64,000 bases of DNA from Luteibacter sp. Sphag1AF (GTDB taxonomy: Bacteria > Pseudomonadota > Gammaproteobacteria > Xanthomonadales > Rhodanobacteraceae): assembly GCF_014192715.1 (NCBI RefSeq), contig NZ_JACHYH010000009.1, positions 62,001 to 126,000 on the forward strand, read 5' to 3'. Each line of letters begins with the position of its first letter. The stretch's first letter is position 1. The notes under the pieces were generated by a model. It did no database searches, was not told the DNA's origin, and worked only from the letters and a program-made list of their open reading frames with translations. This document shows positions 1 to 64,000 of this stretch, in pieces. The translations under genes were made by a program, and so were the position numbers.

Positions 1-1520
1 GCTGACGAGTTCTTGTTACGGTCAAGCGGAACCAAGTTGGCCAGGCGGTGTGTCCACGCTTCGCGCTCGTCCTCATCGGGGAACCACTGGAGCCAGTCCG
101 AGCCATCCGGCGGTGTCTGCGGTAGCACGTGCTCCAACGACACGGCGCTCTGCAGTTGCACTCCGGGGGCTCGCACCAATGATTCAAGACGCAAGACCAG
201 CGCCATCCGTGCCTTGGGCAAATCGTCGTAAACGTCGCCATCGAGTGCTGCGACGAACTTGCGCTTCTGCGCGTCAGTCAGAGCTAGCGTTGTGAGATCG
301 GCCAGCTCGCCCTTGAAGGTCTCCGGTTCGATTTCCTTGGCCAGCGCGGCGTAGGTTTCAATGCGCTCGTTGATGCCTACCTTGGTGACCAGCAGGAAAT
401 AGGTGAGCCGTTCCAGTGATTCGAAAAATTCCGCGAGTAGCTTGGGCTTTTGCCGGAAGCGCTTGAAATAGACCAGTGCCGGGGGCACCCAGTCTTTGAA
501 GTCCACGCGGTTGAGCCAGGACAGGTGCTCGTTGATCGTCTCGGCGTGCTCGGTGGCCTCGAAGTCGGCGTCGCGCACGAAGTCCCACACTTCGGCGTAG
601 GGCTTGATGACCTTGTCGATCAGGTCGATGGGGGACTTGTACTCGGTGACATGCTCCTGAAATTCCTTGACCAACGTGGCCCGCTGCTTTTGCTTGGCGT
701 AGATGGTGCGGATGTGACCGAACAGATCGCCAAAGGCATCGCGGCCAAGTGCGTTTTCAATCCGGCTCCACTCCTTGGCGTAGGCACGGCTTTTGACATC
801 GCCCGCCGTCGTGCGGATCAGACCCAGCACTTGTGCCTTGATGATGTCGATGGGCGCGAGGTCGAGCCCCCGGTTGTTGAGCACGGAGAAGATGCGGTAC
901 GCGGCTTCAAGATCAGGCGTGGAGATGACGACCAGCGAGCAGTCGTTGGCGAGGAACTGCCACAGCGCGATCAGGTCGGCAGGCGGTAGCGCCTTGGCCT
1001 TGCCCAGCAGCAGCGTGGCGTTTTCGCGGTAGCGCAGACGGCTGTCTTCCAGCTTGTCGGTGCTGGCGACCAACTGCGCAATGCCACCCGGCTCCTGAAT
1101 GTTGGTGCGGAAGAAGTTGGCGTCTTCCTCGCGGGCAGTCAGGCGGTATTCGTTTTTCTCGCCGAGGCTGACCTTGCCTTTCTTGTAGAGGAAATCGGTG
1201 ATGTCGTCGGCGGCGTGCGGCATGGCCTCGCGCAGCACCGCGAACAGCATCGTCAGCGTGGAGAGGCGTTGCTGGCCATCTACGACGGATGATTTCGGCT
1301 CTCGGTCGTTTTTGATCAGCACGATGCTGCCGAGGAAGTATTGGCTGGTCGCACCGGAGACGCGGGCGTCCTGCATGGCCGAGATCAAATCGTCGAACAA
1401 CTCACCCGCCTGCTCAGTCGTCCAGGCGTAGGGGCGCTGGTAGTCCGGGATCTCGAACTGGTAGCTGCCTTCGAAAATCTCGCGGATCAGCTTGTCATGC
1501 GCTTCAAGTGTCTTGGCCAT
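1..1520 (-). CDS. GmrSD-type restriction endonuclease (DUF262 + DUF1524), C-terminus cut by window edge
   Basis: The frame opens at an ATG at 1520 and stays open to base 1, so about 506 residues are visible and the end lies outside. The N-terminal half has the DUF262 (ParB/Srx-fold) signatures: IPDYQRPYAW near residue 25, YFLGSIVLIK near 61 and the nucleotide-binding DGQQR at 81-85. A helical part contains VLNNRGLDLAPIDIIKA. The visible end carries the DUF1524 HNH-like core, SLEHVLPQ followed by LANLVPLDRNKN. GmrSD enzymes are type IV systems that cut modified phage DNA using NTP; whether this one does so is inferred. It starts 15 bases after the stop of a WYL regulator on the same strand, a usual arrangement for defence loci. 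Confidence 0.88.
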   Translation of the reverse strand, partial: MAKTLEAHDKLIREIFEGSYQFEIPDYQRPYAWTTEQAGELFDDLISAMQDARVSGATSQYFLGSIVLIKNDREPKSSVVDGQQRLSTLTMLFAVLREAMPHAADDITDFLYKKGKVSLGEKNEYRLTAREEDANFFRTNIQEPGGIAQLVASTDKLEDSRLRYRENATLLLGKAKALPPADLIALWQFLANDCSLVVISTPDLEAAYRIFSVLNNRGLDLAPIDIIKAQVLGLIRTTAGDVKSRAYAKEWSRIENALGRDAFGDLFGHIRTIYAKQKQRATLVKEFQEHVTEYKSPIDLIDKVIKPYAEVWDFVRDADFEATEHAETINEHLSWLNRVDFKDWVPPALVYFKRFRQKPKLLAEFFESLERLTYFLLVTKVGINERIETYAALAKEIEPETFKGELADLTTLALTDAQKRKFVAALDGDVYDDLPKARMALVLRLESLVRAPGVQLQSAVSLEHVLPQTPPDGSDWLQWFPDEDEREAWTHRLANLVPLDRNKNSS

Positions 1521-1535
1521 CGTGTTCGTTCTTTC

Positions 1536-2435
1536 CTATCGTTTCTTGGGGCTGGTCGGCGCTTGGTAGCCGGGAGCCAGCTTGGCGTTCTCGACGCCGT
1601 AAAGCGCTAGCGGATCGCTGAGCCATAGGCGGTACTGTTCTTCTTTGAGGCGGTGGTCGGGCGAGCAGTCCACGCTCCAGCGCAGCAGCATGTAGCCTGC
1701 GACAGCGGCGCGAACGCGCATCCGGATCGATCCGTCGGTCATCCCGTAGTCCATCCTGATGATCTCGGGGCGTTCAAGGCGCGGGTGCGGCACGAAGTCC
1801 AGCTCAACGATGCGCGTCCACTGGATATCGTTGTCCGGGCGCTCGTTGGCCTGCGGTTCTTCATCAAGCAAAGTCGGCGTTTCGATGCGGGTGACAACGA
1901 AGTCGCGGAATTCGCCAGACTTGCGGTCAAAGGCACGGACGTGCCAGCGCAGACCGGTGTCCACCAGCGCAAACGGCACGATGACTCGCTCGGACTCGCC
2001 ATTGCTCATCGAGTGGTAGCGAATCGCCACTGCGTGCTTGGCTTGAATGGCACGGCATATCGGAGCCAGTACGTCCATCCGAGGGCTGCTCAAGGCTGCA
2101 GGGGACTCACAGGGCAGCAGGGGCTGCGAGTCGACATTCACGCCATCACCGAACCCAAGAGCGAGCGCCGACAAAACACGCTGCGTCGCGTGCTCGAAGA
2201 TCGGGGAGAACATCTTGCCGATCCGGTAGATCTTGTTGCTGCCATCGAATTCGATGTTCTGCGGCGCGATTTCTCGGTACAGCGCCAGATCGCGCGTGGC
2301 ACCGGCAGGGGCTACCCCAAAGCGGCTCGCCAAGTCAGGGCGGCCGATTTCACCCATGAAGTAAAGGCGGAAGTCGATGTAAGCCAGCCGCTCCCTTTGA
2401 GCGTGGCTCAAGCTCTCGACGCGTTGGGGGTGCAT
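1536..2435 (-). CDS. WYL-domain transcriptional regulator, BrxR/CapW-like
   Basis: A 299-residue protein with an N-terminal winged helix (from RLAYIDFRLYFMGEIGRP, followed by ASRFGVAPAGATRDLALYRE) and a central WYL-like sensor domain (AIRYHSMSNGE to WHVRAFDRKSGEFRDFVVTRI). The length and layout match the BrxR/CapW family, which represses defence operons and binds inverted repeats. I chose the ATG at 2435 because GAGGAG lies 9 bases upstream; an in-frame GTG at 2456 is possible but has no ribosome site. It is the first gene of a two-gene unit with the GmrSD enzyme. The likely role is autorepression and release on phage attack, inferred from the family. Confidence 0.85.
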   Translation of the reverse strand: MHPQRVESLSHAQRERLAYIDFRLYFMGEIGRPDLASRFGVAPAGATRDLALYREIAPQNIEFDGSNKIYRIGKMFSPIFEHATQRVLSALALGFGDGVNVDSQPLLPCESPAALSSPRMDVLAPICRAIQAKHAVAIRYHSMSNGESERVIVPFALVDTGLRWHVRAFDRKSGEFRDFVVTRIETPTLLDEEPQANERPDNDIQWTRIVELDFVPHPRLERPEIIRMDYGMTDGSIRMRVRAAVAGYMLLRWSVDCSPDHRLKEEQYRLWLSDPLALYGVENAKLAPGYQAPTSPKKR

Positions 2436-2513
2436 GGTCAGGCGCTCCTCATCCACGTCAGGCGACGGTAAGACCGAAAACGGAAGTTCGATTGCACATT
2501 GGTAGGCGATTTA

Positions 2514-2536
2514 CATCATCAAAATGATGACATCAT
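2514..2536. promoter_or_regulatory. Candidate operator of the WYL regulator
   Basis: CATCAT (2514-2519) and ATGATG (2524-2529) form an inverted repeat with a four-base spacer, and a further ATCAT at 2532-2536 makes a second overlapping palindrome (ATGATGACATCAT). It lies about 80 bases upstream of the regulator start, where BrxR/CapW proteins are known to bind. A further 6-bp inverted repeat (TTGCTT/AAGCAA) lies at 2543-2560. Binding is inferred. Confidence 0.5.
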
Positions 2537-2629
2537 GCGCCATTGCTTGTGCCTAAGCAAGTGATCGGAGCGGCCAAGTCGTCGAATTGAGGGACTCAGG
2601 GCCGAGGCGTTACTATCTGGTTCTGATTG

Positions 2630-2663
2630 CGGACGCGGATTCGGTTCCGTGTTCCACCACCAA
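2630..2663 (+). other. Possible tRNA/tmRNA 3'-end-like attachment-site remnant
   Basis: The stretch with GGACGCGG, TTCGGTTCC and a closing CCACCACCA resembles the T-arm plus CCA end of a tRNA or of tmRNA, and an intrinsic terminator follows at once, as after such genes. The T-stem does not pair canonically and no upstream body of a tRNA is present, so at best this is a degenerate copy left by an integrative element. Low confidence. Confidence 0.22.
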
Positions 2664-2667
2664 TATG

Positions 2668-2704
2668 GCCCCCTAAGTGATTGAATTGCTTAGGGGGCTT
2701 TTTT
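2668..2704 (+). terminator. Intrinsic terminator
   Basis: GCCCCCTAAG (2668-2677) pairs perfectly with CTTAGGGGGC (2689-2698), with an 11-base loop, and is followed by six T. It points to the right although no gene precedes it on that strand in the window. It separates the defence genes from the toxin-related wreckage. Confidence 0.8.
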
Positions 2705-2791
2705 GTTGATGGGTCTGGAATGGTCTGGATTGGCCTACGTTTGGTCCGTTTTTGGGACGTTTTGTCTGAGCGCCAGAACGCAGTCCTCCTG

Positions 2792-3511
2792 ATGGCCTGG
2801 CAGTGCGGACTGGGGGGAGACGCTCCCAGGATTGACGCTCCTGCCAACGGACCAAAACCACCTGAAATTATCCATTTCCCTGCCGGTACACCGATTCCGG
2901 ATCACCTTAAGCCTACGCCGCCCTCCGACATCATGAAAACATGGAAAAGTTTTTTACCCAGTGCCCAGAGCCTTAGCCATATTTCAGCCATTAGGCCGGG
3001 GGCATATTTTTTTGATAGAAAGAGCGACCCGAAGTGGTCTGCTATCTATTTCCCTCAAGAAAATGGATTGTGGCTATCGCTATCCTGGGATTATTTTGAT
3101 GTCGAATTCAAATTCGAAATATATGGCATGTCTGTAGGTCAACTAAAAGGATCCGGCATTAGTTTGAATGAGGCGGGAGTTATTCATGATTTTTCCCAAA
3201 TAAAGTTTCTTCTAAGAACTGAATGGACCCGTCCCACCAAGCCTGGAGAGGTACCGGATAGCTTTGAAGAAATTATTGAGGAAAATGGTCAGTTATCACA
3301 AGTTCCGGACACCGCCGCTTCCGTAGCAACATCCCTTTATGGCGTAATTTTCAGTGGGCACACTGAAGACCCACCAATGATGATTACAATAGACGATGCT
3401 GCGAGCTACAGTCTCAAATCCAGCACTGACCCCCTGGAAATAAATGCAATGGAGCGAAGCTGCGACTTACTCACCTTGCCTGAAATCCTGGCATGGAAAC
3501 CTCCCCAATAA
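2792..3511 (+). CDS. Hypothetical protein, AT-rich, possible immunity-type protein
   Basis: An open frame of up to 239 residues with clearly lower GC than its surroundings from about 2880 on, which suggests recent transfer. I do not recognise a family. The part from ATG 2933 (MKTWKSFLPSAQS) onward looks like a compact cytoplasmic alpha/beta protein with no signal peptide or membrane segment. The start is uncertain: ATG 2792 and ATG 2933 are both possible and neither has a good ribosome site. It converges on the Rhs toxin remnant, so a role as stray immunity protein of a polymorphic toxin is plausible but unproven. Confidence 0.5.
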   Translation: MAWQCGLGGDAPRIDAPANGPKPPEIIHFPAGTPIPDHLKPTPPSDIMKTWKSFLPSAQSLSHISAIRPGAYFFDRKSDPKWSAIYFPQENGLWLSLSWDYFDVEFKFEIYGMSVGQLKGSGISLNEAGVIHDFSQIKFLLRTEWTRPTKPGEVPDSFEEIIEENGQLSQVPDTAASVATSLYGVIFSGHTEDPPMMITIDDAASYSLKSSTDPLEINAMERSCDLLTLPEILAWKPPQ

Positions 3512-3533
3512 GGCGATGGAAAAGTTCTGAAAG

Positions 3534-4235
3534 TTACTGAGCGATTGGTAAAGGTGTGACGATTTTCTGCAACCGTATGGGATTGAAGCGTCCTCGTACT
3601 TTCGAGGCCAATTGAAAACACGGCGGCGACGCATGAGCTAATGCCGATTTCTCGAAAGTACGAGGACGCTTCACATCATCCCAGCTTCCGTCGTGCGAGT
3701 CATTGCCATTCTCGCCGCAGCTTCCCTCCTGACCCTTGCAATCCCAGTGAAGATGCCGGCTCTTGATTTGAGTCGCCTCATCGAAGGTGTAGTCGATTCG
3801 GATGGTACAACCGCCGCCACAATCGACTGTCTTCCCCGTTGTATGCCTGACGAGACCAAGCTCGTCCCATGCGAGTAGTGAGTTCCCGGAAACATAGCCA
3901 TAGGTTGTCGGACCCGCAGTGACTCCCATCGGGTCGCTCTGAATGCATCGCCCAGACGCGGCTTCGTAATCCCGATCTACGTTGTAATTCAGCCCAGACT
4001 CCGCATCGAAATACTGCCCTGGTAACCACACCCTTGACGCGACCCTGCAGCGACGCCGGTGGCTGGCCTTGACACAGCGCGGCTTGGCGAGCACGGAGAG
4101 CACGAGCGGGCGCGGCAGGCTAAATGCTTGAGACGGCTGTCCAGGCGTCCAGGTCGGCGAGGCGTCACGCACCAGGAAGAGCGCGAGCCGTCTCTTGCGG
4201 CGTAGCCCAAAATCGATGGATGAAACACACGTCAA
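3534..4235 (-). pseudogene. 5'-truncated Rhs protein: core end plus C-terminal toxin domain
   Basis: The middle of the frame holds the conserved Rhs end: LPGQYFDAESGLNYNVDRDY, RCIQSDPMG, YGYVSGNSLLAWDELGL. After it begins a variable toxin domain with CGGGCTIRIDYTF, RHLHWDCKGQEGSCGENG and SHDGSWDD. Its Cys and His residues could bind metal, but the family is not recognised. The first 60 or so codons do not look like Rhs and all YD repeats are missing, so only the tail of a once large gene survives. A 90-bp MITE is inserted near the end in frame, adding 30 residues before PIRLQKIVTPLPIAQ and the stop. It is probably not expressed as an active toxin. Confidence 0.75.
3584..3673. mobile_element. 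90-bp MITE with perfect 23-bp terminal inverted repeats
   Basis: The element begins TGAAGCGTCCTCGTACTTTC (arm 3584-3606) and ends with the exact reverse complement (3651-3673). The 23-bp arm is identical to the left end of the IS at 4791-4813, so the MITE consists of two copies of that end around 44 bp. It has no coding capacity of its own but contains no stop in the Rhs frame and is exactly 30 codons long, so the host frame is kept. The flanks (GAT left, CAT right) are not a clean target duplication. Confidence 0.85.
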
Positions 4236-4729
4236 ACGATGCGTATGTGTATTGGTCGAAAGGTGCCAGATGGCTGTTCAAGGATGAGCCCGTCATCGTC
4301 ATCAATGGTGCCTTCTCTATTCGAAGTCATCGCATTGAGCGAAATATTAAACACGTCCGACACTGCATCCCAGGTTCCGACTACCTGAACCAGGTCGTGG
4401 GCGGAAATCTCTATCAACGTCGCGTCTTCTCCTTCGACATTTAGGGCGAAGCCGGAGATGTTTCCGTTGCCGAATTTTGGGATCGCTCCCTGGTTGCCTG
4501 AACAACCGCCCTTAGGTGAAAGGTTGTCGGATTGGCAGATGATGGCTAGATGGTCTCCGATCGCCAAGCTCGCGTTCGCCCAAGTCTTACTCATGCCCGA
4601 CAAGTGACGTCCACCGATGGAGAGTGAAGCGACGCTCTGCTCCCAACCCGCAACCACGCTGATCACCACGAACGATGCGTCCTCAATCCAGATCGGGGGA
4701 TTGTCGTTGATCGTCAAGCCGTATGTCAT
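4232..4729 (-). CDS. Hypothetical protein beside the Rhs remnant
   Basis: A 165-residue frame starting MTYGLTINDNPPIWIEDASF and ending RPIHIRIV. It has no signal peptide or membrane helix; the composition (acidic, beta-rich, DATLIEISAHDLVQ in the middle) would fit a small soluble immunity-type protein, but no family is recognised. Its stop lies where the Rhs frame opens, and an IS begins 61 bases upstream of its start, so its original promoter may be lost. It may be an immunity gene of an earlier toxin module. Confidence 0.5.
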   Translation of the reverse strand: MTYGLTINDNPPIWIEDASFVVISVVAGWEQSVASLSIGGRHLSGMSKTWANASLAIGDHLAIICQSDNLSPKGGCSGNQGAIPKFGNGNISGFALNVEGEDATLIEISAHDLVQVVGTWDAVSDVFNISLNAMTSNREGTIDDDDGLILEQPSGTFRPIHIRIV

Positions 4730-4834
4730 GTTATTACGCCCATATCACTGACATCAAATCAAAATGCGGATCACATCACCTGATGGATCTTGAAGCGTCC
4801 TCGTACTTTCGAGTCATCCAGAAGTAGAGGTGAT

Positions 4835-5611
4835 TTATGATGCCATGGCATAACGGACGGGCAACAGGCCACCGAGAGAGCGATGTGGCCGGTCATGGTT
4901 GTAGCGCTGTTGCCAGTCGTCGGTCATACGCCGGACTTCGGCGAGCGTGGTGAAGACGTAGCGATCCAGCACTTCGGTGCGGAAGGTGCGGTTGAAGCGT
5001 TCGATGTACTCGTTCTGGGTGGGCTTACCTGGCTGGATGTGCAGCAGTTCGACGCCATGCCGTAGAGCCCACTGTTTGAGGGCCGCGCTGATGAATTCAG
5101 GGCCATTGTCTAATCGCAGTCGTCGCGCGGCGCCGCGAAGCTCAACGAGCTCGTCCAGAACGCGAATGACGCGTTGCGAGGACAAGCTCGTATCGATTTC
5201 GATACGTAGCGACTGGCAATTGAAATCATCGTTGACGTTGAATGTGCGGAAACGGCGGCCCGACCATAGGGCATCGCTCATGGAATCAGCCGACGAGGTG
5301 TGATTAGCCTGCATGGGAATCTCCAGCGGGTCGCGGGTGCGCTCGGATCAACGACGCTTGCCACGACGTAGAAGGTTCAGGCGCAAGCCCACATAGACCC
5401 GCCAACTGCGGGTCTTGCCAAAGCCCTGAGGCCGAAGCGCCTGGTCGAACAGCAGGCCGAAGCCGTGACCCGGGTTGCCTTTCAGGTGCGCCTCGATGGC
5501 GGTAAACGGAGGGCCATTGTCGCGCACCCGTGATCGGTAGTGGCGCGCCGAACGCGACCGCCTCGGCGCGCGATCCGCACGCCGGGCACTCAGGCCACGA
5601 TGGGTTTGCAT
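4835..5611 (-). pseudogene. IS3-family transposase OrfB, frameshifted
   Basis: The C-terminal integrase-core part (4835-5314) keeps the DDE residues in context: ADSMSDALWSG, LRLDNGPEF and NEYIERFNRTFR, ending with YNHDRPHRSLGGLLPVRY. The N-terminal part lies in another frame (5348-5611) with GFGKTRSWRVYVGLRLNLLR, which matches the HTH_21-type start of OrfB. The two pieces cannot be joined without at least one frameshift, so the element is probably not autonomous. Confidence 0.8.
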
Positions 5612-5643
5612 CGCCAGGCTCAGCTCCCGTCGCCCAGCCTGGC

Positions 5644-5910
5644 TTAGAGCTTTCGCGACAGGACATCCTTCAGCGCGTGGTGCTTCAGCGCCAAGTCGGC
5701 GTACATGCGCTTGAGGCGCGCCAACTCAGCTTGGACATCCTTCAGATGCCGTAGCTGCGACACCTCCATGTCGGCGTATTCGTTCTTCCAGACGTAGTAG
5801 GTCGGCTCCCTGATGCCGTGCTTGCGGCACGTTTCGGCCACCCTCGCGCCGGCCTCGACCTCTTTGAGGATGCGCACGATCTGCTCTTGGCTGAACTTCG
5901 GCTTTTTCAT
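5644..5910 (-). CDS. IS3-family transposase OrfA
   Basis: An 88-residue protein, MKKPKFSQEQIVRILKEVEA onward, with the helix-turn-helix of the HTH_Tnp_1 family (ETCRKHGIREPTYYVWKNEY) and a C-terminal leucine-zipper-like helix (QLRHLKDVQAELARLKRMYA). It begins 60 bases inside the IS end at 5970. In intact elements OrfA is joined to OrfB by programmed frameshift; here OrfB is damaged. OrfA itself is full length. Confidence 0.9.
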   Translation of the reverse strand: MKKPKFSQEQIVRILKEVEAGARVAETCRKHGIREPTYYVWKNEYADMEVSQLRHLKDVQAELARLKRMYADLALKHHALKDVLSRKL

Positions 5911-5970
5911 GTAGAGCTCCTTCGGGGGAAACTCTACTTCTATCTGGCTCGAATCAACGAGGACGCTTCA

Positions 5971-6104
5971 CCAATGAGCATGGACGCTTTCGCATCTTCC
6001 CTATGCTCGAAGTCAAACATGACGGCGGCTTTGTTGAAGGGTTCGGTTATGCGATTGGTGAAAACAGCCACACGTCTCGTTATTTGCATGTAGATGCGAG
6101 ATGA
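5971..6104 (+). pseudogene. 3' fragment of a gene cut by the IS
   Basis: Directly after the IS end a frame runs NEHGRFRIFPMLEVKHDGGF, then VEGFGYAIGENSHTSRYLH and a TGA at 6102-6104. The residue mix is that of real protein and differs from random shadow frames, so I read it as the last 43 or so codons of a gene whose front was replaced by the IS. The product is not recognised. Its end overlaps the end of the convergent DUF6869 gene by 25 bases. Confidence 0.5.
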
Positions 6105-6454
6105 ACCCGCTCCCAGATGTCGTCGGGGATGCTGTTTTTCCAGACCATCCCGAGCATGGCTTTGAAACGGTCATCTGTTTTGGCGAGCGCTTCGCACCTG
6201 TCGATAAAGGCGCTTCCCGAGGTCACCAGGAGATCTTCGAGCGGGCCCGCAGCCAGATTGGACAACATCAAATCGGAGTCGTCCAGACGCCTTATCTCGT
6301 TAATGATTTCCCAATATCGTTCTACGTCATGACCGCGAAGGTCCTCGAGCGCCTCGTATGCCCAGAAGTTGGAATTCTGGGCATCAGACCCCTTGGCAGC
6401 ACGGTGCATATCAACCCAGCCCCGGGCGATGTCGGCATCCTTGAATTCAGTCAT
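6080..6454 (-). CDS. DUF6869-like protein, probable orphan immunity-type protein
   Basis: A 124-residue soluble protein with the pattern RYWEIINEIRRLDDSDLMLS followed by NLAAGPLEDLLVTSG, which I associate with the DUF6869 family. Such small proteins often sit beside polymorphic toxins. On the same strand a short frame (RPAQIDGIQIIGCPPKHREE, then a stop) ends with an ATGA overlap at its start codon, so it may once have been translationally coupled to a toxin gene that is now lost. The rest of 6455-6647 shows no gene. Confidence 0.6.
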   Translation of the reverse strand: MTEFKDADIARGWVDMHRAAKGSDAQNSNFWAYEALEDLRGHDVERYWEIINEIRRLDDSDLMLSNLAAGPLEDLLVTSGSAFIDRCEALAKTDDRFKAMLGMVWKNSIPDDIWERVHLASTCK

Positions 6455-6647
6455 CGGTCTTCTTCTCTGTGTTTTGGTGGGCAGCCGATTATTTGGATAC
6501 CGTCAATTTGTGCGGGTCGATATGGGCAAGTTCAAAGCAGTTCAGATGCTGTGTTTACGATAACAAATATGATCCGCGTGGCCACAAGACCTGCTGCCGT
6601 CAGCGGTGCGACGTTGCCAGGATTGAGGGTAGGAGCGCTGTTCGCCC

Positions 6648-7121
6648 TCAATACCCCCGCCCATCCTTACGCGCAAACACCCACTTCCCGTCGGCCCCCA
6701 TCACCGCCTGAAGGTCATCTGCGGGATAACTGACCTCGTCCCCTGCGCTGCGATCTCCTACCTCAAGAATCACGCAATCGGTCTGCGTGCGATTCTCCAG
6801 ATGATGGGGCGTTCCGCCAGCGGCAAATCCGGCCACCATGCCGGGCTCCAACACCCTCTCGCCGGCATCCGTGATGAGCGTCGGGTGGCCTTCAAGAACG
6901 TAGATGAATTCATCCTGTTTCGTATGCTGGTGATGCAGTGCTGAAACGGAGCCCGGGGGCAGGACGCTCAGGTTTACGCCGAAGTTGGTAATGCCGAACA
7001 TGTCTCCCAAAGGCCGTTTCACCCTGCCCGCCATCAAGGATGCGAAGGGTTCGGGGTAGTTGCTGGGCTTCGTGCGAGGCGGAGCGTCGACGGCCTTGAT
7101 CGCATCTGGCTTGTCCGGCAT
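6648..7121 (-). CDS. Cupin-domain protein
   Basis: A 157-residue single-domain cupin. Metal-binding motif 1 is seen in HHQHTKQDEFIYVLEGHPTL and motif 2 in GTPHHLENRTQTDCVILEVG. The N-terminus is short and basic and has no signal peptide. Small cupins of this kind occur as dioxygenases, isomerases or sugar-binding proteins; the substrate cannot be told. The gene stands alone, with the GNAT gene divergent to its right. Confidence 0.82.
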   Translation of the reverse strand: MPDKPDAIKAVDAPPRTKPSNYPEPFASLMAGRVKRPLGDMFGITNFGVNLSVLPPGSVSALHHQHTKQDEFIYVLEGHPTLITDAGERVLEPGMVAGFAAGGTPHHLENRTQTDCVILEVGDRSAGDEVSYPADDLQAVMGADGKWVFARKDGRGY

Positions 7122-7263
7122 TCGCTACTCCGTGATGAAGGGGACATGGCTGGTGTGAGAAGGATAAGCGACGAAGTGACGTCACCGAAGCTCGGCGCAG
7201 CCATCGACTCCAGCGCGTTCGACGCAAAAACGTATAGCAAGTGATGTAAACGCTGGAGCCACG

Positions 7264-7295
7264 CAAGGGGGCGGCAGACATCTGCCGCCCCCTTG
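7264..7295 (+). promoter_or_regulatory. Strong GC-rich hairpin upstream of the GNAT gene
   Basis: CAAGGGGGCGGCAGA (7264-7278) is the perfect reverse complement of 7281-7295, leaving only two bases between the arms. No long T-run follows (TGTCGTTT), and no gene precedes it on the plus strand, so it is either the terminator of a small unrecognised transcript in 7122-7263 or part of the leader of the gene starting at 7359. Confidence 0.45.
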
Positions 7296-7358
7296 TCGTT
7301 TCAGAAGCCCGAATCGCCTATGCTCAGCAGACCGAAGTCACGTTCCCAGGAAAGGCCC

Positions 7359-7808
7359 ATGTCGGCAACGGTGCGCGTAGCGGATCTGAAGGACCTGGAT
7401 CAGGTAGCCGTACTTTTCGATGAGTATCGGCAGTTCTACGCACAACCGGCCGATGCCTCACTGGCGCGGCGCTTCATGGAGTCGCGCCTGTCGGAAGGCT
7501 CATCTTTGGTGCTCGTCGGTGAAACAGTCGATGGCGATATCGTCGCTTTCACCCAGCTTTATCCCCTCTTCGATTCGGTAGGCGCGGTCCCCAGCTTCAT
7601 CCTCTACGATCTGTTCGTGGCCCAACGGGCCCGTCGCCAGGGCATCGCCCGGAACTTGATGGTGGAAGCGGTGAACGAGGCCCGTCGCCGGGGCGCGGGA
7701 CGGCTGGAGCTGCAGACTGCTCGCGACAACATTCCCGCCCAGGCGCTTTACGAAGGCTTGGGCTGGAAGCGTGACAACGACTTCTTCATCTACGCCATAC
7801 ATCCCTGA
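7359..7808 (+). CDS. GNAT-family N-acetyltransferase
   Basis: A 149-residue protein with the full GNAT fold: an N-terminal strand (VRVADLKDLDQVAVLF), motif A with the acetyl-CoA loop RRQGIARNLMVEA, and motif B with ARDNIPAQALYEGLGW. The start at ATG 7359 is supported by AGGAAAGG just upstream; a longer frame from 7293 would begin inside the hairpin. The acceptor is unknown. It reads into the LysE gene with a 35-base gap, so the two may be co-transcribed. Confidence 0.88.
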   Translation: MSATVRVADLKDLDQVAVLFDEYRQFYAQPADASLARRFMESRLSEGSSLVLVGETVDGDIVAFTQLYPLFDSVGAVPSFILYDLFVAQRARRQGIARNLMVEAVNEARRRGAGRLELQTARDNIPAQALYEGLGWKRDNDFFIYAIHP

Positions 7809-7843
7809 AAATCAGGGTCAGCCCTCATACCCGGCACTTAGCC

Positions 7844-8458
7844 ATGCTTGATCTCCACGCCATTGCCGTCGTCTTTTCCGTCTACATAGCGGGAGTCATT
7901 ATTCCTGGCCCCAACTTTGTTGCCGTGGCGCACAGGGCTGCATCGTCGAATATCCGTCAGGCGTTGGCGCTTGTGGCCGGCATAGTGGTCGTCAATCTGT
8001 TCTGGGCCACGTGCTCCATTCTGGGCATCGGCATCGTGTTCGCCACATTCCCGTGGATTGCGCTCGCCGTGAAGATCATGGGCGCGGGCTATCTGATCTG
8101 GTTTGGCGGCCGTCTGATCGTTCGCGCGGGGCATACCAGCACGCCGGCCGTTCGCGAAAGCAAAGGGGCCGCCGGGCAGGCTTTCAGGGCGGGTGTTGCG
8201 ACAAACATTGCGAACCCGAAAGCCATGGCCTTCTACGCCGCAGTGTTCGCTGCGGCAGCGCCCCGGCACGTCAACGCACCCACCTTCTTCGGCATGCTCG
8301 CCACCGTGGCTGTGGTCGCCACGGTCTGGTACGGCTTCGTGGCCATCCTGCTGGCCACGCCTCGCATCGCCGCAGGCTACCGGCGGGGCAAAGTCTGGAT
8401 GGACCGGTTTTGCGGCACCCTAATCGTCGCGGCTGGCATCCGGCAACTGATTCGCTAG
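7844..8458 (+). CDS. LysE/RhtB-family amino-acid exporter
   Basis: A 204-residue inner-membrane protein with about six hydrophobic segments and the family motif PGPNF near residue 20, followed by the amphipathic stretch HRAASSNIRQALALVAG. The central GVATNIANPKAMAFYAAVF is also typical. Members export amino acids or related metabolites by proton antiport; the substrate here is unknown. It follows the GNAT gene closely. Confidence 0.88.
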   Translation: MLDLHAIAVVFSVYIAGVIIPGPNFVAVAHRAASSNIRQALALVAGIVVVNLFWATCSILGIGIVFATFPWIALAVKIMGAGYLIWFGGRLIVRAGHTSTPAVRESKGAAGQAFRAGVATNIANPKAMAFYAAVFAAAAPRHVNAPTFFGMLATVAVVATVWYGFVAILLATPRIAAGYRRGKVWMDRFCGTLIVAAGIRQLIR

Positions 8459-8473
8459 GGATACGCGCGCGGC

Positions 8474-8513
8474 GAATATATGTAACATATACGATTCATA
8501 TATTCCTGAATCG
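8474..8513. promoter_or_regulatory. Three nested palindromes in the ParD-like/Map promoter
   Basis: Three perfect inverted repeats overlap. GAATATATG (8474-8482) pairs with CATATATTC (8497-8505). ATATGT (8478-8483) pairs with ACATAT (8485-8490). CGATTCA (8492-8498) pairs with TGAATCG (8507-8513). The block is AT-rich in GC-rich surroundings and ends 10 bases before the ParD-like start. This fits autorepression by the ribbon-helix-helix-like product, as in toxin-antitoxin operons. Confidence 0.65.
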
Positions 8514-8522
8514 GGCTTCGCC

Positions 8523-8735
8523 ATGGGTATCGTCAACATCGACGACGAGCTTCACGACCAACTTCGCCGCGCCTGCACCGTCACGCACCGGTCCATCAAC
8601 GCGCAGGCCAACTTCTGGATCAAGGTGGGGATGCTGTGCGAAATGCATCCTGACATCAGCTTTCAGGACATCGTTGCTGCTGAACTGAAAAGCGCAGGCG
8701 TGCAGTCGCCACTTCTGGGTGAGCGACACACATGA
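8523..8735 (+). CDS. ParD-like antitoxin-family protein
   Basis: A 70-residue protein, MGIVNIDDELHDQLRRACTV followed by HRSINAQANFWIKVGML, which matches the ParD_like family (ribbon-helix-helix DNA binding). It lacks a neighbouring ParE/RelE toxin. Instead its last codons overlap the start of a methionine aminopeptidase (ATG at 8732), so the two are translationally coupled. The pairing of ParD_like genes with map genes is seen in several proteobacteria. It is likely to bind the palindromes just upstream. Confidence 0.82.
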   Translation: MGIVNIDDELHDQLRRACTVTHRSINAQANFWIKVGMLCEMHPDISFQDIVAAELKSAGVQSPLLGERHT

Positions 8736-9514
8736 TCAAGCAGCCTCACGAACTGGAGCTCATGGCACAGTCCGGAGCGCTACTTGCGCAGGTGTTTGAC
8801 GTTCTGAACCGCATGCCGCTGGAAGGCAAGAGCACGCTTGAAATCAACAATTTCGTCGAACGCCTGATCGTCGACGAATTGCACGCGCGCCCCGCCAGCA
8901 AGGGCCAATATGACTTTCCGTATGTGCTCAATGCATCGATTGACGATGTCGTGTGTCATGGCATGCCGTCCGCAGAGGACGTGCTGCGCAACGGGCAGAT
9001 CGTCAATCTGGACATCACGCTGGAGAAGAATGGCTTCATTGCCGATTCCAGCACCACCTACCTGGTTGGCGACGTGCCCTACCCCGCACGCCGCCTCGTC
9101 CGCGCAACGTACGAAGCGATGTGGAAAGGCATTGCCGCCGTGCGACCGGGTGCCCGCCTGGGCGACATAGGCCACGCCATCGCCCGCTACGCACGCGAAC
9201 AGGGCTACACCGTCGTGAAGGAATACTGCGGACACGGCATCGGTCGTGAGATGCATGAAGATCCGCAGATCCTGCACTACGGCCACGCAGGAACCGGGCT
9301 GGAACTGAAGGAAGGCATGGTGTTCACCATCGAGCCGATGCTCAATCAGGGCAAAGCGGCGATTCGCGCGGAACCTGATGTGTGGCCGGTATATACACGC
9401 GACGGCAAGCTTTCTGCGCAGTTCGAGCACACCGTTGCTGTAACGCGTAAGGGTGTGCGCGTATTGACGCTACGGCCGGAGGAAGTGCCGTTGTGTGCCG
9501 TTGTGTGCCGTTGA
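8732..9514 (+). CDS. map: Type I methionine aminopeptidase
   Basis: A 260-residue cytosolic metalloprotease that removes the initiator Met from nascent proteins. All metal ligands and the active-site His are visible: VCHGMPS (His), VNLDITLEKNGFIADSS (two Asp), CGHGIGREMHEDP (His), FTIEPM (Glu) and QFEHT (Glu). It lacks the N-terminal SH3-binding extension of longer forms. Since it is coupled to a ParD-like gene it may be a second, regulated copy and not the housekeeping one. The tail contains a small tandem repeat (TGTGCCGT units, 9488-9511) running to the stop, which could vary in copy number. Confidence 0.92.
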   Translation: MIKQPHELELMAQSGALLAQVFDVLNRMPLEGKSTLEINNFVERLIVDELHARPASKGQYDFPYVLNASIDDVVCHGMPSAEDVLRNGQIVNLDITLEKNGFIADSSTTYLVGDVPYPARRLVRATYEAMWKGIAAVRPGARLGDIGHAIARYAREQGYTVVKEYCGHGIGREMHEDPQILHYGHAGTGLELKEGMVFTIEPMLNQGKAAIRAEPDVWPVYTRDGKLSAQFEHTVAVTRKGVRVLTLRPEEVPLCAVVCR

Positions 9515-9540
9515 GGAGCGCTGAGCAGCGACGCCCCAAT

Positions 9541-11178
9541 CTAACTATGACGGGCCGATACGTTTGTCACTTCGATGGACGTCTTGGCGATGTATGCCTT
9601 GCTATTGCGTCGCTCCACAAGCGCTGTCGTTTCCGACGGCTCATTCATCGCCGGTTTTTGGCCCGCAAACACTGTCTTGAATCGCTTGATGCTGGCGCCG
9701 CCTTCGCCGAGGGCGATGGATCGGGTCATGCCAGACCTCGGTATGGACGTGACAGTCGCATTTACCTTGTCACTTTGCAGAATCTTGAAAACGTCCTTTC
9801 TCTGCCCGGGTTCGTGCGAGTTGGTCTTGAACTCTGTAAATGTAGCAACCGCCTGCTTGCCTCCGGAATCTGACGTTTCGGTCTTGATCTTCAAAAGGTC
9901 TGGTCGCCGGGCGCCTCCGCCCAATTCCACTTGCGGGAAGTACTGGCGCTTGGCTTTCTCTTCCTGAGGCATCTTCCGGTACTTTTTCAGTGCAGCGTGG
10001 TACTGCCGCGCCTCGTTAATCCAGCCTGCCTTGAACTTGTCTTCCGTCGTCGCATCGTGACTTTGTTTCGCTCCCCGAATGCCGTCTATCAAGCGCAATT
10101 CATTGAGGTCGGAGTCGCTACGCTCCAGCGAAGTACCGTATTTCCCTGCTAAAAATTTCGTCCGGAAAGCACCAAAGTCCTTCAGGGCAACCCGACTGCC
10201 CTTTCCATACAGCGGCCTGCCGGGAATCGCCGTCGTCGATGTCGCGAGCATCATGGAAGAAGGAACATTCGTCGGCACAGGGCTCGGGAAACCGAACGGC
10301 TGCAACAACGACGGTGAAAGCATCGGTGCCAGCGACAACGACAAAGGCTGTGGATGCATTGAAGGCTGCGGTGACGGCGACGGGTCAAACGACTGCTTCG
10401 CCCCGTGCCCTAAGAACGGGTCCGGCGAGCGTCCTGAGGAAGACTGGCCTGTGAAAGGCTGAGGCTTGCTCACCGACCGGGGCGATGAAAGCAACGGCGA
10501 CAGCATTGGCGACGAACTCGGGCTGGCCACGGGCGACATGCCGCGCGGCCTCTTCTTCACCGGCCCGGAGTCGGAATCAGAATCTGAGCCGGTCAGGTCA
10601 AGATGGATCTTCGGGCGCGCCTGCTGTTGATCGTGCGGCCGCTTCTTTGTGGCCTGATCCGGCGATTTCCGCGAAGGCGAGTCAAGGCGCCGGGGCGAAG
10701 AATGAGTCTTTGATGGCTGAGTGGTCTTGGGGGGCTTCGGCGATGAACGCGTCAGTGAGGGCGCGTGGGACGACGAAAGATGCGGCTTCGCTTTTACCGG
10801 TTCGGAATCACCGGTCAGGTCGAGTACCAGCGTGGGGCGCTTCTTCTCCTGCGGCTTCTTGCCGATGCCGCTTTGATGACTTACCGAATTGTCCCGGCCA
10901 CGCGGTGGAGATGGTGTCCGCGGAGCGCTGCTCCTGGGCTGGGGCATGCGCTGCGGCGCAGGGTGCCCGAACGAAGGCGCGGAACTCTTGCGGACATCAG
11001 GCTTTGTCGAAGTGGGCGGGTCGCCGTACCGGATATCGAGCTTGGGATACTTGCGACCGGGATCGGCCCTGCGTCGCTGCCGCCGCTGATCGCCCTGCGT
11101 ATTCTTCGGGAGAATGAATCCCCTGTTCTTCGTTGTGGGAAGAGGCTTGCCGCCTGGCACATTCGGATCAGGATTCAT
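9541..11178 (-). CDS. Disordered Pro/Ser-rich protein with SIM-like and NLS-like motifs and a possible PD-ExK tail; candidate secreted effector
   Basis: A 545-residue protein. Residues 1 to about 320 are low-complexity, rich in Pro, Ser, Lys and Arg. Two segments resemble eukaryotic SUMO-interaction motifs, LVLDLTGDSEP near 117 and IHLDLTGSDSDSDSG near 191. Both lie next to basic clusters (KKRP near 113, VKKRPRG near 207) that resemble nuclear-localisation signals. From about residue 325 a globular domain follows with RPDLLKIKTE (426-435) and TFTEFKTNS (446-454). The spacing of PD and E-x-K could be a PD-(D/E)XK nuclease core. No signal peptide is seen. The ATG at 11178 has GAGG upstream. Family unknown; effector role is inference. 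Confidence 0.6.
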   Translation of the reverse strand: MNPDPNVPGGKPLPTTKNRGFILPKNTQGDQRRQRRRADPGRKYPKLDIRYGDPPTSTKPDVRKSSAPSFGHPAPQRMPQPRSSAPRTPSPPRGRDNSVSHQSGIGKKPQEKKRPTLVLDLTGDSEPVKAKPHLSSSHAPSLTRSSPKPPKTTQPSKTHSSPRRLDSPSRKSPDQATKKRPHDQQQARPKIHLDLTGSDSDSDSGPVKKRPRGMSPVASPSSSPMLSPLLSSPRSVSKPQPFTGQSSSGRSPDPFLGHGAKQSFDPSPSPQPSMHPQPLSLSLAPMLSPSLLQPFGFPSPVPTNVPSSMMLATSTTAIPGRPLYGKGSRVALKDFGAFRTKFLAGKYGTSLERSDSDLNELRLIDGIRGAKQSHDATTEDKFKAGWINEARQYHAALKKYRKMPQEEKAKRQYFPQVELGGGARRPDLLKIKTETSDSGGKQAVATFTEFKTNSHEPGQRKDVFKILQSDKVNATVTSIPRSGMTRSIALGEGGASIKRFKTVFAGQKPAMNEPSETTALVERRNSKAYIAKTSIEVTNVSARHS

Positions 11179-11334
11179 GAGCGCCTCAACCAGGGTTGAC
11201 GAGCGAAGAAGTCGACGGCGAATACATGCCCCGGGCGCCGCCGGATGCGACAAGCCCGGATGCGGCCTCCGGAGCCTACTGACGACAGGCCCGATCTGTC
11301 CATAGATGGGCCGACGCGTTCCGCAAGGCAGGCG

Positions 11335-11982
11335 TTACAGAAGAGCTGCCAGCACCTTCCGCTGGAACTGGATCAGGTAATCATCAGCGGCCAGCCCGTA
11401 CGACTCGCGCACGTTCTGTTCGGAGAACATCTGGATGATGTGAGCCCCCGTGCCGCTGACCGTGACCACCGCAGGCTCGGCCTGCCCCTGAATCTCGATG
11501 CGCGTCTGAATCCAGGCCTTCATCTGGTTGGTCCATGTCAGCGCGCGGCCGAAATTGACGGGCACGTACGTCCAGAACTCCTCCACCTTCACCGAAATGG
11601 TCGGAGTGCCAGCCGGGGCCGAGGTTTTCGGCACGACGATGTAGCCGTTCTTGCGCAAGCCGGTCGTGACCAGATCGCGCACCCAGTCCTGTACGGAGTC
11701 ACCCTGCTTCAACATCACGATGAAGTTGCCGTTGCCGCCTATGGCCGCCGAACGACCCGGAACACCCAGCTCCGCCTGCGCAGAGGCGTCAAGGCGTTCG
11801 CGGCTCGACTCGGGCAAGGTCGCGAAAGCGCGCCCATCCGTGACTTCGGCGATCACCACGTTGCGACCGCCGCCGGGCTGATCGGCAACAGGCGGATTCA
11901 TCGCCATGCGCGTGGTGTGCAGGCCGCACCCGGCAAGGCCTGCCAGTACGAGGGTGACAACAACGGTCCTGATTATGCTCAT
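11335..11982 (-). CDS. Lipoprotein, YajG-like
   Basis: A 215-residue lipoprotein precursor: hydrophobic signal and lipobox LAGC with the lipidated Cys at 19. The mature part resembles the YajG type (VVIAEVTDGRAF early, then a domain with WVRDLVTTGLRKNGYIVV and TISVKVEEFWTYV, about 100 residues apart). The +2 residue is Gly, which favours sorting to the outer membrane. Function unknown. The gene is monocistronic and divergent from the mannosyltransferase gene. Confidence 0.72.
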   Translation of the reverse strand: MSIIRTVVVTLVLAGLAGCGLHTTRMAMNPPVADQPGGGRNVVIAEVTDGRAFATLPESSRERLDASAQAELGVPGRSAAIGGNGNFIVMLKQGDSVQDWVRDLVTTGLRKNGYIVVPKTSAPAGTPTISVKVEEFWTYVPVNFGRALTWTNQMKAWIQTRIEIQGQAEPAVVTVSGTGAHIIQMFSEQNVRESYGLAADDYLIQFQRKVLAALL

Positions 11983-12163
11983 GGCATTCCTTCGGTGAGG
12001 CGCCGGAGGTTACACCACGCACCGGAGGAAGTTGACCTGTCCAATGGCACCCTTGAACCGCCGCCTTGCGTACATTTCCGGGCATGTCTCGCTGCCCCCG
12101 GCCAGCGGCGCGTTGCCGTAAAATCGGCGGCTACCCACGAAGCCCCGGCAGGACGCGCCCCTG

Positions 12164-13372
12164 ATGAGCTCCACTGTTGCAAGCCGCACCGCGTCACCGT
12201 TCCTCATCTTCGCGCGACTGTGGGGCTGCCTGCCCAACGGCATGCGACGCGCACTGGTTCCTTTTGCGATGTCCCGCCTGATGGTGCTGCTGATTTTCGC
12301 CGCCGTGCCGCTCATCGCGCAGGTGCCTGTGCAGCAGTGGGGACACGATGACTCGACCACGATCAAGCTGACCGGCAGTTCGATGTCTGACGGCCTGCGT
12401 CGCCTGTCGCAGGCCAACGATGCCGCGTGGTATTTCGGCATCGCGAAAGATGGCTACGAGCAACGCGCCTTCGATACCTCAAAACAGGCCAACTGGGCTT
12501 TCTTCCCCTTGCACCCGCTTCTGTGGCGAGCCGCAGCAACGGCAACCGGCGAGTGGTTCTGGTCTGGCGTGATCCTCGCCAACCTGCTGGCATTCGCGGG
12601 ATTGAGCATGCTGTGGCAGCTGGCGCTGAAGCTCACCCAGTCTGCGAAGGTCGCCGATGATGCCGTGCTGTTCGCGTCGTTCTGGCCATCCAGCTATTTC
12701 ATGATGCTGCCGCATACCGAGTCGCTTTTCTTCGCCCTGGTCACACTGTCGTTTCTGGCCGTCTATATCCAGCGCTGGTGGCTGGCGGGTCTGGCCGGCA
12801 TGCTCGCGGGCGCCACGCGCTTCAACGGCCTCTTTCTGGCGCCTGCCCTTTTCGTCAAATGGATGAAGAGCGAGCGGAGATTTCGCGATCTGATGACGCT
12901 GGCGCCCATCGGCTTGGGCATTGCTGCCTTCATGTTTTACCTGTGGACGATCACCGGCAATCCGCTGGCCTTCAAGGATATTCAGGTCGCGTGGATGCGG
13001 GAGCTGAAGGCACCGTGGGTCGCGCTGCTGGACTACACCTCGCGACCGTCGCATATCATCGTGCCGTGGAATCCGAAGCTGCTGCATTTTCCGATCACGG
13101 TGTTGGGCATCGTCAGTGCAGTGACCTGCTGGAAGCGCGGATGGCGCGGACTGGCCGTATTTACCGCGCTGACATTGCTTGCTCCTCTGGCCACCGGCAC
13201 GCTGATTTCCATCACCCGCTACCTCGGCGTGGCACCGGGCGTGTACATGGCGCTGGCGGTATGGAGCGAGAAACATCCGCGCTTCGGCCAGCTGTGCCTC
13301 GCGCTGTTTGCCATTGCCATGGCGCTGCTTTGCACACTATTCGCCGCCGGTATCAACGTCGGCGGCGCATAA
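12164..13372 (+). CDS. PIG-V/Gpi18-like mannosyltransferase-family membrane protein
   Basis: A 402-residue protein with about nine to ten transmembrane helices. It shows the GT-C pattern of the Mannosyl_trans2 (PIG-V) family: AAWYFGIAKDGYEQRAF in the first luminal loop, ANWAFFPLHPLLWR, then FWPSSYFMMLPHTESLFFAL and GMLAGATRFNGLFLAPALF. The eukaryotic members add mannose to GPI anchors from dolichol-phosphate-mannose; bacterial members are thought to glycosylate surface polymers, but the acceptor here is unknown. The exact start is uncertain (ATG 12164 used; a second Met lies about 25 codons in). Confidence 0.8.
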   Translation: MSSTVASRTASPFLIFARLWGCLPNGMRRALVPFAMSRLMVLLIFAAVPLIAQVPVQQWGHDDSTTIKLTGSSMSDGLRRLSQANDAAWYFGIAKDGYEQRAFDTSKQANWAFFPLHPLLWRAAATATGEWFWSGVILANLLAFAGLSMLWQLALKLTQSAKVADDAVLFASFWPSSYFMMLPHTESLFFALVTLSFLAVYIQRWWLAGLAGMLAGATRFNGLFLAPALFVKWMKSERRFRDLMTLAPIGLGIAAFMFYLWTITGNPLAFKDIQVAWMRELKAPWVALLDYTSRPSHIIVPWNPKLLHFPITVLGIVSAVTCWKRGWRGLAVFTALTLLAPLATGTLISITRYLGVAPGVYMALAVWSEKHPRFGQLCLALFAIAMALLCTLFAAGINVGGA

Positions 13373-13380
13373 GCCGGCAA

Positions 13381-13773
13381 TCAGACCTCCGCTGGCGTTT
13401 CCTGCAGCGCCAGCCATCGCAATGCGCCTTCTTCCGTCCGCATGAAGATGGCCAGCGCCTCGCGAGCAGATGCCGCGCCCATGCCATCGTGGATCTCGCG
13501 ATAACGCACCACCAGGCCATCGTGCGTGGGAGCGACCAGCGTCAAAGCGTCGATGCCGATGCGCAACCCGGGCCGGCTTCCATGCGCTCCCGTGAAAAAC
13601 ATGGACAGCGCCGCCTTGTTCAACCGGATGCCGCGAATGCCCACCATGTGGAAATCGTCCGAAAAGCGCTCCAGCAGTGAGCCAAGAGCCTCCGCAGGTA
13701 CGCGTCCGTTGAACCAGTCTTCCAGCATGTCGTGAAGTACATGCACTTCGTGTACAGCGTCGGGTGTTGTCAT
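13381..13773 (-). CDS. SnoaL/NTF2-like small protein
   Basis: A 130-residue protein with NTF2-fold features: MLEDWFNGRVPAEALGSLLE as first helix, FSDDFHMVGIRG as strand, and a C-terminal VVRYREIHDGMG. Its ATG at 13773 overlaps the stop of the MFS gene as ATGA, so it is the second gene of that operon. A longer frame exists upstream but would run inside the MFS gene. Function unknown; such proteins are often ketosteroid-isomerase-like enzymes or binding proteins. Confidence 0.7.
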   Translation of the reverse strand: MTTPDAVHEVHVLHDMLEDWFNGRVPAEALGSLLERFSDDFHMVGIRGIRLNKAALSMFFTGAHGSRPGLRIGIDALTLVAPTHDGLVVRYREIHDGMGAASAREALAIFMRTEEGALRWLALQETPAEV

Positions 13774-15131
13774 GTGGGATGCTCGTTGAGGGACAAAGAA
13801 GCAGGTGGCAGGCGCCAGATCAGCAGCATCGGCAGGAGGGTCAGTGTGCTGGCCAGCCACAGCGTCAGCGCGAACGCGGCCTGAGCCAGGCTGACCGACA
13901 GCACGCCAAGCACGCACGCCAGCACAGCAGCCACGAGACAGAAACTCAGTTGCCGATTGATATTCCATAGCGAACTGCCCGCCAGCATCTCGTCAGGGGA
14001 CAGTCGTTGAAACGCGAGTATCTGCGCGGTGCTGCTGCACAGGCTTCCGCCGAGGCCCATCAGCACAAAGGCAAACGCCGCAAAAACAGGCTGCGCAGCG
14101 CCAACCCAGGGCAAGGAGGCAATCCCGGCCGACTGGAACAGCATGCCGAAAGTCAGCAGAACACGCGGCCCCACGCGCGTCACAACATGGCGGGTGATCG
14201 CAATCGCCACGGCAGACGCGCACGCCCAAGGCACCATCAGCATGCCGATGGCTTCAGCGCTGTAGCCCAGCTGATGCAGGCGCAGGGTCGCCACCAGTTG
14301 CGTGCCGATGAAGGTGCCGGGCACCAGCAGGTAGATCAGCATCGCGGTGCGCAGTGATGCGTGACGCAACAGCGACCATTGCAGCACCGGATGCCTTGCA
14401 CGTGCGGATGCGCGCGCATAACCCAGCAGAACCACGGTCGCGGCGACGGCCGCTACGACGCCAGCAGGACGACTGGCCGCGTCGGTCAACAGACTCAGGG
14501 ACACCAGCAGCAAGCCGATGCCGAGCGAGCCCAGCAGCAGTCCGGCGACGTCCAGAGAGAAGTCCTGCGACGGGCGTGACTCCGCGCGTATCCATGTCGC
14601 AGCAAGCGCCAGCGCAGCCAGCCCGGGTGGCACGCTGACCAGCAGCACGCTACGCCAGGAGCCGGCCGTTACCAGGAAGCCGCCCAGCGTGGGTGCCAGC
14701 GCCGGCACAAGCAATGCAACTGCCATGATCCGCGCGGTCATGCGCGCACGATCAGCAGGCGGGCAATGGCGGTAGGCCAGCGCCTGTCCCACGGGAATCA
14801 ACAGACCGCCGCCCAGGCCCTGAAGAAAGCGCCATCCGATCAGTCCGGTAATCGTGGAAGCCTGCGAGGCAAGCAACGCACCCAGCGTGAAGGATGCCAG
14901 CGACACGCACAAAAGGCGCCGCTCGCCCCACCGCACCGATAGCCACAGCGCCAGCGGGATCACCAGCGCCAGCCCCAGCATGTACGCATTGCCGACCCAG
15001 GCCAGTTGCTGCACGGAGGCGCCAAGATCGGTCGCCATGGCCGGATATGCGACATTCGCAATGAACATGTTGATGAGGTCCAGCGAAAACCCCAGCAGAT
15101 ACAGCGCTTCCACTTTGAACCGGTATGTCAT
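13770..15131 (-). CDS. MFS drug-efflux transporter
   Basis: A 453-residue inner-membrane protein with at least twelve helices. The start at MTYRFKVEALY (15131) removes 92 unlikely residues and places the first helix near residue 10. Motif A-like SVRWGERRLL and motif C-like PVGQALAYR / ALAPTLGGFLVTAGSWR support a proton-driven multidrug transporter (DHA1/DHA2 type). It is divergent from a LysR regulator and shares its control region, which points to induction by a small-molecule ligand. The downstream SnoaL-like gene is coupled. Confidence 0.88.
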   Translation of the reverse strand: MTYRFKVEALYLLGFSLDLINMFIANVAYPAMATDLGASVQQLAWVGNAYMLGLALVIPLALWLSVRWGERRLLCVSLASFTLGALLASQASTITGLIGWRFLQGLGGGLLIPVGQALAYRHCPPADRARMTARIMAVALLVPALAPTLGGFLVTAGSWRSVLLVSVPPGLAALALAATWIRAESRPSQDFSLDVAGLLLGSLGIGLLLVSLSLLTDAASRPAGVVAAVAATVVLLGYARASARARHPVLQWSLLRHASLRTAMLIYLLVPGTFIGTQLVATLRLHQLGYSAEAIGMLMVPWACASAVAIAITRHVVTRVGPRVLLTFGMLFQSAGIASLPWVGAAQPVFAAFAFVLMGLGGSLCSSTAQILAFQRLSPDEMLAGSSLWNINRQLSFCLVAAVLACVLGVLSVSLAQAAFALTLWLASTLTLLPMLLIWRLPPASLSLNEHPT

Positions 15132-15206
15132 TGCACTATCCGCCACATCAGGGGGCGATAGCGTGACCGGCCTAAACGTCTTTATATACGGGACGTTCGG
15201 TGCAAG

Positions 15207-15229
15207 ACTGTCAAACAAAACTTGACAGT
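15207..15229. promoter_or_regulatory. LysR-type operator between MFS and LysR genes
   Basis: ACTGTCAA (15207-15214) and TTGACAGT (15222-15229) are perfect 8-bp inverted arms with a 7-base spacer. Each outer half contains TTGACA, so the site also supplies -35-like hexamers. On the minus strand a TATATA lies about 20 bases further on and could be the -10 of the MFS promoter. The right arm ends 14 bases before the LysR start, fitting negative autoregulation. Confidence 0.7.
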
Positions 15230-15243
15230 GAGGCGTGCGCGCC

Positions 15244-16137
15244 ATGGTCAGCCTGGATCGCTTCGATACCTTCAAAGCCATCGTCGATGCCGGCAGCCTC
15301 ACGGCCGCCGCGCAAACCCTGGGGCAGAGCAAGGCCGTGGTGAGCTTCAACCTGAAGAAGCTGGAAGAAGAACTCGGCGTCACCCTGCTCGTACGAAACA
15401 CGCGCAACCTGTCGCTGACCGACGCCGGCGAGCGCTTCTACCAGCACTGCCTCACACTCCTGGCGGCTGCCGAACAGGCCATCGACGATGCCCGGAGCGA
15501 GCACGTGCAACTGCGGGGCACCCTGCGCCTGACCACCACGCCGGAGTACGCGCAGGCCAGGGTCATTCCGCTGCTGACCACCTTTCAGGCCGCCCATCCC
15601 GCGCTCCAGGTACACCTGTCGACATCGCCTGCCCACGCCGACCTGATTCCCGAGCGCTTCGATATGGCCATCCGTCTGGGTCGGCTGCAAGATTCACAGC
15701 TGCGCGCCACATTGCTGGAACAGCACGCGCTGCTAGCGGTGGCGGCACCCGCGCTGCTGGCCCGGCTTCCGGACAACGCTTCGCGCGACGACATGGAAGC
15801 GATCCGCACCCTGCCCCGTATCGGCTATCCCCGACTGGCGGATATTCCTGTCGTTGCGCCTGATGGCACGCACGACAATATCCCTGCCAACCCACCTCAG
15901 GCCGTTGTCTCGGTAGACAACGCGTCCACGTTGCGCGCCTTCGCGCTGGCCGCAACGGGCGTGGCCATCGTGCCCGAATGGCTGGTGCACGATGATCTGG
16001 CGCAGGGCAGCCTTCAGCGCGTACTGCGGCGCCACACGTTACCCACTCAGGGCGTACATGCCGTTTTTCCCAACGTGGCCCATCCGGCGCGCAAGGTGCG
16101 GCTGTTCCTCGAACACCTGCGCGAACATCTTCAGTAG
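15244..16137 (+). CDS. LysR-family transcriptional regulator
   Basis: A 297-residue regulator with the N-terminal winged helix (DRFDTFKAIVDAGSLTAAAQ, then LGQSKAVVSFNLKKLEEELG) and a periplasmic-binding-like effector domain (LRLTTTPEYAQARVIPLLTT, SVDNASTLRAFALAATGVAI, VPEW). It belongs to the CrgA-like subgroup by pattern. The ATG at 15244 is preceded by GTGAGGCG. It most likely controls the divergent efflux pump through the operator at 15207-15229. Confidence 0.9.
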   Translation: MVSLDRFDTFKAIVDAGSLTAAAQTLGQSKAVVSFNLKKLEEELGVTLLVRNTRNLSLTDAGERFYQHCLTLLAAAEQAIDDARSEHVQLRGTLRLTTTPEYAQARVIPLLTTFQAAHPALQVHLSTSPAHADLIPERFDMAIRLGRLQDSQLRATLLEQHALLAVAAPALLARLPDNASRDDMEAIRTLPRIGYPRLADIPVVAPDGTHDNIPANPPQAVVSVDNASTLRAFALAATGVAIVPEWLVHDDLAQGSLQRVLRRHTLPTQGVHAVFPNVAHPARKVRLFLEHLREHLQ

Positions 16138-16197
16138 CCTCAACACGCCGTACTACGAAAGAGCCGCCTGCGTTGACGAATGCCTGCGGACAGACGT

Positions 16198-16884
16198 TCA
16201 GGCGCAGGCGCGCGCGGCGCGGATTTCCTGGTCGCGCTGTTCCATCAGCAGGTCCAGCCGGCGTGCCGCCTCAGCCAGCATGTCCCCCCCCACGGGCAGC
16301 GCTTTCACGACCGCGTTGATGGCATTCATGACATCGGCGTCGCGATGCTCATCACCCTGACCATCGCGAACGGCGTATTGCACGCGCTCGACCAGACGCC
16401 TTACTACGTGCCGGCCATCGTCATCGCTGGCCAGCGGCGTGGCCACCCACAGCTGCGACGCCCATTGCGAACGGGCGTCGAATGTCACCAGATCCCGTTG
16501 TGCGGTTGTCTGCGCGAACGTGCCGGTCGCCGCGTGCATCAGCACCCAGCCGAGAGCCAGCAGGCAATACCAGAAAAAGACGCAATCCCACGCTGGGGCA
16601 GCCAGCTCGGAGAAGCCCGCAAGCACGCCGCCCACGGCAACAAGAAGCAGTGATGCCGTCCACGCGCCAGCGGCCCCGGCGAGCCAGCTCGTGCTCACGC
16701 GATGGGCCTGCCCGGACGTGGGCAGCAGAAAAAGCGGAATGCCGCCAACCGACAACACGAGCGTCACGGCAGCGGCCACGGATGACGAATTCCAGAGCTT
16801 CGCAGGCACGGCCACGGCAAGCACAGCAGCCACAGTCATCCCTACCACCACACCAGCAAGGCGCAGCCAGGCAAACGATTTCAC
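16198..16884 (-). CDS. Hypothetical membrane protein
   Basis: A 228-residue protein with four or five hydrophobic segments (LAGVVVGMTVAAVLAVAV, AAVTLVLSVGGIPLFLL, TASLLLVAVGGVLAGF, WYCLLALGWVLMHAATG) and a soluble C-terminus of about 90 residues that is rich in charged residues. The GTG at 16884 is preferred since GAGG precedes it and the first helix follows at once. No family recognised. It converges with lysR and has no clear operon partner. Confidence 0.6.
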   Translation of the reverse strand: MKSFAWLRLAGVVVGMTVAAVLAVAVPAKLWNSSSVAAAVTLVLSVGGIPLFLLPTSGQAHRVSTSWLAGAAGAWTASLLLVAVGGVLAGFSELAAPAWDCVFFWYCLLALGWVLMHAATGTFAQTTAQRDLVTFDARSQWASQLWVATPLASDDDGRHVVRRLVERVQYAVRDGQGDEHRDADVMNAINAVVKALPVGGDMLAEAARRLDLLMEQRDQEIRAARACA

Positions 16885-17114
16885 AGCGATACCTCGAATC
16901 CGAATCTTGCGTGCCAGTCCCTGTGCAGGTGAGCATGCACGGCAGCAGCCCGGGTAACCCCCAGCCGATGTCGTGACCATCTCCCCTGACGACCCGCCGC
17001 TGTCGGTCCCTTCGCTCCGCCCCCTGGACGGACACCGTGTGGCGCGTTCAGGCCACCGCATCAGGCTCTACGACAGCAAAGCCGAGGCAATCATGCCTGC
17101 TCGCCTGAGCGCTC

Positions 17115-17152
17115 GCAATAAAAAATGAGACCTGCGTCTCATTTTTTATTGC
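17115..17152. terminator. Perfect 17-bp hairpin, bidirectional terminator
   Basis: Bases 17115-17131 are the exact reverse complement of 17136-17152 with the loop CTGC. The stem holds GAGAC near the loop and an A-run/T-run at the base, so it can act on both strands. It stands 56 bases after the stop of the serine hydrolase, whose transcript it should end. Confidence 0.85.
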
Positions 17153-17207
17153 ACTGACGGGCCTCAAGTTTTGCGCATCCTTGCCGCGCTATCCGGGCAC
17201 CGGGACA

Positions 17208-18350
17208 TCACGGCGCCCCGGGTGCGCCGCGCAGCGACGGCGCGTAGAGGTAAAGCAGCTTTTCCACCAGGTCGCCCGGCGAGGAGGCTTGCAGGTTGGT
17301 CAGCACGATCACGGTCAGGTGTTTGCTGGGCACGGTCGTCACCCAGACGGCCGCGCCACCGCCGGATGAAACGGTCAGCGTGTTGTTCACCATGTATGGC
17401 ATGACCGCGAGGCCGAAGTCGCCTTTGCGACCGTCCCGCAGCGCATAGGGTTGGGACATGATGGCCAGTGTGGCCGGCTTGATGACTTTGCCATTCCACA
17501 GCGCCAGCTCCCACGCCGTCAGGGCATCCAGATTGCCGCTCAGTCCAGCGGCAGGCATGAGCCATCCGGGTACCACTTTGGAGCCAAAGGCGTTGATGCC
17601 CGTTGTGGAATACACCGGCCGGCCTTTCGCATCCAGCTGCAACTTCGACCGGTCGGCCGTAGGTTGCAGCGCGGTATACAGCGAAGCGCGGCCGGGAATC
17701 ACCGTCCATCCATCGCCCCACCGCATGCTGGTGATACCCAGCGGCCTGAGCAAGCGTTCGGTGATGTAAGTCTGGTAAGGCTCGCCACTTACCCGCGCGA
17801 TGATGTCGCCGAGCAGCATGAATTCCGTCTGGTTGTAGACCGTCGCCTCGCCGGGGGCTTTTACCGGCTTGTCTGCCAGCAGCTTCAGCAGATCGTCGCG
17901 CGTGCCAGCCAGTGGCAGCACGTTGACGTCGTCTGGCGCGTCGCCGTCCGGCAAGCCGGAAGTGTGTGCCAGGCACTGGCGAATGGTGACAGGCGCCCAG
18001 CGGGCGGGAAGCTCGGGCAGGTACTTTCGCACCGGATCATCCAGCCCGATCTTGCCCTGCTCCACCAGCGACATGATCGCCACGCCGGTGAATTCCTTGG
18101 TCGTGGAGGCCAGCGTGTAGAGGGTCTGATTCGTGGCGGGTACGGCGAGTTCGACGTTGGCCACGCCCCAGGTTTTCTTGAGCACAACTTGCCCATCCTG
18201 GATTACGGCGACGGATACGGCAGGCGTACCATGTTTCGCCATATCGTCAGCAACAACCCGGTCTACATCCGCAGCGACAGAAGTGGGTGGCGCCGCGATA
18301 ACTTGCGCCGACAGCAGCAACGCAGCAACACTCAACGAGAACCTCAACAT
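17208..18350 (-). CDS. Serine hydrolase of the beta-lactamase (class C/PBP4*) family, exported
   Basis: A 380-residue precursor with a Sec signal (MLRFSLSVAALLLSAQVIAA, cleavage after residue 20). The catalytic S-x-x-K is ASTTKEFTG with Ser82 and Lys85; the second element is Y172 in VYNQTE and HTSGLPDG is also conserved; the third-motif region is SSGGG near the end. The YxN triplet is YNQ and not the usual YSN, so esterase or D-aminopeptidase activity is as likely as beta-lactamase. GGAGG lies ahead of ATG 18350. It acts in the periplasm and stands alone. Confidence 0.85.
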   Translation of the reverse strand: MLRFSLSVAALLLSAQVIAAPPTSVAADVDRVVADDMAKHGTPAVSVAVIQDGQVVLKKTWGVANVELAVPATNQTLYTLASTTKEFTGVAIMSLVEQGKIGLDDPVRKYLPELPARWAPVTIRQCLAHTSGLPDGDAPDDVNVLPLAGTRDDLLKLLADKPVKAPGEATVYNQTEFMLLGDIIARVSGEPYQTYITERLLRPLGITSMRWGDGWTVIPGRASLYTALQPTADRSKLQLDAKGRPVYSTTGINAFGSKVVPGWLMPAAGLSGNLDALTAWELALWNGKVIKPATLAIMSQPYALRDGRKGDFGLAVMPYMVNNTLTVSSGGGAAVWVTTVPSKHLTVIVLTNLQASSPGDLVEKLLYLYAPSLRGAPGAP

Positions 18351-18512
18351 GCCCCACCTCCGCACCACGCGACGATTCGCGCAGCCTGAGGTTACGTACG
18401 GCGCATGCGTGCTGCGCCTGCCGGAAGTCGCCGTGACCTCTGGCATGAGCGCGCGCCGGCGGTCATATCGGGCAACAGATACCCTTTCATGGCAGGGTCT
18501 GTACGCAGAATC

Positions 18513-18908
18513 TCAGGCCACGTGTTCGCGAAACTGCACGACGTTGCCTTCCGGGTCCAACCCGTCGCATACGCGGTGCCCCTGAAACGTCCACTCTTTT
18601 TCTACGCCGTTGAATGCGCCGCCGTGCGCCAACGCCGCATGGCGTGACGCCGCAATGCTTTCAACGAAGAACACGAGTTTGAGCGGCGTGTTGTCCCGGC
18701 GCCGGGGTGGCACCTCGATGTCGATTTGCCCCGCCATCTCCGCGCTCACCCTCAGGATCACCAGCTGAAACGATGCCGCCTGAAGAACGACATGATCGTC
18801 TTCCACGTGCTGCGCTTCGCATCCTGCCGTCGCTTCATAAAATGCCTTCAGCGAGGTTACGTCCTTCGCGTAGAGCACGGCACCTGCGTGGATCTTGCCT
18901 GACATCAA
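18513..18908 (-). CDS. VOC-superfamily (glyoxalase-like) protein
   Basis: A 131-residue protein with two beta-alpha-beta-beta-beta halves. It starts KIHAGAVLYAKDVTSLKAFY, and the second half has PLKLVFFVESIAASRHAAL and RVCDGLDPEGNVVQFRE. The C-terminal Glu is retained as a possible metal ligand, but other ligands are not clear. Members act as lyases, dioxygenases or antibiotic-binding proteins; no substrate can be assigned. Two Met codons at the start (18908, 18905) are equally possible. Confidence 0.8.
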   Translation of the reverse strand: MMSGKIHAGAVLYAKDVTSLKAFYEATAGCEAQHVEDDHVVLQAASFQLVILRVSAEMAGQIDIEVPPRRRDNTPLKLVFFVESIAASRHAALAHGGAFNGVEKEWTFQGHRVCDGLDPEGNVVQFREHVA

Positions 18909-18940
18909 ATGCGGTTCCTTATGGGGATTGACGATGTGGG

Positions 18941-19276
18941 TTAACGCGGTACCGGAAGAAACCCCGACACCTTGGTCTTCAGCAACTGCACCAGCACGGG
19001 GTCCATGAAATCGTAGTCATCCGGAATGCCCAGGCAAATGACCCGCTTGCCGTTCAACGACGAACGAAACTTTTTCGCCAGCTTGTTGCGATGCGTATTT
19101 TCCATCACGAAGATCAGGTCTGCCCAGCCAAGCAGCTCTGGCGACACTGGTATGTCGGCGTCGTTGCCCAGGCCCGCCGATTGCGTCTCCACACCCGGCC
19201 AGTCTGCAAATACCTGCTCGGCCGTCGGGCTGCGCAGGCGGTTTTGCGTGCAGATGAAAAGTACATGGCGCAACAA
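18941..19276 (-). CDS. Low-molecular-weight protein tyrosine phosphatase-like protein
   Basis: A 111-residue protein that begins MLRHVLFICTQNRLRSPTAE, which is the LMW-PTP phosphate loop C-x5-R-S with Cys9 and Arg15. It is shorter than standard LMW-PTPs (about 150 residues) and has LGIPDDYDFMDP where the general-acid Asp is expected. This short form is a separate family of uncertain substrate. It reads in the same direction as the VOC gene. Confidence 0.82.
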   Translation of the reverse strand: MLRHVLFICTQNRLRSPTAEQVFADWPGVETQSAGLGNDADIPVSPELLGWADLIFVMENTHRNKLAKKFRSSLNGKRVICLGIPDDYDFMDPVLVQLLKTKVSGFLPVPR

Positions 19277-19301
19277 TCAGCACTCCATCAGAAGTAAGTC
19301 G

Positions 19302-20783
19302 TCACAGCCGCATAAGCGGCGGCATCACGGGTTCCTGCGTGCCGGATACATACTGGAACACGGTCACGCTATTCGCAGCCGTGCCACTCTCGTGGTGAAA
19401 ATCAACCGACAGGGAATGCACACCCGCCTTCAGCGGAAGCACCAGCCAGTCACCGTGCTCGGCGGGGTGAACGTCATACGGCAGGTAGCGCTTGCCATCA
19501 ATAAGCAGCGTCGCCTTGTCGGTGCCTTCCAGAAGGAACAGATGATAGCCGTCCTCCTTCACCACAAAATCGCGATCCGCGTGAGCCACGAAAACAGCAG
19601 GACCAGGATGGTTGATATCCACCGTCTCGCCCGCGCCTTCTTTCAATGGCTTCGAATGCGATGACCGGGCACCATCGAAAATGGCGTAGCGCCACGCCGC
19701 CGGCACACGTGATGCGTTGCCACGTCCTGCAATGGCTTTGCCGGTCACCAGATGATGCGCAATGTCCTGGTCGTAAATGCCCTTGTTGGACATCAGACGG
19801 AAGCGGGTCTTTTCCGGAACAGACACCATCGCGGTCAGTTCCATGCGCGCCGATTGTTTACCCGGTTGCGTGCCGTCCGTGGTGTACCGGATGTCTTCGT
19901 CTTCGGACGCAAAGCCCACGGCGATGGGCTTGCCGGGCAGCACGATGCCGCCGAACGGATCAAGATGGATGGGCGCCTGGCCGTAGCCTTTCCACGTATA
20001 GCGGAAGCCGTCGTAGGTACCTTTGAACTTGATCGAACTATGCGTTTCGTCCGCGTATTGCACCACCTTCCACGACAGCTCCTTCGGCGCCTTGTCGCGA
20101 AATACCGGTTCCAGCGCGGAAATGCCCATGTCGTCGTAGCCGCGGCCGCTTCGGGCCGCAATGTAGATGGCTTTGCCGCGAACATCCATGGTGGGGAGCT
20201 TCTGCGCAAACGCGACGAGCAATCCTTCCTTGTCGGCCCAGACGGAGGGATCGAGGATCACGTATCCACCAAACAGGGACGGGTCCGTGGCCAGCGCATA
20301 CAGGGCAAACGTGCCGCCCAGCGAATGGCCGTGCAACGTGCGCACGCCATTGGAGGGAAAGTGCGTGTCCACATACGGCAGCACTTCGTCGCGCAGGAAG
20401 ACCAGAAACACATCAGCCTTTCCGGAGCCGGCCAGCTGCGGAAGAGCTATCGGCGTGAAGTCGCGATTGCGCGAATCGCCTGCGGGGGTGTCCCTGTTGG
20501 GAAGGCTGACCACGATGGTGGGCTGCATCAGTCCCACCTGGGTCAGAAACCCCGTCACGTTCCTGACCAGCGGGCCGTTGGAGGCACCATCCAGGACGTA
20601 CAGCACTTCAAAACGACGCTTGGGCTGTTTTGCAGCCTCGTCGGGCACCCACACATCAAAGGCACGGGATTCGTGCAGCACCTTCGATTCGATCTCCACG
20701 TGTACCGGTTTGGCTTCTTCAGCCATCGCCACCATCGGCATCACGGCAAGCACGCCGATCACCCGGCCGATCCATCGCTTCAT
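19302..20783 (-). CDS. Exported esterase of the Fes/IroE (esterase D) type with C-terminal beta domains
   Basis: A 493-residue protein with a signal peptide (MKRWIGRVIGVLAVMPMVAM, cleavage near AEEA). The alpha/beta-hydrolase part covers roughly residues 30-270: RRFEVLYVLDG, the nucleophile elbow GHSLGGTFALY (Ser) and a late DETHSSI (His). The C-terminal 220 residues form beta-rich modules (RYTTDGTQPGK, a chitobiase-like FN3 repeat, and a PA14-like tail with LLIDGKRYLPYD). It probably hydrolyses an ester in the periplasm or outside; the substrate is unknown. ATG 20783 has GGGA six bases upstream. Confidence 0.82.
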   Translation of the reverse strand: MKRWIGRVIGVLAVMPMVAMAEEAKPVHVEIESKVLHESRAFDVWVPDEAAKQPKRRFEVLYVLDGASNGPLVRNVTGFLTQVGLMQPTIVVSLPNRDTPAGDSRNRDFTPIALPQLAGSGKADVFLVFLRDEVLPYVDTHFPSNGVRTLHGHSLGGTFALYALATDPSLFGGYVILDPSVWADKEGLLVAFAQKLPTMDVRGKAIYIAARSGRGYDDMGISALEPVFRDKAPKELSWKVVQYADETHSSIKFKGTYDGFRYTWKGYGQAPIHLDPFGGIVLPGKPIAVGFASEDEDIRYTTDGTQPGKQSARMELTAMVSVPEKTRFRLMSNKGIYDQDIAHHLVTGKAIAGRGNASRVPAAWRYAIFDGARSSHSKPLKEGAGETVDINHPGPAVFVAHADRDFVVKEDGYHLFLLEGTDKATLLIDGKRYLPYDVHPAEHGDWLVLPLKAGVHSLSVDFHHESGTAANSVTVFQYVSGTQEPVMPPLMRL

Positions 20784-20878
20784 GCGCATTCCCACAGATT
20801 TCCCCAGCCGGACACGTTCAGTCCGCGCAGGCTAGCGCATCCGGAGCCTCACTCCCATGTGACAACCGGGCCAGTAGG

Positions 20879-21838
20879 TCAGCTGGGAACCGCGCGCGGC
20901 AGCGAAGGCTGGCCGGCGTAGCGGTAGTTGGTCATGTCCAGCGTGGCCGTGCCGTCGATCACTTCCAGCACCGCATGAGCGCCAAAAGGCAGCGTTGATT
21001 TCTCAAGCCCATGGCCCACGCTGATACCGCGCAGGAACGGCGTGGCCGTGCCCTGGGATACGCGGCGAAGCGCGTGATCGCTGTCGTAACCGTTGTCGTA
21101 TTCGCTGATGCGCTGACCACCGAGATTGCCAATCAGCACGGCGCGCTGAGCGTCAAGCACGCCAGCAAGCTTCAGCTCGAACAGCATGCGCTCGATACGG
21201 AAAGCATGCTCGCCGCTTTCTTCCAGAAACAGGATGCCGTCGTCGATGCACGGGAAATACGAGGTGCCCAGCAGGCTGCAAATGGCCGAAAGATTGCCAC
21301 CCCACAGCGTGCCCTCCACCTTCAGGTCGTTCACATCTTCCGGAAGCTGCCATGCCACCTGGCTGGTGGGCGACTGTACGGTCTGCCAGAAGTGACGCCA
21401 GGTGGAGTCGCGCAGAAAGCCCGCACCGAAATCGCCCGCAAGCATCGGGCCATGCATGGAGGTGAGGCCGCAGCGCGTATAAAGCGCAGCCTGAATCACG
21501 GTGAAATCGCCGTGGCCCACCATCACGGTGGACGATTCCTTCATGCGCTCGCGGATGCCCGCGTAATCGAGGCGGTCCAGAATCGCAATGGCGCCGTAGC
21601 CGCCGTGCGCCGCAAGCACGATATCGGGCACGGGCCGATCAGGATCGGCCAGTGCGTTGATATCGGAGGCTCGCTGCTCATCGCTGCCTGCAAAGCGCAG
21701 CTCAACGCGGTCCACCGTGCTGTTACCGGTCACATGATGTCCGGCGGCCTCAAGACGCTCGATAGCCCGTTGGCACGCCGTACGGTCTTCCGCATATCCC
21801 GATGGCGCAATGATCCTTATGTCGAATCGCTTTGGCAT
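20879..21838 (-). CDS. ldcA: LD-carboxypeptidase (muramoyltetrapeptide carboxypeptidase)
   Basis: A 319-residue S66-family peptidase that trims the terminal D-Ala from tetrapeptides during murein recycling. The N-terminus is MPKRFDIRIIAPSGYAEDRT. VLAAHGGYGAIAILDRLDYA is conserved; the nucleophile Ser is expected in HGDFTVIQAALYTRCGLTSM or nearby, and the Glu/His pair in ILFLEESGEHAFRIERML and FGAHAVLEV. No signal peptide, so cytosolic. ATG 21838 has AGGG upstream. Confidence 0.88.
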   Translation of the reverse strand: MPKRFDIRIIAPSGYAEDRTACQRAIERLEAAGHHVTGNSTVDRVELRFAGSDEQRASDINALADPDRPVPDIVLAAHGGYGAIAILDRLDYAGIRERMKESSTVMVGHGDFTVIQAALYTRCGLTSMHGPMLAGDFGAGFLRDSTWRHFWQTVQSPTSQVAWQLPEDVNDLKVEGTLWGGNLSAICSLLGTSYFPCIDDGILFLEESGEHAFRIERMLFELKLAGVLDAQRAVLIGNLGGQRISEYDNGYDSDHALRRVSQGTATPFLRGISVGHGLEKSTLPFGAHAVLEVIDGTATLDMTNYRYAGQPSLPRAVPS

Positions 21839-21937
21839 GGTTACCCTGTAGATCGCTGAGCTAACCAATACGCTTCCTGCTCCGACAAGGCAATCAAAAT
21901 TTGCGAAATTTGTTTTTTCTGCGGCTACCTGTCGCGG

Positions 21938-24900
21938 CTACCATTCCATACCTGCGCCAACGCTGAAGCCTGCGTCACCGCGTGAGTTTGCGGTTCCGCT
22001 TACCTTGTAAACCCAGCCGCCGCCATCGGATACCGTAGAAAGACCGACGGCGATGCTCGATTCGCCCCGGAACGTTCCGCCCGCTACTGCCGCCATATTC
22101 CGGCCGGGGGTCATGGCCTGCGGCAGGCCCGCCATCGCCATGGCCGAGGCCACGCCTGCGCTGGCCCGCGAGTTGTTCCGCTGGATGTCCTGGTTGAGCG
22201 AACCCACGCGCTGGTCGGTGTAGCTGCGCGACCAGTCCATCGCCTGGCTCACCTGCCCCACGTTGGCCGCATCGGTGGCCGATGTGCCGGGCGCCACGTT
22301 GTGAATGGTCGTGGTGGTGGTTCCGCCAGGACCGCCCAGCGTCATGCTGGTGTAGTCATTCGCGCCCGTGGGCGTCGTGTCGTAGTGCGCCGTGCCGTTC
22401 TGGGCGGCGGTCAGCTGGCCGACGTTCACCGCGTCGGTCGCCTGCGTGCCGGCCGCCACGTTAGTGATCTGCCGATTGTTCTCGGCCGTGCCGACAGATA
22501 CTGAATTGGCCCGGTCGGCGACCGACCCTGCGCCTACCGCCACCGAGTTGCTGGCGGTGGCCTGTGCACCGTTGCCGATGGTCGTGGAGTTAGCACCCGA
22601 AGAGGATGCACCCGCGCCCGTCGCCACGCTGTTGCCGCCTCCGGCCGTGGCCGCGCCCAGGCCGTTGGAGTCATTCACCGCCAGACCCGTCGTGTTGCCG
22701 CCGGACGGATTGCTCTGTAGAGCGAGGATGCTGTTGTAGAGGGAGGTGTTGCTGAAGGGGTTGCTCGTGTCCTGGGTCCAGCCGAACAGCTGGCCACCAT
22801 TGATGGCATCCAGGCTGCCGCTGGCAATCGCCCCGTTGGCCACATTGGACAGCCGCACCGAGGCCCCGCCGCGGTTGAGCGTAGCCGTGGAATGGGACAT
22901 GTCGTCGTACTGGATCGCCAGACCGCTGAGGTTGCCGATCTGCGCGTCCACCGCACGAAGCTGGCGCACGTTCACCGCGTCAGTATCTTCGGTACCACCC
23001 GCCACATTGGTGATCTGGCGTTCGGCACCGGCCGAGCCCACCGACACCACGCCCTGCGCCGGGATGGCCACACCGCTGAAGAGTTCCACACCAGTACCGG
23101 TGCGATTCGCGACCGAGCCCGTACCCAGCGCCACCGAGCCTTCGGTGGTGGCCTGGCTGAGATTGCCCATCGCTACCGCGCCAACGGCCTGCGCTTGCGC
23201 GCCACCGCCTGCCGCCAGGGCGCCATTGCCCGTTGCCACCGCACCATCGCCGATGGCCGTGGCACTGGCTCCGGTCGCATTCGCTTCACCACCTACTGCA
23301 AGCGCACCGTCGCCAGCGGCCACCGATTCGCCACCCAGTGCAACCGCATCGACGCCCGTCGCAGTGGCTGCGGCTCCGGTCGATGAAACACTCAGATACG
23401 GCGTCGGCGTTCCTGCCGAGATGCCATTGATCCGCGCGTTCAACGCGCTGATCGAGTCATCCACCGAGGTAAACGCGGATGCCGTGGTGTTGTAAGTGCC
23501 CGGCGTCACCACGCCCGTGGGCGAAATGTTGCGCAAGGCCATGACCGGTCCCTGGAACGTGCTGGTCAGCGGATCGAACGACGCACTGCCGCCGAACGCC
23601 GTGACCATCGCGTTGTAGGCAGCATTCAACTGGCCACCGTTCACCGCGTCCAGGCTGCCGGCAGTCAGGGCGCCATTGCTCAGGTTGTGCATCGCCACCG
23701 AACCCGTGCCGTTACCCAGCACCACCACGTTGGCCGCGTGACCCGTGCCGTCGTCCTGATAATGGACGTCCAGCGCGTTCATGGCGGCGGCCTGATCGCT
23801 CACCGAACGCAGCTGTGCCACGTTGACGGCATCATCGTCCACCCGCCCGGCGGACACGCCACTGATGGTACGCGTGCCGATATTCACTTCACCCAGCGAC
23901 GTCTGCGGGGCCGTGAGGCCATAGGCGAGATAACCCAGCTGTGCGCCAACGGTCGTGGCCGAACCGGAGCCCAGTGCCACACTGTTGGCGTTGGAGACCG
24001 TCGCACCACCGCCAATCGCCACTGATTCGGCAGCCGTCGCCGCGCTGGCCACCCCGGTCGAGTTCACCTGCACGTACTTCGAGCCGGTGGTGTACAGCGA
24101 GCTCAGGCGCGTGTTGACGTTGTTCACCGAGGTGTTCATCGCACTGAATGCCGTGCCGACCGACGTGTAGTTGGCCGTGCTGGCGCTGCCGTCCGAAGTC
24201 ACGCTGGTGATGGCGTAGCTGGGTGCCGTAAACGTACCGGTCGCCGGATTGAAGGTAGCTCCGCCGCCAAGCGACGTGGCCACGTACGTATTGGCCGCAC
24301 TGAGCTGCGAGCCGTTCACGGCATCGGTGCTTGTGGCAGCAAGGCTGCCGGCCGCCACGTTGTGAATGCCCACCTCACCCACCCCGCTTCCCGTCAGCGT
24401 GATGTTGTCGGTCGGGTTGCCTGCTCCATCGTCGTCGTAACGCACCGCCAGTGCGCTCAGGTCACCCACGCTGGTGCTCACCGAACGCAGCTGCGCCACA
24501 TTGACCGCATCGTTGTCCAGACGTCCGGCCGACACACCGCTGATGGTGCGTGTGCCGACATTCACTTCACCCAGCGAGGTCTGCGGCGCGACCAATCCGT
24601 AAGCGCTGTAACCCACCTGTGCACCCACCAGCGTCTGCGAACCGGCGCCCAGCGCCACGCTGTTCGCGTTGGATGCCGAGGCGCCTGCGCCGATGGCGAT
24701 GCCATCCACACCGGCCGCCGTGCTGGCGGCTCCGGTGGAATTGATCTGCACGTACTTCAGGCCGGTGGTGAAGATCGAATTGACCCGCGAGTTGACGTTC
24801 GTCACCGAGCCATTCACCGCACCGAACGCGGCATCCACGGTCGGATAGTTGGCAGTGGTCGCGGTGCCATTGGGCGCCACCGTAGTGATCGCGAAACTCG

Positions 24901-27900
24901 GTGCCGTGAAGGTGCCGGTCGCCGGGTTGAACGTCGCGCCGCCACCCAGCGAGGTCGCCACGTAGGTGTTGGCTGCGCTCAATTGCGAACCGTTGACCGC
25001 ATCGGTGCTGGTGGAAGCCAGGCTGCCGGGCGCCACATTGTGGATGCCCACGGCGCCCACGCCGGTGCCCGTCAGGGTGATGCTGTTGCTGCGGTTGCCG
25101 GTGCCGTCGTTGTCGTACAGCACGGCCAGCGCGCCCAGATCACCCACGCTGGTGCTCACCGAGCGCAACTGCGCCACGTTGACGGCGTCGTTATCCAGAC
25201 GACCCGCCGAAACACCACTGATCGTGCGCGTGCCGACGTTCACCTCACCCAGCGACGTTTGCGGCGCGACCAGACCGTAAGCGGTATAGCCGGTTTGCGC
25301 ACCCACCGTCGTGACCGAACCAGCGCCCAGTGCCACGCTGTTGCCGTTGCCGGCGATGGCGTTGTGGCCGATGGCGAGGCTGTCTGCTGCCGACGCATTG
25401 GCCGCGCCACCGATGGCGATACCTTCCGCTCCTCCCGCCGAACTTTCTGCGGCAACAGAGTTCACTTTGACGTAGGCCGAATCAGAAGCGCTCAGCAGAT
25501 TGATGCGCGCATTGACGTTGCCCAGCGACGTATCCACCGATGCAAACGCATTGGCCACGGTGCCGAATGTACCGGGCGTCACGGCGCCTGTAACGCCGAT
25601 GCCGTTCAGCAGATACGAGGGCGCGACGAACAATCCCGTGCCTGCATTGAACCCCGCGCCGCCGCCGAGATAACCGGCCAGCGTCGTGTTGGTGGCATAC
25701 AGCTGCGCGCCGTTGATGGCACCGGTACTCGATGCTGTCACCGCGCCTGCAAGTACATTGTTCAGACCGACCGCCCCCACACCCGAACCGGTGAGGCTCA
25801 CCGAATTGAGCGGGTTGCCGCCGCCATCCACGTCGTAGTGCACCGTGATCCGGCCAAGATCATTCACGGCGGTGGTCAGCGAGGTATTCACGCCGGCCAG
25901 CTGACCGACGTTCACGGCATCGCCCAGCGCACTGCCCGCCGCCAGCCCCGTGATCTTGCGCGTACCCACGGCCACTTCACCCAGCGAGTTCTGGAGACCG
26001 GTCACGCCGATGGCGTCGTAGCCGGTCTGCGCACCCACACTGGTCACCGCACCGGCACCCAGCGCGATGCTGTTGTTGTTGGCAGCGGTGGCGCCTGCGC
26101 CAAGCGCGATGGAATCCACGCCTGTCGCCACGCTGGCGACACCCGTGCTGTTCACCTGCAAATACTTCAGGCCCGTGGTGTAGAGATTGGTCACCCGCGT
26201 GTTGACGTTGCCAAGCGACGTGCCGATACCCGTGAACGCGTCACCCACGTTGCCGAAGGTGCCTGCGGTGACCGTGCCGTTCGCCGCGATGGTCGGCACC
26301 GAAAAGGTCGGCGCCGTGAATACGCCCGTCGCGCTTACCCCGGCACCGGCACCGAGATATCCGGCCAGCGTCGAGTTGTAAGCGAAGATCTGTGCGCCAT
26401 TGATCGCATCCGTGCTGGCCGCCGTGACCGCGCCCGCCGAGAGGTTGCCCAGCCCGACCGTGCCCACACCCGTGCCAGACAGCGTGACGTGATTCAACGG
26501 ATTGCCGCCACCGTCCACGTCGTAATGCACGGTGATGTCGGCCAATGTGTTCACTGCGTTGCTCACGCCGGTCAGCTGCGCGACGTTCACGGCATCGCCC
26601 AGCGCGCTGCCCGCCGCCAGCCCCGTGATCTTGCGCGTACCCACGGCCACTTCGCCGAGCGAGTTCTGCGCGCCCGTCACGCCGATGGCCGTGTAGCCGG
26701 TCTGCGCGCCCACCGAGGTGACCGCGCCCGCGCCCAGCGCAATACTGTTGTTGTTGGCAGCCGTGGCGCCTGCGCCCAGCGCGATGGAGTCCACGCCCGT
26801 CGCCGCGCTGGCGACACCTGTGCTGTTCACCTGCAAATACTTCAGGCCCGTGGTGTAAAGGTTGGTGACTCGCGTGTTGACGTTGCTGAGCGACGCGCCG
26901 ACCCCCGTGAATGCATCGCCCACGGTACCGAACGTGCCTGCGGTCACCGTGCCGTTCGCCGCGATGGCCGGTACCGAGAAGATCGGCGCCGTGAACACAC
27001 CCGTCGCACTGACCGCCGCGCCCGCGCCCAGATACCCGGCCAGTGTGGAGTTGGAAGCGAAGAGCTGCGCGCCGTTGACCGCATCCGTACTGGCCGCGGT
27101 GATGGCGCCCGCCGTGAGATTGCCGAGCCCTACCGTGCCCACACCCGTGCCCGACAGCGCAATGTGGTTCAGCGGATTGCCGCCACCGTCCACGTCGTAA
27201 TGCACGCCGATGCGCGCCAGGTTGGTGACCGCCGCGTTCACGCCGGTCAGCTGCGCCACGTTGACGGCGTCGCCCGGTGCGCTGCCTGCTGCCAGCCCCG
27301 TGATCTTGCGTGTACCGACGGCTACCTCACCCAGTGAGTTCTGCGCCCCGGTGATACCGATGGCGGTATAGCCCGTCTGTGCACCCACCGAGGTCACCGC
27401 GCCCGCACCCAGCGCAATGCTGTTGGCGTTGGCGGCTGTCGCGCCCGCACCCAGGGCAATCGAATCCACGCCGGTCGCCGCGCTGGCGGTACCTGTGCTG
27501 TTGACCTGCAAATACTTCAGGCCAGTGGTGTAGACATTGGTGAGTCGCGTGTTGACGTTGCCGAGCGATGTATTCAATCCACCGAAGGCCGAACCCACGT
27601 CGGAGTACGTTTGCGCCGTGACGCCACCACCCACCGCGATGGTGGGCACCGAATAGGTGGGCGCGGTAAGCGCACCGGCCACACTCACGGCCGCGCCGCC
27701 ACCGAGCAACGTGGCAACACCCTGATTCGCGGCGCGCAACTGCGTGCCGTTCACACCATCAAGGCTGCCTGCCGCCAGGGAACCCGCCGCGAGGTTATGC
27801 AGGCCGACCGGCCCGGTTCCAAGACCCGCGCCCAGCAAGGTGAGCGAATTGGTCGGCAGACCGTTGCCATCGGCGTCGTACAACACGCCCAGCAGATCCA

Positions 27901-29305
27901 GCGCAGACACGCTGGCCATGGCGCCTTTCAATTGCAGCACGTTCACGGCGTCGTAGTTGTCGGTGCCCGCGGCCACGTGCGCGATCTGGCGCTCGGTGCC
28001 CGTAGCACCCACCGCCACCGCGCCAGCGGATGTCTGAGGCGTGCTGAGCCCGTATGTGGTGTAACTCGCCAGGGGTGCGCGATCAGCGACGGAACCATTG
28101 CCCAATGCCACGCTGTTGAGCGTGGAGGACGTCGCGTTAGCGCCGATGATCGTCTGCTTGTCGTTCGTGCCACTCGCGCTGTCACCGATAACCACTGAGT
28201 TGCCCATGCGCGTGGCGAAGGCATTGGTCGGCACGCCGGACGGATTGGTCGGATCGTTGCGCGACGTGCCAGGGAATGCCACATCGGCGGAAACCGCCGG
28301 GAGCGTGTGACTTGCACCGCGCCCGATGACCACTTCCTGCGACCCGTTGGCAGTGGCCTTGTCGCCCATGATTACCTGGTTGTCCTGGGCGGGGTTCACC
28401 GCCCAGCACCGCGCGAGGGGAATGCCCAGAAGGCTCGCGCAATCGGCAGACCATGCGGGGGAGCCGTTTGGCAGGAGTACAGAACCCAGGAGGCCCGACG
28501 AGAAGCCGTCCACGCCCCGGTTGATGTTGGTGATGTAACTGTCGGAGGTAACGCCGCCAACCAGCGTCAGATGCTGGTTCTGACCGAGCGCTGTTCCGTT
28601 GATCGGCTGGGTGAGGCCGAGGAGATTCACGCCCGTATTGATCGAACCGATGCCCAGGCTCTGGTACGCGCCGGTGACATTGACCGTAGCGAGCCTCTGC
28701 GCACCATTGCTGAGGTAGTTGGTGGTGGGGTCGAGCAACGTCGTCAGCACAGGATTCAACGTGCCGGTCAGAGCGCCCACCAGTCCACCCGTGCCGATGA
28801 ACGTACCCGCGCGAACCGCCTCGGCAGGAAGCGGATAACGCGGATCACCGGGGCCGATAAGCGAAGGCGAGGCCATGCCGCTGACCAGCGTGGCATTGGA
28901 CATGTCCGAGCGCGAAGCACTGGAACTGAGCGACGAATGCATGGACGCGGCGGGCGCTGACCATGCAGACATGGCCGCAGCCTCCGCGATGGCTGTCGTG
29001 CCATCGGTGCTCCTGGCGGCTTTCGAGTCGTCGTCTGTCGTCGTGGTTTCGCCGGATGCTGTGACCTCCGCTTCTTTCCTGGCAGCAGCCTCCGTGGTGG
29101 CGGTAGCAGCCGGCGCGGCAGGGACTTTGGTGTTGACGGTCACCGCTTCGGTGCCGGCAACGGTACCGCCGACAAACACGCACAATGCCGTTGCAAGAAT
29201 GCGCAAGGCGGTCGAGACGTGTTGACGACGAACATCCGCATGCGCGGACAGGGATAGGCGCGCAGCACGCATGCCGCGTACAAAACGGTTCTTGATGAAC
29301 TTCAT
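21938..29305 (-). CDS. Giant trimeric autotransporter adhesin (YadA-like)
   Basis: A 2455-residue type Vc autotransporter. The N-terminus (MKFIKNRFVRGMRAARLSLS, then a hydrophobic segment near residue 40) acts as a long signal peptide but lacks the usual ESPR sequence. The passenger has at least ten YadA-type neck motifs (DAVNVAQL and variants) alternating with head repeats such as GVDSIALGAGATA. The modules are about 160 residues long and partly near-identical at DNA level (25.9-27.5 kb). The last 70 residues form the membrane anchor (MAMAGLPQAMTPG to VGAGMEW). ATG 29305 is preceded by GGGAGAG. It probably mediates adhesion or biofilm formation. Confidence 0.93.
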   Translation of the reverse strand: MKFIKNRFVRGMRAARLSLSAHADVRRQHVSTALRILATALCVFVGGTVAGTEAVTVNTKVPAAPAATATTEAAARKEAEVTASGETTTTDDDSKAARSTDGTTAIAEAAAMSAWSAPAASMHSSLSSSASRSDMSNATLVSGMASPSLIGPGDPRYPLPAEAVRAGTFIGTGGLVGALTGTLNPVLTTLLDPTTNYLSNGAQRLATVNVTGAYQSLGIGSINTGVNLLGLTQPINGTALGQNQHLTLVGGVTSDSYITNINRGVDGFSSGLLGSVLLPNGSPAWSADCASLLGIPLARCWAVNPAQDNQVIMGDKATANGSQEVVIGRGASHTLPAVSADVAFPGTSRNDPTNPSGVPTNAFATRMGNSVVIGDSASGTNDKQTIIGANATSSTLNSVALGNGSVADRAPLASYTTYGLSTPQTSAGAVAVGATGTERQIAHVAAGTDNYDAVNVLQLKGAMASVSALDLLGVLYDADGNGLPTNSLTLLGAGLGTGPVGLHNLAAGSLAAGSLDGVNGTQLRAANQGVATLLGGGAAVSVAGALTAPTYSVPTIAVGGGVTAQTYSDVGSAFGGLNTSLGNVNTRLTNVYTTGLKYLQVNSTGTASAATGVDSIALGAGATAANANSIALGAGAVTSVGAQTGYTAIGITGAQNSLGEVAVGTRKITGLAAGSAPGDAVNVAQLTGVNAAVTNLARIGVHYDVDGGGNPLNHIALSGTGVGTVGLGNLTAGAITAASTDAVNGAQLFASNSTLAGYLGAGAAVSATGVFTAPIFSVPAIAANGTVTAGTFGTVGDAFTGVGASLSNVNTRVTNLYTTGLKYLQVNSTGVASAATGVDSIALGAGATAANNNSIALGAGAVTSVGAQTGYTAIGVTGAQNSLGEVAVGTRKITGLAAGSALGDAVNVAQLTGVSNAVNTLADITVHYDVDGGGNPLNHVTLSGTGVGTVGLGNLSAGAVTAASTDAINGAQIFAYNSTLAGYLGAGAGVSATGVFTAPTFSVPTIAANGTVTAGTFGNVGDAFTGIGTSLGNVNTRVTNLYTTGLKYLQVNSTGVASVATGVDSIALGAGATAANNNSIALGAGAVTSVGAQTGYDAIGVTGLQNSLGEVAVGTRKITGLAAGSALGDAVNVGQLAGVNTSLTTAVNDLGRITVHYDVDGGGNPLNSVSLTGSGVGAVGLNNVLAGAVTASSTGAINGAQLYATNTTLAGYLGGGAGFNAGTGLFVAPSYLLNGIGVTGAVTPGTFGTVANAFASVDTSLGNVNARINLLSASDSAYVKVNSVAAESSAGGAEGIAIGGAANASAADSLAIGHNAIAGNGNSVALGAGSVTTVGAQTGYTAYGLVAPQTSLGEVNVGTRTISGVSAGRLDNDAVNVAQLRSVSTSVGDLGALAVLYDNDGTGNRSNSITLTGTGVGAVGIHNVAPGSLASTSTDAVNGSQLSAANTYVATSLGGGATFNPATGTFTAPSFAITTVAPNGTATTANYPTVDAAFGAVNGSVTNVNSRVNSIFTTGLKYVQINSTGAASTAAGVDGIAIGAGASASNANSVALGAGSQTLVGAQVGYSAYGLVAPQTSLGEVNVGTRTISGVSAGRLDNDAVNVAQLRSVSTSVGDLSALAVRYDDDGAGNPTDNITLTGSGVGEVGIHNVAAGSLAATSTDAVNGSQLSAANTYVATSLGGGATFNPATGTFTAPSYAITSVTSDGSASTANYTSVGTAFSAMNTSVNNVNTRLSSLYTTGSKYVQVNSTGVASAATAAESVAIGGGATVSNANSVALGSGSATTVGAQLGYLAYGLTAPQTSLGEVNIGTRTISGVSAGRVDDDAVNVAQLRSVSDQAAAMNALDVHYQDDGTGHAANVVVLGNGTGSVAMHNLSNGALTAGSLDAVNGGQLNAAYNAMVTAFGGSASFDPLTSTFQGPVMALRNISPTGVVTPGTYNTTASAFTSVDDSISALNARINGISAGTPTPYLSVSSTGAAATATGVDAVALGGESVAAGDGALAVGGEANATGASATAIGDGAVATGNGALAAGGGAQAQAVGAVAMGNLSQATTEGSVALGTGSVANRTGTGVELFSGVAIPAQGVVSVGSAGAERQITNVAGGTEDTDAVNVRQLRAVDAQIGNLSGLAIQYDDMSHSTATLNRGGASVRLSNVANGAIASGSLDAINGGQLFGWTQDTSNPFSNTSLYNSILALQSNPSGGNTTGLAVNDSNGLGAATAGGGNSVATGAGASSSGANSTTIGNGAQATASNSVAVGAGSVADRANSVSVGTAENNRQITNVAAGTQATDAVNVGQLTAAQNGTAHYDTTPTGANDYTSMTLGGPGGTTTTTIHNVAPGTSATDAANVGQVSQAMDWSRSYTDQRVGSLNQDIQRNNSRASAGVASAMAMAGLPQAMTPGRNMAAVAGGTFRGESSIAVGLSTVSDGGGWVYKVSGTANSRGDAGFSVGAGMEW
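25860..27560 (-). repeat. Tandem near-identical modules inside the adhesin gene
   Basis: Three consecutive modules of about 660 bp each repeat the same order of segments: an LGAGAVTSVGAQTGY head repeat, VAVGTRKITGLAAGSA neck start, VHYDVDGGGNPLNHV and TTGLKYLQVNSTG. Spacing and sequence are so alike that recombination between units, and mis-assembly with short reads, are both likely. Four further, more diverged modules lie on either side. Confidence 0.8.
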
Positions 29306-29349
29306 TACCCCGCTCTCCCTTTCAGCCCCACGCGCCACAGTGCAGCGCG

Positions 29350-29381
29350 AAAAAAAAGGGCGGCGAGAGTTCTCGCCGCCC
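29350..29381 (-). terminator. Terminator-like hairpin in the adhesin leader
   Basis: GGGCGGCGAGA (29358-29368) pairs perfectly with TCTCGCCGCCC (29371-29381). Read on the minus strand it is followed by eight T (29357-29350). It lies after the AraC gene and only 45 bases before the adhesin ATG, so it either ends the AraC transcript or works as an attenuator of adhesin expression. A second hairpin (GTGGCCATC/GATGGCCAC, 29404-29426) stands just upstream. Confidence 0.8.
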
Positions 29382-29493
29382 GAATGGTTCTGATTAGAGA
29401 GAGGTGGCCATCATTGCGATGGCCACAAACGGCAACGACAAAAGCAATTCCGGCAACACGCAAATCGTTTTCGGAGCGATGTGAATAGCGCGT

Positions 29494-30486
29494 CTACCAA
29501 CCGTCGTATTCGTCTGCCATCGACATATCTTCCGTAGGCTGCGTTGCCCGCGTCAGCGTTTCGCGTGGCTGTTCGCCAAACATGTGCCGATACTTTTCAG
29601 CGAAGCGCGACAAGTCCCACATGCCGCAACTCAACGCCACCGACTTCACCGAACGGCGTCCAGCTTCCGCAGTCACGAGGCTGCGATGCGCCACACACAG
29701 GCGAAGCATGGCCAGATAACGATTGGGCGGAACACCCAGAAGATCATCAAACGCATAGCGCAAGCCGCGCTCACTGGCACCGGCTGCCTGACACAGCTCC
29801 TGCGCGTAGATGTCGCGACGAAGATTGGCCCGCATGAAACGCTCGGCACGCCGCAACACCTGATAGTGCGCACGCCTGCCCCGTGAAGACATCGGTCGAT
29901 CTTCCGAACTGGACGCCATCGCCGCCGCGATGTGCTGATCGAGCAGATCCTCCACAGGCCCCAACGCTGCCTCGCCGTCGCGCGGCAATTGCTCGCGGAT
30001 GCGTTCGAACGCGCGGGTCAGCACCGGCGAGCGCGAACTGAACAACCGCAAACGTTGCGCGTAGAACTCAAGATCACCCTGCTCCAGCGCCGCAAAGCGC
30101 GTGCGGAACTGGGCCGCATGCACCATCGCCAGCGTGATGCGAGCGCCGCGCTCGAACATGAAATCGGTAGATACACCAGGCAGCAGCGTCACCGCCATAT
30201 CCGATTCCACACTTACACCCTGACACCAGCTGCGCTCCGAGGCCTGGTGCACATAGGCCACCATGCACCAGTCGTCCGGCACTGTGAAACTGCCTCGCAC
30301 GTCAAAACCGACGTCTGCCGTGAGGTAGAAACTGCCATCACGCATCACAGATGCGACGGTGGCTCGCGGACGTGCCGGATTGAGCATCAGCAAATCCACG
30401 TCACAAAACTTCAGGGCGGACCCCAAAGTCACCAGATCAAATTCTTCCCAGCTGTCCAACCCCTGCTTGTCGGACTTCATCGACAT
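29494..30486 (-). CDS. AraC-family transcriptional regulator
   Basis: A 330-residue regulator: an N-terminal cupin-like sensor of about 200 residues and a C-terminal double helix-turn-helix (AERFMRANLRRDIYAQELCQ, ASERGLRYAFDDLLGVPPN, then SVALSCGMWDLSRFAEKYRH). The sensor part resembles the AraC_binding_2/OruR-type start. The ATG at 30486 has GGAGGG just upstream. It is followed on the same strand by the adhesin gene after 188 bases and so is a good candidate for its regulator. Confidence 0.87.
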   Translation of the reverse strand: MSMKSDKQGLDSWEEFDLVTLGSALKFCDVDLLMLNPARPRATVASVMRDGSFYLTADVGFDVRGSFTVPDDWCMVAYVHQASERSWCQGVSVESDMAVTLLPGVSTDFMFERGARITLAMVHAAQFRTRFAALEQGDLEFYAQRLRLFSSRSPVLTRAFERIREQLPRDGEAALGPVEDLLDQHIAAAMASSSEDRPMSSRGRRAHYQVLRRAERFMRANLRRDIYAQELCQAAGASERGLRYAFDDLLGVPPNRYLAMLRLCVAHRSLVTAEAGRRSVKSVALSCGMWDLSRFAEKYRHMFGEQPRETLTRATQPTEDMSMADEYDGW

Positions 30487-30852
30487 TAGCCGTCCCTCCA
30501 TAGCCGATCCGTGTAGTCGTTGGTTTCACTCAGTGTCGTTAGGGGGAGAGGCGCAAGGAGCGTCTCAATCGGCCTTCATCTGGCCGATCGTGCCGAAACC
30601 CGGTGGATGCACGCACGCCCCCGGCGCGCACCACGGTTATCGAGGAAAACAAACAGTTGCTCATCGCCGGCACCCCCCCTTTGAGAAGACCCAGGAGCGG
30701 CAGAGAAGATACGGCACCCGGGCATGGTTTGCATAATTGAATGCCGGATACGCATCGAATTGCCGCACTGGCGACGTTTATGACCTAACTACGGCTATGC
30801 GGTGTGAAATTGCCGAATACGCTTAGGAGTTTTTACTTAGATCGGTAAAAAC
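30487..30852. other. Intergenic region upstream of the AraC gene
   Basis: No credible gene is seen. The left part will hold the AraC promoter; no clear -35/-10 pair stands out. The right end has a hairpin described separately. Confidence 0.5.
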
Positions 30853-30854
30853 TC
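30827..30854. terminator. AT-rich hairpin at the end of the YegD-like gene
   Basis: GAGTTTTTAC (30827-30836) pairs perfectly with GTAAAAACTC (30845-30854) across an 8-base loop and overlaps the stop codon of the YegD-like gene. The U-rich arm sits inside the stem and no T-run follows, so it is a weak terminator candidate or an mRNA-end stabiliser. Confidence 0.45.
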
Positions 30855-32211
30855 AAGAAATTGCGGCCCTTGCGAGACCTGAGACGACACCCAGCGATGG
30901 ATCGCCATGGACCACGTCAATGCCGGGAAAGCTCATTCGCACCCTCTCCTGCACCTGGGGCGAACGCGACGTGCCGCCGGTGAGGAAGATGCTGCCCGGG
31001 GCTTCGGGGAGGTCAGAGCGGGTCTGCTCCAGAAGGCGCTGCATCCGGTCGAGGAAGTCTTCCGAGGCTACCTTGAAGTCGGCGTCGGTGGCCTCGACAG
31101 CGAGATCCGCTTCGATGAAGTCCAGCGCGGCGCAGGCACGCGGGCCAGCGCTCAGCTCGATTTTCACGCGCTCGGCCGACTGATTGAGGCGGGTCGTTGC
31201 ACCCGTGGATTGCAGCGCGCGCAGGCGGCTGCCGAATGGCTCGTCCACCTGGCGGTAGTCCTGCTTGCGGAATTCACGCTGCTTGGGAAGATTGTGGACA
31301 CTGGCCGCTTCCACGAAGTGGTGAACGGGGACGCCGGATGTGTCTTTGCCGAAATGGGGCATGAAACTGTAGAGGCTGATGCCCACGTCCAGATCCGTAC
31401 CGCCACGGGGAAGACCCCAGCTGCGATGCACCTGCGGTTCGAGACCGCCGCCCAGTTCGGCATAGGCCACGTCAGTGGTACCACCACCGATGTCCACGAT
31501 GATCGCGCGCTGCCGCTCTTGCAGTTGCATGTGGTACGCCATGGCAGCGGCGGCCGGCTCTTCCAGGAACGACACGCCGTCAAAGCCGGCAATATCGGCG
31601 GCCTCGCGCAGAATGCCCAGTGCCTGATCGCCACCAGCCGGTCCCATGGAACTGCGAAACTCCACCGGACGTCCAATCACCGCCTCACGCACCGGCACGC
31701 CAAACTGCTGGGTGGCCGTCAGGCGGATGTGTTCGAGGATGTGCGCGGCAATGCTCACGATGGTCTTGCGGACGCGGGGGTCCAGCTTGTAGCCGAACAT
31801 CGACTTGGGCGATTCGATCAGGTTGCCGGTGCCCTCTTCCAGATAGGCGTCCACGGCGTCCTCGCCGAACAGCGCATCCTGGAAGCTGGCCACCGAAGCA
31901 GACGCTGCACGAGTCTGCTCTTCCATCCACTGGCGCCGCACGATGCGCACGGCTTCCCGGTGCAACTGCACTTCAGGACGTGGCGAAAGACCCGCCGCAC
32001 GCTCATCGGCGCGCGACGCGCGGATGATGGATTCGACCTGAGCCTCAAGCACAGGCGTCAGCACGAAGTCTTCGACGTTGGGCACTACCTCGGGGAAGAA
32101 CACCGCCGTGCGGAACTGGCGGGCCTCCCCGAAACGAACGAGCTTCAGCTCACCATCAATGATGGCAGCAGCGGCCGAATAGCTGGTTCCGAAGTCGATT
32201 CCGATGCGCAT
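30853..32211 (-). CDS. YegD-like Hsp70-family ATPase
   Basis: A 452-residue protein consisting of the Hsp70/actin-type ATPase with no substrate-binding domain. Phosphate loops are MRIGIDFGTSYSAAA (residues 1-15) and VDIGGGTTDVAYAEL; the adenosine motif is FLTGGTSRSPQV near the end, and FLEEPAAAAMAY joins them. The length fits the YegD group, whose client is unknown. The start at 32211 removes a long implausible N-terminus. It lies about 100 bases after the porin gene on the same strand. Confidence 0.85.
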   Translation of the reverse strand: MRIGIDFGTSYSAAAAIIDGELKLVRFGEARQFRTAVFFPEVVPNVEDFVLTPVLEAQVESIIRASRADERAAGLSPRPEVQLHREAVRIVRRQWMEEQTRAASASVASFQDALFGEDAVDAYLEEGTGNLIESPKSMFGYKLDPRVRKTIVSIAAHILEHIRLTATQQFGVPVREAVIGRPVEFRSSMGPAGGDQALGILREAADIAGFDGVSFLEEPAAAAMAYHMQLQERQRAIIVDIGGGTTDVAYAELGGGLEPQVHRSWGLPRGGTDLDVGISLYSFMPHFGKDTSGVPVHHFVEAASVHNLPKQREFRKQDYRQVDEPFGSRLRALQSTGATTRLNQSAERVKIELSAGPRACAALDFIEADLAVEATDADFKVASEDFLDRMQRLLEQTRSDLPEAPGSIFLTGGTSRSPQVQERVRMSFPGIDVVHGDPSLGVVSGLARAAIS

Positions 32212-32311
32212 GAGAGGGACTGAATGCTTTGGGGAACCGCCAAGTATCGCGGGTTCCCCTCCCCGGGGCCACCTTTCGATGAGGGCGCGGCCCGCCAGGC
32301 CGCGCCCGGAC

Positions 32312-33724
32312 TCAGAAATTGACCTGCAACTGGAGCCGGACCAGATCGCCATCCACCCGCTTGTACGGCGCCGCCGTGACGTCCGTCCGACGCATGTTCG
32401 CGTAGGACAGGGCGATCTCAAGCTCCGTGAGCGGCTGCCACTCCACACCCACTTCCAGTTCGTCCACCAGCATGCGCGGCGCATTGGTGTCGAACTTCGC
32501 GGCACCGCGATAAGTCTGCCACTTGGCATACGGCATCAGCGAGCCGTAATTGCCGTCCACCTTGTACATCACCTGGGCGTAGCCGCCGCGCAGTGACATC
32601 GTGCGGATGGTGCGGCGGGCCACGTCCAGCTGCGGGCCGCGCCCCACGGTCCACTCCGCCTGGAAGCCAAACGGCTGCGGGTAATAAATGACGTGCGCGG
32701 CAACACGGCGATCTTCCGATCCCGCTTCGGGCGCATCCACGCGCGGCGTGAACGTGCTGCCCGTGGCAGACAACGCCGTGCCGGTGGTGACCTTGTAACG
32801 ACCCGAATAGGCATCCGCGCCCACTTCCAGATACTGACCGTTGCTCATCTTGAACGGATAAGTGAAGTGCAGCACGGTGTGCAACTGGTCGTTGCGATCC
32901 GGACGATTCGCGCCCTGGCCGTTGTACACACCCACGCCGAACACGCCGTAGTCGCCGGACCCCTTCAAGCCCGACTTTTGCAGGTAGGCGAAGCGCTCGC
33001 GCGCCACCGTGGGCGAGTAGTAGAAAAACAGGCCCAGATCGCGCTCGTCGCGAACTGCCGAGTTCAGCGCATCGGCGCGGTCAAGCGCCAGACGGTTCTG
33101 GCTGGACTGCAAATCTTCCCAGCCATAAGGCACTTTGGACTGACCTGCGCGCAGGCGCCAGGTCTTTTCCTTGTTGAAATAGATGTCCGCATACGCATCG
33201 CGTAACTGCGCGAAGTTGGTCGTCGTGGAACCGGTGGGCGTGCTGCCGAAATCCGGCTGGATGTAGATCGACACGTTGTCCGACACGTCACCGCTGATGA
33301 CCAGGCGCGCACGACGGATGCCAAAGCCCTGATCCTTGCCGATGAAGCGGTCACCCGGCGAACGCAGGTCGCCGTGATCGCCACCCACGCCCTGGTTGTA
33401 GCGCATCTGCAGATAACCACGCAGACCGATGCGGTCGTACCACTTGGTGGACTTCACCGGGGCCGGGCCGGAGGCAACCAGCGGTGCCGCTGTGGGCGTC
33501 TGGACGGCCGCAGCAGGCGTCGCTGCAACCGTCGTAGCGGCGCCTCCCTGCCCCTCTTCGCTGCGCACGAAACGCCCCAGTTTCGTGCGACCCGGACCCG
33601 GCTCCGCATAAATTTGCTGGGTCTTGCTGTCCACATACAGTTCCAGCGCCGTCTGCGGAGCGGCCTCGGCAGCCGCCGTCGCACACATTCCCCACACGGC
33701 CGAGGCCAATACCCGCTTCTTCAT
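32312..33724 (-). CDS. OprP/OprO-like outer-membrane porin
   Basis: A 470-residue outer-membrane protein. The signal peptide ends near ATAAAEA (residue 21). A short linker rich in Ala and Pro follows, then a beta-barrel with alternating strands (GLRGYLQMRYNQ, FGIRRARLVISGDVSDNVSI, LRLQLQVNF as closing strand). The OprP family forms trimers selective for phosphate or pyrophosphate; the selectivity here is unknown. It starts 304 bases from a divergent TonB receptor. Confidence 0.85.
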   Translation of the reverse strand: MKKRVLASAVWGMCATAAAEAAPQTALELYVDSKTQQIYAEPGPGRTKLGRFVRSEEGQGGAATTVAATPAAAVQTPTAAPLVASGPAPVKSTKWYDRIGLRGYLQMRYNQGVGGDHGDLRSPGDRFIGKDQGFGIRRARLVISGDVSDNVSIYIQPDFGSTPTGSTTTNFAQLRDAYADIYFNKEKTWRLRAGQSKVPYGWEDLQSSQNRLALDRADALNSAVRDERDLGLFFYYSPTVARERFAYLQKSGLKGSGDYGVFGVGVYNGQGANRPDRNDQLHTVLHFTYPFKMSNGQYLEVGADAYSGRYKVTTGTALSATGSTFTPRVDAPEAGSEDRRVAAHVIYYPQPFGFQAEWTVGRGPQLDVARRTIRTMSLRGGYAQVMYKVDGNYGSLMPYAKWQTYRGAAKFDTNAPRMLVDELEVGVEWQPLTELEIALSYANMRRTDVTAAPYKRVDGDLVRLQLQVNF

Positions 33725-34028
33725 GCCAACCTCACAATTTTGAGAAAATACTCAAACGTCGGCGATTGGGTTGCTAAATGATCGCAACATCGCATCGCCA
33801 AACGAAGGAGCGGCACGTTAGCGACCCAATATGTCGACGGCGTGACAGCCTCCGGCGGGCTGGCGGTAACCGTTTCGTTGTCGCGGTGCAACACTTTCGT
33901 AACGAACGCCTGTCGGTGGATAATTGCGATGCCAGCGCGCAGCCAGGGGACCGGCGATCAGGGGTGGCCGGTTCTTTATCGCGCCCACCGCGCTTCACGA
34001 CTCCAAGCCAATCGGGAACTAAAGAGCC
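33725..34028. promoter_or_regulatory. Divergent control region between porin and TonB receptor
   Basis: No gene is seen here. A short inverted repeat TTTGAG/CTCAAA (33739-33756) lies just upstream of the porin start. The rest must hold both promoters; no Pho-box-like or Fur-box-like repeat was evident by eye. Confidence 0.4.
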
Positions 34029-36296
34029 ATGACCCTCCGGAACACGCGGACGCCGCGACGTCTAGCCATTGCCTTGCATATCGCAGTGGCACTCGCCGCC
34101 GGCACCGCTGCCGCACAGGACGCACCCGCCGCCAACACGGCCAACACGCCACCGAAAACCGCCACACTGCAGACCATCAGCGTCACCGCTGAAAAACGTG
34201 TGGAAGACATGCAGAAAGTGCCCATCTCGATGACGGTACTTCCGGCAGAAAAGCTCGAAGCGTTCGGCCAGGCAGGTGACGGCGTGCTTCAGCTGGCCTC
34301 ACGCGCACCCAGCGTGTATGCCGAAACCTCGTATGGTCGTGAGTTCCCGCGCTTCTACATTCGCGGCCTCGGCAACAGCGACTTCGATCTGAACGCGTCG
34401 CAGCCGGTGTCGATGGTCTACGACGACATCGTCCAGGAAAACCCCATCCTGAAGGGCTTCCCGCTGTTCGATCTGGAACAGGTGGAAGTGCTTCGTGGTC
34501 CGCAGGGCACGCTGTTCGGTCGCAACTCGCCTGCGGGTGTCATCAAGTTCGAATCGCGCAAGCCCACCCAGGAAACGACCGGTTATGCCCGCGTGTCCTA
34601 CGGCTCGCTGGGCACGGCCAATGTTGAAGCGGCACTCGGTGGCGCGCTCAGCCCGAACTGGTCGGCACGCGTGTCCGCGCTTGCGCAGCATCGCGACGGC
34701 TGGATCGACAATGCCTACACCGGCAAGAAAGACGTGCTGGGTGGTTACAACGACCGCGCCGTGCGTTTGCAGGCGCTGTACAAGGCCAGCGAAAACTTCG
34801 ACGCACTGATCAACGTGCACGGTCGCTGGCTGGATGGCAGCGCGATGGTCAATCGCGCCAATGCCATCGAACTGGGCGCACCCAGCTTCGTTCCTGGCTT
34901 TGATCGCGACACCGTGGCTCAGGACGGCCGCAACCGCCAGCACCTGTTCACCTGGGGCAGCAACCTGCACCTGAACTGGCACTTCAACGACCTGACCCTT
35001 ACGTCGATCACCGGCCTGGAGCGTGCCACCACGTACAGCCTGGGCGATGTGGACGGTGGCTACGATGCCTCCGAAACGCCGGCCACGCCGAACCTCGGCA
35101 ACCGCTACATCACCCCGTTCTATTCGGAAACCGCCGATGCGCTGCCGAAGGATCGTCAGATCAGCCAGGAATTCCGCCTTGCCAACGATCCGTCCAACCG
35201 CCTGAAGTGGCAGGTCGGCACGTACTACTTCGACGAAGACATTGCGATCCGCAACTACTCGTACGACACGCTGAACAACCACGTGCTCAACGGCGACGTC
35301 AGCCAGGCGCAGCGCACCAAGGCGTGGGCAATCTTCGGCTCGGCCGACTACAACATCACCGACGCCTTCGACGTTCGCGCGGGCGCCCGCTACTCGCACG
35401 ACAAGCGTGATTTCTCGGCTACCCGCACACTCGGTTTCACCGGCCCCGTGGGTCCGCTGACCGCCGATCCGGTGGATGCGCGCTGGAGCGGCGACCTGAC
35501 CGGCACCTGGACGCTGTCGCCCAATACCAACGTATACGCACGCGTTGCCAACGGCTTCCGCGCACCCAGCGTGCAGGGCCGCATCAACTTCAGCAACACG
35601 ATTTCCACCGCGAAACCGGAAACCATCACCTCGTACGAGCTGGGCATCAAGACGACCAGCGAAGACAACAAGGTTCGCTTCAACGCCGATGTGTACAAGT
35701 TCAACATGCACAATCAGCAGCTCACGGCCGTGGGGGGCGCGACCAACGTCACCCAGCTGATCAACGCGAAGAAGACCGAGGGCTACGGCGCGGAGTTCGA
35801 TCTGGAAGCCTACCTGTCGCCGAACCTCATCGTGACGGCCGGCGGCAGCTACAACCACACCGAACTGAAAGACCCCAACCTCGCCGTCGCTCCGTGCGGT
35901 GGCGGTTGCACGGTCACCAATCCGCTGAACGCCGCGGGCAACGCCATCATCGACGGGAACAGCCTGCCCAACGCGCCGAAGTGGATCGGCACGCTGACCG
36001 CACGCTATGGCATCCCGTACGGCGAAAGCGGCGAGTTCTTCGTGTACACCGACTGGAACTACCGCTCGGAAGTGAATTTCTTCCTGTACGACTCGGAAGA
36101 ATTCCGCAGCAAGGCGTTCCTGGAAGGTGGCGTGCGCGTCGGCTACAACTGGAACTTCGGCAAGCGCGAAATCGCCCTGTACGGTCGCAACATCACCGGC
36201 AAGCAGGTCATCACGGGCGGCATTGATTTCAACAATCGCACCGCTTTCGTGAATGACCCGCGTGTGGTGGGCATCGAGTTCCGCGCCGAGCTGTAA
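34029..36296 (+). CDS. TonB-dependent outer-membrane receptor
   Basis: A 755-residue receptor. Signal peptide to about AAAQ (residue 28), TonB-box-like region LQTISVTAEKR near 55, plug domain with VPISMTVLPAEKLEAFG and the conserved LEQVEVLRGPQGTLFGRNSP, then a 22-strand barrel that ends VVGIEFRAEL. The final residue is Leu in place of the usual aromatic. The pattern (AEKR, RGPQGTLFGRN) is that of receptors for siderophores or plant/aromatic compounds; the ligand cannot be told. Confidence 0.9.
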   Translation: MTLRNTRTPRRLAIALHIAVALAAGTAAAQDAPAANTANTPPKTATLQTISVTAEKRVEDMQKVPISMTVLPAEKLEAFGQAGDGVLQLASRAPSVYAETSYGREFPRFYIRGLGNSDFDLNASQPVSMVYDDIVQENPILKGFPLFDLEQVEVLRGPQGTLFGRNSPAGVIKFESRKPTQETTGYARVSYGSLGTANVEAALGGALSPNWSARVSALAQHRDGWIDNAYTGKKDVLGGYNDRAVRLQALYKASENFDALINVHGRWLDGSAMVNRANAIELGAPSFVPGFDRDTVAQDGRNRQHLFTWGSNLHLNWHFNDLTLTSITGLERATTYSLGDVDGGYDASETPATPNLGNRYITPFYSETADALPKDRQISQEFRLANDPSNRLKWQVGTYYFDEDIAIRNYSYDTLNNHVLNGDVSQAQRTKAWAIFGSADYNITDAFDVRAGARYSHDKRDFSATRTLGFTGPVGPLTADPVDARWSGDLTGTWTLSPNTNVYARVANGFRAPSVQGRINFSNTISTAKPETITSYELGIKTTSEDNKVRFNADVYKFNMHNQQLTAVGGATNVTQLINAKKTEGYGAEFDLEAYLSPNLIVTAGGSYNHTELKDPNLAVAPCGGGCTVTNPLNAAGNAIIDGNSLPNAPKWIGTLTARYGIPYGESGEFFVYTDWNYRSEVNFFLYDSEEFRSKAFLEGGVRVGYNWNFGKREIALYGRNITGKQVITGGIDFNNRTAFVNDPRVVGIEFRAEL

Positions 36297-36329
36297 GCGG
36301 CGCTTTGCGATACATCAGGCGGCCGGTCC

Positions 36330-37328
36330 TCAGCGACCGGCCGTCCTGCGATCCATCGGGCCCACTTCGTCAGGATTGAACGGCCACTTCTGAAGCGGCC
36401 CATGCACGCCAAAGTGAGCGGCTGCCTCTTCGGCACTCAGGGGGCCGAGCTTGTCGATCATCCGCTGCACGATCTGGCCACGGGTGCCTTTGGTTCCCAG
36501 CGTGGCCGCGTAGATCACCGCCGCGTTGCCACCGATGCGATTGGACAGGAAGTCTTCTGCCTCGAACGCCGAGAATGGCGCGTAGAACACCTGCATGACC
36601 TCCATGGTCCACGCCCCGAAGATCGACGCGCCCGGCACATAGCATCCCGGGTTGCTGGCCGTGGAAATCACGTGCTTCAGATCCACCCAGCCGGCCTTCG
36701 TCGTGTAGACGTAGCGGGTCTGCTCATTCATGCCGCGCCCGGCCAGCGTCTTCCACCAGTCGCCCGTGGATGCGTGCGCGATGGCATCGTCCACGATGGA
36801 GGCGACGTCCGCCGGGTTGGCGTACTGCTCCAGATCTTCGCGGTCGTGCCACAGCGGCTTGCCCTGCCCGCCCGGAACATCCGGTGCACTCATGCGCTCG
36901 ACACGCGGCGCGTCCTTCGTCACCAGCCGCAGACGCAACTGGTTGTCGGTGTCCGGTTGAATGTCGATGTTGTACTCGCCCAGCGGGCGACCGGTGAGGT
37001 GCTTCATGTAGCTCACCGTAAAGATGTGAACACCGGGGGTGAGAAAAACATCCACCTTCTGGCGGCGATCAAGCATCGCCACTGGCTGCCGGTCAATCAG
37101 CAGCACGGTGTGGGTCATGGACCCTACCGTTCCCTTGTCGCGCACGATGGTCACCGGCAGCGTGCGCTGCGCATCGGCCTGCAACAGGTCGTGACCCAGA
37201 ATGCCCGACGCCGGTACCGGCCTGGCGTCGGCCGGGCGCACTGCCCGGGACGATGACGCACAGCCTGCCAGCGCCGCGCAAAGCGACATGGCCAGAAGGC
37301 CGCCCTGAATCGTTGCCCCAATCTTCAT
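36330..37328 (-). CDS. Hypothetical lipoprotein
   Basis: A 332-residue lipoprotein precursor with lipobox LAGC (Cys23). A beta-sandwich region with VLLIDRQPVAMLDRRQKVDV and VHIFTVSYMKHL resembles DUF2846/PEGA-like domains. The C-terminal 150 residues have no recognised domain. It converges on the TonB-receptor gene. Envelope role likely, function unknown. Confidence 0.65.
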   Translation of the reverse strand: MKIGATIQGGLLAMSLCAALAGCASSSRAVRPADARPVPASGILGHDLLQADAQRTLPVTIVRDKGTVGSMTHTVLLIDRQPVAMLDRRQKVDVFLTPGVHIFTVSYMKHLTGRPLGEYNIDIQPDTDNQLRLRLVTKDAPRVERMSAPDVPGGQGKPLWHDREDLEQYANPADVASIVDDAIAHASTGDWWKTLAGRGMNEQTRYVYTTKAGWVDLKHVISTASNPGCYVPGASIFGAWTMEVMQVFYAPFSAFEAEDFLSNRIGGNAAVIYAATLGTKGTRGQIVQRMIDKLGPLSAEEAAAHFGVHGPLQKWPFNPDEVGPMDRRTAGR

Positions 37329-37472
37329 TCGTGTCCTGTCCTGCGTGTGTGATGGCCCCATGTGTGCCATGCGTTGTCTGGACGTGCGCCGGTAACAGCA
37401 ATGGCGTGCAGCACGATGAAGCGCAGCACGAATCGCCAGAGCGGCCCGGCGTTCACCGTTTCGTTGTGTTCC

Positions 37473-38882
37473 TCAGGGCGCGCATGCACAGTCGACCAGC
37501 TCCGGCGGCGGTGTCGGGCAGAGGATGAGCGCCGCATCCGGTCGCGCGAAGGCGCGCTTCAGCACCGGGGCGCCGCATGCGTAGCCTTCGCCTGTGCAAC
37601 CATTTTTCGGAAGCGCCATGCAGGCATCTGCCTCGCTGAAGTCAGCCAGCCACGAGGTGAGCTGGGCCGAGACGTATTTCATCTTCCCGCCGACCATCAC
37701 GAAGTGGACGTTGGTGCTCCGCGACTCGATCACTTCAACCGCCATCATTCCCGGATCGGTATCGCCGACGCGGAACGCGGCAAGGTCCGCCTGTGCGCCC
37801 GGTGCGATCACGCCGATCTGGCCGGTCATGCCGAGGGCTGAGGCGGGATGCGACGTCATCATGGCCAGCAGCGACTCGCTGGTCACATCCGCGTCGTCCA
37901 TCCGCAGGGCGCGGGCAAAGCGCGCTTCATCCAGCAGCGTGGTCGACCCGCTGGGCATCCAGTCTGTGCCGAGGCTGATCGACACGCCCTTGCTTTGCAG
38001 AAGCCCGATGGGCGCGGTGGCGTTGTACAGATCCATGTTGCTGCGCGGCGACCAGAGCATGGCGGTGTGCGTCCTGGCCATGCGAGCGGCAAGTTCGTCG
38101 TCCACTGCCACCGCGTGCACGAGGGTCAGGGGCTCCGTCTGTGCATAGGTTTCCCTGCTTTCCAGAAGGCAGGCAAGCTCTCGCCGACTGGCCGCATCCG
38201 TGCCCTCGCCCGCATGCACCAGCGTGGGATGCGACGAGGACAGGATGCGATGTTGCGTGCAGTCTTCAGGCGGCAGCTTCGTGCCGCGCCCGAACGGAAA
38301 CGTGATGTTCTTCACCGGCGCGAACCAGCCCGCATCCGGATTGCGGGTCAACCCTTTCGCACCGCCACGGCCGGCAAGCGTCGTGGTGCCCGATGCCAGA
38401 TGGCGCAGCTCTACCAGTGCAATGGGCGGCTTTCTGCCGGTGCGGTTGACCAGGTCGCCGGGCCACAGCGACGGATCAGCCTGCCAGTCGCGATGGGATG
38501 CCATGGTGTTCGCAGGACGCTTCAGCGGCTCGCCGGTGCTGTAATTGAGATGTTCGTGCAGGTTGATGAGCCCTGGCGTGACCACCTCGCCGGGGCAATC
38601 CATCTGCGTGGTGTCGGCGTCGGGAGCCACGGCATCGCATCCCACGCTTTCGATCCTGCCATCGGCACCGATCTGCACCGTGCCGCCCAGCAGAAGCTTT
38701 TCGCCGGCCAGGATGTTGGAGCGAATGGCCAGCCGCCCGTTGGCCGCCTTTGCCGTGACGTTGCACACCTTGTGCGGGTCCACATAGCCCGACACGCAGG
38801 TCACCACGTCGGCAGCGGACGCCGCCATGGATATGCCAGCCAGCAGCGCGCCGGCGATGCACAAAACCATCTTTCCGTTCAT
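37473..38882 (-). CDS. Exported amidohydrolase-superfamily enzyme, last gene of the lipid cluster
   Basis: A 469-residue precursor with a Sec signal (MVLCIAGALLAGISMAASAA). Metal ligands of the TIM-barrel hydrolases are visible: NLHEHLN (His109, His111), SHPTLVHAGEGTD, LTLVHAVAVDD and LGTDWMPSGS (Asp). A Cys-rich tail (GCTGEGYACG to LVDCACAP) suggests disulphides. The ATG overlaps the stop of the flippase-like gene as ATGA, so it belongs to the operon. It could trim or inactivate the exported product in the periplasm. Substrate unknown. Confidence 0.8.
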   Translation of the reverse strand: MNGKMVLCIAGALLAGISMAASAADVVTCVSGYVDPHKVCNVTAKAANGRLAIRSNILAGEKLLLGGTVQIGADGRIESVGCDAVAPDADTTQMDCPGEVVTPGLINLHEHLNYSTGEPLKRPANTMASHRDWQADPSLWPGDLVNRTGRKPPIALVELRHLASGTTTLAGRGGAKGLTRNPDAGWFAPVKNITFPFGRGTKLPPEDCTQHRILSSSHPTLVHAGEGTDAASRRELACLLESRETYAQTEPLTLVHAVAVDDELAARMARTHTAMLWSPRSNMDLYNATAPIGLLQSKGVSISLGTDWMPSGSTTLLDEARFARALRMDDADVTSESLLAMMTSHPASALGMTGQIGVIAPGAQADLAAFRVGDTDPGMMAVEVIESRSTNVHFVMVGGKMKYVSAQLTSWLADFSEADACMALPKNGCTGEGYACGAPVLKRAFARPDAALILCPTPPPELVDCACAP

Positions 38883-39934
38883 GCGCTTTTTTCCTGAGGG
38901 GTGGCCGATGCAACGCGCGCGGCCCGGTCGTCGCGGAGTGCTTCGCGCACGTCCGACAGGCCCGCCTGACCACCCACGAAAGCAATCAGCGATGCCGAGG
39001 CAACAACAAGGAAGTTGAGCAGGCACAGCAGCGAGAAACCGGTGGCCTGCGTTTCAGACAGGCCAAGCGCGGTGAGCGCCGAGGCCACGGCGACTTCGCG
39101 GGTGCCGATACCGCCGATGGACAGCGGCAACGAGGCGACGATAGTCGCCATCGTCACAATCGCGTAGGTCACCAGCGGATTGATGTCTGTGGACACGGCG
39201 CGGCAGAACACATAGGTCTGCGCCACGATCAGCGCCTGCGACGCCACCGAGATCACAAATGCCTTGAACATCGTGCGCCGGCTGATAAGCGCCACCACCT
39301 GATGGTCAGCCGCCGTGCCAGCCGCCAGGCGGCCCAGTCGCGCGAGCGTCTTCGCCGCCAGCTTTTCCACGCGCAGCTGAAACCAGCGCGGCCAGACCAG
39401 CAATGCCACCGACGCCAGCGCCAGTACGGCGAATGCGACGCGCACGCCAATCACCACATAGCCATGATTGCCGGAGCCCACCGTGGCGCCGAACGCGGCG
39501 GCTACCACCAACGTGGGCACCACATCGAATATGCGATCGAACACCACGGAGGTAGCTGACGAAGGAAGCGAGGAGGCGTGTTCGCGCGCCAGCCAGATGC
39601 GGACCAGCTCCCCCACGCGTCCCGGACTGACGATGCCAAGAAAGAACGCGGCACCGTAGGTACGCAGCAGCTCGCCCGTCGGAAGCGGGCGGCCCACGTC
39701 GGCCATGATGACGTTCCAGCGGACGGCACGGATGCCCATCACCGCCAGGCCCAGCACGACGCCCACGCCCGCATACGCCGGATGCAGTCCGGCAATGTCG
39801 CGGTCAATGTGCGAGAACACACGGGACTTGACGCACAGCCACGAGAAAAGGCCAAGACCCACCAGCAGGCGCAGCCAGCTGGATCGCAGCAGCGGCGCCA
39901 GCCGCCGTCGCGAAAGCACGTTATCCATGAGCAT
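38879..39934 (-). CDS. LPG-synthase-TM/flippase-like membrane protein (UPF0104)
   Basis: A 351-residue inner-membrane protein with about eight helices and the family patterns LLRTYGAAFFLGIVSPGRVG and ASLPLSIGGIGTREVAVAS. The family covers the flippase half of MprF and many stand-alone proteins thought to move lipids across the inner membrane. ATG 39934 has GGAAGG upstream and overlaps the end of the PAP2 gene by 14 bases; its own stop overlaps the amidohydrolase start. In this operon it is the best candidate for exporting a lipid-like product. Confidence 0.85.
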   Translation of the reverse strand: MLMDNVLSRRRLAPLLRSSWLRLLVGLGLFSWLCVKSRVFSHIDRDIAGLHPAYAGVGVVLGLAVMGIRAVRWNVIMADVGRPLPTGELLRTYGAAFFLGIVSPGRVGELVRIWLAREHASSLPSSATSVVFDRIFDVVPTLVVAAAFGATVGSGNHGYVVIGVRVAFAVLALASVALLVWPRWFQLRVEKLAAKTLARLGRLAAGTAADHQVVALISRRTMFKAFVISVASQALIVAQTYVFCRAVSTDINPLVTYAIVTMATIVASLPLSIGGIGTREVAVASALTALGLSETQATGFSLLCLLNFLVVASASLIAFVGGQAGLSDVREALRDDRAARVASATPQEKSA

Positions 39935-40652
39935 GGGCCTTCCGGCGCGCGTCGCCGAGCATCGCCACCGGCACATAACCGCAGATCAAGCCGACGTAGA
40001 TACCCGCCACCACATCACCCACGAAATGCGTATTCGTCATGACGAAGAAAAGCAGCGAAATGACGGAGAACACGATCAAAGGCAAGCGCCACCGGGGATA
40101 CATCGCCATCAACGGAATCACCACGGCCAGCAGCGCCACGGTGGAACCGGAAGGAAATGCGCTGTATTGCTTGTCCGCGCCCTGGAAGGCATTGAACGTG
40201 TGGATGCCATCGTTGATGAAGCCGTGGCTGGCGATGCAGTCGTAGGCGCGACTTTGCGGCGCTCCTACGTTCATCACCTCGCGCGGCCAGGTGCGGCCGA
40301 ACGCGAGCTTCAGCACCGACTTGACCTCCAGCGCCACCAGCAGCGACAGGCTGACCACAAACCACTCCGACTCGCCGCGTGAGGCAGGACGCGAACTGCG
40401 ACGCAGCACGTAAACGATGGCGTAGATCATCGCCACCGGAGTCAGCACGATGGGCACGTCCAGGAAGCTGCGCATCCACAGATGCGTGTCCAGGCCGTGC
40501 AGGTGAATCCAGACCGCCAGCGGCCGATCCACCCACAGGATGCATGCCAGAGAAAGCGGCACGGTGATAAGAAGGCCCCAGACCATGATCCGGAACACGT
40601 TCCGCCAGGCAAGGTGATCCGTCGGCCCTGCGGTTGCCGTTGAATAATTCAT
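39921..40652 (-). CDS. PAP2-superfamily membrane phosphatase
   Basis: A 243-residue membrane protein with six helices. PAP2 motifs are seen as LKLAFGRTWPRE (motif 1), FPSGST (motif 2) and MTNTHFVGD with His209 and Asp213 (motif 3). Motif 2 reads PSGS where PSGH is usual, so the first catalytic His is missing and activity may be altered. ATG 40652 has AGGAAGG at good spacing. Usual substrates are phosphatidate, lysophosphatidate or polyprenyl diphosphate. Confidence 0.82.
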   Translation of the reverse strand: MNYSTATAGPTDHLAWRNVFRIMVWGLLITVPLSLACILWVDRPLAVWIHLHGLDTHLWMRSFLDVPIVLTPVAMIYAIVYVLRRSSRPASRGESEWFVVSLSLLVALEVKSVLKLAFGRTWPREVMNVGAPQSRAYDCIASHGFINDGIHTFNAFQGADKQYSAFPSGSTVALLAVVIPLMAMYPRWRLPLIVFSVISLLFFVMTNTHFVGDVVAGIYVGLICGYVPVAMLGDARRKAHAHG

Positions 40653-40664
40653 GTGCATCCTTCC

Positions 40665-41744
40665 TCAGCCGATGTGGCCCGGCGCCGTTGACTCTTCAGC
40701 GACGACGTCAACCGCCCGCGCCCTCCCGACCTTTTCACCATTCAGGAAGCGCGCGGCGAACTCTTTCCGGTGGTCGTGATACTTGGAAACGATGCCCACG
40801 CCCTTCAGCAGTCGGATCATCTGGAACGGGATATCGACCTGGCCACGCATGAACGCCGTATTGGCCGATGCGCGGAACGCGTGGTGGTTGTTGTGCCACT
40901 CGCCGGCCAGGTAGCCGTAGAAGCGCTGATTCAGCGCGAGCGTGCGGCGATCCATATCCCAGCCATCTACCTGCTTCGGCTTCTCCGGCGTACCGTGCCC
41001 GCGGAAGTTGAAATCCCGCACGATGGCATGCCAGCAGAACTGCACGGCAAACCATGCCATCAACGTCGGCATGCCGCCCATGGCGTAGAACACACCCGCC
41101 CAGAACACCGTGGCAAAGGCCCAGCGGCCGAGGTAATGCGGAATGGACTCCACGCAGGCCCAGCGCTGGAACGACTCATAAGACGAAAACGGCATGCCCA
41201 CGTGGGCCAGCCGCGCTTTCACGTGCTCGTACTGCGCCGGGGTAATGTCCGTGTCGATCTCGAAGTACGACGCCGCGTAATTTCCCAGCCAGCTCAGCTG
41301 CGGGCCATTCGGGTCTTCGTCTTCATCCGCCTTGGTGTGATGCACGTGATGCACCAGCGCATAGACTTCTTCGCGGTAACCCAGCGGATTGAACCAGAGG
41401 CACAGTTTGGGAATGATCGGATGGGAAAACTGGAACGCCCGATGACTGCAATAACGGTGATACCAGATCGTGTTGGCCACGTTGGCCAGCACCGAGAAGA
41501 TCACGAAATACAGCACCATCGTCGACACGCTGACGTAGTACGCGAAGAAGATGATGGTCGGAATCACCATCAGGAAATGACTGAACTCGAACGCCGCGTG
41601 CAGCGTGCGGCGGCGATCCGCCAGGAAGTTCAGTGACTGGCCGTACTGGCGCAGCGCCTCCCTTACCGTGACCCGCTTGCGCTTCCCTTCGGCATCGCGC
41701 AGGGAATAAGCCCTCGGCAGCAACCTCAAACTTTGATCGTTCAC
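40665..41744 (-). CDS. Membrane acyl-CoA/acyl-lipid desaturase
   Basis: A 359-residue membrane di-iron desaturase. The three histidine boxes are HRYCSH (96-101), HHVHH (132-136) and HNNHH near 282, as in delta-9 acyl-CoA desaturases. Four transmembrane helices are predicted by eye around residues 50-90 and 200-235. It is one of three di-iron membrane enzymes of the operon and lies between the PAP2 and the GNAT-like genes. Confidence 0.88.
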   Translation of the reverse strand: MNDQSLRLLPRAYSLRDAEGKRKRVTVREALRQYGQSLNFLADRRRTLHAAFEFSHFLMVIPTIIFFAYYVSVSTMVLYFVIFSVLANVANTIWYHRYCSHRAFQFSHPIIPKLCLWFNPLGYREEVYALVHHVHHTKADEDEDPNGPQLSWLGNYAASYFEIDTDITPAQYEHVKARLAHVGMPFSSYESFQRWACVESIPHYLGRWAFATVFWAGVFYAMGGMPTLMAWFAVQFCWHAIVRDFNFRGHGTPEKPKQVDGWDMDRRTLALNQRFYGYLAGEWHNNHHAFRASANTAFMRGQVDIPFQMIRLLKGVGIVSKYHDHRKEFAARFLNGEKVGRARAVDVVAEESTAPGHIG

Positions 41745-41793
41745 TTAAAAGTCCCCACGTTCAGCCGCCACTGCGGCGTATCCAACAACCAGG

Positions 41794-42753
41794 TCAGGAA
41801 TCGGCCGCGACAGGCGTGCCGCGACGGGTGAATCGGGTCAGCGCATGGATGCGGCTGCGGACATGCGCCGCGAACAACGCTTTCAGGTACATCGCCACCG
41901 ACAGGCGCACCTCACGGTGGGTGAGGCATCCGCAGATCAGCAGCGCGTCGCCCGCTTCCAGGCGGATGTTGTCTTTCCAGAAACGCGCGAGCACCGGCTT
42001 GATGCTTTGCGCCGAGGTGAAGGGGCGCCCATAGATGTGCCCCGGGTAAGCGCTGCGAATCACGGACACATCGCTTTCCCACGTTTTCCCCGGCGACAGG
42101 ACACCCGCCATGAAGGCCGCTACCCGACGGCTGCGATCCTCATCGCGCGCCTTGCGGCGGTCGATGCGCGGATACACGCTGTGCGGAAGGATCGAATAGG
42201 CCAACCGGTACACACTCGGGTTCTGCGTGCGGAATACCACCGACATCGGTTTGCCCGAATACGGAAAGTGCGCGCACAACATCTCGTGCACCAGCATCGA
42301 GCCGATGGTGTGCCGACCCACGGCCATCAGCGGAATCGAACGGATGTTCATGTTGTCGATGTAGACGATGCGCTCGCCCACGCCCTCCACGATGCGGATG
42401 CCGGTGAACCCCACCAGTTCGCGATCCAGGAATACGGCCCACAGGTCGTTCAGCGTCTTGAAGTAATCCGGCTTGCCCAGCCAGTGAAACGAGGTATCCG
42501 CCTGGTACAACGCGTCGGTCTCGCGCGCGAAGCCTTCCAGCACGGCACGCTGAGCTGCCGCGTCCAGCCGGGTGTCCGGCCGGCTCACGCGAAATACGTC
42601 GAACCGTCCGCGACGCTTCTTGGCGCCCGCAGCCTTGTGGAAAATGTCGTACAGCACCGCACTCGCTCCTTCGATGGATGTCTTGATCCGTTTCTTCAGG
42701 CCAAACGCCACCCCCGGGCCTGTTCCCGGACACATTGACGTCGTCTCTCGCAT
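41794..42753 (-). CDS. GNAT-fold-like protein, possible N- or O-acyltransferase
   Basis: A protein of about 319 residues. The middle resembles a GNAT fold: VFLDRELVGFTGIRIVEG, then YIDNMNIRSIPLM followed by AVGRHTIGSMLVHEML in the place of the acyl-CoA loop (145-151), and RTQNPSVYRLAYSIL as motif B. The C-terminal third has a Cys pair (ICGCLTHRE). It has no signal peptide. The start is uncertain (42753 used; 42735 also possible). It lies 41 bases after plsB. By context it may transfer an acyl chain to an amine or hydroxyl; this is inference. Confidence 0.6.
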   Translation of the reverse strand: MRETTSMCPGTGPGVAFGLKKRIKTSIEGASAVLYDIFHKAAGAKKRRGRFDVFRVSRPDTRLDAAAQRAVLEGFARETDALYQADTSFHWLGKPDYFKTLNDLWAVFLDRELVGFTGIRIVEGVGERIVYIDNMNIRSIPLMAVGRHTIGSMLVHEMLCAHFPYSGKPMSVVFRTQNPSVYRLAYSILPHSVYPRIDRRKARDEDRSRRVAAFMAGVLSPGKTWESDVSVIRSAYPGHIYGRPFTSAQSIKPVLARFWKDNIRLEAGDALLICGCLTHREVRLSVAMYLKALFAAHVRSRIHALTRFTRRGTPVAADS

Positions 42754-42794
42754 GAACTTTTTGCGCCAGCCCCCGCTGGCTCCCCTGCTTCTCT

Positions 42795-45314
42795 TTACGT
42801 AGCCTTGCCTGCTTCCGGCACGATGCGCTCGATGGCATGGCGCAGCTCGCGGCCCAGAAGTTCGCGCGCATCGCGCGCCCATAGCGCCAGCGTGTCATCG
42901 AACACGAGGCATCCCGCATCGTTCAGGCGCACCAGACCGGAATCGCGCAGTTTGTGGATGAAGACGCGGAATAGTGATTTGTCGAAGAATTCCGGCGCGG
43001 CCTTTGCATGCAGCAGGCTCAGGCGCTGCGCGGCGTAATGGCAGATGGTTTCCAGCTGGCCGGTAGACAGCGTGCCGCTGCCGTTCTTCACCAGCACGGC
43101 CATCGTGATGTAGTAGCGCTCCAGCGCCTGGCGCAGCGGTTGACCCACACCGCGCAGCAAGGCCGCCCCGTCGGAATCACCCGAAAGCGTTTCGACCACT
43201 TCCTGCCCCGGCTCGCCGGTGACGACCAGCAGGCCCTCGCGCAACAGCAACGCATGCGCCGAATCCATCTGCGCCATGAAGCCCGCCTCGTCCCACGGCA
43301 GGAACAGCTCGGCTTTGACGAAAGCGTAGATATGCCGCGCGATGGTCCGGATGCGCGACAGCGGCATGCGCTGGGTCTGCATCAGGCAGTTGGCGATCAC
43401 GCCCGCCGCCACGAACAGATGGAGACTGTTGTTCCGGTACCACGACAGCAGAACCGCGTCGGCCTCGCGAATGCGCAGGACATCGCCCAACTCATGCTTC
43501 ACCCGTTCCAGCACGCCCAGTTCCAGGCCATAGCCCACCATCTGTTCGGGGGTCATGCCGGTTACGGTGACGCGCTGGTCGTACACCACCTGGCTCAGCA
43601 GCGTTTTCAGCAAGGCCAGATGGGCCAGCAGATCACTTTCGGCCATTGCATGACGCGGCGCAGACAGCAGCGCCGTCGCCAGCAGGTTCACCGGATTCAC
43701 GTCCGCAGCCGCATTGACGTTGATGTTGATGCGCATGGCGAGGTCGTCGATCGCCCTGGTAAGCCATGCCGGTTTCTCGCGTGCGCCCGGTGAGGCTTCG
43801 GCCTCCCACCCTGGCGCACTGGCATCCAGCACATCGGCCAGGTACACGGGCTGGCCGAAGTTGACGACGACCTGGCCGTAACGCGAGCGCAGCACGCCCG
43901 GCAGGCTGGTGATCAGCTTCCAGATGCTCTCGTTTTTCTTCGCCGCCCCAGACAGCTCGTCGATGTAGCTGCCGCCTTCCATGATTTTTTCGTAGCCGAT
44001 ATAGACAGGCTGGAACATCACGGGGCGCGACCGTTCACGCAGGAAAGCGCGCACCGTCATGGACAGCGTGCCCGCTTTGGGCTGTTGCAGCCGGCCCGTG
44101 CGCGAGCGGCCGCCTTCAATGAAGTATTCGATGGAATAGCCACGGCTGATGAGCTGGGCCATGTATTCGGAGAACACGGCCGAGTACAGCGGACTGCCCT
44201 TGATGTTGCGGCGCAGATAGAAGGCACCGCACTTGCGCAGCACACGTCCCACGAGCGGCAGATTGAGGTTCACGCCGGCCGCGATGTGTGGCGGCACGAT
44301 GGAGTGCGTGTACAGAATGTAGGACAGCAGCAGATAGTCCATGTGGCTGCGATGGCTGGGCACATAGATCACCTCGTAGCCCCTGGAGGCATCCTTGAAC
44401 GCATCGAGGTTGCGCACGGAAATGCCGCGGTACAGCCGGTTCCACACCGGCTTGAGGATGAAGCTGAGGGAGCGGACAGCGGGATGGGAATAGTCCGCTG
44501 CAATTTCCAGTGCGAATGAAAGTGCCTGCTTCGTGGCGCGATCGGCCGTCATGCTGGAACGACGGGCGTGATCGGCGATGGCGTCACGCACGGAAGGCGA
44601 TGCCATCAACTGATCAATGACCACGCGACGCGTGGACAGGTCCGGCCCGACCACGGCCGTTCGGGTGCCACGGAAATGCGAGCGCAGCGTACGGGCCAGC
44701 TTGCGCACCGTACGTTCGGGCGCCTGCCCCTCGTCCACCAGCGTGCGCAGCGACACCGGTACAGCGAAGCGCACATGGGTGTCGCGGCCGTTCAGAAGCA
44801 GTGCCATCAGGCGGCGCATGCGCCCGCCCAGGCCCCACGTTTCGGCGAACAGCACCGAGAACCAGCCTTTGCTGCGGGTGGGCGCGCGACCCACAAACAT
44901 GGACACGGGAATCAACTCGACATCCAGCGAGGGATCGCGGCGGTGCGCCTGAACCAGTGCGATCAACTCGACCGGATAGGCACGCCTGCGCTGTCCCCGG
45001 TTGTGCAGCGCGAATGCAGCACGGTGGCCGGCCCCAGCCTGCTCGTCCAGTGGCATCGGCAGGAATGCTGGCGGCAATCCGGCTTCGCGCGCCGCCTCAT
45101 CCAGGATCAGCAGATTGGACAGGCCGTCCTGCTCAAACACGTAACAGACCGCACGCTTACTGTCCTCAGGCACACGGCACAGGATGTCGATTTTCAGCCA
45201 CGGCGCCACCAGAGCGCCCAGGAGGCGCGCCCACAGGGGTTTCTCCCCTGGCGTCGCGGATGCGTGACGGGAGCGGAGAAAGGACGGCGATGTATCGGAC
45301 AGCGGCTTGGACAT
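42795..45314 (-). CDS. plsB: Glycerol-3-phosphate acyltransferase, PlsB type
   Basis: An 839-residue membrane-bound acyltransferase. Block I is HRSHMD (321-326), block II GAFYLRRN, block III FIEGGRSRTG and block IV VFQPVYIGYEKI-like, all in order. It normally puts the first acyl group on sn-glycerol 3-phosphate from acyl-ACP or acyl-CoA. The length equals that of the housekeeping enzyme, so it could be the only plsB of the genome, but its place inside a lipid-modifying operon suggests a dedicated copy. AAGG precedes ATG 45314. Confidence 0.92.
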   Translation of the reverse strand: MSKPLSDTSPSFLRSRHASATPGEKPLWARLLGALVAPWLKIDILCRVPEDSKRAVCYVFEQDGLSNLLILDEAAREAGLPPAFLPMPLDEQAGAGHRAAFALHNRGQRRRAYPVELIALVQAHRRDPSLDVELIPVSMFVGRAPTRSKGWFSVLFAETWGLGGRMRRLMALLLNGRDTHVRFAVPVSLRTLVDEGQAPERTVRKLARTLRSHFRGTRTAVVGPDLSTRRVVIDQLMASPSVRDAIADHARRSSMTADRATKQALSFALEIAADYSHPAVRSLSFILKPVWNRLYRGISVRNLDAFKDASRGYEVIYVPSHRSHMDYLLLSYILYTHSIVPPHIAAGVNLNLPLVGRVLRKCGAFYLRRNIKGSPLYSAVFSEYMAQLISRGYSIEYFIEGGRSRTGRLQQPKAGTLSMTVRAFLRERSRPVMFQPVYIGYEKIMEGGSYIDELSGAAKKNESIWKLITSLPGVLRSRYGQVVVNFGQPVYLADVLDASAPGWEAEASPGAREKPAWLTRAIDDLAMRININVNAAADVNPVNLLATALLSAPRHAMAESDLLAHLALLKTLLSQVVYDQRVTVTGMTPEQMVGYGLELGVLERVKHELGDVLRIREADAVLLSWYRNNSLHLFVAAGVIANCLMQTQRMPLSRIRTIARHIYAFVKAELFLPWDEAGFMAQMDSAHALLLREGLLVVTGEPGQEVVETLSGDSDGAALLRGVGQPLRQALERYYITMAVLVKNGSGTLSTGQLETICHYAAQRLSLLHAKAAPEFFDKSLFRVFIHKLRDSGLVRLNDAGCLVFDDTLALWARDARELLGRELRHAIERIVPEAGKAT

Positions 45315-45368
45315 GAGACCTTGAAGCGTCAGGTGGAACCGATAAGACAAATGCAGAGCGATCCGGCG

Positions 45369-46157
45369 TCAGGCCGGAGCGGACATCGCCATGACCATGC
45401 GGCCCAGCGCACGGCGCGGTATGAAGCGCACAGCGAACGCCATGATCTTGTTCATGGCTCCGGGCACCATCACACGGTCACCGCGCATCATGGCGCGGTA
45501 GCCAGCCATGCCGACGCCAGCGGCGGTGGCCAGCGTCTTGCCTTTCACCAGCTTTGAATCCTGCATCGCCGCCTTGTCCTGGAAACCCGATGAGGTGGGA
45601 CCCGGGCAGAATGTGGTGACGGTGACGCCGGTATGCGCCAGCTCGGTGGCAAGCGCATCGGACAGCGACAACAGGTATGCCTTCGTGGCGTAGTACACCG
45701 CCATGAACGGGCCGGGCTGGAAGGCAGCCAGCGACGACACATTCATGATCTTGCCGCGCCGCTCGATCAGCTGCGGAAGGAAGCGCTTGCACAGCACCGT
45801 CGGCGCCAGCATGTTGAGCTGGCTCATGGCCAGTTCCGCTTCCAGTGACGCGCCGACGAACTCGCCAAACACGCCCACTCCGGCGTTGTTCACCAGGTAG
45901 TCGATGGCAATGCCCCTGCCCTGCACCGTCTCGAACAGGCCCTGCGCCGCGCCCGGCACACTGAGGTCGGTCGCCACCGTGGTCACGCGAATACCATAGG
46001 TGCGCGTCCATTCGGTACGCAGTTCATCCAGTGCCGGCTGGCTGCGTGCGGTCAGCACAAGGTCAATGCCGTCCGCCGCGAAAGCTTCAGCAATGGCCCG
46101 GCCAATGCCGCTGCTGGCTCCGGTCACCAGCGCGGTCTGTCGCTCTGGCGCGTTCAA
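45369..46157 (-). CDS. Short-chain dehydrogenase/reductase
   Basis: A 262-residue classical SDR: TGASSGIG (12-19), NNAGVG (90-95), NVSS (139-142) and Y155-x3-K159. The start is TTG at 46157, which overlaps the HAD stop as TTGA and has AAGGAG eight bases upstream. It resembles acyl-reducing SDRs (KAR/DltE-like). In the operon it may reduce a keto group on the acyl chain. Confidence 0.87.
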   Translation of the reverse strand: MNAPERQTALVTGASSGIGRAIAEAFAADGIDLVLTARSQPALDELRTEWTRTYGIRVTTVATDLSVPGAAQGLFETVQGRGIAIDYLVNNAGVGVFGEFVGASLEAELAMSQLNMLAPTVLCKRFLPQLIERRGKIMNVSSLAAFQPGPFMAVYYATKAYLLSLSDALATELAHTGVTVTTFCPGPTSSGFQDKAAMQDSKLVKGKTLATAAGVGMAGYRAMMRGDRVMVPGAMNKIMAFAVRFIPRRALGRMVMAMSAPA

Positions 46158-46750
46158 CGGCCCATCTCCTTCCAGCGGAAGAACCGGGTCTGTGCCATCT
46201 CCAGCATCTCCATATCGTCCTTGGTGTCGCCGTACGCGTAGATATGCTCGTACGTGTTGAGGTCGTAGGCTTCCGACACGCGGCGGCGCTTTTCTTCGCC
46301 GATGCATTGCGCCTCGCGGTAACGCCCGGTCAATACGCCATCGCGCGATTCGAGGCGCGAACAGACCAGCTCAAGGCCGTGCTTTTCGCACCAGTGCGAC
46401 AGGTAGATGTCCAGGCCGCCGGAGACCACCACCACCTTGTCGCCGCGCTCCTTGTGCCAGAGGATGCGGCGCATGGCCACTTCGCGCAGCACGCCGGGAA
46501 CGGCTATTTCACAGAACTGTGCAGCAAGCTCGCTCACCGTGGCGTGCGGCACGCCCCTGAAACCGAAGCGCACGACGCTGGCCCGGATGGTGTTGCCGGT
46601 GACCCAGCCGGCCTTGTAGCCAATGATCAGCGGGGCAAAGATGAAGTTGCCCGCCAGGCGCCGCGGCCGCGACACAGCATGGCGCACGAAGTCGCCAAAC
46701 ATTTCGCGTGTCGTGATGGTGCCGTCAAAGTCGAACAAAGCCAGATTCAT
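46154..46750 (-). CDS. HAD-superfamily phosphatase, SerB/IB type
   Basis: A 198-residue soluble enzyme: motif I LFDFDGT (Asp7, Asp9), motif II VVVSGGLD, a conserved Lys in EEKRRRV and motif III YGDTKDD. The cap corresponds to HAD-IB proteins that include phosphoserine phosphatase and lyso-lipid phosphatases. It is translationally coupled to the SDR. A phospho-lipid intermediate is a plausible substrate in this setting. Confidence 0.85.
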   Translation of the reverse strand: MNLALFDFDGTITTREMFGDFVRHAVSRPRRLAGNFIFAPLIIGYKAGWVTGNTIRASVVRFGFRGVPHATVSELAAQFCEIAVPGVLREVAMRRILWHKERGDKVVVVSGGLDIYLSHWCEKHGLELVCSRLESRDGVLTGRYREAQCIGEEKRRRVSEAYDLNTYEHIYAYGDTKDDMEMLEMAQTRFFRWKEMGR

Positions 46751-46794
46751 GTCGTGCCTTCCAGGGTAAGACGTGGCGCAAGCGCCGGATGATT

Positions 46795-47199
46795 TCAGGA
46801 CAGCGCAGGAGCCGCGCGCGCATCCGTCCGTGCGCCCGCAAGCGCCCAGAAGAACAATGCCGCAAATACCAGGTCACCGGACACCATGCCCAGCGTACGC
46901 GTGGTGATGGCCGAGGTTGCCCACAGGCCCGCCACCACCGCGAAAGCAGCCAGCTTGCCGATGGCCCCAAAGACCACCAGCGGGCGCTCGATGCGCGGCG
47001 CGGCGGCAGCCCATGCGTACGCGCCACCGAACAGCAGCATGAAAAGCACAGTCAGCGCGCGATAAAGCGGCGGAACCTCGGCGGGCAGATCGAACATCTG
47101 GCTTAGCGCCGAGCCCGAAAAAGCAAACAGCCCCACGCCACCCATGTTGAATGCCGCCGACGCCCACAGAAAGCGCCGCAACCACTGATCCCTGTTCAT
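46795..47199 (-). CDS. Small membrane protein of the lipid cluster
   Basis: A 134-residue protein with four transmembrane helices (WASAAFNMGGVGLFAF, ALTVLFMLLFGGAYAWAA, VFGAIGKLAAFAVVAGLWA, GDLVFAALFFWAL). No catalytic motif is visible and I do not recognise the family. It has short gaps on both sides (44 and 46 bases) inside the operon, so it should belong to the same pathway, perhaps as a scaffold or transporter subunit. Confidence 0.65.
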   Translation of the reverse strand: MNRDQWLRRFLWASAAFNMGGVGLFAFSGSALSQMFDLPAEVPPLYRALTVLFMLLFGGAYAWAAAAPRIERPLVVFGAIGKLAAFAVVAGLWATSAITTRTLGMVSGDLVFAALFFWALAGARTDARAAPALS

Positions 47200-47245
47200 C
47201 CCTGCATCCCCCTATGAAATGTTGTCCTGCTGATAGATGGGCTCA

Positions 47246-47971
47246 TCATGCGTTGACGTCCTTGCCGGCGAGCATGGCCGCGACCTGATGCTCGCGGTCG
47301 CCCCCGAAGCCCACTTCGAAATCCGCGCGATCCGGATTGCAGAACGTGCCAAACATCACATCCCACACCGGAAAGCCATAGTTCTGCGCGTGGTGCCCCA
47401 GCTTGTGATGAACCCGGTGCATTTCCGGCCGCTGCACCACCAGCCCCAGCCAGCGGGGCGAACGGATGTTGCAGTGCGCGTAATAGTTGTTCACGCCATA
47501 AACGAAAACCGACCACGCGATCCCTTCCGCATTCAGGCCCAGCAGCACGATGGCCGCGAAGCTGTTGAACAGGGTGTACACGATGTAGTCGAGCGGGTGC
47601 GTGTAGTCGGTCGCAAGAATGTCGATCCGGCTCGGGCTGTGGTGCAGCTGATGGAACGTGCGCCACAGGAAGTCGCTGGCGTGCTCGGCACGGTGCCAGC
47701 CGTACTGGAAAAAGCTGGAAAGAATGGCCGCCGCCATGCCACCCAGGATCGGCGGCCAGCTCTCACCGATGGAGAACAGCGCGTACTGGCCAAGCCACGG
47801 GTTGAGCCACAGGGCAAACAGGAGCATCAGCCCCAGTTGCACCATGTTCATCACCAGCGCCCGGATGAACCAGCGGCGATTGAAGGGCAACGACTGGTCC
47901 GGGAACACGCGTTCCAGAATGAACAGCAGAACGAAAACAACAGCCAGCGAGGCGTAGATGGCAGCAATCAT
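47246..47971 (-). CDS. Sterol-desaturase/fatty-acid hydroxylase-family enzyme
   Basis: A 241-residue integral membrane di-iron protein. Histidine clusters are HRAEH (93-97), HQLHH (107-111), HRVHH (185-189) and HH at 193-194, matching the FA_hydroxylase family. It would hydroxylate or desaturate an acyl chain or isoprenoid. Its ATG overlaps the stop of the desaturase at 47968 as ATGA, so the two membrane oxidases are made together. Confidence 0.88.
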   Translation of the reverse strand: MIAAIYASLAVVFVLLFILERVFPDQSLPFNRRWFIRALVMNMVQLGLMLLFALWLNPWLGQYALFSIGESWPPILGGMAAAILSSFFQYGWHRAEHASDFLWRTFHQLHHSPSRIDILATDYTHPLDYIVYTLFNSFAAIVLLGLNAEGIAWSVFVYGVNNYYAHCNIRSPRWLGLVVQRPEMHRVHHKLGHHAQNYGFPVWDVMFGTFCNPDRADFEVGFGGDREHQVAAMLAGKDVNA

Positions 47972-48894
47972 GAGCGCAGCACCTGGGTGGCGCCGATGCG
48001 GATAGCACCGAACAGCGAGGTCTCCGTGGTGTCTTCATCGCGCACGTAGCCCACCGCTTTCAGGTGCCGGTACAGCGCCGGCAGCCGGTGCGTCTGCACG
48101 CTGGGGTACAGGTGATGGCACAGGTGATAGGTGTAGCCCATCAGCATGAAGCGCAGGACGGGCGACGTGCAGTTGCGCGCATTGTTGCCCTCCACGTCGG
48201 CGGTGTCGCCGTGCTCGATGTACGGGTGAAGCGCCCAGTACAGCTGCGCCACGATGGCCGGAGCCAGCACGAGGAATACGAAAAGCGTCGGCGCCGCCAG
48301 CGCCAGAGCGACGTAGCCCGTGGTCGCCGCAGCGACCATGACCACGTTCAGGCAGGCATAGAAGCGCATCCGCGCCGCGCTGAGCGGGAAGGTCCGGTCC
48401 AGCTTGTCGCGTGCCAGGATCAGCCGCACCACGTTGCGGACGCAGTACAGGTTGGTATCCAGCGACACGCGCATCTTCGCCAGCAGGTTGCGGTTGCCGC
48501 GATACAGCTGAAGGTCCGGGTCCTGCGGCGTGTTGGTATGCAGGTGGTGACGCCAGTGGTAGATGTTCACACCCACCGAAAGGAACAGCGGCGCGCCCAG
48601 CGACGCCAGCATGCCCATCACCATGCTCACGTCCTGATGGCGGTTCATGTTGCGATGAAAGCCCTCATGGCCCAGTGAGCCCATGTAGAACATGCCGAAT
48701 CCGGAACTGATCACGGGCAGCGCCATCGCCACGACACGCAGCCACAGCGGCCAGGCGGCGTGCTGGTAAATCGCATAGGCGAGCCAGCCCGAACCCAACC
48801 AGAGCACCAGGCCATGCACGATGTAGTACAGGCCCATCAGATTGCTGGTTTCCCGAAACTCTGCCGGCAGCGGTGGGCGTCTGGTGGGTTTCAT
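47968..48894 (-). CDS. Membrane fatty-acid desaturase (FADS type)
   Basis: A 308-residue enzyme with histidine boxes HEGFH (76-80), HWRHH (113-117) and HLCHH (257-261) and four helices. The pattern is that of the FA_desaturase family of front-end or carotenoid-ketolase-like members, distinct from the acyl-CoA desaturase at 40665. ATG 48894 has AAAGGAA upstream; a longer frame to 49305 would overlap the MetX-like gene and is rejected. Confidence 0.88.
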   Translation of the reverse strand: MKPTRRPPLPAEFRETSNLMGLYYIVHGLVLWLGSGWLAYAIYQHAAWPLWLRVVAMALPVISSGFGMFYMGSLGHEGFHRNMNRHQDVSMVMGMLASLGAPLFLSVGVNIYHWRHHLHTNTPQDPDLQLYRGNRNLLAKMRVSLDTNLYCVRNVVRLILARDKLDRTFPLSAARMRFYACLNVVMVAAATTGYVALALAAPTLFVFLVLAPAIVAQLYWALHPYIEHGDTADVEGNNARNCTSPVLRFMLMGYTYHLCHHLYPSVQTHRLPALYRHLKAVGYVRDEDTTETSLFGAIRIGATQVLRS

Positions 48895-48935
48895 CGTCTG
48901 ATTCCTTTCTTTTTCATGGTGGTTCCGGGGTGCCT

Positions 48936-50012
48936 TCACGCCAGCGCCTCCTCGCGGGACACGCTGTCCGCAATGAAGCGCACGATGCGCAGTGAGATGT
49001 CGCGTGCGTGGGTCAGGATGCTGTCGTGGCCGTAATCGGAGTCGATCACCGCGAACTGCGCCCCCGGCGTCATGTCGGCCGTGCCACGCACTTCGTCCAC
49101 AGGGAAAAGCAGGTCGTCCTGAAGCGCGACGAAGAGCACCCGCGTTCTTACCGCCGCCAGCGCGTTGCGGATGGACCCGCGACCGCGACCGACGTTGTGA
49201 CTGTCCATCGCTTTGGTCAGCGTCCAGTACGCGCACGCGGAAAAGCGCCGGGTGAACTTGTTGCCGATGTGCCTCTGGTAGCTGCTGGCCCGGTAGCCGT
49301 CGCATACCTCGTCGTTTGCTTCGGCCTGGGTGGTGTTGTAAACCCGCTGGCTGCGGTAGGACATCACCGCCAGCGAACGGGCAGCAGCAAGCCCGCGCTG
49401 GCCTGCCCCTTCGTTACCCGAGCCGAACGTGCTGTCGCTTTCCATCGCCATGCGCTGGGTTTCGTTCAGCGCGACCGCCCAGGGCGACTGCCTCGCGCCG
49501 GCCCCGATGACGCAGGCATAAGCGAACAGATCCGGCGCACGGCACATCCATTCCATCAGCTGCTGACCACCGTAGGAACCGCCGATGCCCAGGTGGATGG
49601 CCTCGATGCGAAGATGCGCCCGGACCTGCTCGTGCAGTGCCACCACATCTTTCAGCGTGATGAGCGGGAAATCGGTGTGGTACGGGGAATCCGTGGCCGG
49701 GTTGATGCTGTCCGGGCCGGTCGAGCCGTAGCACGAGCCCAGCGAATTGACGCAGACGATGAAGTGTTCGTCAGCATTGATCGCCTTGCCGGGGCCAACG
49801 AATTCGGGCCACCAGTCCATGGGCTGCGCGTTGCAGGTCAATGGATGAAGAATCCAGACGACGTTGTCGCCCGATGGCGACATCTGTCCATAAGTTGAAT
49901 AAGTAAGCACCACATCGTGCAGCACGCCGCCCCGTTCGCAATGAAAGGTGCCCGGCACATGCAGGGTGTGCACGCACGGTTCGGCGGTTACCACGGCCAT
50001 CACGGCGCTCAC
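48936..50012 (-). CDS. MetX-like alpha/beta hydrolase or O-acyltransferase
   Basis: A 358-residue protein of the homoserine O-acetyltransferase-like family. TYSTYGQMSPSGDNVVWI and WWPEFVGPGKAINADEHFIV are typical. The nucleophile is Ser146 in GIGGSYGGQQ (GGSYGG in place of GGSMGG), Asp is in LQDDLLFPVDE and His in SDYGHDSIL. The GTG at 50012 overlaps the NmrA stop as GTGA and has GGAG at good spacing; ATG 50000 is the alternative. Without other Met genes near it, an acyl transfer to the pathway product is more likely than methionine synthesis. Confidence 0.75.
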   Translation of the reverse strand: MSAVMAVVTAEPCVHTLHVPGTFHCERGGVLHDVVLTYSTYGQMSPSGDNVVWILHPLTCNAQPMDWWPEFVGPGKAINADEHFIVCVNSLGSCYGSTGPDSINPATDSPYHTDFPLITLKDVVALHEQVRAHLRIEAIHLGIGGSYGGQQLMEWMCRAPDLFAYACVIGAGARQSPWAVALNETQRMAMESDSTFGSGNEGAGQRGLAAARSLAVMSYRSQRVYNTTQAEANDEVCDGYRASSYQRHIGNKFTRRFSACAYWTLTKAMDSHNVGRGRGSIRNALAAVRTRVLFVALQDDLLFPVDEVRGTADMTPGAQFAVIDSDYGHDSILTHARDISLRIVRFIADSVSREEALA

Positions 50013-51037
50013 GTGGAAGTCTCCGTTGCAACACCTGCCTGCGGCGCCAAAAGGCGAAACTTTCGCGCCAGATACGTGCGCGCGTCCGTCAGCGCGACGC
50101 CGTAGCTGATGGCAGAGAACCGCTTGTCCACCTCGGTGTCGCACTGTCCCAGAATCCACAGGATGGACATCTGATTGGCCAACGCCTCGGAGAACGGACG
50201 CGTCAACCACACAGCCAGCCGGAGCACTGGCACGGGAATGGCAAACACGCGGATCGGCCGCTGGTACCGCTCGGCAAACAGGCTGCCCACGTCGTGCCAC
50301 GACAAGGCGCGCGGGCCGGTCACATCCAGGGTGTGGCTTTCTCCGTCGTCCCGCCCCATGGCTGCGATGGCGAAGGCAGCCACGTCGCTCAGTGCCACAA
50401 AGGCGTGGCGACGCGCAGCGCTGCCCGGCACCAGAGCAAAGCTCCAGCGATCAATCGACTCACCCAGCATGCGACGCATCCAGCGCGTCATCCCGCGCGA
50501 GCGATCCAGCGTGGCGGCCTTTTCGCCCAACAGCGGCACACGACTGCCGATAAGCGCGAAGTAGTCGTCCATGAAAGGCGCGCAGCGCAGCACGGTATGC
50601 GGCACGCCAGAGGACGCAAGCAGACCCTCCACGTGCGCCTTCATCCGGTACGTGGCCGACAGATCGACATAACGGGATTCAAAGGGAACGCACAGCGACA
50701 CAAACACGATGCGGCGGACGCCAGCGGCCTTGCAGGCGTCGATCAGGTTCCGATAGCCCTGCCCCTCGTCCTGCGCAAAACTGTACTTGCCCTTCGGAAA
50801 CACCACGGTCGCCGTGGCGATCACTACGTCAACGCCAGCGCAGGCGCGCGCCAGGCTCGGCGCATCGCGAAGATCACCCACGTACTGCGCCACCGCATCA
50901 CCAAAAAGCCGTTTGGCCTGCGCATGCGGACGCACCAGCGCCCGAACCGCATGCGTACCCGCCGAAGCCAGCGATTCCACCAGCAGCGAACCTAGCTGCC
51001 CGGTGGCGCCGACCACAAGGACGGTAGCCGGATTCAC
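50009..51037 (-). CDS. NmrA/atypical-SDR NAD(P)-binding protein
   Basis: A 342-residue protein with an N-terminal Rossmann fold (GATGQLG, residues 10-16; RALVRPH gives Arg for the NADP phosphate; VIATATVVFP). No YxxxK is obvious, as in NmrA-like and isoflavone-reductase-like members. The C-terminal 100 residues contain a hydrophobic stretch (VFAIPVPVLRLAVWL) that may lie on the membrane. ATGA overlap with the E1-nitroreductase gene upstream and GTGA overlap with the MetX-like gene downstream. Probably a reductase of the pathway. Confidence 0.8.
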   Translation of the reverse strand: MNPATVLVVGATGQLGSLLVESLASAGTHAVRALVRPHAQAKRLFGDAVAQYVGDLRDAPSLARACAGVDVVIATATVVFPKGKYSFAQDEGQGYRNLIDACKAAGVRRIVFVSLCVPFESRYVDLSATYRMKAHVEGLLASSGVPHTVLRCAPFMDDYFALIGSRVPLLGEKAATLDRSRGMTRWMRRMLGESIDRWSFALVPGSAARRHAFVALSDVAAFAIAAMGRDDGESHTLDVTGPRALSWHDVGSLFAERYQRPIRVFAIPVPVLRLAVWLTRPFSEALANQMSILWILGQCDTEVDKRFSAISYGVALTDARTYLARKFRLLAPQAGVATETST

Positions 51038-53013
51038 GCCAGCACCTCGTCAGCAACGTTGTGCGCCTGCGTGGCGACGGCGTGGAAGTCCGGCGCAATG
51101 GCACAGAACGACGCGATGCTCCGACGCGGCGAGCGCGAAGCATTCAACACCTTCGCCCGGCCCACGCGCAACAGCACCACGGGACGCTCGCCGGACGTCA
51201 GCCCGAACATCGCGGCGACCGCGTCGCGTCCTTGCGGTGTGCTGATCGGGAAATCAATCGGCTGGCAGACCAGGTGCTCTGCGGTCAGCTCCAGCCACGT
51301 GCGCATGATGGCGCGGCCTACGTCGATGCGGCCCCGTGCCGTGAAGTCAGACGTCGCGATCAGGGCAAAGCTCGACGGCGAGCGAATGGTCGCCGTGGCG
51401 TTCTTCGCCATCGCGCGAGCCAGGCCCAGCGGCGACAACGCCCGACGCAGCGGAGCCAGCCTGCGCAGCAATGCCATGGCAAATGTTTCGGCGCGACCGA
51501 GGCCAAGCCCGTCGGGTGTGAACCCGGTGGGGTCGGCGTCAACCTCTTTGCGACTGAGCCGCATGAAGTCGAACAGTTCGTCCATGTACGCGCGGCTCCG
51601 GAACAGATCCAGCGCACCACGATGGCCCATGCGATACAGCGTGGCGTTGGACTGCTTCATCACCACCGCGCGCGAACGGAACGGTGCGACGAGCCGGTCG
51701 CAGCGACGCCCCACCTCATCGGCCACCGGCACATCAATGAAGCGATGGCGGTTGGACGTGCGACTCTCCAGCAGGCCGCGGGCACGCACATAACCGTCCG
51801 CTTTCAATCCATGGACGGTCAGCACGCCTGCGACATAGTCCGGCGCCAGAATGTCTTCCTGCTCCGAATGGCGAAACCCGATATCCGCCACGGATGCAGC
51901 CGCTTCGATGGCACAGCCAAGGCCATAGGCAATGGCGAAGCCTTCCGGGTCCACGGCTGGCAGCGCGCGGGAGCGGTCCCAGCCAATCTGGATCTCGCGA
52001 TCATTAAGCACCGTGAAGTGCCACGGCTGACAATTGTGCGGCGACGGCGCGAGCACCATCGCCTCAATCACGCTGCGCAGCACCGGATGGGCTGCAAGCA
52101 CGGCATCCACCGGGCTTACCTGAGCAACGGCCGGTGTGGCGGACGGACCTTTCTTCGCAGCAACCAGCGCATCTACAAGGCGCAGGGGTACTTTCGCGAC
52201 CTGGGCAATACGGGCGAAGCGCCCGCGCATCTTCATGTGCGTGTCGAAAGCCACGATGTGCGGCACCCGCCGGCACATCAGCAATTCCAGCACGCACCGC
52301 GTACCCAGTGCGCCCATGGCCAGCACGCAGTAGGACACCTGCGGCCACGGCTGCTTCGTCACCATGCGATCGGAGATGACCGGCAGGAAGTCGGCGGGAA
52401 AGTGGGTATAGCCGAGCCAGGTAAGGCATTCGGACAGGCGGCCTTCGCGGTGCGCTTCTTCCGATGCGCGGCCGTAGAATGGCCGGGTTTTCTTCCGGCG
52501 ATAGTCGAAGACGTAAAGCACCGCCTTGCCACCGAAGTCGAAGCCGGAGATCACCGGAATGCGGCGTTCGGCTGCGAGCTGGTGGACGCGATACTTCACC
52601 CACGGCGAAGACGCCGCGTCGATGGCATCGAAGATCACGCTCACACCGGTCAGCGAGGCTTCGAGATTGGCCTCGGTGAGGCCTTCGTCGTAGACCGTCG
52701 TGTCCAGATACGGATTGATGGCGTGCAGCCGCTCATCGAGCACGCGTGCCTTCGAGCGACCCACATCGGCCAGCACGCATGCCTGGCGGTTGATGTTGTG
52801 CAGGTCAAAGGACTCCGGATCGGCCAGCACCAGCGAGCCGATGCCCATGCGCACCAGAGGCTCCGCCAGGCTGGCACCCACGCTTCCGCAACCCGCGACA
52901 AGCAGGCGGCCACCGCGCAGCGCCGACTGCTCCTGCGCGCTGACGACGTCGACGTTGCGCATGACAAACTCGTCAAGACGCTCCGGACCCGGCACGGACG
53001 TGGTCAGGCCCAT
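51034..53013 (-). CDS. E1-like (ThiF) adenylyltransferase fused to a nitroreductase, Rv1355c-like
   Basis: A 659-residue two-domain protein. Residues 30-290 form a ThiF/MoeB-type domain: ATP loop GCGSVG (41-46), ADPESFDLHNINRQ (61-77 with the Asp and Asn-Arg pair), K88 in GRSKARVLDERL and DAIDA (129-133). No MoeB-type zinc CxxC pairs are seen. Residues 300-659 form an Acg-like FMN nitroreductase domain with SPHNCQPWHF (324-333) and SFALIATSD. Its ATG lies 10 bases inside the end of the oxygenase gene. It may activate a carboxylate as adenylate and reduce or oxidise it. The combination recalls Mycobacterium Rv1355c, whose role is unknown. Confidence 0.82.
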   Translation of the reverse strand: MGLTTSVPGPERLDEFVMRNVDVVSAQEQSALRGGRLLVAGCGSVGASLAEPLVRMGIGSLVLADPESFDLHNINRQACVLADVGRSKARVLDERLHAINPYLDTTVYDEGLTEANLEASLTGVSVIFDAIDAASSPWVKYRVHQLAAERRIPVISGFDFGGKAVLYVFDYRRKKTRPFYGRASEEAHREGRLSECLTWLGYTHFPADFLPVISDRMVTKQPWPQVSYCVLAMGALGTRCVLELLMCRRVPHIVAFDTHMKMRGRFARIAQVAKVPLRLVDALVAAKKGPSATPAVAQVSPVDAVLAAHPVLRSVIEAMVLAPSPHNCQPWHFTVLNDREIQIGWDRSRALPAVDPEGFAIAYGLGCAIEAAASVADIGFRHSEQEDILAPDYVAGVLTVHGLKADGYVRARGLLESRTSNRHRFIDVPVADEVGRRCDRLVAPFRSRAVVMKQSNATLYRMGHRGALDLFRSRAYMDELFDFMRLSRKEVDADPTGFTPDGLGLGRAETFAMALLRRLAPLRRALSPLGLARAMAKNATATIRSPSSFALIATSDFTARGRIDVGRAIMRTWLELTAEHLVCQPIDFPISTPQGRDAVAAMFGLTSGERPVVLLRVGRAKVLNASRSPRRSIASFCAIAPDFHAVATQAHNVADEVLA

Positions 53014-53810
53014 GCGAGCACCTTTCGCGCCGTGCCCGAGAAGCCGATGAAGCCATTGATGTTCAGGCGAACATCGTCGTCTCCACGGCTGCCATGAAAC
53101 ACGGCGTGCACTTTGGAGGCCGCGAACAGCAGCGTATCGCCGGCTTCCGGGTGAATGTCGATGTAGTCGACATCGTGAAGTTCGTTCAGATGAATGGGAT
53201 AGCCGCCGGCAAGGATGCCGCGCTCTTCGAGCCAGCCCGGCGACGGCACGAAATCGTACAGACGTACCCTGCTCGATCCGTTGGCCGGATGGCGCGGATA
53301 GAAATTGACGGCAACCGGATGCTCCACGTCGCTGTATTCCATGCCCGAGTGACGCACCTGCGGCCAGTCGGTATGCGCCTTGAGCACCAGCTGCTCCTCG
53401 CACTCATCGGTCCAGATCGTGGCGCGGTGCGTGGGCGCGGGTACACCGTCGATATACGCGTGACGGAAACGGAAGCCGGCTTCCTCCACGCAGTCGAACA
53501 ACTGGCGGTAGAGGTTGGGTGCGCCTTGAAAGAGCAATTCCGCGAAACCGTTGTTCTTCTGGTAGTCGTCGTGAATGTCCGATGCGCTTTTCAGGAAGGC
53601 ATTGGTGCCCACCATGCGTCCGGCCACACCGTCGCTGCGTTCGTACAGACCCTTGCTGGCCTGGAAGTTGCGGTACACGCGGTCGCACAGCTCGTCGTTA
53701 AGCGAGCGCTTGACCAGAACGGCCGTTGTCCGGCCGGCAAGCAAACCTTCCATGTGCTCGCTGAGCGCGTTCAGCTCGGTTTCGATCAGTGCGTGATTCG
53801 GACTTCTCAT
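53004..53810 (-). CDS. 2-oxoglutarate/Fe(II)-dependent oxygenase
   Basis: A 268-residue jelly-roll oxygenase. The iron triad is H146-x-D148 in KAHTDWP with a distal His at 235 or 239 (KVHAVFHGSRG) and R248 for 2-oxoglutarate in DDVRLNINGF. No signal peptide. It is followed by the E1-nitroreductase gene with overlap and preceded by a hydrolase gene at a 9-base gap. It would hydroxylate, desaturate or halogen-free modify a small substrate of the pathway. Confidence 0.82.
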   Translation of the reverse strand: MRSPNHALIETELNALSEHMEGLLAGRTTAVLVKRSLNDELCDRVYRNFQASKGLYERSDGVAGRMVGTNAFLKSASDIHDDYQKNNGFAELLFQGAPNLYRQLFDCVEEAGFRFRHAYIDGVPAPTHRATIWTDECEEQLVLKAHTDWPQVRHSGMEYSDVEHPVAVNFYPRHPANGSSRVRLYDFVPSPGWLEERGILAGGYPIHLNELHDVDYIDIHPEAGDTLLFAASKVHAVFHGSRGDDDVRLNINGFIGFSGTARKVLAWA

Positions 53811-53819
53811 TGCGGCCTT

Positions 53820-54782
53820 TCAGGTCGATGACGTCAGGGTGGTGTGGCTGGAAAGAACAGAACGCGGAACCTGCAAAAACTGATAGACGCGACGGGCTGC
53901 GCGACGAGGGCGCTCAAGCATCGGCATGTGCCCCACCCCATCCCAGATCTCCACATCAGCGTGTGGTACGGCCTGATGCCAGGCAGATGCCGCTTCAACG
54001 CCGATGATCCGGTCCTCGCGCCCCCAGACGATGAGGACACGCGAAGGCAGTGCGCTTGCATGGGGAGTCAACCGTTCGCTGGCTGCGTAATCGCCGTACA
54101 TGCCGGCAATGCGATCGCGCTGCTGCTGGTACTGCGTGGCCATGTGCTCACGCACCCAGCCAGGCACATACGGGGGACGGGACATGATGTCGGCATAGAA
54201 GCGATTGAAATCGCGGCGCGAGGAAATCAGGAACGGGTTTTCCCCGCTATCGGCGAGTTTTTCGAGGCGACTGACCGGGGCCGATGCCAGGCCGTCGGGA
54301 TCGAAAAGCACCAGTGATTCCACGCGCGCGGGATGATGCATGGCGAGCCAGGTCGCCACGAATCCGCCCATCGAATTGCCGATGAGATGGGCGCGTTCGA
54401 TACCGAGTGCATCAAGCAGCGAAAGGATGCGGCGGGCCTGCGCCTCCACGCCATATCCCTGGTGCGTGCTGAACGCCGTATCGCCATGCCCCGGAAGGTC
54501 GGGGATAAGCACGCGGTAGTCCATGGCGAAGCGCCTGGCGAAACGCGCCCAGACATGCTTGTGGCCAGTGAATCCGTGAATCATCACCAGCGTGGCACGA
54601 CCGCGCCGACAACTGTCGTACACACTGAGCATTGCGTCGCCCGTACGCACGGTGCGACGGTGCAGACCGAACAGGAACGCTTCCACGCGCATGCCAGCGG
54701 CGTTGAGCCAGCGGCCCGCCACGGCGCGTCGGCTCTCGACGCGCATCTTCTTTTTCATGCGGGAAACGTTCACGTCAGACAT
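53820..54782 (-). CDS. Alpha/beta-hydrolase-fold enzyme
   Basis: A 320-residue hydrolase: oxyanion region MIHGFTGHKHVW, nucleophile elbow GNSMGGFVA, Asp in WGREDRIIG and His in VGHMPML. The first 30 residues are basic (KKKMRVESRRA) and may hold the protein to the membrane. The ATG overlaps the stop of the kinase-like gene as TGATG. It could be a thioesterase or lipase releasing the acyl chain. Confidence 0.85.
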   Translation of the reverse strand: MSDVNVSRMKKKMRVESRRAVAGRWLNAAGMRVEAFLFGLHRRTVRTGDAMLSVYDSCRRGRATLVMIHGFTGHKHVWARFARRFAMDYRVLIPDLPGHGDTAFSTHQGYGVEAQARRILSLLDALGIERAHLIGNSMGGFVATWLAMHHPARVESLVLFDPDGLASAPVSRLEKLADSGENPFLISSRRDFNRFYADIMSRPPYVPGWVREHMATQYQQQRDRIAGMYGDYAASERLTPHASALPSRVLIVWGREDRIIGVEAASAWHQAVPHADVEIWDGVGHMPMLERPRRAARRVYQFLQVPRSVLSSHTTLTSST

Positions 54783-55558
54783 CAGAGAAACAGCATCAGC
54801 GCCAGCAGAGCCATCGGTGAAACAAGCACGAGGATCATGTTGTCCAGACCGCGCGGCGACAGTGCTTCCAATGCCGTGGCGATGGCGCCATAAGCGAGCG
54901 ACACAGCGACCAGGGCGGGAGACATGCCACGTTGCACGCCCAGAAGCACCATCGCGACAGCCGCGGAAAATACGAAGACGGTGAGGCAGCCTGCTACGGA
55001 TTTCGTGTTACTGCCGCCCCATACCCGATCCGTGACCTGGAAGCGGTTTCCCTTTCCGAGCAGGAAGCCGGCAGGTTCTGCCAGGCCGTCACCCAGCGCC
55101 ACTGCGAAGAACGCAACTTTCACTGCCGTCATCGGATACACCAGCACCGCGCCGGCCAACGCCACGTTGAACGAAATCATCGGCAGCAGGAAGAACAGGC
55201 GTGCACGCGGCGCATCGCTGTCGCGAAGACTGTGGGCCGCAAACGCATGAATCATGGGTCGTTCGCTGTTCGCCGCGAAGACGTACATCGTCACCTGAAT
55301 AAGGCTGGCGGCAAGCACGGACGGCAAAAGCTGCGCATCAGGAAGCACTGCCAGAATGGGCGCCGTGACCACCATGATGCCGATATGGTTGATCTTGCGT
55401 GTGTAGTCACGCGTCCACGCATGGCGGAACTTCAGATACGTGCAGATCCGACCAATGGCCAGCGGCCCGACCACCAGATAAAGCGCGACGCGCAGCCACT
55501 GGATGTTGTCCATCAACGACGGCGTCAATTGCATGATTGCGTTGCTCTCACGTTTCAT
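54782..55558 (-). CDS. Polyprenol/phytol-kinase-like membrane protein, first gene of the lipid cluster
   Basis: A protein of about 258 residues with seven helices. The segment GDGLAEPAGFLLGKGNRFQV, then VWGGSNTKSVAGCLTVF matches the CTP-dependent dolichol/phytol kinase family (Sec59, Vte5, Dgk1) and, less closely, CDP-diacylglycerol synthases. It would phosphorylate a long-chain alcohol or diacylglycerol. The start is not certain (ATG 55558 or 55534). It is the first gene of the co-directional run; the promoter must lie in 55559-55800. Confidence 0.75.
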   Translation of the reverse strand: MKRESNAIMQLTPSLMDNIQWLRVALYLVVGPLAIGRICTYLKFRHAWTRDYTRKINHIGIMVVTAPILAVLPDAQLLPSVLAASLIQVTMYVFAANSERPMIHAFAAHSLRDSDAPRARLFFLLPMISFNVALAGAVLVYPMTAVKVAFFAVALGDGLAEPAGFLLGKGNRFQVTDRVWGGSNTKSVAGCLTVFVFSAAVAMVLLGVQRGMSPALVAVSLAYGAIATALEALSPRGLDNMILVLVSPMALLALMLFL

Positions 55559-56322
55559 TCCCCTGTTCCCGCCAGCGCATGGAGACAAAGCTTCGCCCTC
55601 CGCTTGTGGGGGCGGCTTCCTCGCATTCGCATGACGTTGAATCTTTTGTTTGCGCGCAGCTGTCCGACCCCGGCCGTGATGGCTGGGTGCGGCATTACGC
55701 AGAATTTGAGCAAAACTTCCCCGCTACGCCTCCCCCTCAGAAGACGCAGTCAGCCAGATAATTCGACGCGCACACTTTCGGCCGCAGCCTCATGAGCGCA
55801 TGAAGACTTTCAGGCAAAACACGAGCACGCATACAGCCACGAAGGGCCATAAAGCGATGGGCAAAACGAAAACTTGGTGTATTGCACCGGTAGCAGCGAC
55901 GCTTTGGCTCACAGGAAGCCATGGTCTATCCGTGCTGCATACCAGGTAGCGACTGTCGGATGCAGGAACGCAGGCGACAGGTCAATCGTCCAGATCACAG
56001 CCCCCCGGGCTGGTTACCACTCCGTAGTAAATCCCCTTGTGTCTGAAAAGCATAGATTGCCATAACAGTTAACGTCAATAATGATTTCACAAATTTTGCA
56101 AATTTTTTTTCGCGGGCACTTTCTCGCGGCGATGCAGCACGACGACCTGACTCCGGGAGAACGACCGGCCCGCTTGCCGCGCATGCATTGGATCGGTTTA
56201 GACGTCTATCCATCCGGTCGCCTTCACACGATTCGTGGCGCGACGCGCCATTGATCCTTCCTGCACAAAAAGGCCGCGCGAACGCGGCCCCTGATGGCAC
56301 ATCACGCATGTCGGACGATCTG
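55559..56322. other. Long intergenic region upstream of the lipid cluster
   Basis: About 760 bases without a convincing gene. Short plus-strand frames exist (for example 55857-55950 starting MGKTKTWCIAPVAATLWLTG) but have no ribosome site or recognised product. An AT-rich stretch with TTAACGTCAATAATG around 56065-56110 stands out in otherwise GC-rich DNA and may hold promoters or a binding site. The right end carries the terminator of the next gene. Confidence 0.45.
56267..56289 (-). terminator. Intrinsic terminator of the SDR gene
   Basis: GGCCGCG (56272-56278) and CGCGGCC (56283-56289) form a perfect stem with loop CGAA. On the minus strand a run of five T follows (56271-56267). It lies 34 bases after the SDR stop. 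Confidence 0.8.
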
Positions 56323-57105
56323 TCAGATCACCGACGCACGTCCGCCGTCCATCGGCACGACGGCGCCCGTGACATAGCTGGCCAGGTCACTCGCAAGAAA
56401 TAACGCCACCTGCGCGACTTCGCCAGGCTCAGCCATGCGTCCCAACGGGATCTCCGCCACCTGTTCGGCAAGCAGCTCGTCACGGCTGCGCCCGGAAGCA
56501 CGTACCGCCGCCTCCAGCCCCTCTTCCACCCGACCTGTGCGGGTAAGACCCGGATTGATGACGTTGACCCGAACGCCCTTGCCCGCATACGCGCGAGCAA
56601 AGCCGACGGAGGCAAGCATCAATGCAGCGTTCGCACTGCCGCCAGCGATATGCAGCGGGTTGGCCTGCTTGCCGCCCTGGCCCACCACATTCACCACACT
56701 GCCCCGGCCGCGCTGCGCCATCGCGCGGATCGTGGGCGCCATGACGTTCATATAAGTGAAGTACTTTGCATCCAGGGCCTCCTGGAAGACGTCGTGGCTC
56801 AACTCCTCCAGCGGGTAGCGGCGTGCCGCCCCGGCGGAGTTCACCAGCACGTCAATGCCGCCCGCCGCTTCGATGGCCGTCATGGCGGCTTCGGCAGCGT
56901 GGGCATCCGTCAGGTCCACGGCCCGAACATCCATTGCATACCCTTCCCGCGCCAGCACCGCCTGGGCCTCCCGAAGGTTTGCTTCACTGCGCGAGAGACC
57001 GGTCACATGGGCGCCCTCGGCCGCGAAAGCGATGGCGCAGGCCAGCCCGATGCCCTTGCTGGCACCCGTAATGACTACCCGCTTGCCATTAAGACCTGTC
57101 TGCAC
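56323..57105 (-). CDS. SDR-fold protein lacking the catalytic Tyr/Lys
   Basis: A 260-residue SDR with a good cofactor site (TGASKGIG 13-20, NSAGAA) and the usual C-terminal DGG. At the place of the active-site Tyr-x3-Lys it reads NPLHIAGGSANAALML, and the Ser before it is replaced in VVNVVGQGGKQ. This variant occurs as a distinct SDR group and may use other residues. GTG 57105 is chosen because GGAG lies six bases upstream. It ends in its own terminator. Confidence 0.82.
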   Translation of the reverse strand: MQTGLNGKRVVITGASKGIGLACAIAFAAEGAHVTGLSRSEANLREAQAVLAREGYAMDVRAVDLTDAHAAEAAMTAIEAAGGIDVLVNSAGAARRYPLEELSHDVFQEALDAKYFTYMNVMAPTIRAMAQRGRGSVVNVVGQGGKQANPLHIAGGSANAALMLASVGFARAYAGKGVRVNVINPGLTRTGRVEEGLEAAVRASGRSRDELLAEQVAEIPLGRMAEPGEVAQVALFLASDLASYVTGAVVPMDGGRASVI

Positions 57106-57239
57106 GGCGCACTCCAGCTGAAGGAAAGGCCCTGATGATGCCCCTTCCATCAACGCTTTCGGGCGCTCGCGCATCCCATCGGTGACCTGGGGCCACATGG
57201 CATAGGCCATAAGTCATATGGAATTTCACAAAAATCCGC

Positions 57240-57280
57240 TGGACAACTCAAATCTTGGTGTTATAGTTCACTACAACACC
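57240..57280 (+). promoter_or_regulatory. Promoter with GntR (YtrA-type) operator
   Basis: TGGACA (57240-57245) and TATAGT (57262-57267) with a 16-base spacer form a good sigma-70 promoter. The inverted repeat GGTGTTATAGT / ACTACAACACC (57257-57267 and 57270-57280, 10 of 11 positions paired) covers the -10. This is the place and type of sequence expected for a YtrA-subfamily GntR repressor, whose gene lies in the same operon. Confidence 0.75.
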
Positions 57281-57310
57281 GGTCACCCACACCACCACTG
57301 GAGTACTGAC

Positions 57311-57493
57311 ATGAAAAGCCCGAACTACATCGCACTGGCCGCTTCCTTCGCCATCGCCGCCGCCTCGCTGGGCGTCTTCCACACCACGACCACAGCCGCT
57401 GCCCCGCTGACCGAAATCAACGGCACGCACGTCACCGACCTGGCGCCGATTGTTGTCTACGCCAACGCTGAACAGAACGTCGCCTCCCTCTAA
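57311..57493 (+). CDS. Small exported or anchored peptide, first gene of the GntR/ABC operon
   Basis: A 60-residue protein: a hydrophobic N-terminal segment (NYIALAASFAIAAASLGVF) and a short tail with INGTHVTDLAPIVVYANAEQ. The tail motif recurs in the next gene, so the two are related by duplication. GGAG precedes ATG 57311 by seven bases. It probably lies in the periplasm or is anchored in the inner membrane. Function unknown. Confidence 0.75.
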   Translation: MKSPNYIALAASFAIAAASLGVFHTTTTAAAPLTEINGTHVTDLAPIVVYANAEQNVASL

Positions 57494-57528
57494 TCGCAAC
57501 ACGCCTGAAGAAGTCATCGGAGTTCCCC

Positions 57529-57864
57529 ATGAAAGCGCCGAACTTGATAGCTGTGACCGCCTCCCTGCTGATCGCCGGAGCCAGCGTGTTCGTCATGCGC
57601 TCCTTCGATGACCGTATTCCGACCCATGTTGCCCCGCCCGCAATGATCAATGGCGCCCGCGTCACCGATCTTGCTCCGATCATGGTCCGCCCCACCGCCG
57701 CCCAAGTGCGCGATGCGGCCCAGGCGAACGAGGCAACACTGGGCACCACGGCGGAAGCCATCCGCCGCGAAGCCGAGTCACGCACGATGGCATTGCTCAG
57801 TTCTCAGCTGGCTATGCCCTACTATTCGTTTGGCAACGTTTTGAGCCGCACGGCCAAGGAATAA
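57529..57864 (+). CDS. Small exported or anchored protein, paralogue of the preceding gene
   Basis: A 111-residue protein starting MKAPNLIAVTASLLIAGASV (signal or anchor) and containing INGARVTDLAPIMVRPTAAQ, the same core as in the previous gene, then a helical tail (VRDAAQANEATLGTTAEAIR and on). GGAG stands before ATG 57529. It precedes the GntR gene by four bases. It may be a substrate or a partner of the ABC transporter; unproven. Confidence 0.75.
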   Translation: MKAPNLIAVTASLLIAGASVFVMRSFDDRIPTHVAPPAMINGARVTDLAPIMVRPTAAQVRDAAQANEATLGTTAEAIRREAESRTMALLSSQLAMPYYSFGNVLSRTAKE

Positions 57865-57868
57865 ATAC

Positions 57869-58243
57869 ATGTCCATTACCTGGAACGACAGCGTCCCGAT
57901 CTACCGTCAGCTGCGCGAACGCGTAGTCGCGATGATCCTGGACGGCGCCTTGAACGAGGGCGACCCGCTGCCGTCGGTACGCCAGGTCGCGGGGGATTTT
58001 CAGATCAACCCCCTGACCGTATCGAAGGCGTATCAGGAACTGGTCGACGAACAACTGGTTGAAAAACGGAGGGGATTGGGCATGTTCGTCATTGATGGAG
58101 CGCGCGAAGCGCTGCTTAAGTCCGAAAGGGAGCGCTTCCTGCGCGAAGAGTGGCCGGCCCTGTTTGCGCGCCTTCAGCGCATGGGCCTGGATCTGAAAAC
58201 GCTGATGCGCGAAGCCCCCGGCTCCGCGGAGGAGCAGTCATGA
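57869..58243 (+). CDS. GntR-family regulator, YtrA subfamily
   Basis: A 124-residue regulator: the winged helix (PIYRQLRERVVAMILDGALN, LPSVRQVAGDFQINPLTVSK) is followed by only a short helical tail, as in the YtrA group. These repress their own ABC operons and answer to envelope-acting antibiotics. AAGGAAT is its ribosome site. Its stop overlaps the ATPase start as ATGA. The operator at 57257-57280 is the likely target. Confidence 0.9.
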   Translation: MSITWNDSVPIYRQLRERVVAMILDGALNEGDPLPSVRQVAGDFQINPLTVSKAYQELVDEQLVEKRRGLGMFVIDGAREALLKSERERFLREEWPALFARLQRMGLDLKTLMREAPGSAEEQS

Positions 58244-59097
58244 ACGCGGTTATCACCGCCAGTGGCCTCACCAAGCGCTACAAGAATTCCCTGGCGCTCG
58301 ATGGTGCCAGCTTCCAGATCGGCGCCGGCCGGATCGTCGGCCTGATTGGTCCGAACGGCGCCGGTAAAACCACCGCACTGAAGGCCATCCTCGGCCTGAC
58401 CACATTCGGTGGCGAGCTGTCGGTGCTGGGGCTGGACCCCCGCAAGCAGCGCGACAAGCTCATGGAAGAGGTCTGCTTCATTGCCGACGTGGCCGTACTG
58501 CCGCGCTGGCTGAAGGTGAAGGACGCCGTGGACTTCGTGGCCAACGTGCACCCCCGGTTCGACCGTGCCAAGTGCGAAGCCTTCCTGGCCCGCACGAAGC
58601 TGCAGCCGAATCAGAAGGTCAAGCAGATGTCCAAGGGCATGATCGTGCAGTTGCATCTGGCACTGGTCATGGCCATCGACGCCCGCCTGCTGGTGCTGGA
58701 CGAGCCGACGCTGGGCCTGGACATCCTGTACCGCAAGCAGTTCTACCAGAGCCTTCTGGAAGACTACTTCGACGAGAACAAGACCATCCTGGTCACCACC
58801 CACCAGGTGGAAGAGATCGAGCACATCCTCACCGACCTGATGTTCATCCGCGACGGAAAGATTGTGCTGGACACGGACATGGAAGCCCTCGGCGAACGGT
58901 TCTCCGAAGTGCTGGTGGGTGCCGAACTGGCTGCCGCCGCCCGCCAGCTCAATCCGCTGGATGAGCGCCAGGTGTTCGGCAAGAGCATCTTCCTGTTCGA
59001 CAACGTGAGCCGGCCGCAGCTGGAGCAACTGGGCGAAGTGCGGCGACCGTCGATCGGCGACCTGTTCGTCGCCACCATGAAGGGAACTTACGCATGA
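58240..59097 (+). CDS. ABC transporter ATP-binding protein
   Basis: A 285-residue ATPase: Walker A GPNGAGKTT, Walker B LLVLDEPTLGLD and the H-loop TTHQ. The signature loop reads MSKGM where LSGGQ is usual, which is typical of the YtrB-like group. ATG 58240 overlaps the regulator stop and its own stop overlaps the permease start (ATGA at 59094), so the three are coupled. It acts with the permease in the inner membrane. Confidence 0.92.
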   Translation: MNAVITASGLTKRYKNSLALDGASFQIGAGRIVGLIGPNGAGKTTALKAILGLTTFGGELSVLGLDPRKQRDKLMEEVCFIADVAVLPRWLKVKDAVDFVANVHPRFDRAKCEAFLARTKLQPNQKVKQMSKGMIVQLHLALVMAIDARLLVLDEPTLGLDILYRKQFYQSLLEDYFDENKTILVTTHQVEEIEHILTDLMFIRDGKIVLDTDMEALGERFSEVLVGAELAAAARQLNPLDERQVFGKSIFLFDNVSRPQLEQLGEVRRPSIGDLFVATMKGTYA

Positions 59098-60074
59098 AAA
59101 CCTTCTACTGGCTCGTCAAACGCGAGTATTGGGAAAACCGGGGCGGCTTCTTCCGTGCCCCGCTGATCACGGCCATCGTGTTCCTGGTGCTGAACTTCAT
59201 GGCCATCGTGCTGGGTGAAGTGCTGGGCAGAAGCCGCGGCCTCCACTTCAACACCGCATCCGATGCGATGGGCAGCTCGCTGTCCAACCCGCTGGGCAAC
59301 CTGGACAACAAGGACCTGAGTCAGGTCGGCGCGGTTCTGGACATGACGCTGTACGGCTTCACCACCTTCATCGTGTGTGTGACCGCCATCGTCGTCTTCT
59401 TCTACTGCCTGGGTGCGCTGTACGACGACCGTCGTGACCGCAGCTTCCTGTTCTGGAAGTCGCTGCCGATCTCCGACACGAACACCGTGTTGTCCAAGGT
59501 AGCCAGTGCGGCGATTCTCGCTCCGGTCATCAGCGTGGTGATTGGCGTGGTGGGCGGCCTGATCCTGCTGCTGATGGGCGTCATTGCCGCCCTGTTCCAC
59601 GGCATCAACGTGTGGCAGGTTCTGCTGGAAGCTCATCCGCTGCGTGTTGCCTTCAACATGGTGTGCCTGATTCCGCTGTACGCCCTCTGGGCCCTGCCGA
59701 CCATTGGCTGGCTGATGCTCTGCTCTGCCTGGGCCCGCAGCAAGCCGTTCCTCTGGGCTATCGCACTTCCCCTGGGTTCGGCGGTGGTGGTGCAGTGGTT
59801 CGGCCTGATGGGTTTGTTCAACCTGCCCGCCGCGTGGTTCTGGACCAACGTCCCCGGCCGCCTGCTCATGAGTCTGATTCCCGGTGGCTGGCTTCGCGAT
59901 ACCTCCAGCATCGGCAACGTCGACAAGCACGACATCAGCGGCGCGCTGGACTCGGTCGGCCTCTCGTTCCACTACAGCGTGCTGGGTTCGCCCAACATCT
60001 GGATCGGTGCAGCAGTGGGTGCGGTGATGATCGGTGCAGCCATCTGGTTCCGCCGCTGGCGCGAAGAAGCCTGA
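59094..60074 (+). CDS. ABC-2-type permease
   Basis: A 326-residue inner-membrane protein with about six helices: a first helix after MKTFYWLVKREYWENRG, then FTTFIVCVTAIVVFFYCLGALYD, VISVVIGVVGGLILLLMGVI, a central hydrophobic run and the last helix IGAAVGAVMIGAAIWF. The large loop between helix one and two faces the periplasm. It forms an exporter with the preceding ATPase, probably for a peptide or antibiotic-like compound. Confidence 0.88.
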   Translation: MKTFYWLVKREYWENRGGFFRAPLITAIVFLVLNFMAIVLGEVLGRSRGLHFNTASDAMGSSLSNPLGNLDNKDLSQVGAVLDMTLYGFTTFIVCVTAIVVFFYCLGALYDDRRDRSFLFWKSLPISDTNTVLSKVASAAILAPVISVVIGVVGGLILLLMGVIAALFHGINVWQVLLEAHPLRVAFNMVCLIPLYALWALPTIGWLMLCSAWARSKPFLWAIALPLGSAVVVQWFGLMGLFNLPAAWFWTNVPGRLLMSLIPGGWLRDTSSIGNVDKHDISGALDSVGLSFHYSVLGSPNIWIGAAVGAVMIGAAIWFRRWREEA

Positions 60075-60100
60075 TCCTCAAGGCAGCAGTGACACACGGA

Positions 60101-60126
60101 CGGCTCCCTTTGGGGAGCCGTCTTTC
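60101..60126 (+). terminator. Intrinsic terminator after the ABC permease
   Basis: CGGCTCCC (60101-60108) and GGGAGCCG (60113-60120) pair perfectly around TTTG and are followed by TCTTTC. It ends the GntR/ABC operon 27 bases after the permease stop; the next gene starts 36 bases later and may get read-through. Confidence 0.75.
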
Positions 60127-60162
60127 GATGAAAGCCCGTAAAGCACATGAAGGAGATGCACC

Positions 60163-61389
60163 ATGTTGCGTTCCTCGCTTTTCGCCCTGGCCTGTATCGC
60201 TCTTGCCGGTTGCGCCACGCACCCGGCCACTTCCTCGCACAGCCGCCTGCGTGGCGCCGAACTGGATGCACGGGTCCGGCAGCTGATGCAGGTAGCCAAC
60301 GTGCCCGGCCTCGGCGTCGCCGTCATCGAGAACGGTCGCGTAGTCAGCGTCAGGGCGTACGGCAAGCGCGACGTCGAAAAAAACCTGCCGCTTGAAACCA
60401 ACACCACGATGTACGCGGCGTCACTGACCAAGGCGGCGTTCGCATACGCCACGATGTCGCTGGTGGATCAGGGTCGCCTGAATCTGGATGCATCCATTGC
60501 CACGTACCTGCCCAAGCCGCTGCCCGATTACGACAAATACGCCGACCTCAAGGGTGACCCGCGCTGGCGCCAGCTCACGCCAGCCATCCTGCTGAGCCAC
60601 CGCTCGGGCTTTGCGAATTTCCGCTTCTGGCAGCCTGGCAAGGACTACGACCCGAACGGCAAGCTGCAAATCTATTTCGACCCGGGCACTCGCTTCGCGT
60701 ATTCGGGCGAAGGCATCAACCTGCTGCAATTCGTGCTGGAGAACGGCCAGAACATCGACGTTGCCACGTTGATGCAGCAGCGTCTTTTCACGCCTTTCCA
60801 GATGCCCCGCACGTCCATGACCTGGCGCGACGACTTCGCCGGCAACCTGGCCATTGGCTATGACGAGAACGGCAAGGCGCTGGGCCACAAGCACCGCGAA
60901 TCGGTACGTGCGGCCGGCTCGATGGATACCACCGTCAGCGACTACGCCAACCTGCTGGCTGCCATGGTGCGCGGTGACGGCCTGTCGGACGCAACCCATG
61001 CACTCTGGCTCAAGCCCGTGATCCGCATTCACGCGGTGCAGCAGTTCCCGACCATGGGAATGCCCGACTCCAACGACAACGACGCCATCGGCCTGGGATA
61101 CGCGCTGGGCGTAGGCACGTTCCAGTCGCCACAGGGACCCGTGTTCTTCAAGGAAGGCCACGATGACGGCACCAACAATGTGGCGGTGTGCCTTGAGAAG
61201 CAGAAAGATTGCGTGCTGCTGATGAGCAACAGTTCAAACGGCGAGAAAATCTTCGGCGCGCTGATTGACGACGTACTGGGTGCGACCTGCTATCCGCTGT
61301 ACTGGAGCAATTACATTCCTTACGACCACCCCGAATGGCGCACGGAAAAGCCGGTGATCAACGCGCACCCCGCGTGCGGGGTGCGCTGA
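60163..61389 (+). CDS. Beta-lactamase-family serine hydrolase, lipoprotein
   Basis: A 408-residue lipoprotein precursor (lipobox LAGC, Cys17). Catalytic S-x-x-K is ASLTKA with Ser87 and Lys90, the Tyr element is Y180-S-G in FAYSGEG, and HRSGFANF is conserved. The third motif is replaced by FFKEGHDDGTNN (HDDG for the usual KTG). The fold is that of class C beta-lactamases and D-aminopeptidases; activity unknown. The tail contains a GC-rich 11-bp hairpin (61363-61386) just before the stop. Confidence 0.87.
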   Translation: MLRSSLFALACIALAGCATHPATSSHSRLRGAELDARVRQLMQVANVPGLGVAVIENGRVVSVRAYGKRDVEKNLPLETNTTMYAASLTKAAFAYATMSLVDQGRLNLDASIATYLPKPLPDYDKYADLKGDPRWRQLTPAILLSHRSGFANFRFWQPGKDYDPNGKLQIYFDPGTRFAYSGEGINLLQFVLENGQNIDVATLMQQRLFTPFQMPRTSMTWRDDFAGNLAIGYDENGKALGHKHRESVRAAGSMDTTVSDYANLLAAMVRGDGLSDATHALWLKPVIRIHAVQQFPTMGMPDSNDNDAIGLGYALGVGTFQSPQGPVFFKEGHDDGTNNVAVCLEKQKDCVLLMSNSSNGEKIFGALIDDVLGATCYPLYWSNYIPYDHPEWRTEKPVINAHPACGVR

Positions 61390-61413
61390 TTCGTCCAGCG
61401 ACGTGGTGGCGGA

Positions 61414-64000
<2,587 letters not shown>

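Follow-up and report, generated by a model that had tools for sequence, protein, structure and literature searches.

A gene block in Luteibacter that probably builds an undescribed oxidized fatty-acyl amino-acid lipid

INTRODUCTION

Oxazolone lipids are a recent discovery, and their physiological role has been called a major unresolved question (PMC12856293). In the TrzAS system (Rv1356c-Rv1355c), which yields tryptazolone, TrzS is a fused ThiF cyclase-flavin oxidase that is reported to cyclize and desaturate N-acyl tryptophan, and its residue Arg540 has been linked to the desaturase activity (PMC12856293). The oxazolone pathways OxzAB from Pseudoalteromonas rubra and TyzACB (Rv2336-Rv2338c) and the stieleriacine, thalassotalic acid, and kyonggic acid clusters combine an N-acyl amino-acid synthase with ThiF and nitroreductase proteins, and the available text of the reports on them (PMC10404671, PMC12479983) describes no PlsB, 2-oxoglutarate (2OG) oxygenase, MetX-like protein, desaturases, HAD or PAP2 phosphatases, or flippase.

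We analyzed a window of 64,000 nucleotides from Luteibacter sp. Sphag1AF (contig NZ_JACHYH010000009.1). It contains a block of genes with the same presumed core as these clusters and, unlike them as described, candidates for all of the additional proteins. No cluster with this gene set was found described in the literature searched, in agreement with the novelty that the initial annotation had claimed for it.

RESULTS AND DISCUSSION

Extent of the block and its copies in other genomes

Genes 1 to 17 (ORF coordinates 37473 to 55558) are all located on the minus strand, as were the seventeen single-strand genes of the initial annotation. Eight stop/start overlaps and gaps of about 10 to 55 bases had been reported; with the starts chosen here, 8 of the 16 junctions overlap (by 1, 10, 4, 4, 4, 4, 14, and 4 bases) and the others have gaps of 9, 41, 46, 44, 54, 41, 49, and 6 bases, figures that would shift with the alternative starts that are possible. 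The seventeen-gene arrangement is confirmed, with the correction that an eighteenth gene belongs to it. Gene 18 (36330 to 37370, minus strand), outside the previously annotated coordinates, begins 102 bases downstream of gene 17, carries a lipobox-like LAGC close to the N terminus, and probably encodes an exported lipoprotein; its window copy has no Pfam match. A promoter scan gave 3 sites versus 4.0 in shuffled sequences and, with no excess, is uninformative.

A second genome of the genus (G015) carries all 18 genes in unchanged order elsewhere on its chromosome; there gene 18, at 70% identity, again lies directly downstream of gene 17. A third locus, in a genome from another family (G1028), keeps 12 of the 18 genes and adds a stand-alone KAS III-like gene. 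Genes 1 to 11 and 13, found in all three loci, make up the core. Genes 14 to 18, encoding a second desaturase, a PAP2 phosphatase, a flippase-like protein, an amidohydrolase, and the lipoprotein, do not occur in the stretch covered at the third locus (39,000 of 46,801 contig bases), and the minus-strand operon there contains no PlsB gene. An 18-gene order kept at an unrelated site, with 12 core genes kept in a third genome, is more than chance would be expected to give, and this bears out the earlier view of the block as one conserved unit. Rather than being scattered, the homologs occur together in all three genomes in which the fusion gene (gene 4) was found. The region could instead be a gene-rich island of several unrelated pathways whose operons are merely adjacent, and PlsB, KAS III, and genes 14 to 18 do vary between loci, which points to at least two modules; with order kept at 40 to 77% identity in three unrelated places, this reading was already disfavored, and we give it almost no weight.

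The segment from 36299 to 57195 (about 20.9 kb), which comprises genes 1 to 18 and a short-chain dehydrogenase/reductase (SDR) gene (56323 to 57210) that ends just past the segment border, was probably acquired. The corresponding site is empty in three relatives, G010, G021, and G015, which have 247, 227, and 191 bases, respectively, between the sequences flanking the segment. Seven of the 12 core genes show about the same divergence between any two of the three copies, although two of the copies share a genus, whereas within the genus housekeeping PlsB never falls below 85.5% identity; this suggests that the block spreads horizontally. Against that reading, for the remaining five core genes (1, 3, 7, 10, and 13) the two copies from the genus are closer to each other than to the third-locus copy. 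Purely vertical inheritance was rejected in view of the empty sites, the differing chromosomal sites, and the divergence, and the comparison argues strongly for movement of the block between bacteria as one unit. In a tblastn search of 72,556 plasmid records, gene 13 had no match at an E value of 0.1 and gene 1 had none at 0.01; the plasmid comparison of genes 1, 3, 4, and 13 gave only distant relatives, of genes 3 and 4. Querying the genome-contig collection with the gene 4 protein and with an alignment (A1) returned no relative.

Domain assignments

Pfam and NCBIfam clearly back the annotated labels of 12 of the 17 proteins, namely, both alpha/beta hydrolases, the ThiF-nitroreductase fusion, the NmrA-like protein, one FA_desaturase, the FA_hydroxylase, the SDR, the HAD phosphatase, PlsB, PAP2, the "flippase-like" LPG_synthase_TM protein, and the amidohydrolase. 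The kinase-like label of gene 1 and the GNAT-like label of gene 13 found no significant family match and stand on motif resemblance. Polyketide synthases (PKS), nonribosomal peptide synthetases (NRPS), YcaO proteins, and terpene synthases had been reported as missing, and none is among the Pfam and NCBIfam matches listed for the 17 proteins, with the best 25 NCBIfam matches considered for three of them; likewise, no ketosynthase, carrier, or condensation domain is among the Pfam matches of genes 1 to 17 or gene 18. The SDR encoded by gene 11 overlaps a KR domain model (39 bits), as is usual for SDRs.

The ThiF-flavin oxidase fusion

Gene 4 (51034 to 53013, minus strand), a core gene, has a TrzS/OxzB-like architecture in which a predicted ThiF-type (E1-like) cyclase domain with ATP-site residues is fused to an Acg/FDO-type flavin oxidase domain of the nitroreductase superfamily. 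Both domains scored above their Pfam cutoffs (PF00899, 107 bits; PF00881, 42 bits versus 23.5). The Acg family model (NF047509) gave 142 bits, below its cutoff of 199, and the Acg structure 2ymv gave a weak profile match (E value of 3.7e-5). Four of the best five solved relatives are entries for TcdA, an enzyme that cyclizes a threonine-derived group on tRNA. Residues G41, D65, N73, N75, R76, K88, and D132 are common to all four comparison proteins aligned; D65, R76, K88, D132, and N327 are present in the third-locus copy as well, and the N327-x-QPW motif of the flavin domain occurs in six of six aligned proteins. WP_011176612.1, encoded on a Nitratidesulfovibrio vulgaris plasmid, is a fusion of a FeeM N-acyl amino-acid synthase, ThiF, and a nitroreductase that aligns with gene 4 at 27% identity in the same ThiF-nitroreductase order, with the synthase fused in front. 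It is located beside an XrtA/PEP-CTERM cluster, and the other operon genes are absent from the 31 kb shown; a scan of the 18 operon proteins and of flanking proteins turned up no exosortase or exopolysaccharide (EPS) genes.

The initial annotation had recognized the E1-nitroreductase fusion and overlooked that it has a characterized counterpart in the ThiF cyclase-flavin oxidases that convert N-acyl amino acids to oxazolones. Combined with the GNAT-like protein, this counterpart favors an N-acyl amino acid over a plain glycerolipid. As in TrzAS, to the extent that PMC12856293 describes it, a ThiF-like cyclase and a nitroreductase-superfamily flavin oxidase form one protein with the domains in the same order, the ATP-site Asp is conserved, and the operon would include an acyltransferase gene, gene 13 being the presumed candidate here; TrzAS consists of two genes, whereas the block has at least 12 core genes. 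The block further differs in that gene 4 reaches 134 bits against the Rv1355c family cutoff of 476, in the absence of a recognizable FeeM-type homolog, and at the position inferred to equal TrzS Arg540, which was located from the published numbering via neighboring offsets rather than from the TrzS sequence; the three operon proteins have Leu there, and the three plasmid homologs have Arg.

The gene 4 scores below the Rv1355c and Acg family cutoffs and the Leu at the inferred Arg540 position count against the N-acyl amino-acid lipid proposed below. The Leu would also suit an amino-acid membrane lipid without an oxazolone, a reading that we consider somewhat unlikely. Gene 4 would then adenylate an N-acyl amino acid and hand the carboxylate to an alcohol (a glycerolipid or another lipid alcohol), giving an ester-linked aminolipid, and the flavin domain would oxidize something else. 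PlsB, the phosphatases, and the lipid-kinase-like protein fit a lipid-alcohol partner, and alcohols are reported to open oxazolones (PMC12856293), but the ThiF-nitroreductase precedents, as far as the available sources describe them, either yield oxazolones or are found alongside 2,3-dehydro amino acids. Since alcohols open oxazolones, an oxazolone could itself be the activated donor. In a scheme of this kind, which would define a new class of hybrid lipid and seems distinctly unlikely in its full form, genes 13 and 4 would make an N-acyl oxazolone that acts as the activated acyl donor. A lipid alcohol, supplied by PlsB with the phosphatases or by the lipid-kinase-like gene 1, would open it, and the resulting glycerolipid, carrying a hydroxylated dehydro-amino acid, would be flipped and lodged in the envelope, with the operon spreading between bacterial families as a block.

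A candidate amino-acid N-acyltransferase

Gene 13 (41794 to 42753, minus strand), also a core gene, is the proposed amino-acid N-acyltransferase. We take it to be GNAT-like from motifs recognized by eye, and it matched no family significantly, including any GNAT model. Its central block (GERIVYIDNMN, HTIGSMLVHE, and PMSVVFRTQNPSVYRLAY) is invariant in the three loci. The best BLASTP E value against the FeeM-ThiF-nitroreductase protein was 0.41, and hhalign gave a probability of 0.2% against a FeeM-type synthase alignment built from 20 of 21 loci (all but L036) and the plasmid protein. A single-sequence structure model reached a pLDDT of 36, too low for use; TyzA was tied to FeeM through structure (PMC10404671). 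The lack of a match to a FeeM-type synthase or GNAT family weighs against an N-acyl amino-acid product. In its favor, gene 13 is the only GNAT-like gene recognized in the operon and belongs to the conserved core, and no FeeM-type synthase scored above cutoff in the window's genome or in G015.

Oxidative enzymes, transferases, and membrane proteins

The genes discussed in this section are on the minus strand. Gene 3 (53004 to 53810), a core gene, had been labeled a 2OG oxygenase, and although its family matches are weak (HilA, E value of 2.7e-6, far under the cutoff; WelO5, E values of 0.005 for the window copy and 4e-5 for the third-locus copy, both below the Pfam cutoff), the Fe(II)/2OG residues H146-T-D148, H235, and R248 are invariant in the three copies. 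WelO5-type halogenases are defined by an HxG that replaces HxD; the HTD in all three copies indicates a hydroxylase, and the halogenase assignment was rejected. A PDB match to an antiviral protein (E value of 7e-5) faded to 0.09 with a three-copy profile and was likewise dropped. Among the other core oxidoreductases, gene 5 (50009 to 51037) encodes an NmrA-like/extended-SDR NAD(P)H-binding protein (PF13460, 88 bits; PF05368, 86 bits), gene 7 (47968 to 48894) a membrane di-iron desaturase/hydroxylase (PF00487, 93 bits) with histidine boxes conserved in the three copies, gene 8 (47246 to 47971) an FA_hydroxylase-superfamily di-iron enzyme (PF04116, 92 bits), and gene 11 (45369 to 46157) an SDR (PF00106, 144 bits) whose best NCBIfam match, mycolate reductase, scored 167 bits, below the cutoff of 380. 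The second desaturase label, that of gene 14 (40665 to 41744; two of three loci), is weakly backed by the DesA family (54 bits versus 400) and by no Pfam match; both copies of this acyl-lipid/acyl-CoA-type protein keep three histidine boxes.

Gene 1 (54782 to 55558; core) encodes a membrane protein that matched nothing significantly in Pfam, NCBIfam, or PDB and in which the motifs TRK-NH, GDG-AEP, NTKS-AG, and SPRG-DN are invariant in the three copies; it resembles CTP-dependent lipid-alcohol kinases of the phytol, dolichol, or diacylglycerol kinase type. Gene 2 (53820 to 54782), an alpha/beta hydrolase (PF00561, 117 bits), is the least conserved core gene (40 to 41%), but all three copies retain the Ser, Asp, and His. 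The core also includes gene 6 (48936 to 50012), a MetX-like (homoserine O-acetyltransferase-like) acyltransferase (TIGR01392, 297 bits, below the cutoff of 500) with conserved GGS(Y/F)GGQQ, DDLLFP, and GHDS in the three copies; gene 9 (46795 to 47199), a small membrane protein of 134 amino acids conserved at 51 to 54% across the loci and with no significant family (DUF4345, E value of 0.92); and gene 10 (46154 to 46750), a HAD-IB phosphatase (TIGR01490, 111 bits versus a cutoff of 98).

Gene 12 (42795 to 45314) is a second copy of glycerol-3-phosphate acyltransferase PlsB (NF003441, 938 bits versus 610); another PlsB is encoded elsewhere in the window's genome, and just 2 of the 23 genomes of the genus carry such a pair. 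Because the branches of the two operon PlsBs are very long, only two things are drawn from a tree of 25 rows, namely, the identities and the placement of these two proteins outside the 23 housekeeping copies. The initial annotation had inferred oxidized fatty acyl chains that are loaded on glycerol phosphate or another alcohol, decorated, and flipped out; with PlsB as the defining entry step, this gives a scheme in which no amino acid is involved. A complete copy that scores over the cutoff, two desaturases, and a hydroxylase speak for this scheme, as does a PlsB gene that adjoins the third operon on the opposite strand. The third-locus operon itself, however, dispenses with PlsB and keeps 12 genes, including the 2OG, E1-FDO, MetX-like, and GNAT-like genes, and the adjoining PlsB is slightly closer to the 23 housekeeping PlsBs of the genus (47 to 50% identity) than to the two operon PlsBs (45 to 46%). 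It is also hard to see what the E1, MetX-like, and 2OG enzymes would do in making a plain glycerolipid; PlsB is not supported as the defining step, and the scheme is very unlikely.

Genes 15 to 17 are present in two of the three loci. Gene 15 (39921 to 40658) encodes a PAP2 phosphatase (PF01569, 42 bits), gene 16 (38879 to 39934) the flippase-like LPG_synthase_TM protein (PF03706, 132 bits; TIGR00374, 58 bits), and gene 17 (37473 to 38882) a metal-dependent amidohydrolase (PF01979, 72 bits) with a signal-like N terminus and with HEH, VHAGEGTD, VHA, and GTDW kept in both copies. The amidohydrolase, the lipoprotein, the two hydrolase-fold proteins, and a TonB receptor that adjoins the block could together suggest a catabolic or detoxifying operon that degrades acylated plant or microbial compounds. 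We regard this as highly improbable: the TonB receptor keeps the same other neighbor in relatives without the block there; PlsB, the MetX-like and GNAT-like proteins, and the ATP-using E1 enzyme have the look of biosynthetic enzymes; and the amidohydrolase and lipoprotein are among the genes absent from the part of the third locus covered.

The idea of an N-acylated, hydroxylated, and O-acylated amino-acid lipid is shared with the ornithine-lipid (ols) genes, and OlsE is the best and sole NCBIfam match of gene 8. The similarity is distant, with OlsE at 64 bits versus a cutoff of 475 and OlsI, among the weak matches of gene 2, at 50 versus 385. OlsB is not among the matches listed for the operon proteins, and the lyso-ornithine-lipid acyltransferase (OlsA-type) match is to PlsB only, at 17 bits versus 300.

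Proposed product and pathway

We infer substrates, an order of steps, and a product from this gene set, and our preferred reading, with a probability of roughly 0.4, is a horizontally spreading biosynthetic operon for an oxidized, membrane-associated N-acyl amino-acid lipid, which is probably cyclized. This reading draws on the fused ThiF-FDO architecture of TrzS with the ThiF ATP-site Asp and N-x-QPW kept, on the TcdA relatives and the plasmid fusion that align with gene 4, and on gene 13 as the sole GNAT-like candidate. Gene 3 would hydroxylate a free amino acid, which gene 13 would N-acylate with a fatty acyl chain. Gene 4 would activate the carboxylate with ATP, close an oxazolone ring, and desaturate it or else yield a dehydro-amino acid. 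Gene 6 would O-acylate a hydroxyl, genes 7 and 8 (with 14) would oxidize the acyl chain, genes 5 and 11 would adjust the redox state, and genes 1, 10, and 15 would add or remove phosphate. In Luteibacter, the accessory module of PlsB, desaturase, PAP2, flippase-like protein, amidohydrolase, and lipoprotein would probably join the product to a glycerolipid and move it to the periplasm or outer membrane. The oxazolone pathways, as described in the available sources, do not explain what the lipid-kinase-like gene, the HAD phosphatase, and the MetX-like gene contribute.

The earlier expectation of a lipid-like product with oxidized acyl chains, made without PKS or NRPS, is supported, and a lipid cluster without such a signature may be of the kind that signature-based mining overlooks. 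The 12 core genes and two alternative accessory modules provide a defined gene set for testing. The block probably builds an undescribed oxidized fatty-acyl amino-acid lipid; if so, the ThiF-flavin oxidase pair would feed into elaborate membrane lipids, within a far larger operon assembled around the same presumed core.

Organization of the operon and its second copy

The initial annotation described 17 genes on a single strand, and all of them do lie on the minus strand, between 55558 and 37473 in the window, which spans bases 62001-126000 on contig 9 of a 4.18-Mb genome. With the starts chosen here, 8 of the 16 junctions overlap and the remaining 8 are gaps of 6 to 54 bases, in agreement with that annotation. 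Numbered from the upstream end, the block was confirmed as conserved but had been drawn too short. In G015, a genome of the same genus, genes 1 to 17 are all present in identical order, with 41 to 77% amino acid identity, and gene 18 (lipoprotein-like; 36330-37370, minus strand) is retained after gene 17 with 70% identity, so that the unit comprises 18 genes in both genomes. Genes 1 to 18 thus form a conserved unit. None of 13 other flanking proteins tried from the window block adjoins the operon in G015, and one SDR matched the operon's own SDR and nothing else. The operon promoter likely lies in the ~760 bases upstream of gene 1 (55559-56322). This stretch contains no convincing gene; a 104-amino-acid open reading frame (55995-56309) has no Pfam match.

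The protein labels assigned at first held clearly for 12 of the 17 proteins and weakly for a 13th in Pfam and NCBIfam. The 2-oxoglutarate (2OG) oxygenase encoded by gene 3 gave weak family matches but has all of the invariant metal and 2OG ligands. The kinase-like (gene 1) and GNAT-like (gene 13) labels derive from motifs alone, and the small membrane protein (gene 9) carries no family label.

Elsewhere in the window, the block lies between genes for two PF00144 proteins of the serine beta-lactamase/penicillin-binding family (17208-18446, minus strand, and 60163-61389, plus strand). A YadA-type trimeric autotransporter adhesin of 2,466 amino acids, with 13 stalk stretches, head repeats, and an anchor, is encoded at 21938-29338 (minus strand).

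A third locus and probable horizontal movement

A third copy was found in G1028, a genome from another family of the order whose assembly has an estimated contamination of 7%. It contains genes 1 to 11 and gene 13 in the same order as the window, and 8 to 10 of the 12 junctions through to the following gene overlap, depending on the starts chosen. No match to genes 14 to 18 was found in the 39,000 bases read around this operon. This gene content defines a core of 12 genes, encoding the kinase-like protein, alpha/beta hydrolase, 2OG oxygenase, E1-flavin oxidase, NmrA-like protein, MetX-like protein, desaturase, fatty acid hydroxylase, small membrane protein, HAD phosphatase, SDR, and GNAT-like protein; the accessory module consists of PlsB together with the genes that look export related. 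Closing this copy, and overlapping the end of gene 13, is a KAS III-like gene present in this copy only (1740-2750, minus strand, of L085, the G1028 locus; PF08541/PF08545; PRK09352 at 224 bits, below the cutoff of 249), which might stand in for the PlsB/export module or yield another product. A PlsB gene adjoins the G1028 operon on the opposite strand, and its position is suggestive. It was not counted as part of the operon because it is slightly closer to the housekeeping PlsBs (23 copies, 47 to 50% identity) in the genus of the window than to the two operon PlsBs (45 to 46%).

Seven of the 12 core genes (2, 4, 5, 6, 8, 9, and 11) have a window copy that is about equally distant from the same-genus and other-family copies. 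Identities for the three pairs among window, G015, and G1028 were 56%, 55%, and 52% for gene 4, 57%, 59%, and 59% for gene 6, and 57%, 65%, and 60% for gene 11. In the remaining five (1, 3, 7, 10, and 13), the same-genus pair is the more similar one, with a margin of 7 to 19 points. The flanks of the window block are separated by a mere 247, 227, and 191 bases in the relatives G010, G021, and G015, respectively, marking an empty site; the extra segment in the window is ~20.9 kb (36299-57195). Inside it, at the right end and ~760 bases upstream of the operon, is an SDR gene (56323-57210, minus strand). A further relative, G016, also has this gene beside the same flanking sequence, where its contig stops. 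In G015 the window's right-flank sequence lies at 2.91 Mb and the operon at 27 to 46 kb. The even divergence of these seven core genes, set against housekeeping PlsBs that share 85.5 to 99.5% identity across 23 genomes of the genus, together with the different sites, points to separate horizontal acquisition, and these comparisons argue strongly that the block can move as one unit. Its G+C content (63.5%) is close to that of the flanks (61.8% and 62.4%), which implies either a donor of similar composition or a block that is not new.

The gene 4 fusion was detected in two genomes each among 61 near relatives, 23 members of the genus, and 233 members of the family; a sample of 398 genomes from the order gave three, and a sample of 398 from the phylum, under a stricter limit, gave one (the window genome itself). 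These sets overlap, and the family, order, and phylum surveys scored the first three to five candidates per genome. A survey of 369 genomes from the class detected gene 13 in a single one, which was likewise the window genome. Gene 12 encodes a full second PlsB, and just 2 of the 23 genus genomes have two. Pattern-based scans of named genomes, which rely on short exact peptides and may miss some relatives, found none.

Enzymes of the core

Gene 4 encodes a fusion in which a ThiF domain precedes an Acg-type nitroreductase domain. Published accounts describe the same architecture in TrzS (Rv1355c), which converts N-acyl tryptophan to an oxazolone by ATP-dependent cyclization and O2-dependent desaturation (PMC12856293), and like activities on separate proteins in TyzB/TyzC and as a fusion in OxzB (PMC12856293, PMC10404671). 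Alignments with three plasmid-borne homologs showed conservation of the flavin-domain N-x-QPW and of the ATP-site residues, including an Asp taken as the equivalent of TrzS D217. TcdA entries account for four of the top five solved-structure matches of gene 4 (among the best 60 of 71). Two observations speak against the assignment. Gene 4 scores under the curated cutoffs of the Rv1355c and Acg families, and the position that would correspond to TrzS Arg540, placed by a numbering shift of 15 at D217 and of 13 at Q651, has Leu in the three operon proteins but Arg in the three plasmid homologs. In one plasmid homolog, that of Nitratidesulfovibrio, FeeM, ThiF, and nitroreductase are naturally fused, which ties the ThiF/nitroreductase pair to N-acyl amino acids. 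This 989-amino-acid protein (L010:14053-17022, on a Nitratidesulfovibrio vulgaris RCH1 plasmid) sits beside an XrtA/PEP-CTERM polysaccharide cluster and may be a single-chain oxazolone synthase in an exosortase context.

Gene 13 has a central GNAT-like block conserved in all three copies. It gave no significant profile match in Pfam, NCBIfam, or PDB, its alignment with FeeM had an hhalign probability of 0.2%, and no FeeM-type synthase exceeded the cutoff in the window genome or G015. TyzA is reported to be linked to FeeM through structure (PMC10404671), and the missing sequence match for gene 13 is therefore not decisive. From its context, gene 13 would encode an N-acyltransferase.

Gene 3 retains HxD, for which hydroxylation rather than halogenation is expected, and should encode a hydroxylase. 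Its plasmid relatives comprise four records, all rhizobial, with 30 to 31% identity. In two of the three plasmid neighborhoods opened, the annotated neighbor is a diaminobutyrate aminotransferase, which fits small amino acid substrates; at the rhizobial loci L015 and L016, the two genes overlap. Within 12 kb are an annotated ATP-grasp protein (in L014, likewise a plasmid locus) and two biotin-carboxylase-family proteins (L016), and these neighborhoods perhaps represent an undescribed small amino acid metabolite cluster. Among the other enzymes, gene 6 retains the MetX-type Ser-Asp-His residues, gene 2 a Ser-Asp-His set, and genes 7, 8, and 14 their histidine boxes; gene 17 keeps its metal-binding motifs.

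Proposed product

A counterpart of the presumed chemical core has been described. For the surrounding gene set, no description of a cluster with this enzyme combination was found in the open-access papers searched, which falls short of proof. We estimate a probability of about two in three that the product is an amino acid lipid, taking the readings with and without an oxazolone together; oxazolone-type chemistry itself is a tentative assignment with somewhat less than an even chance. The product would be an N-acyl (hydroxy)amino acid lipid, with gene 4 cyclizing and/or desaturating the N-acyl (hydroxy)amino acid and genes 7, 8, and 14 oxidizing the acyl chain. In the window's genus, this product would be joined to a glycerolipid and then exported.
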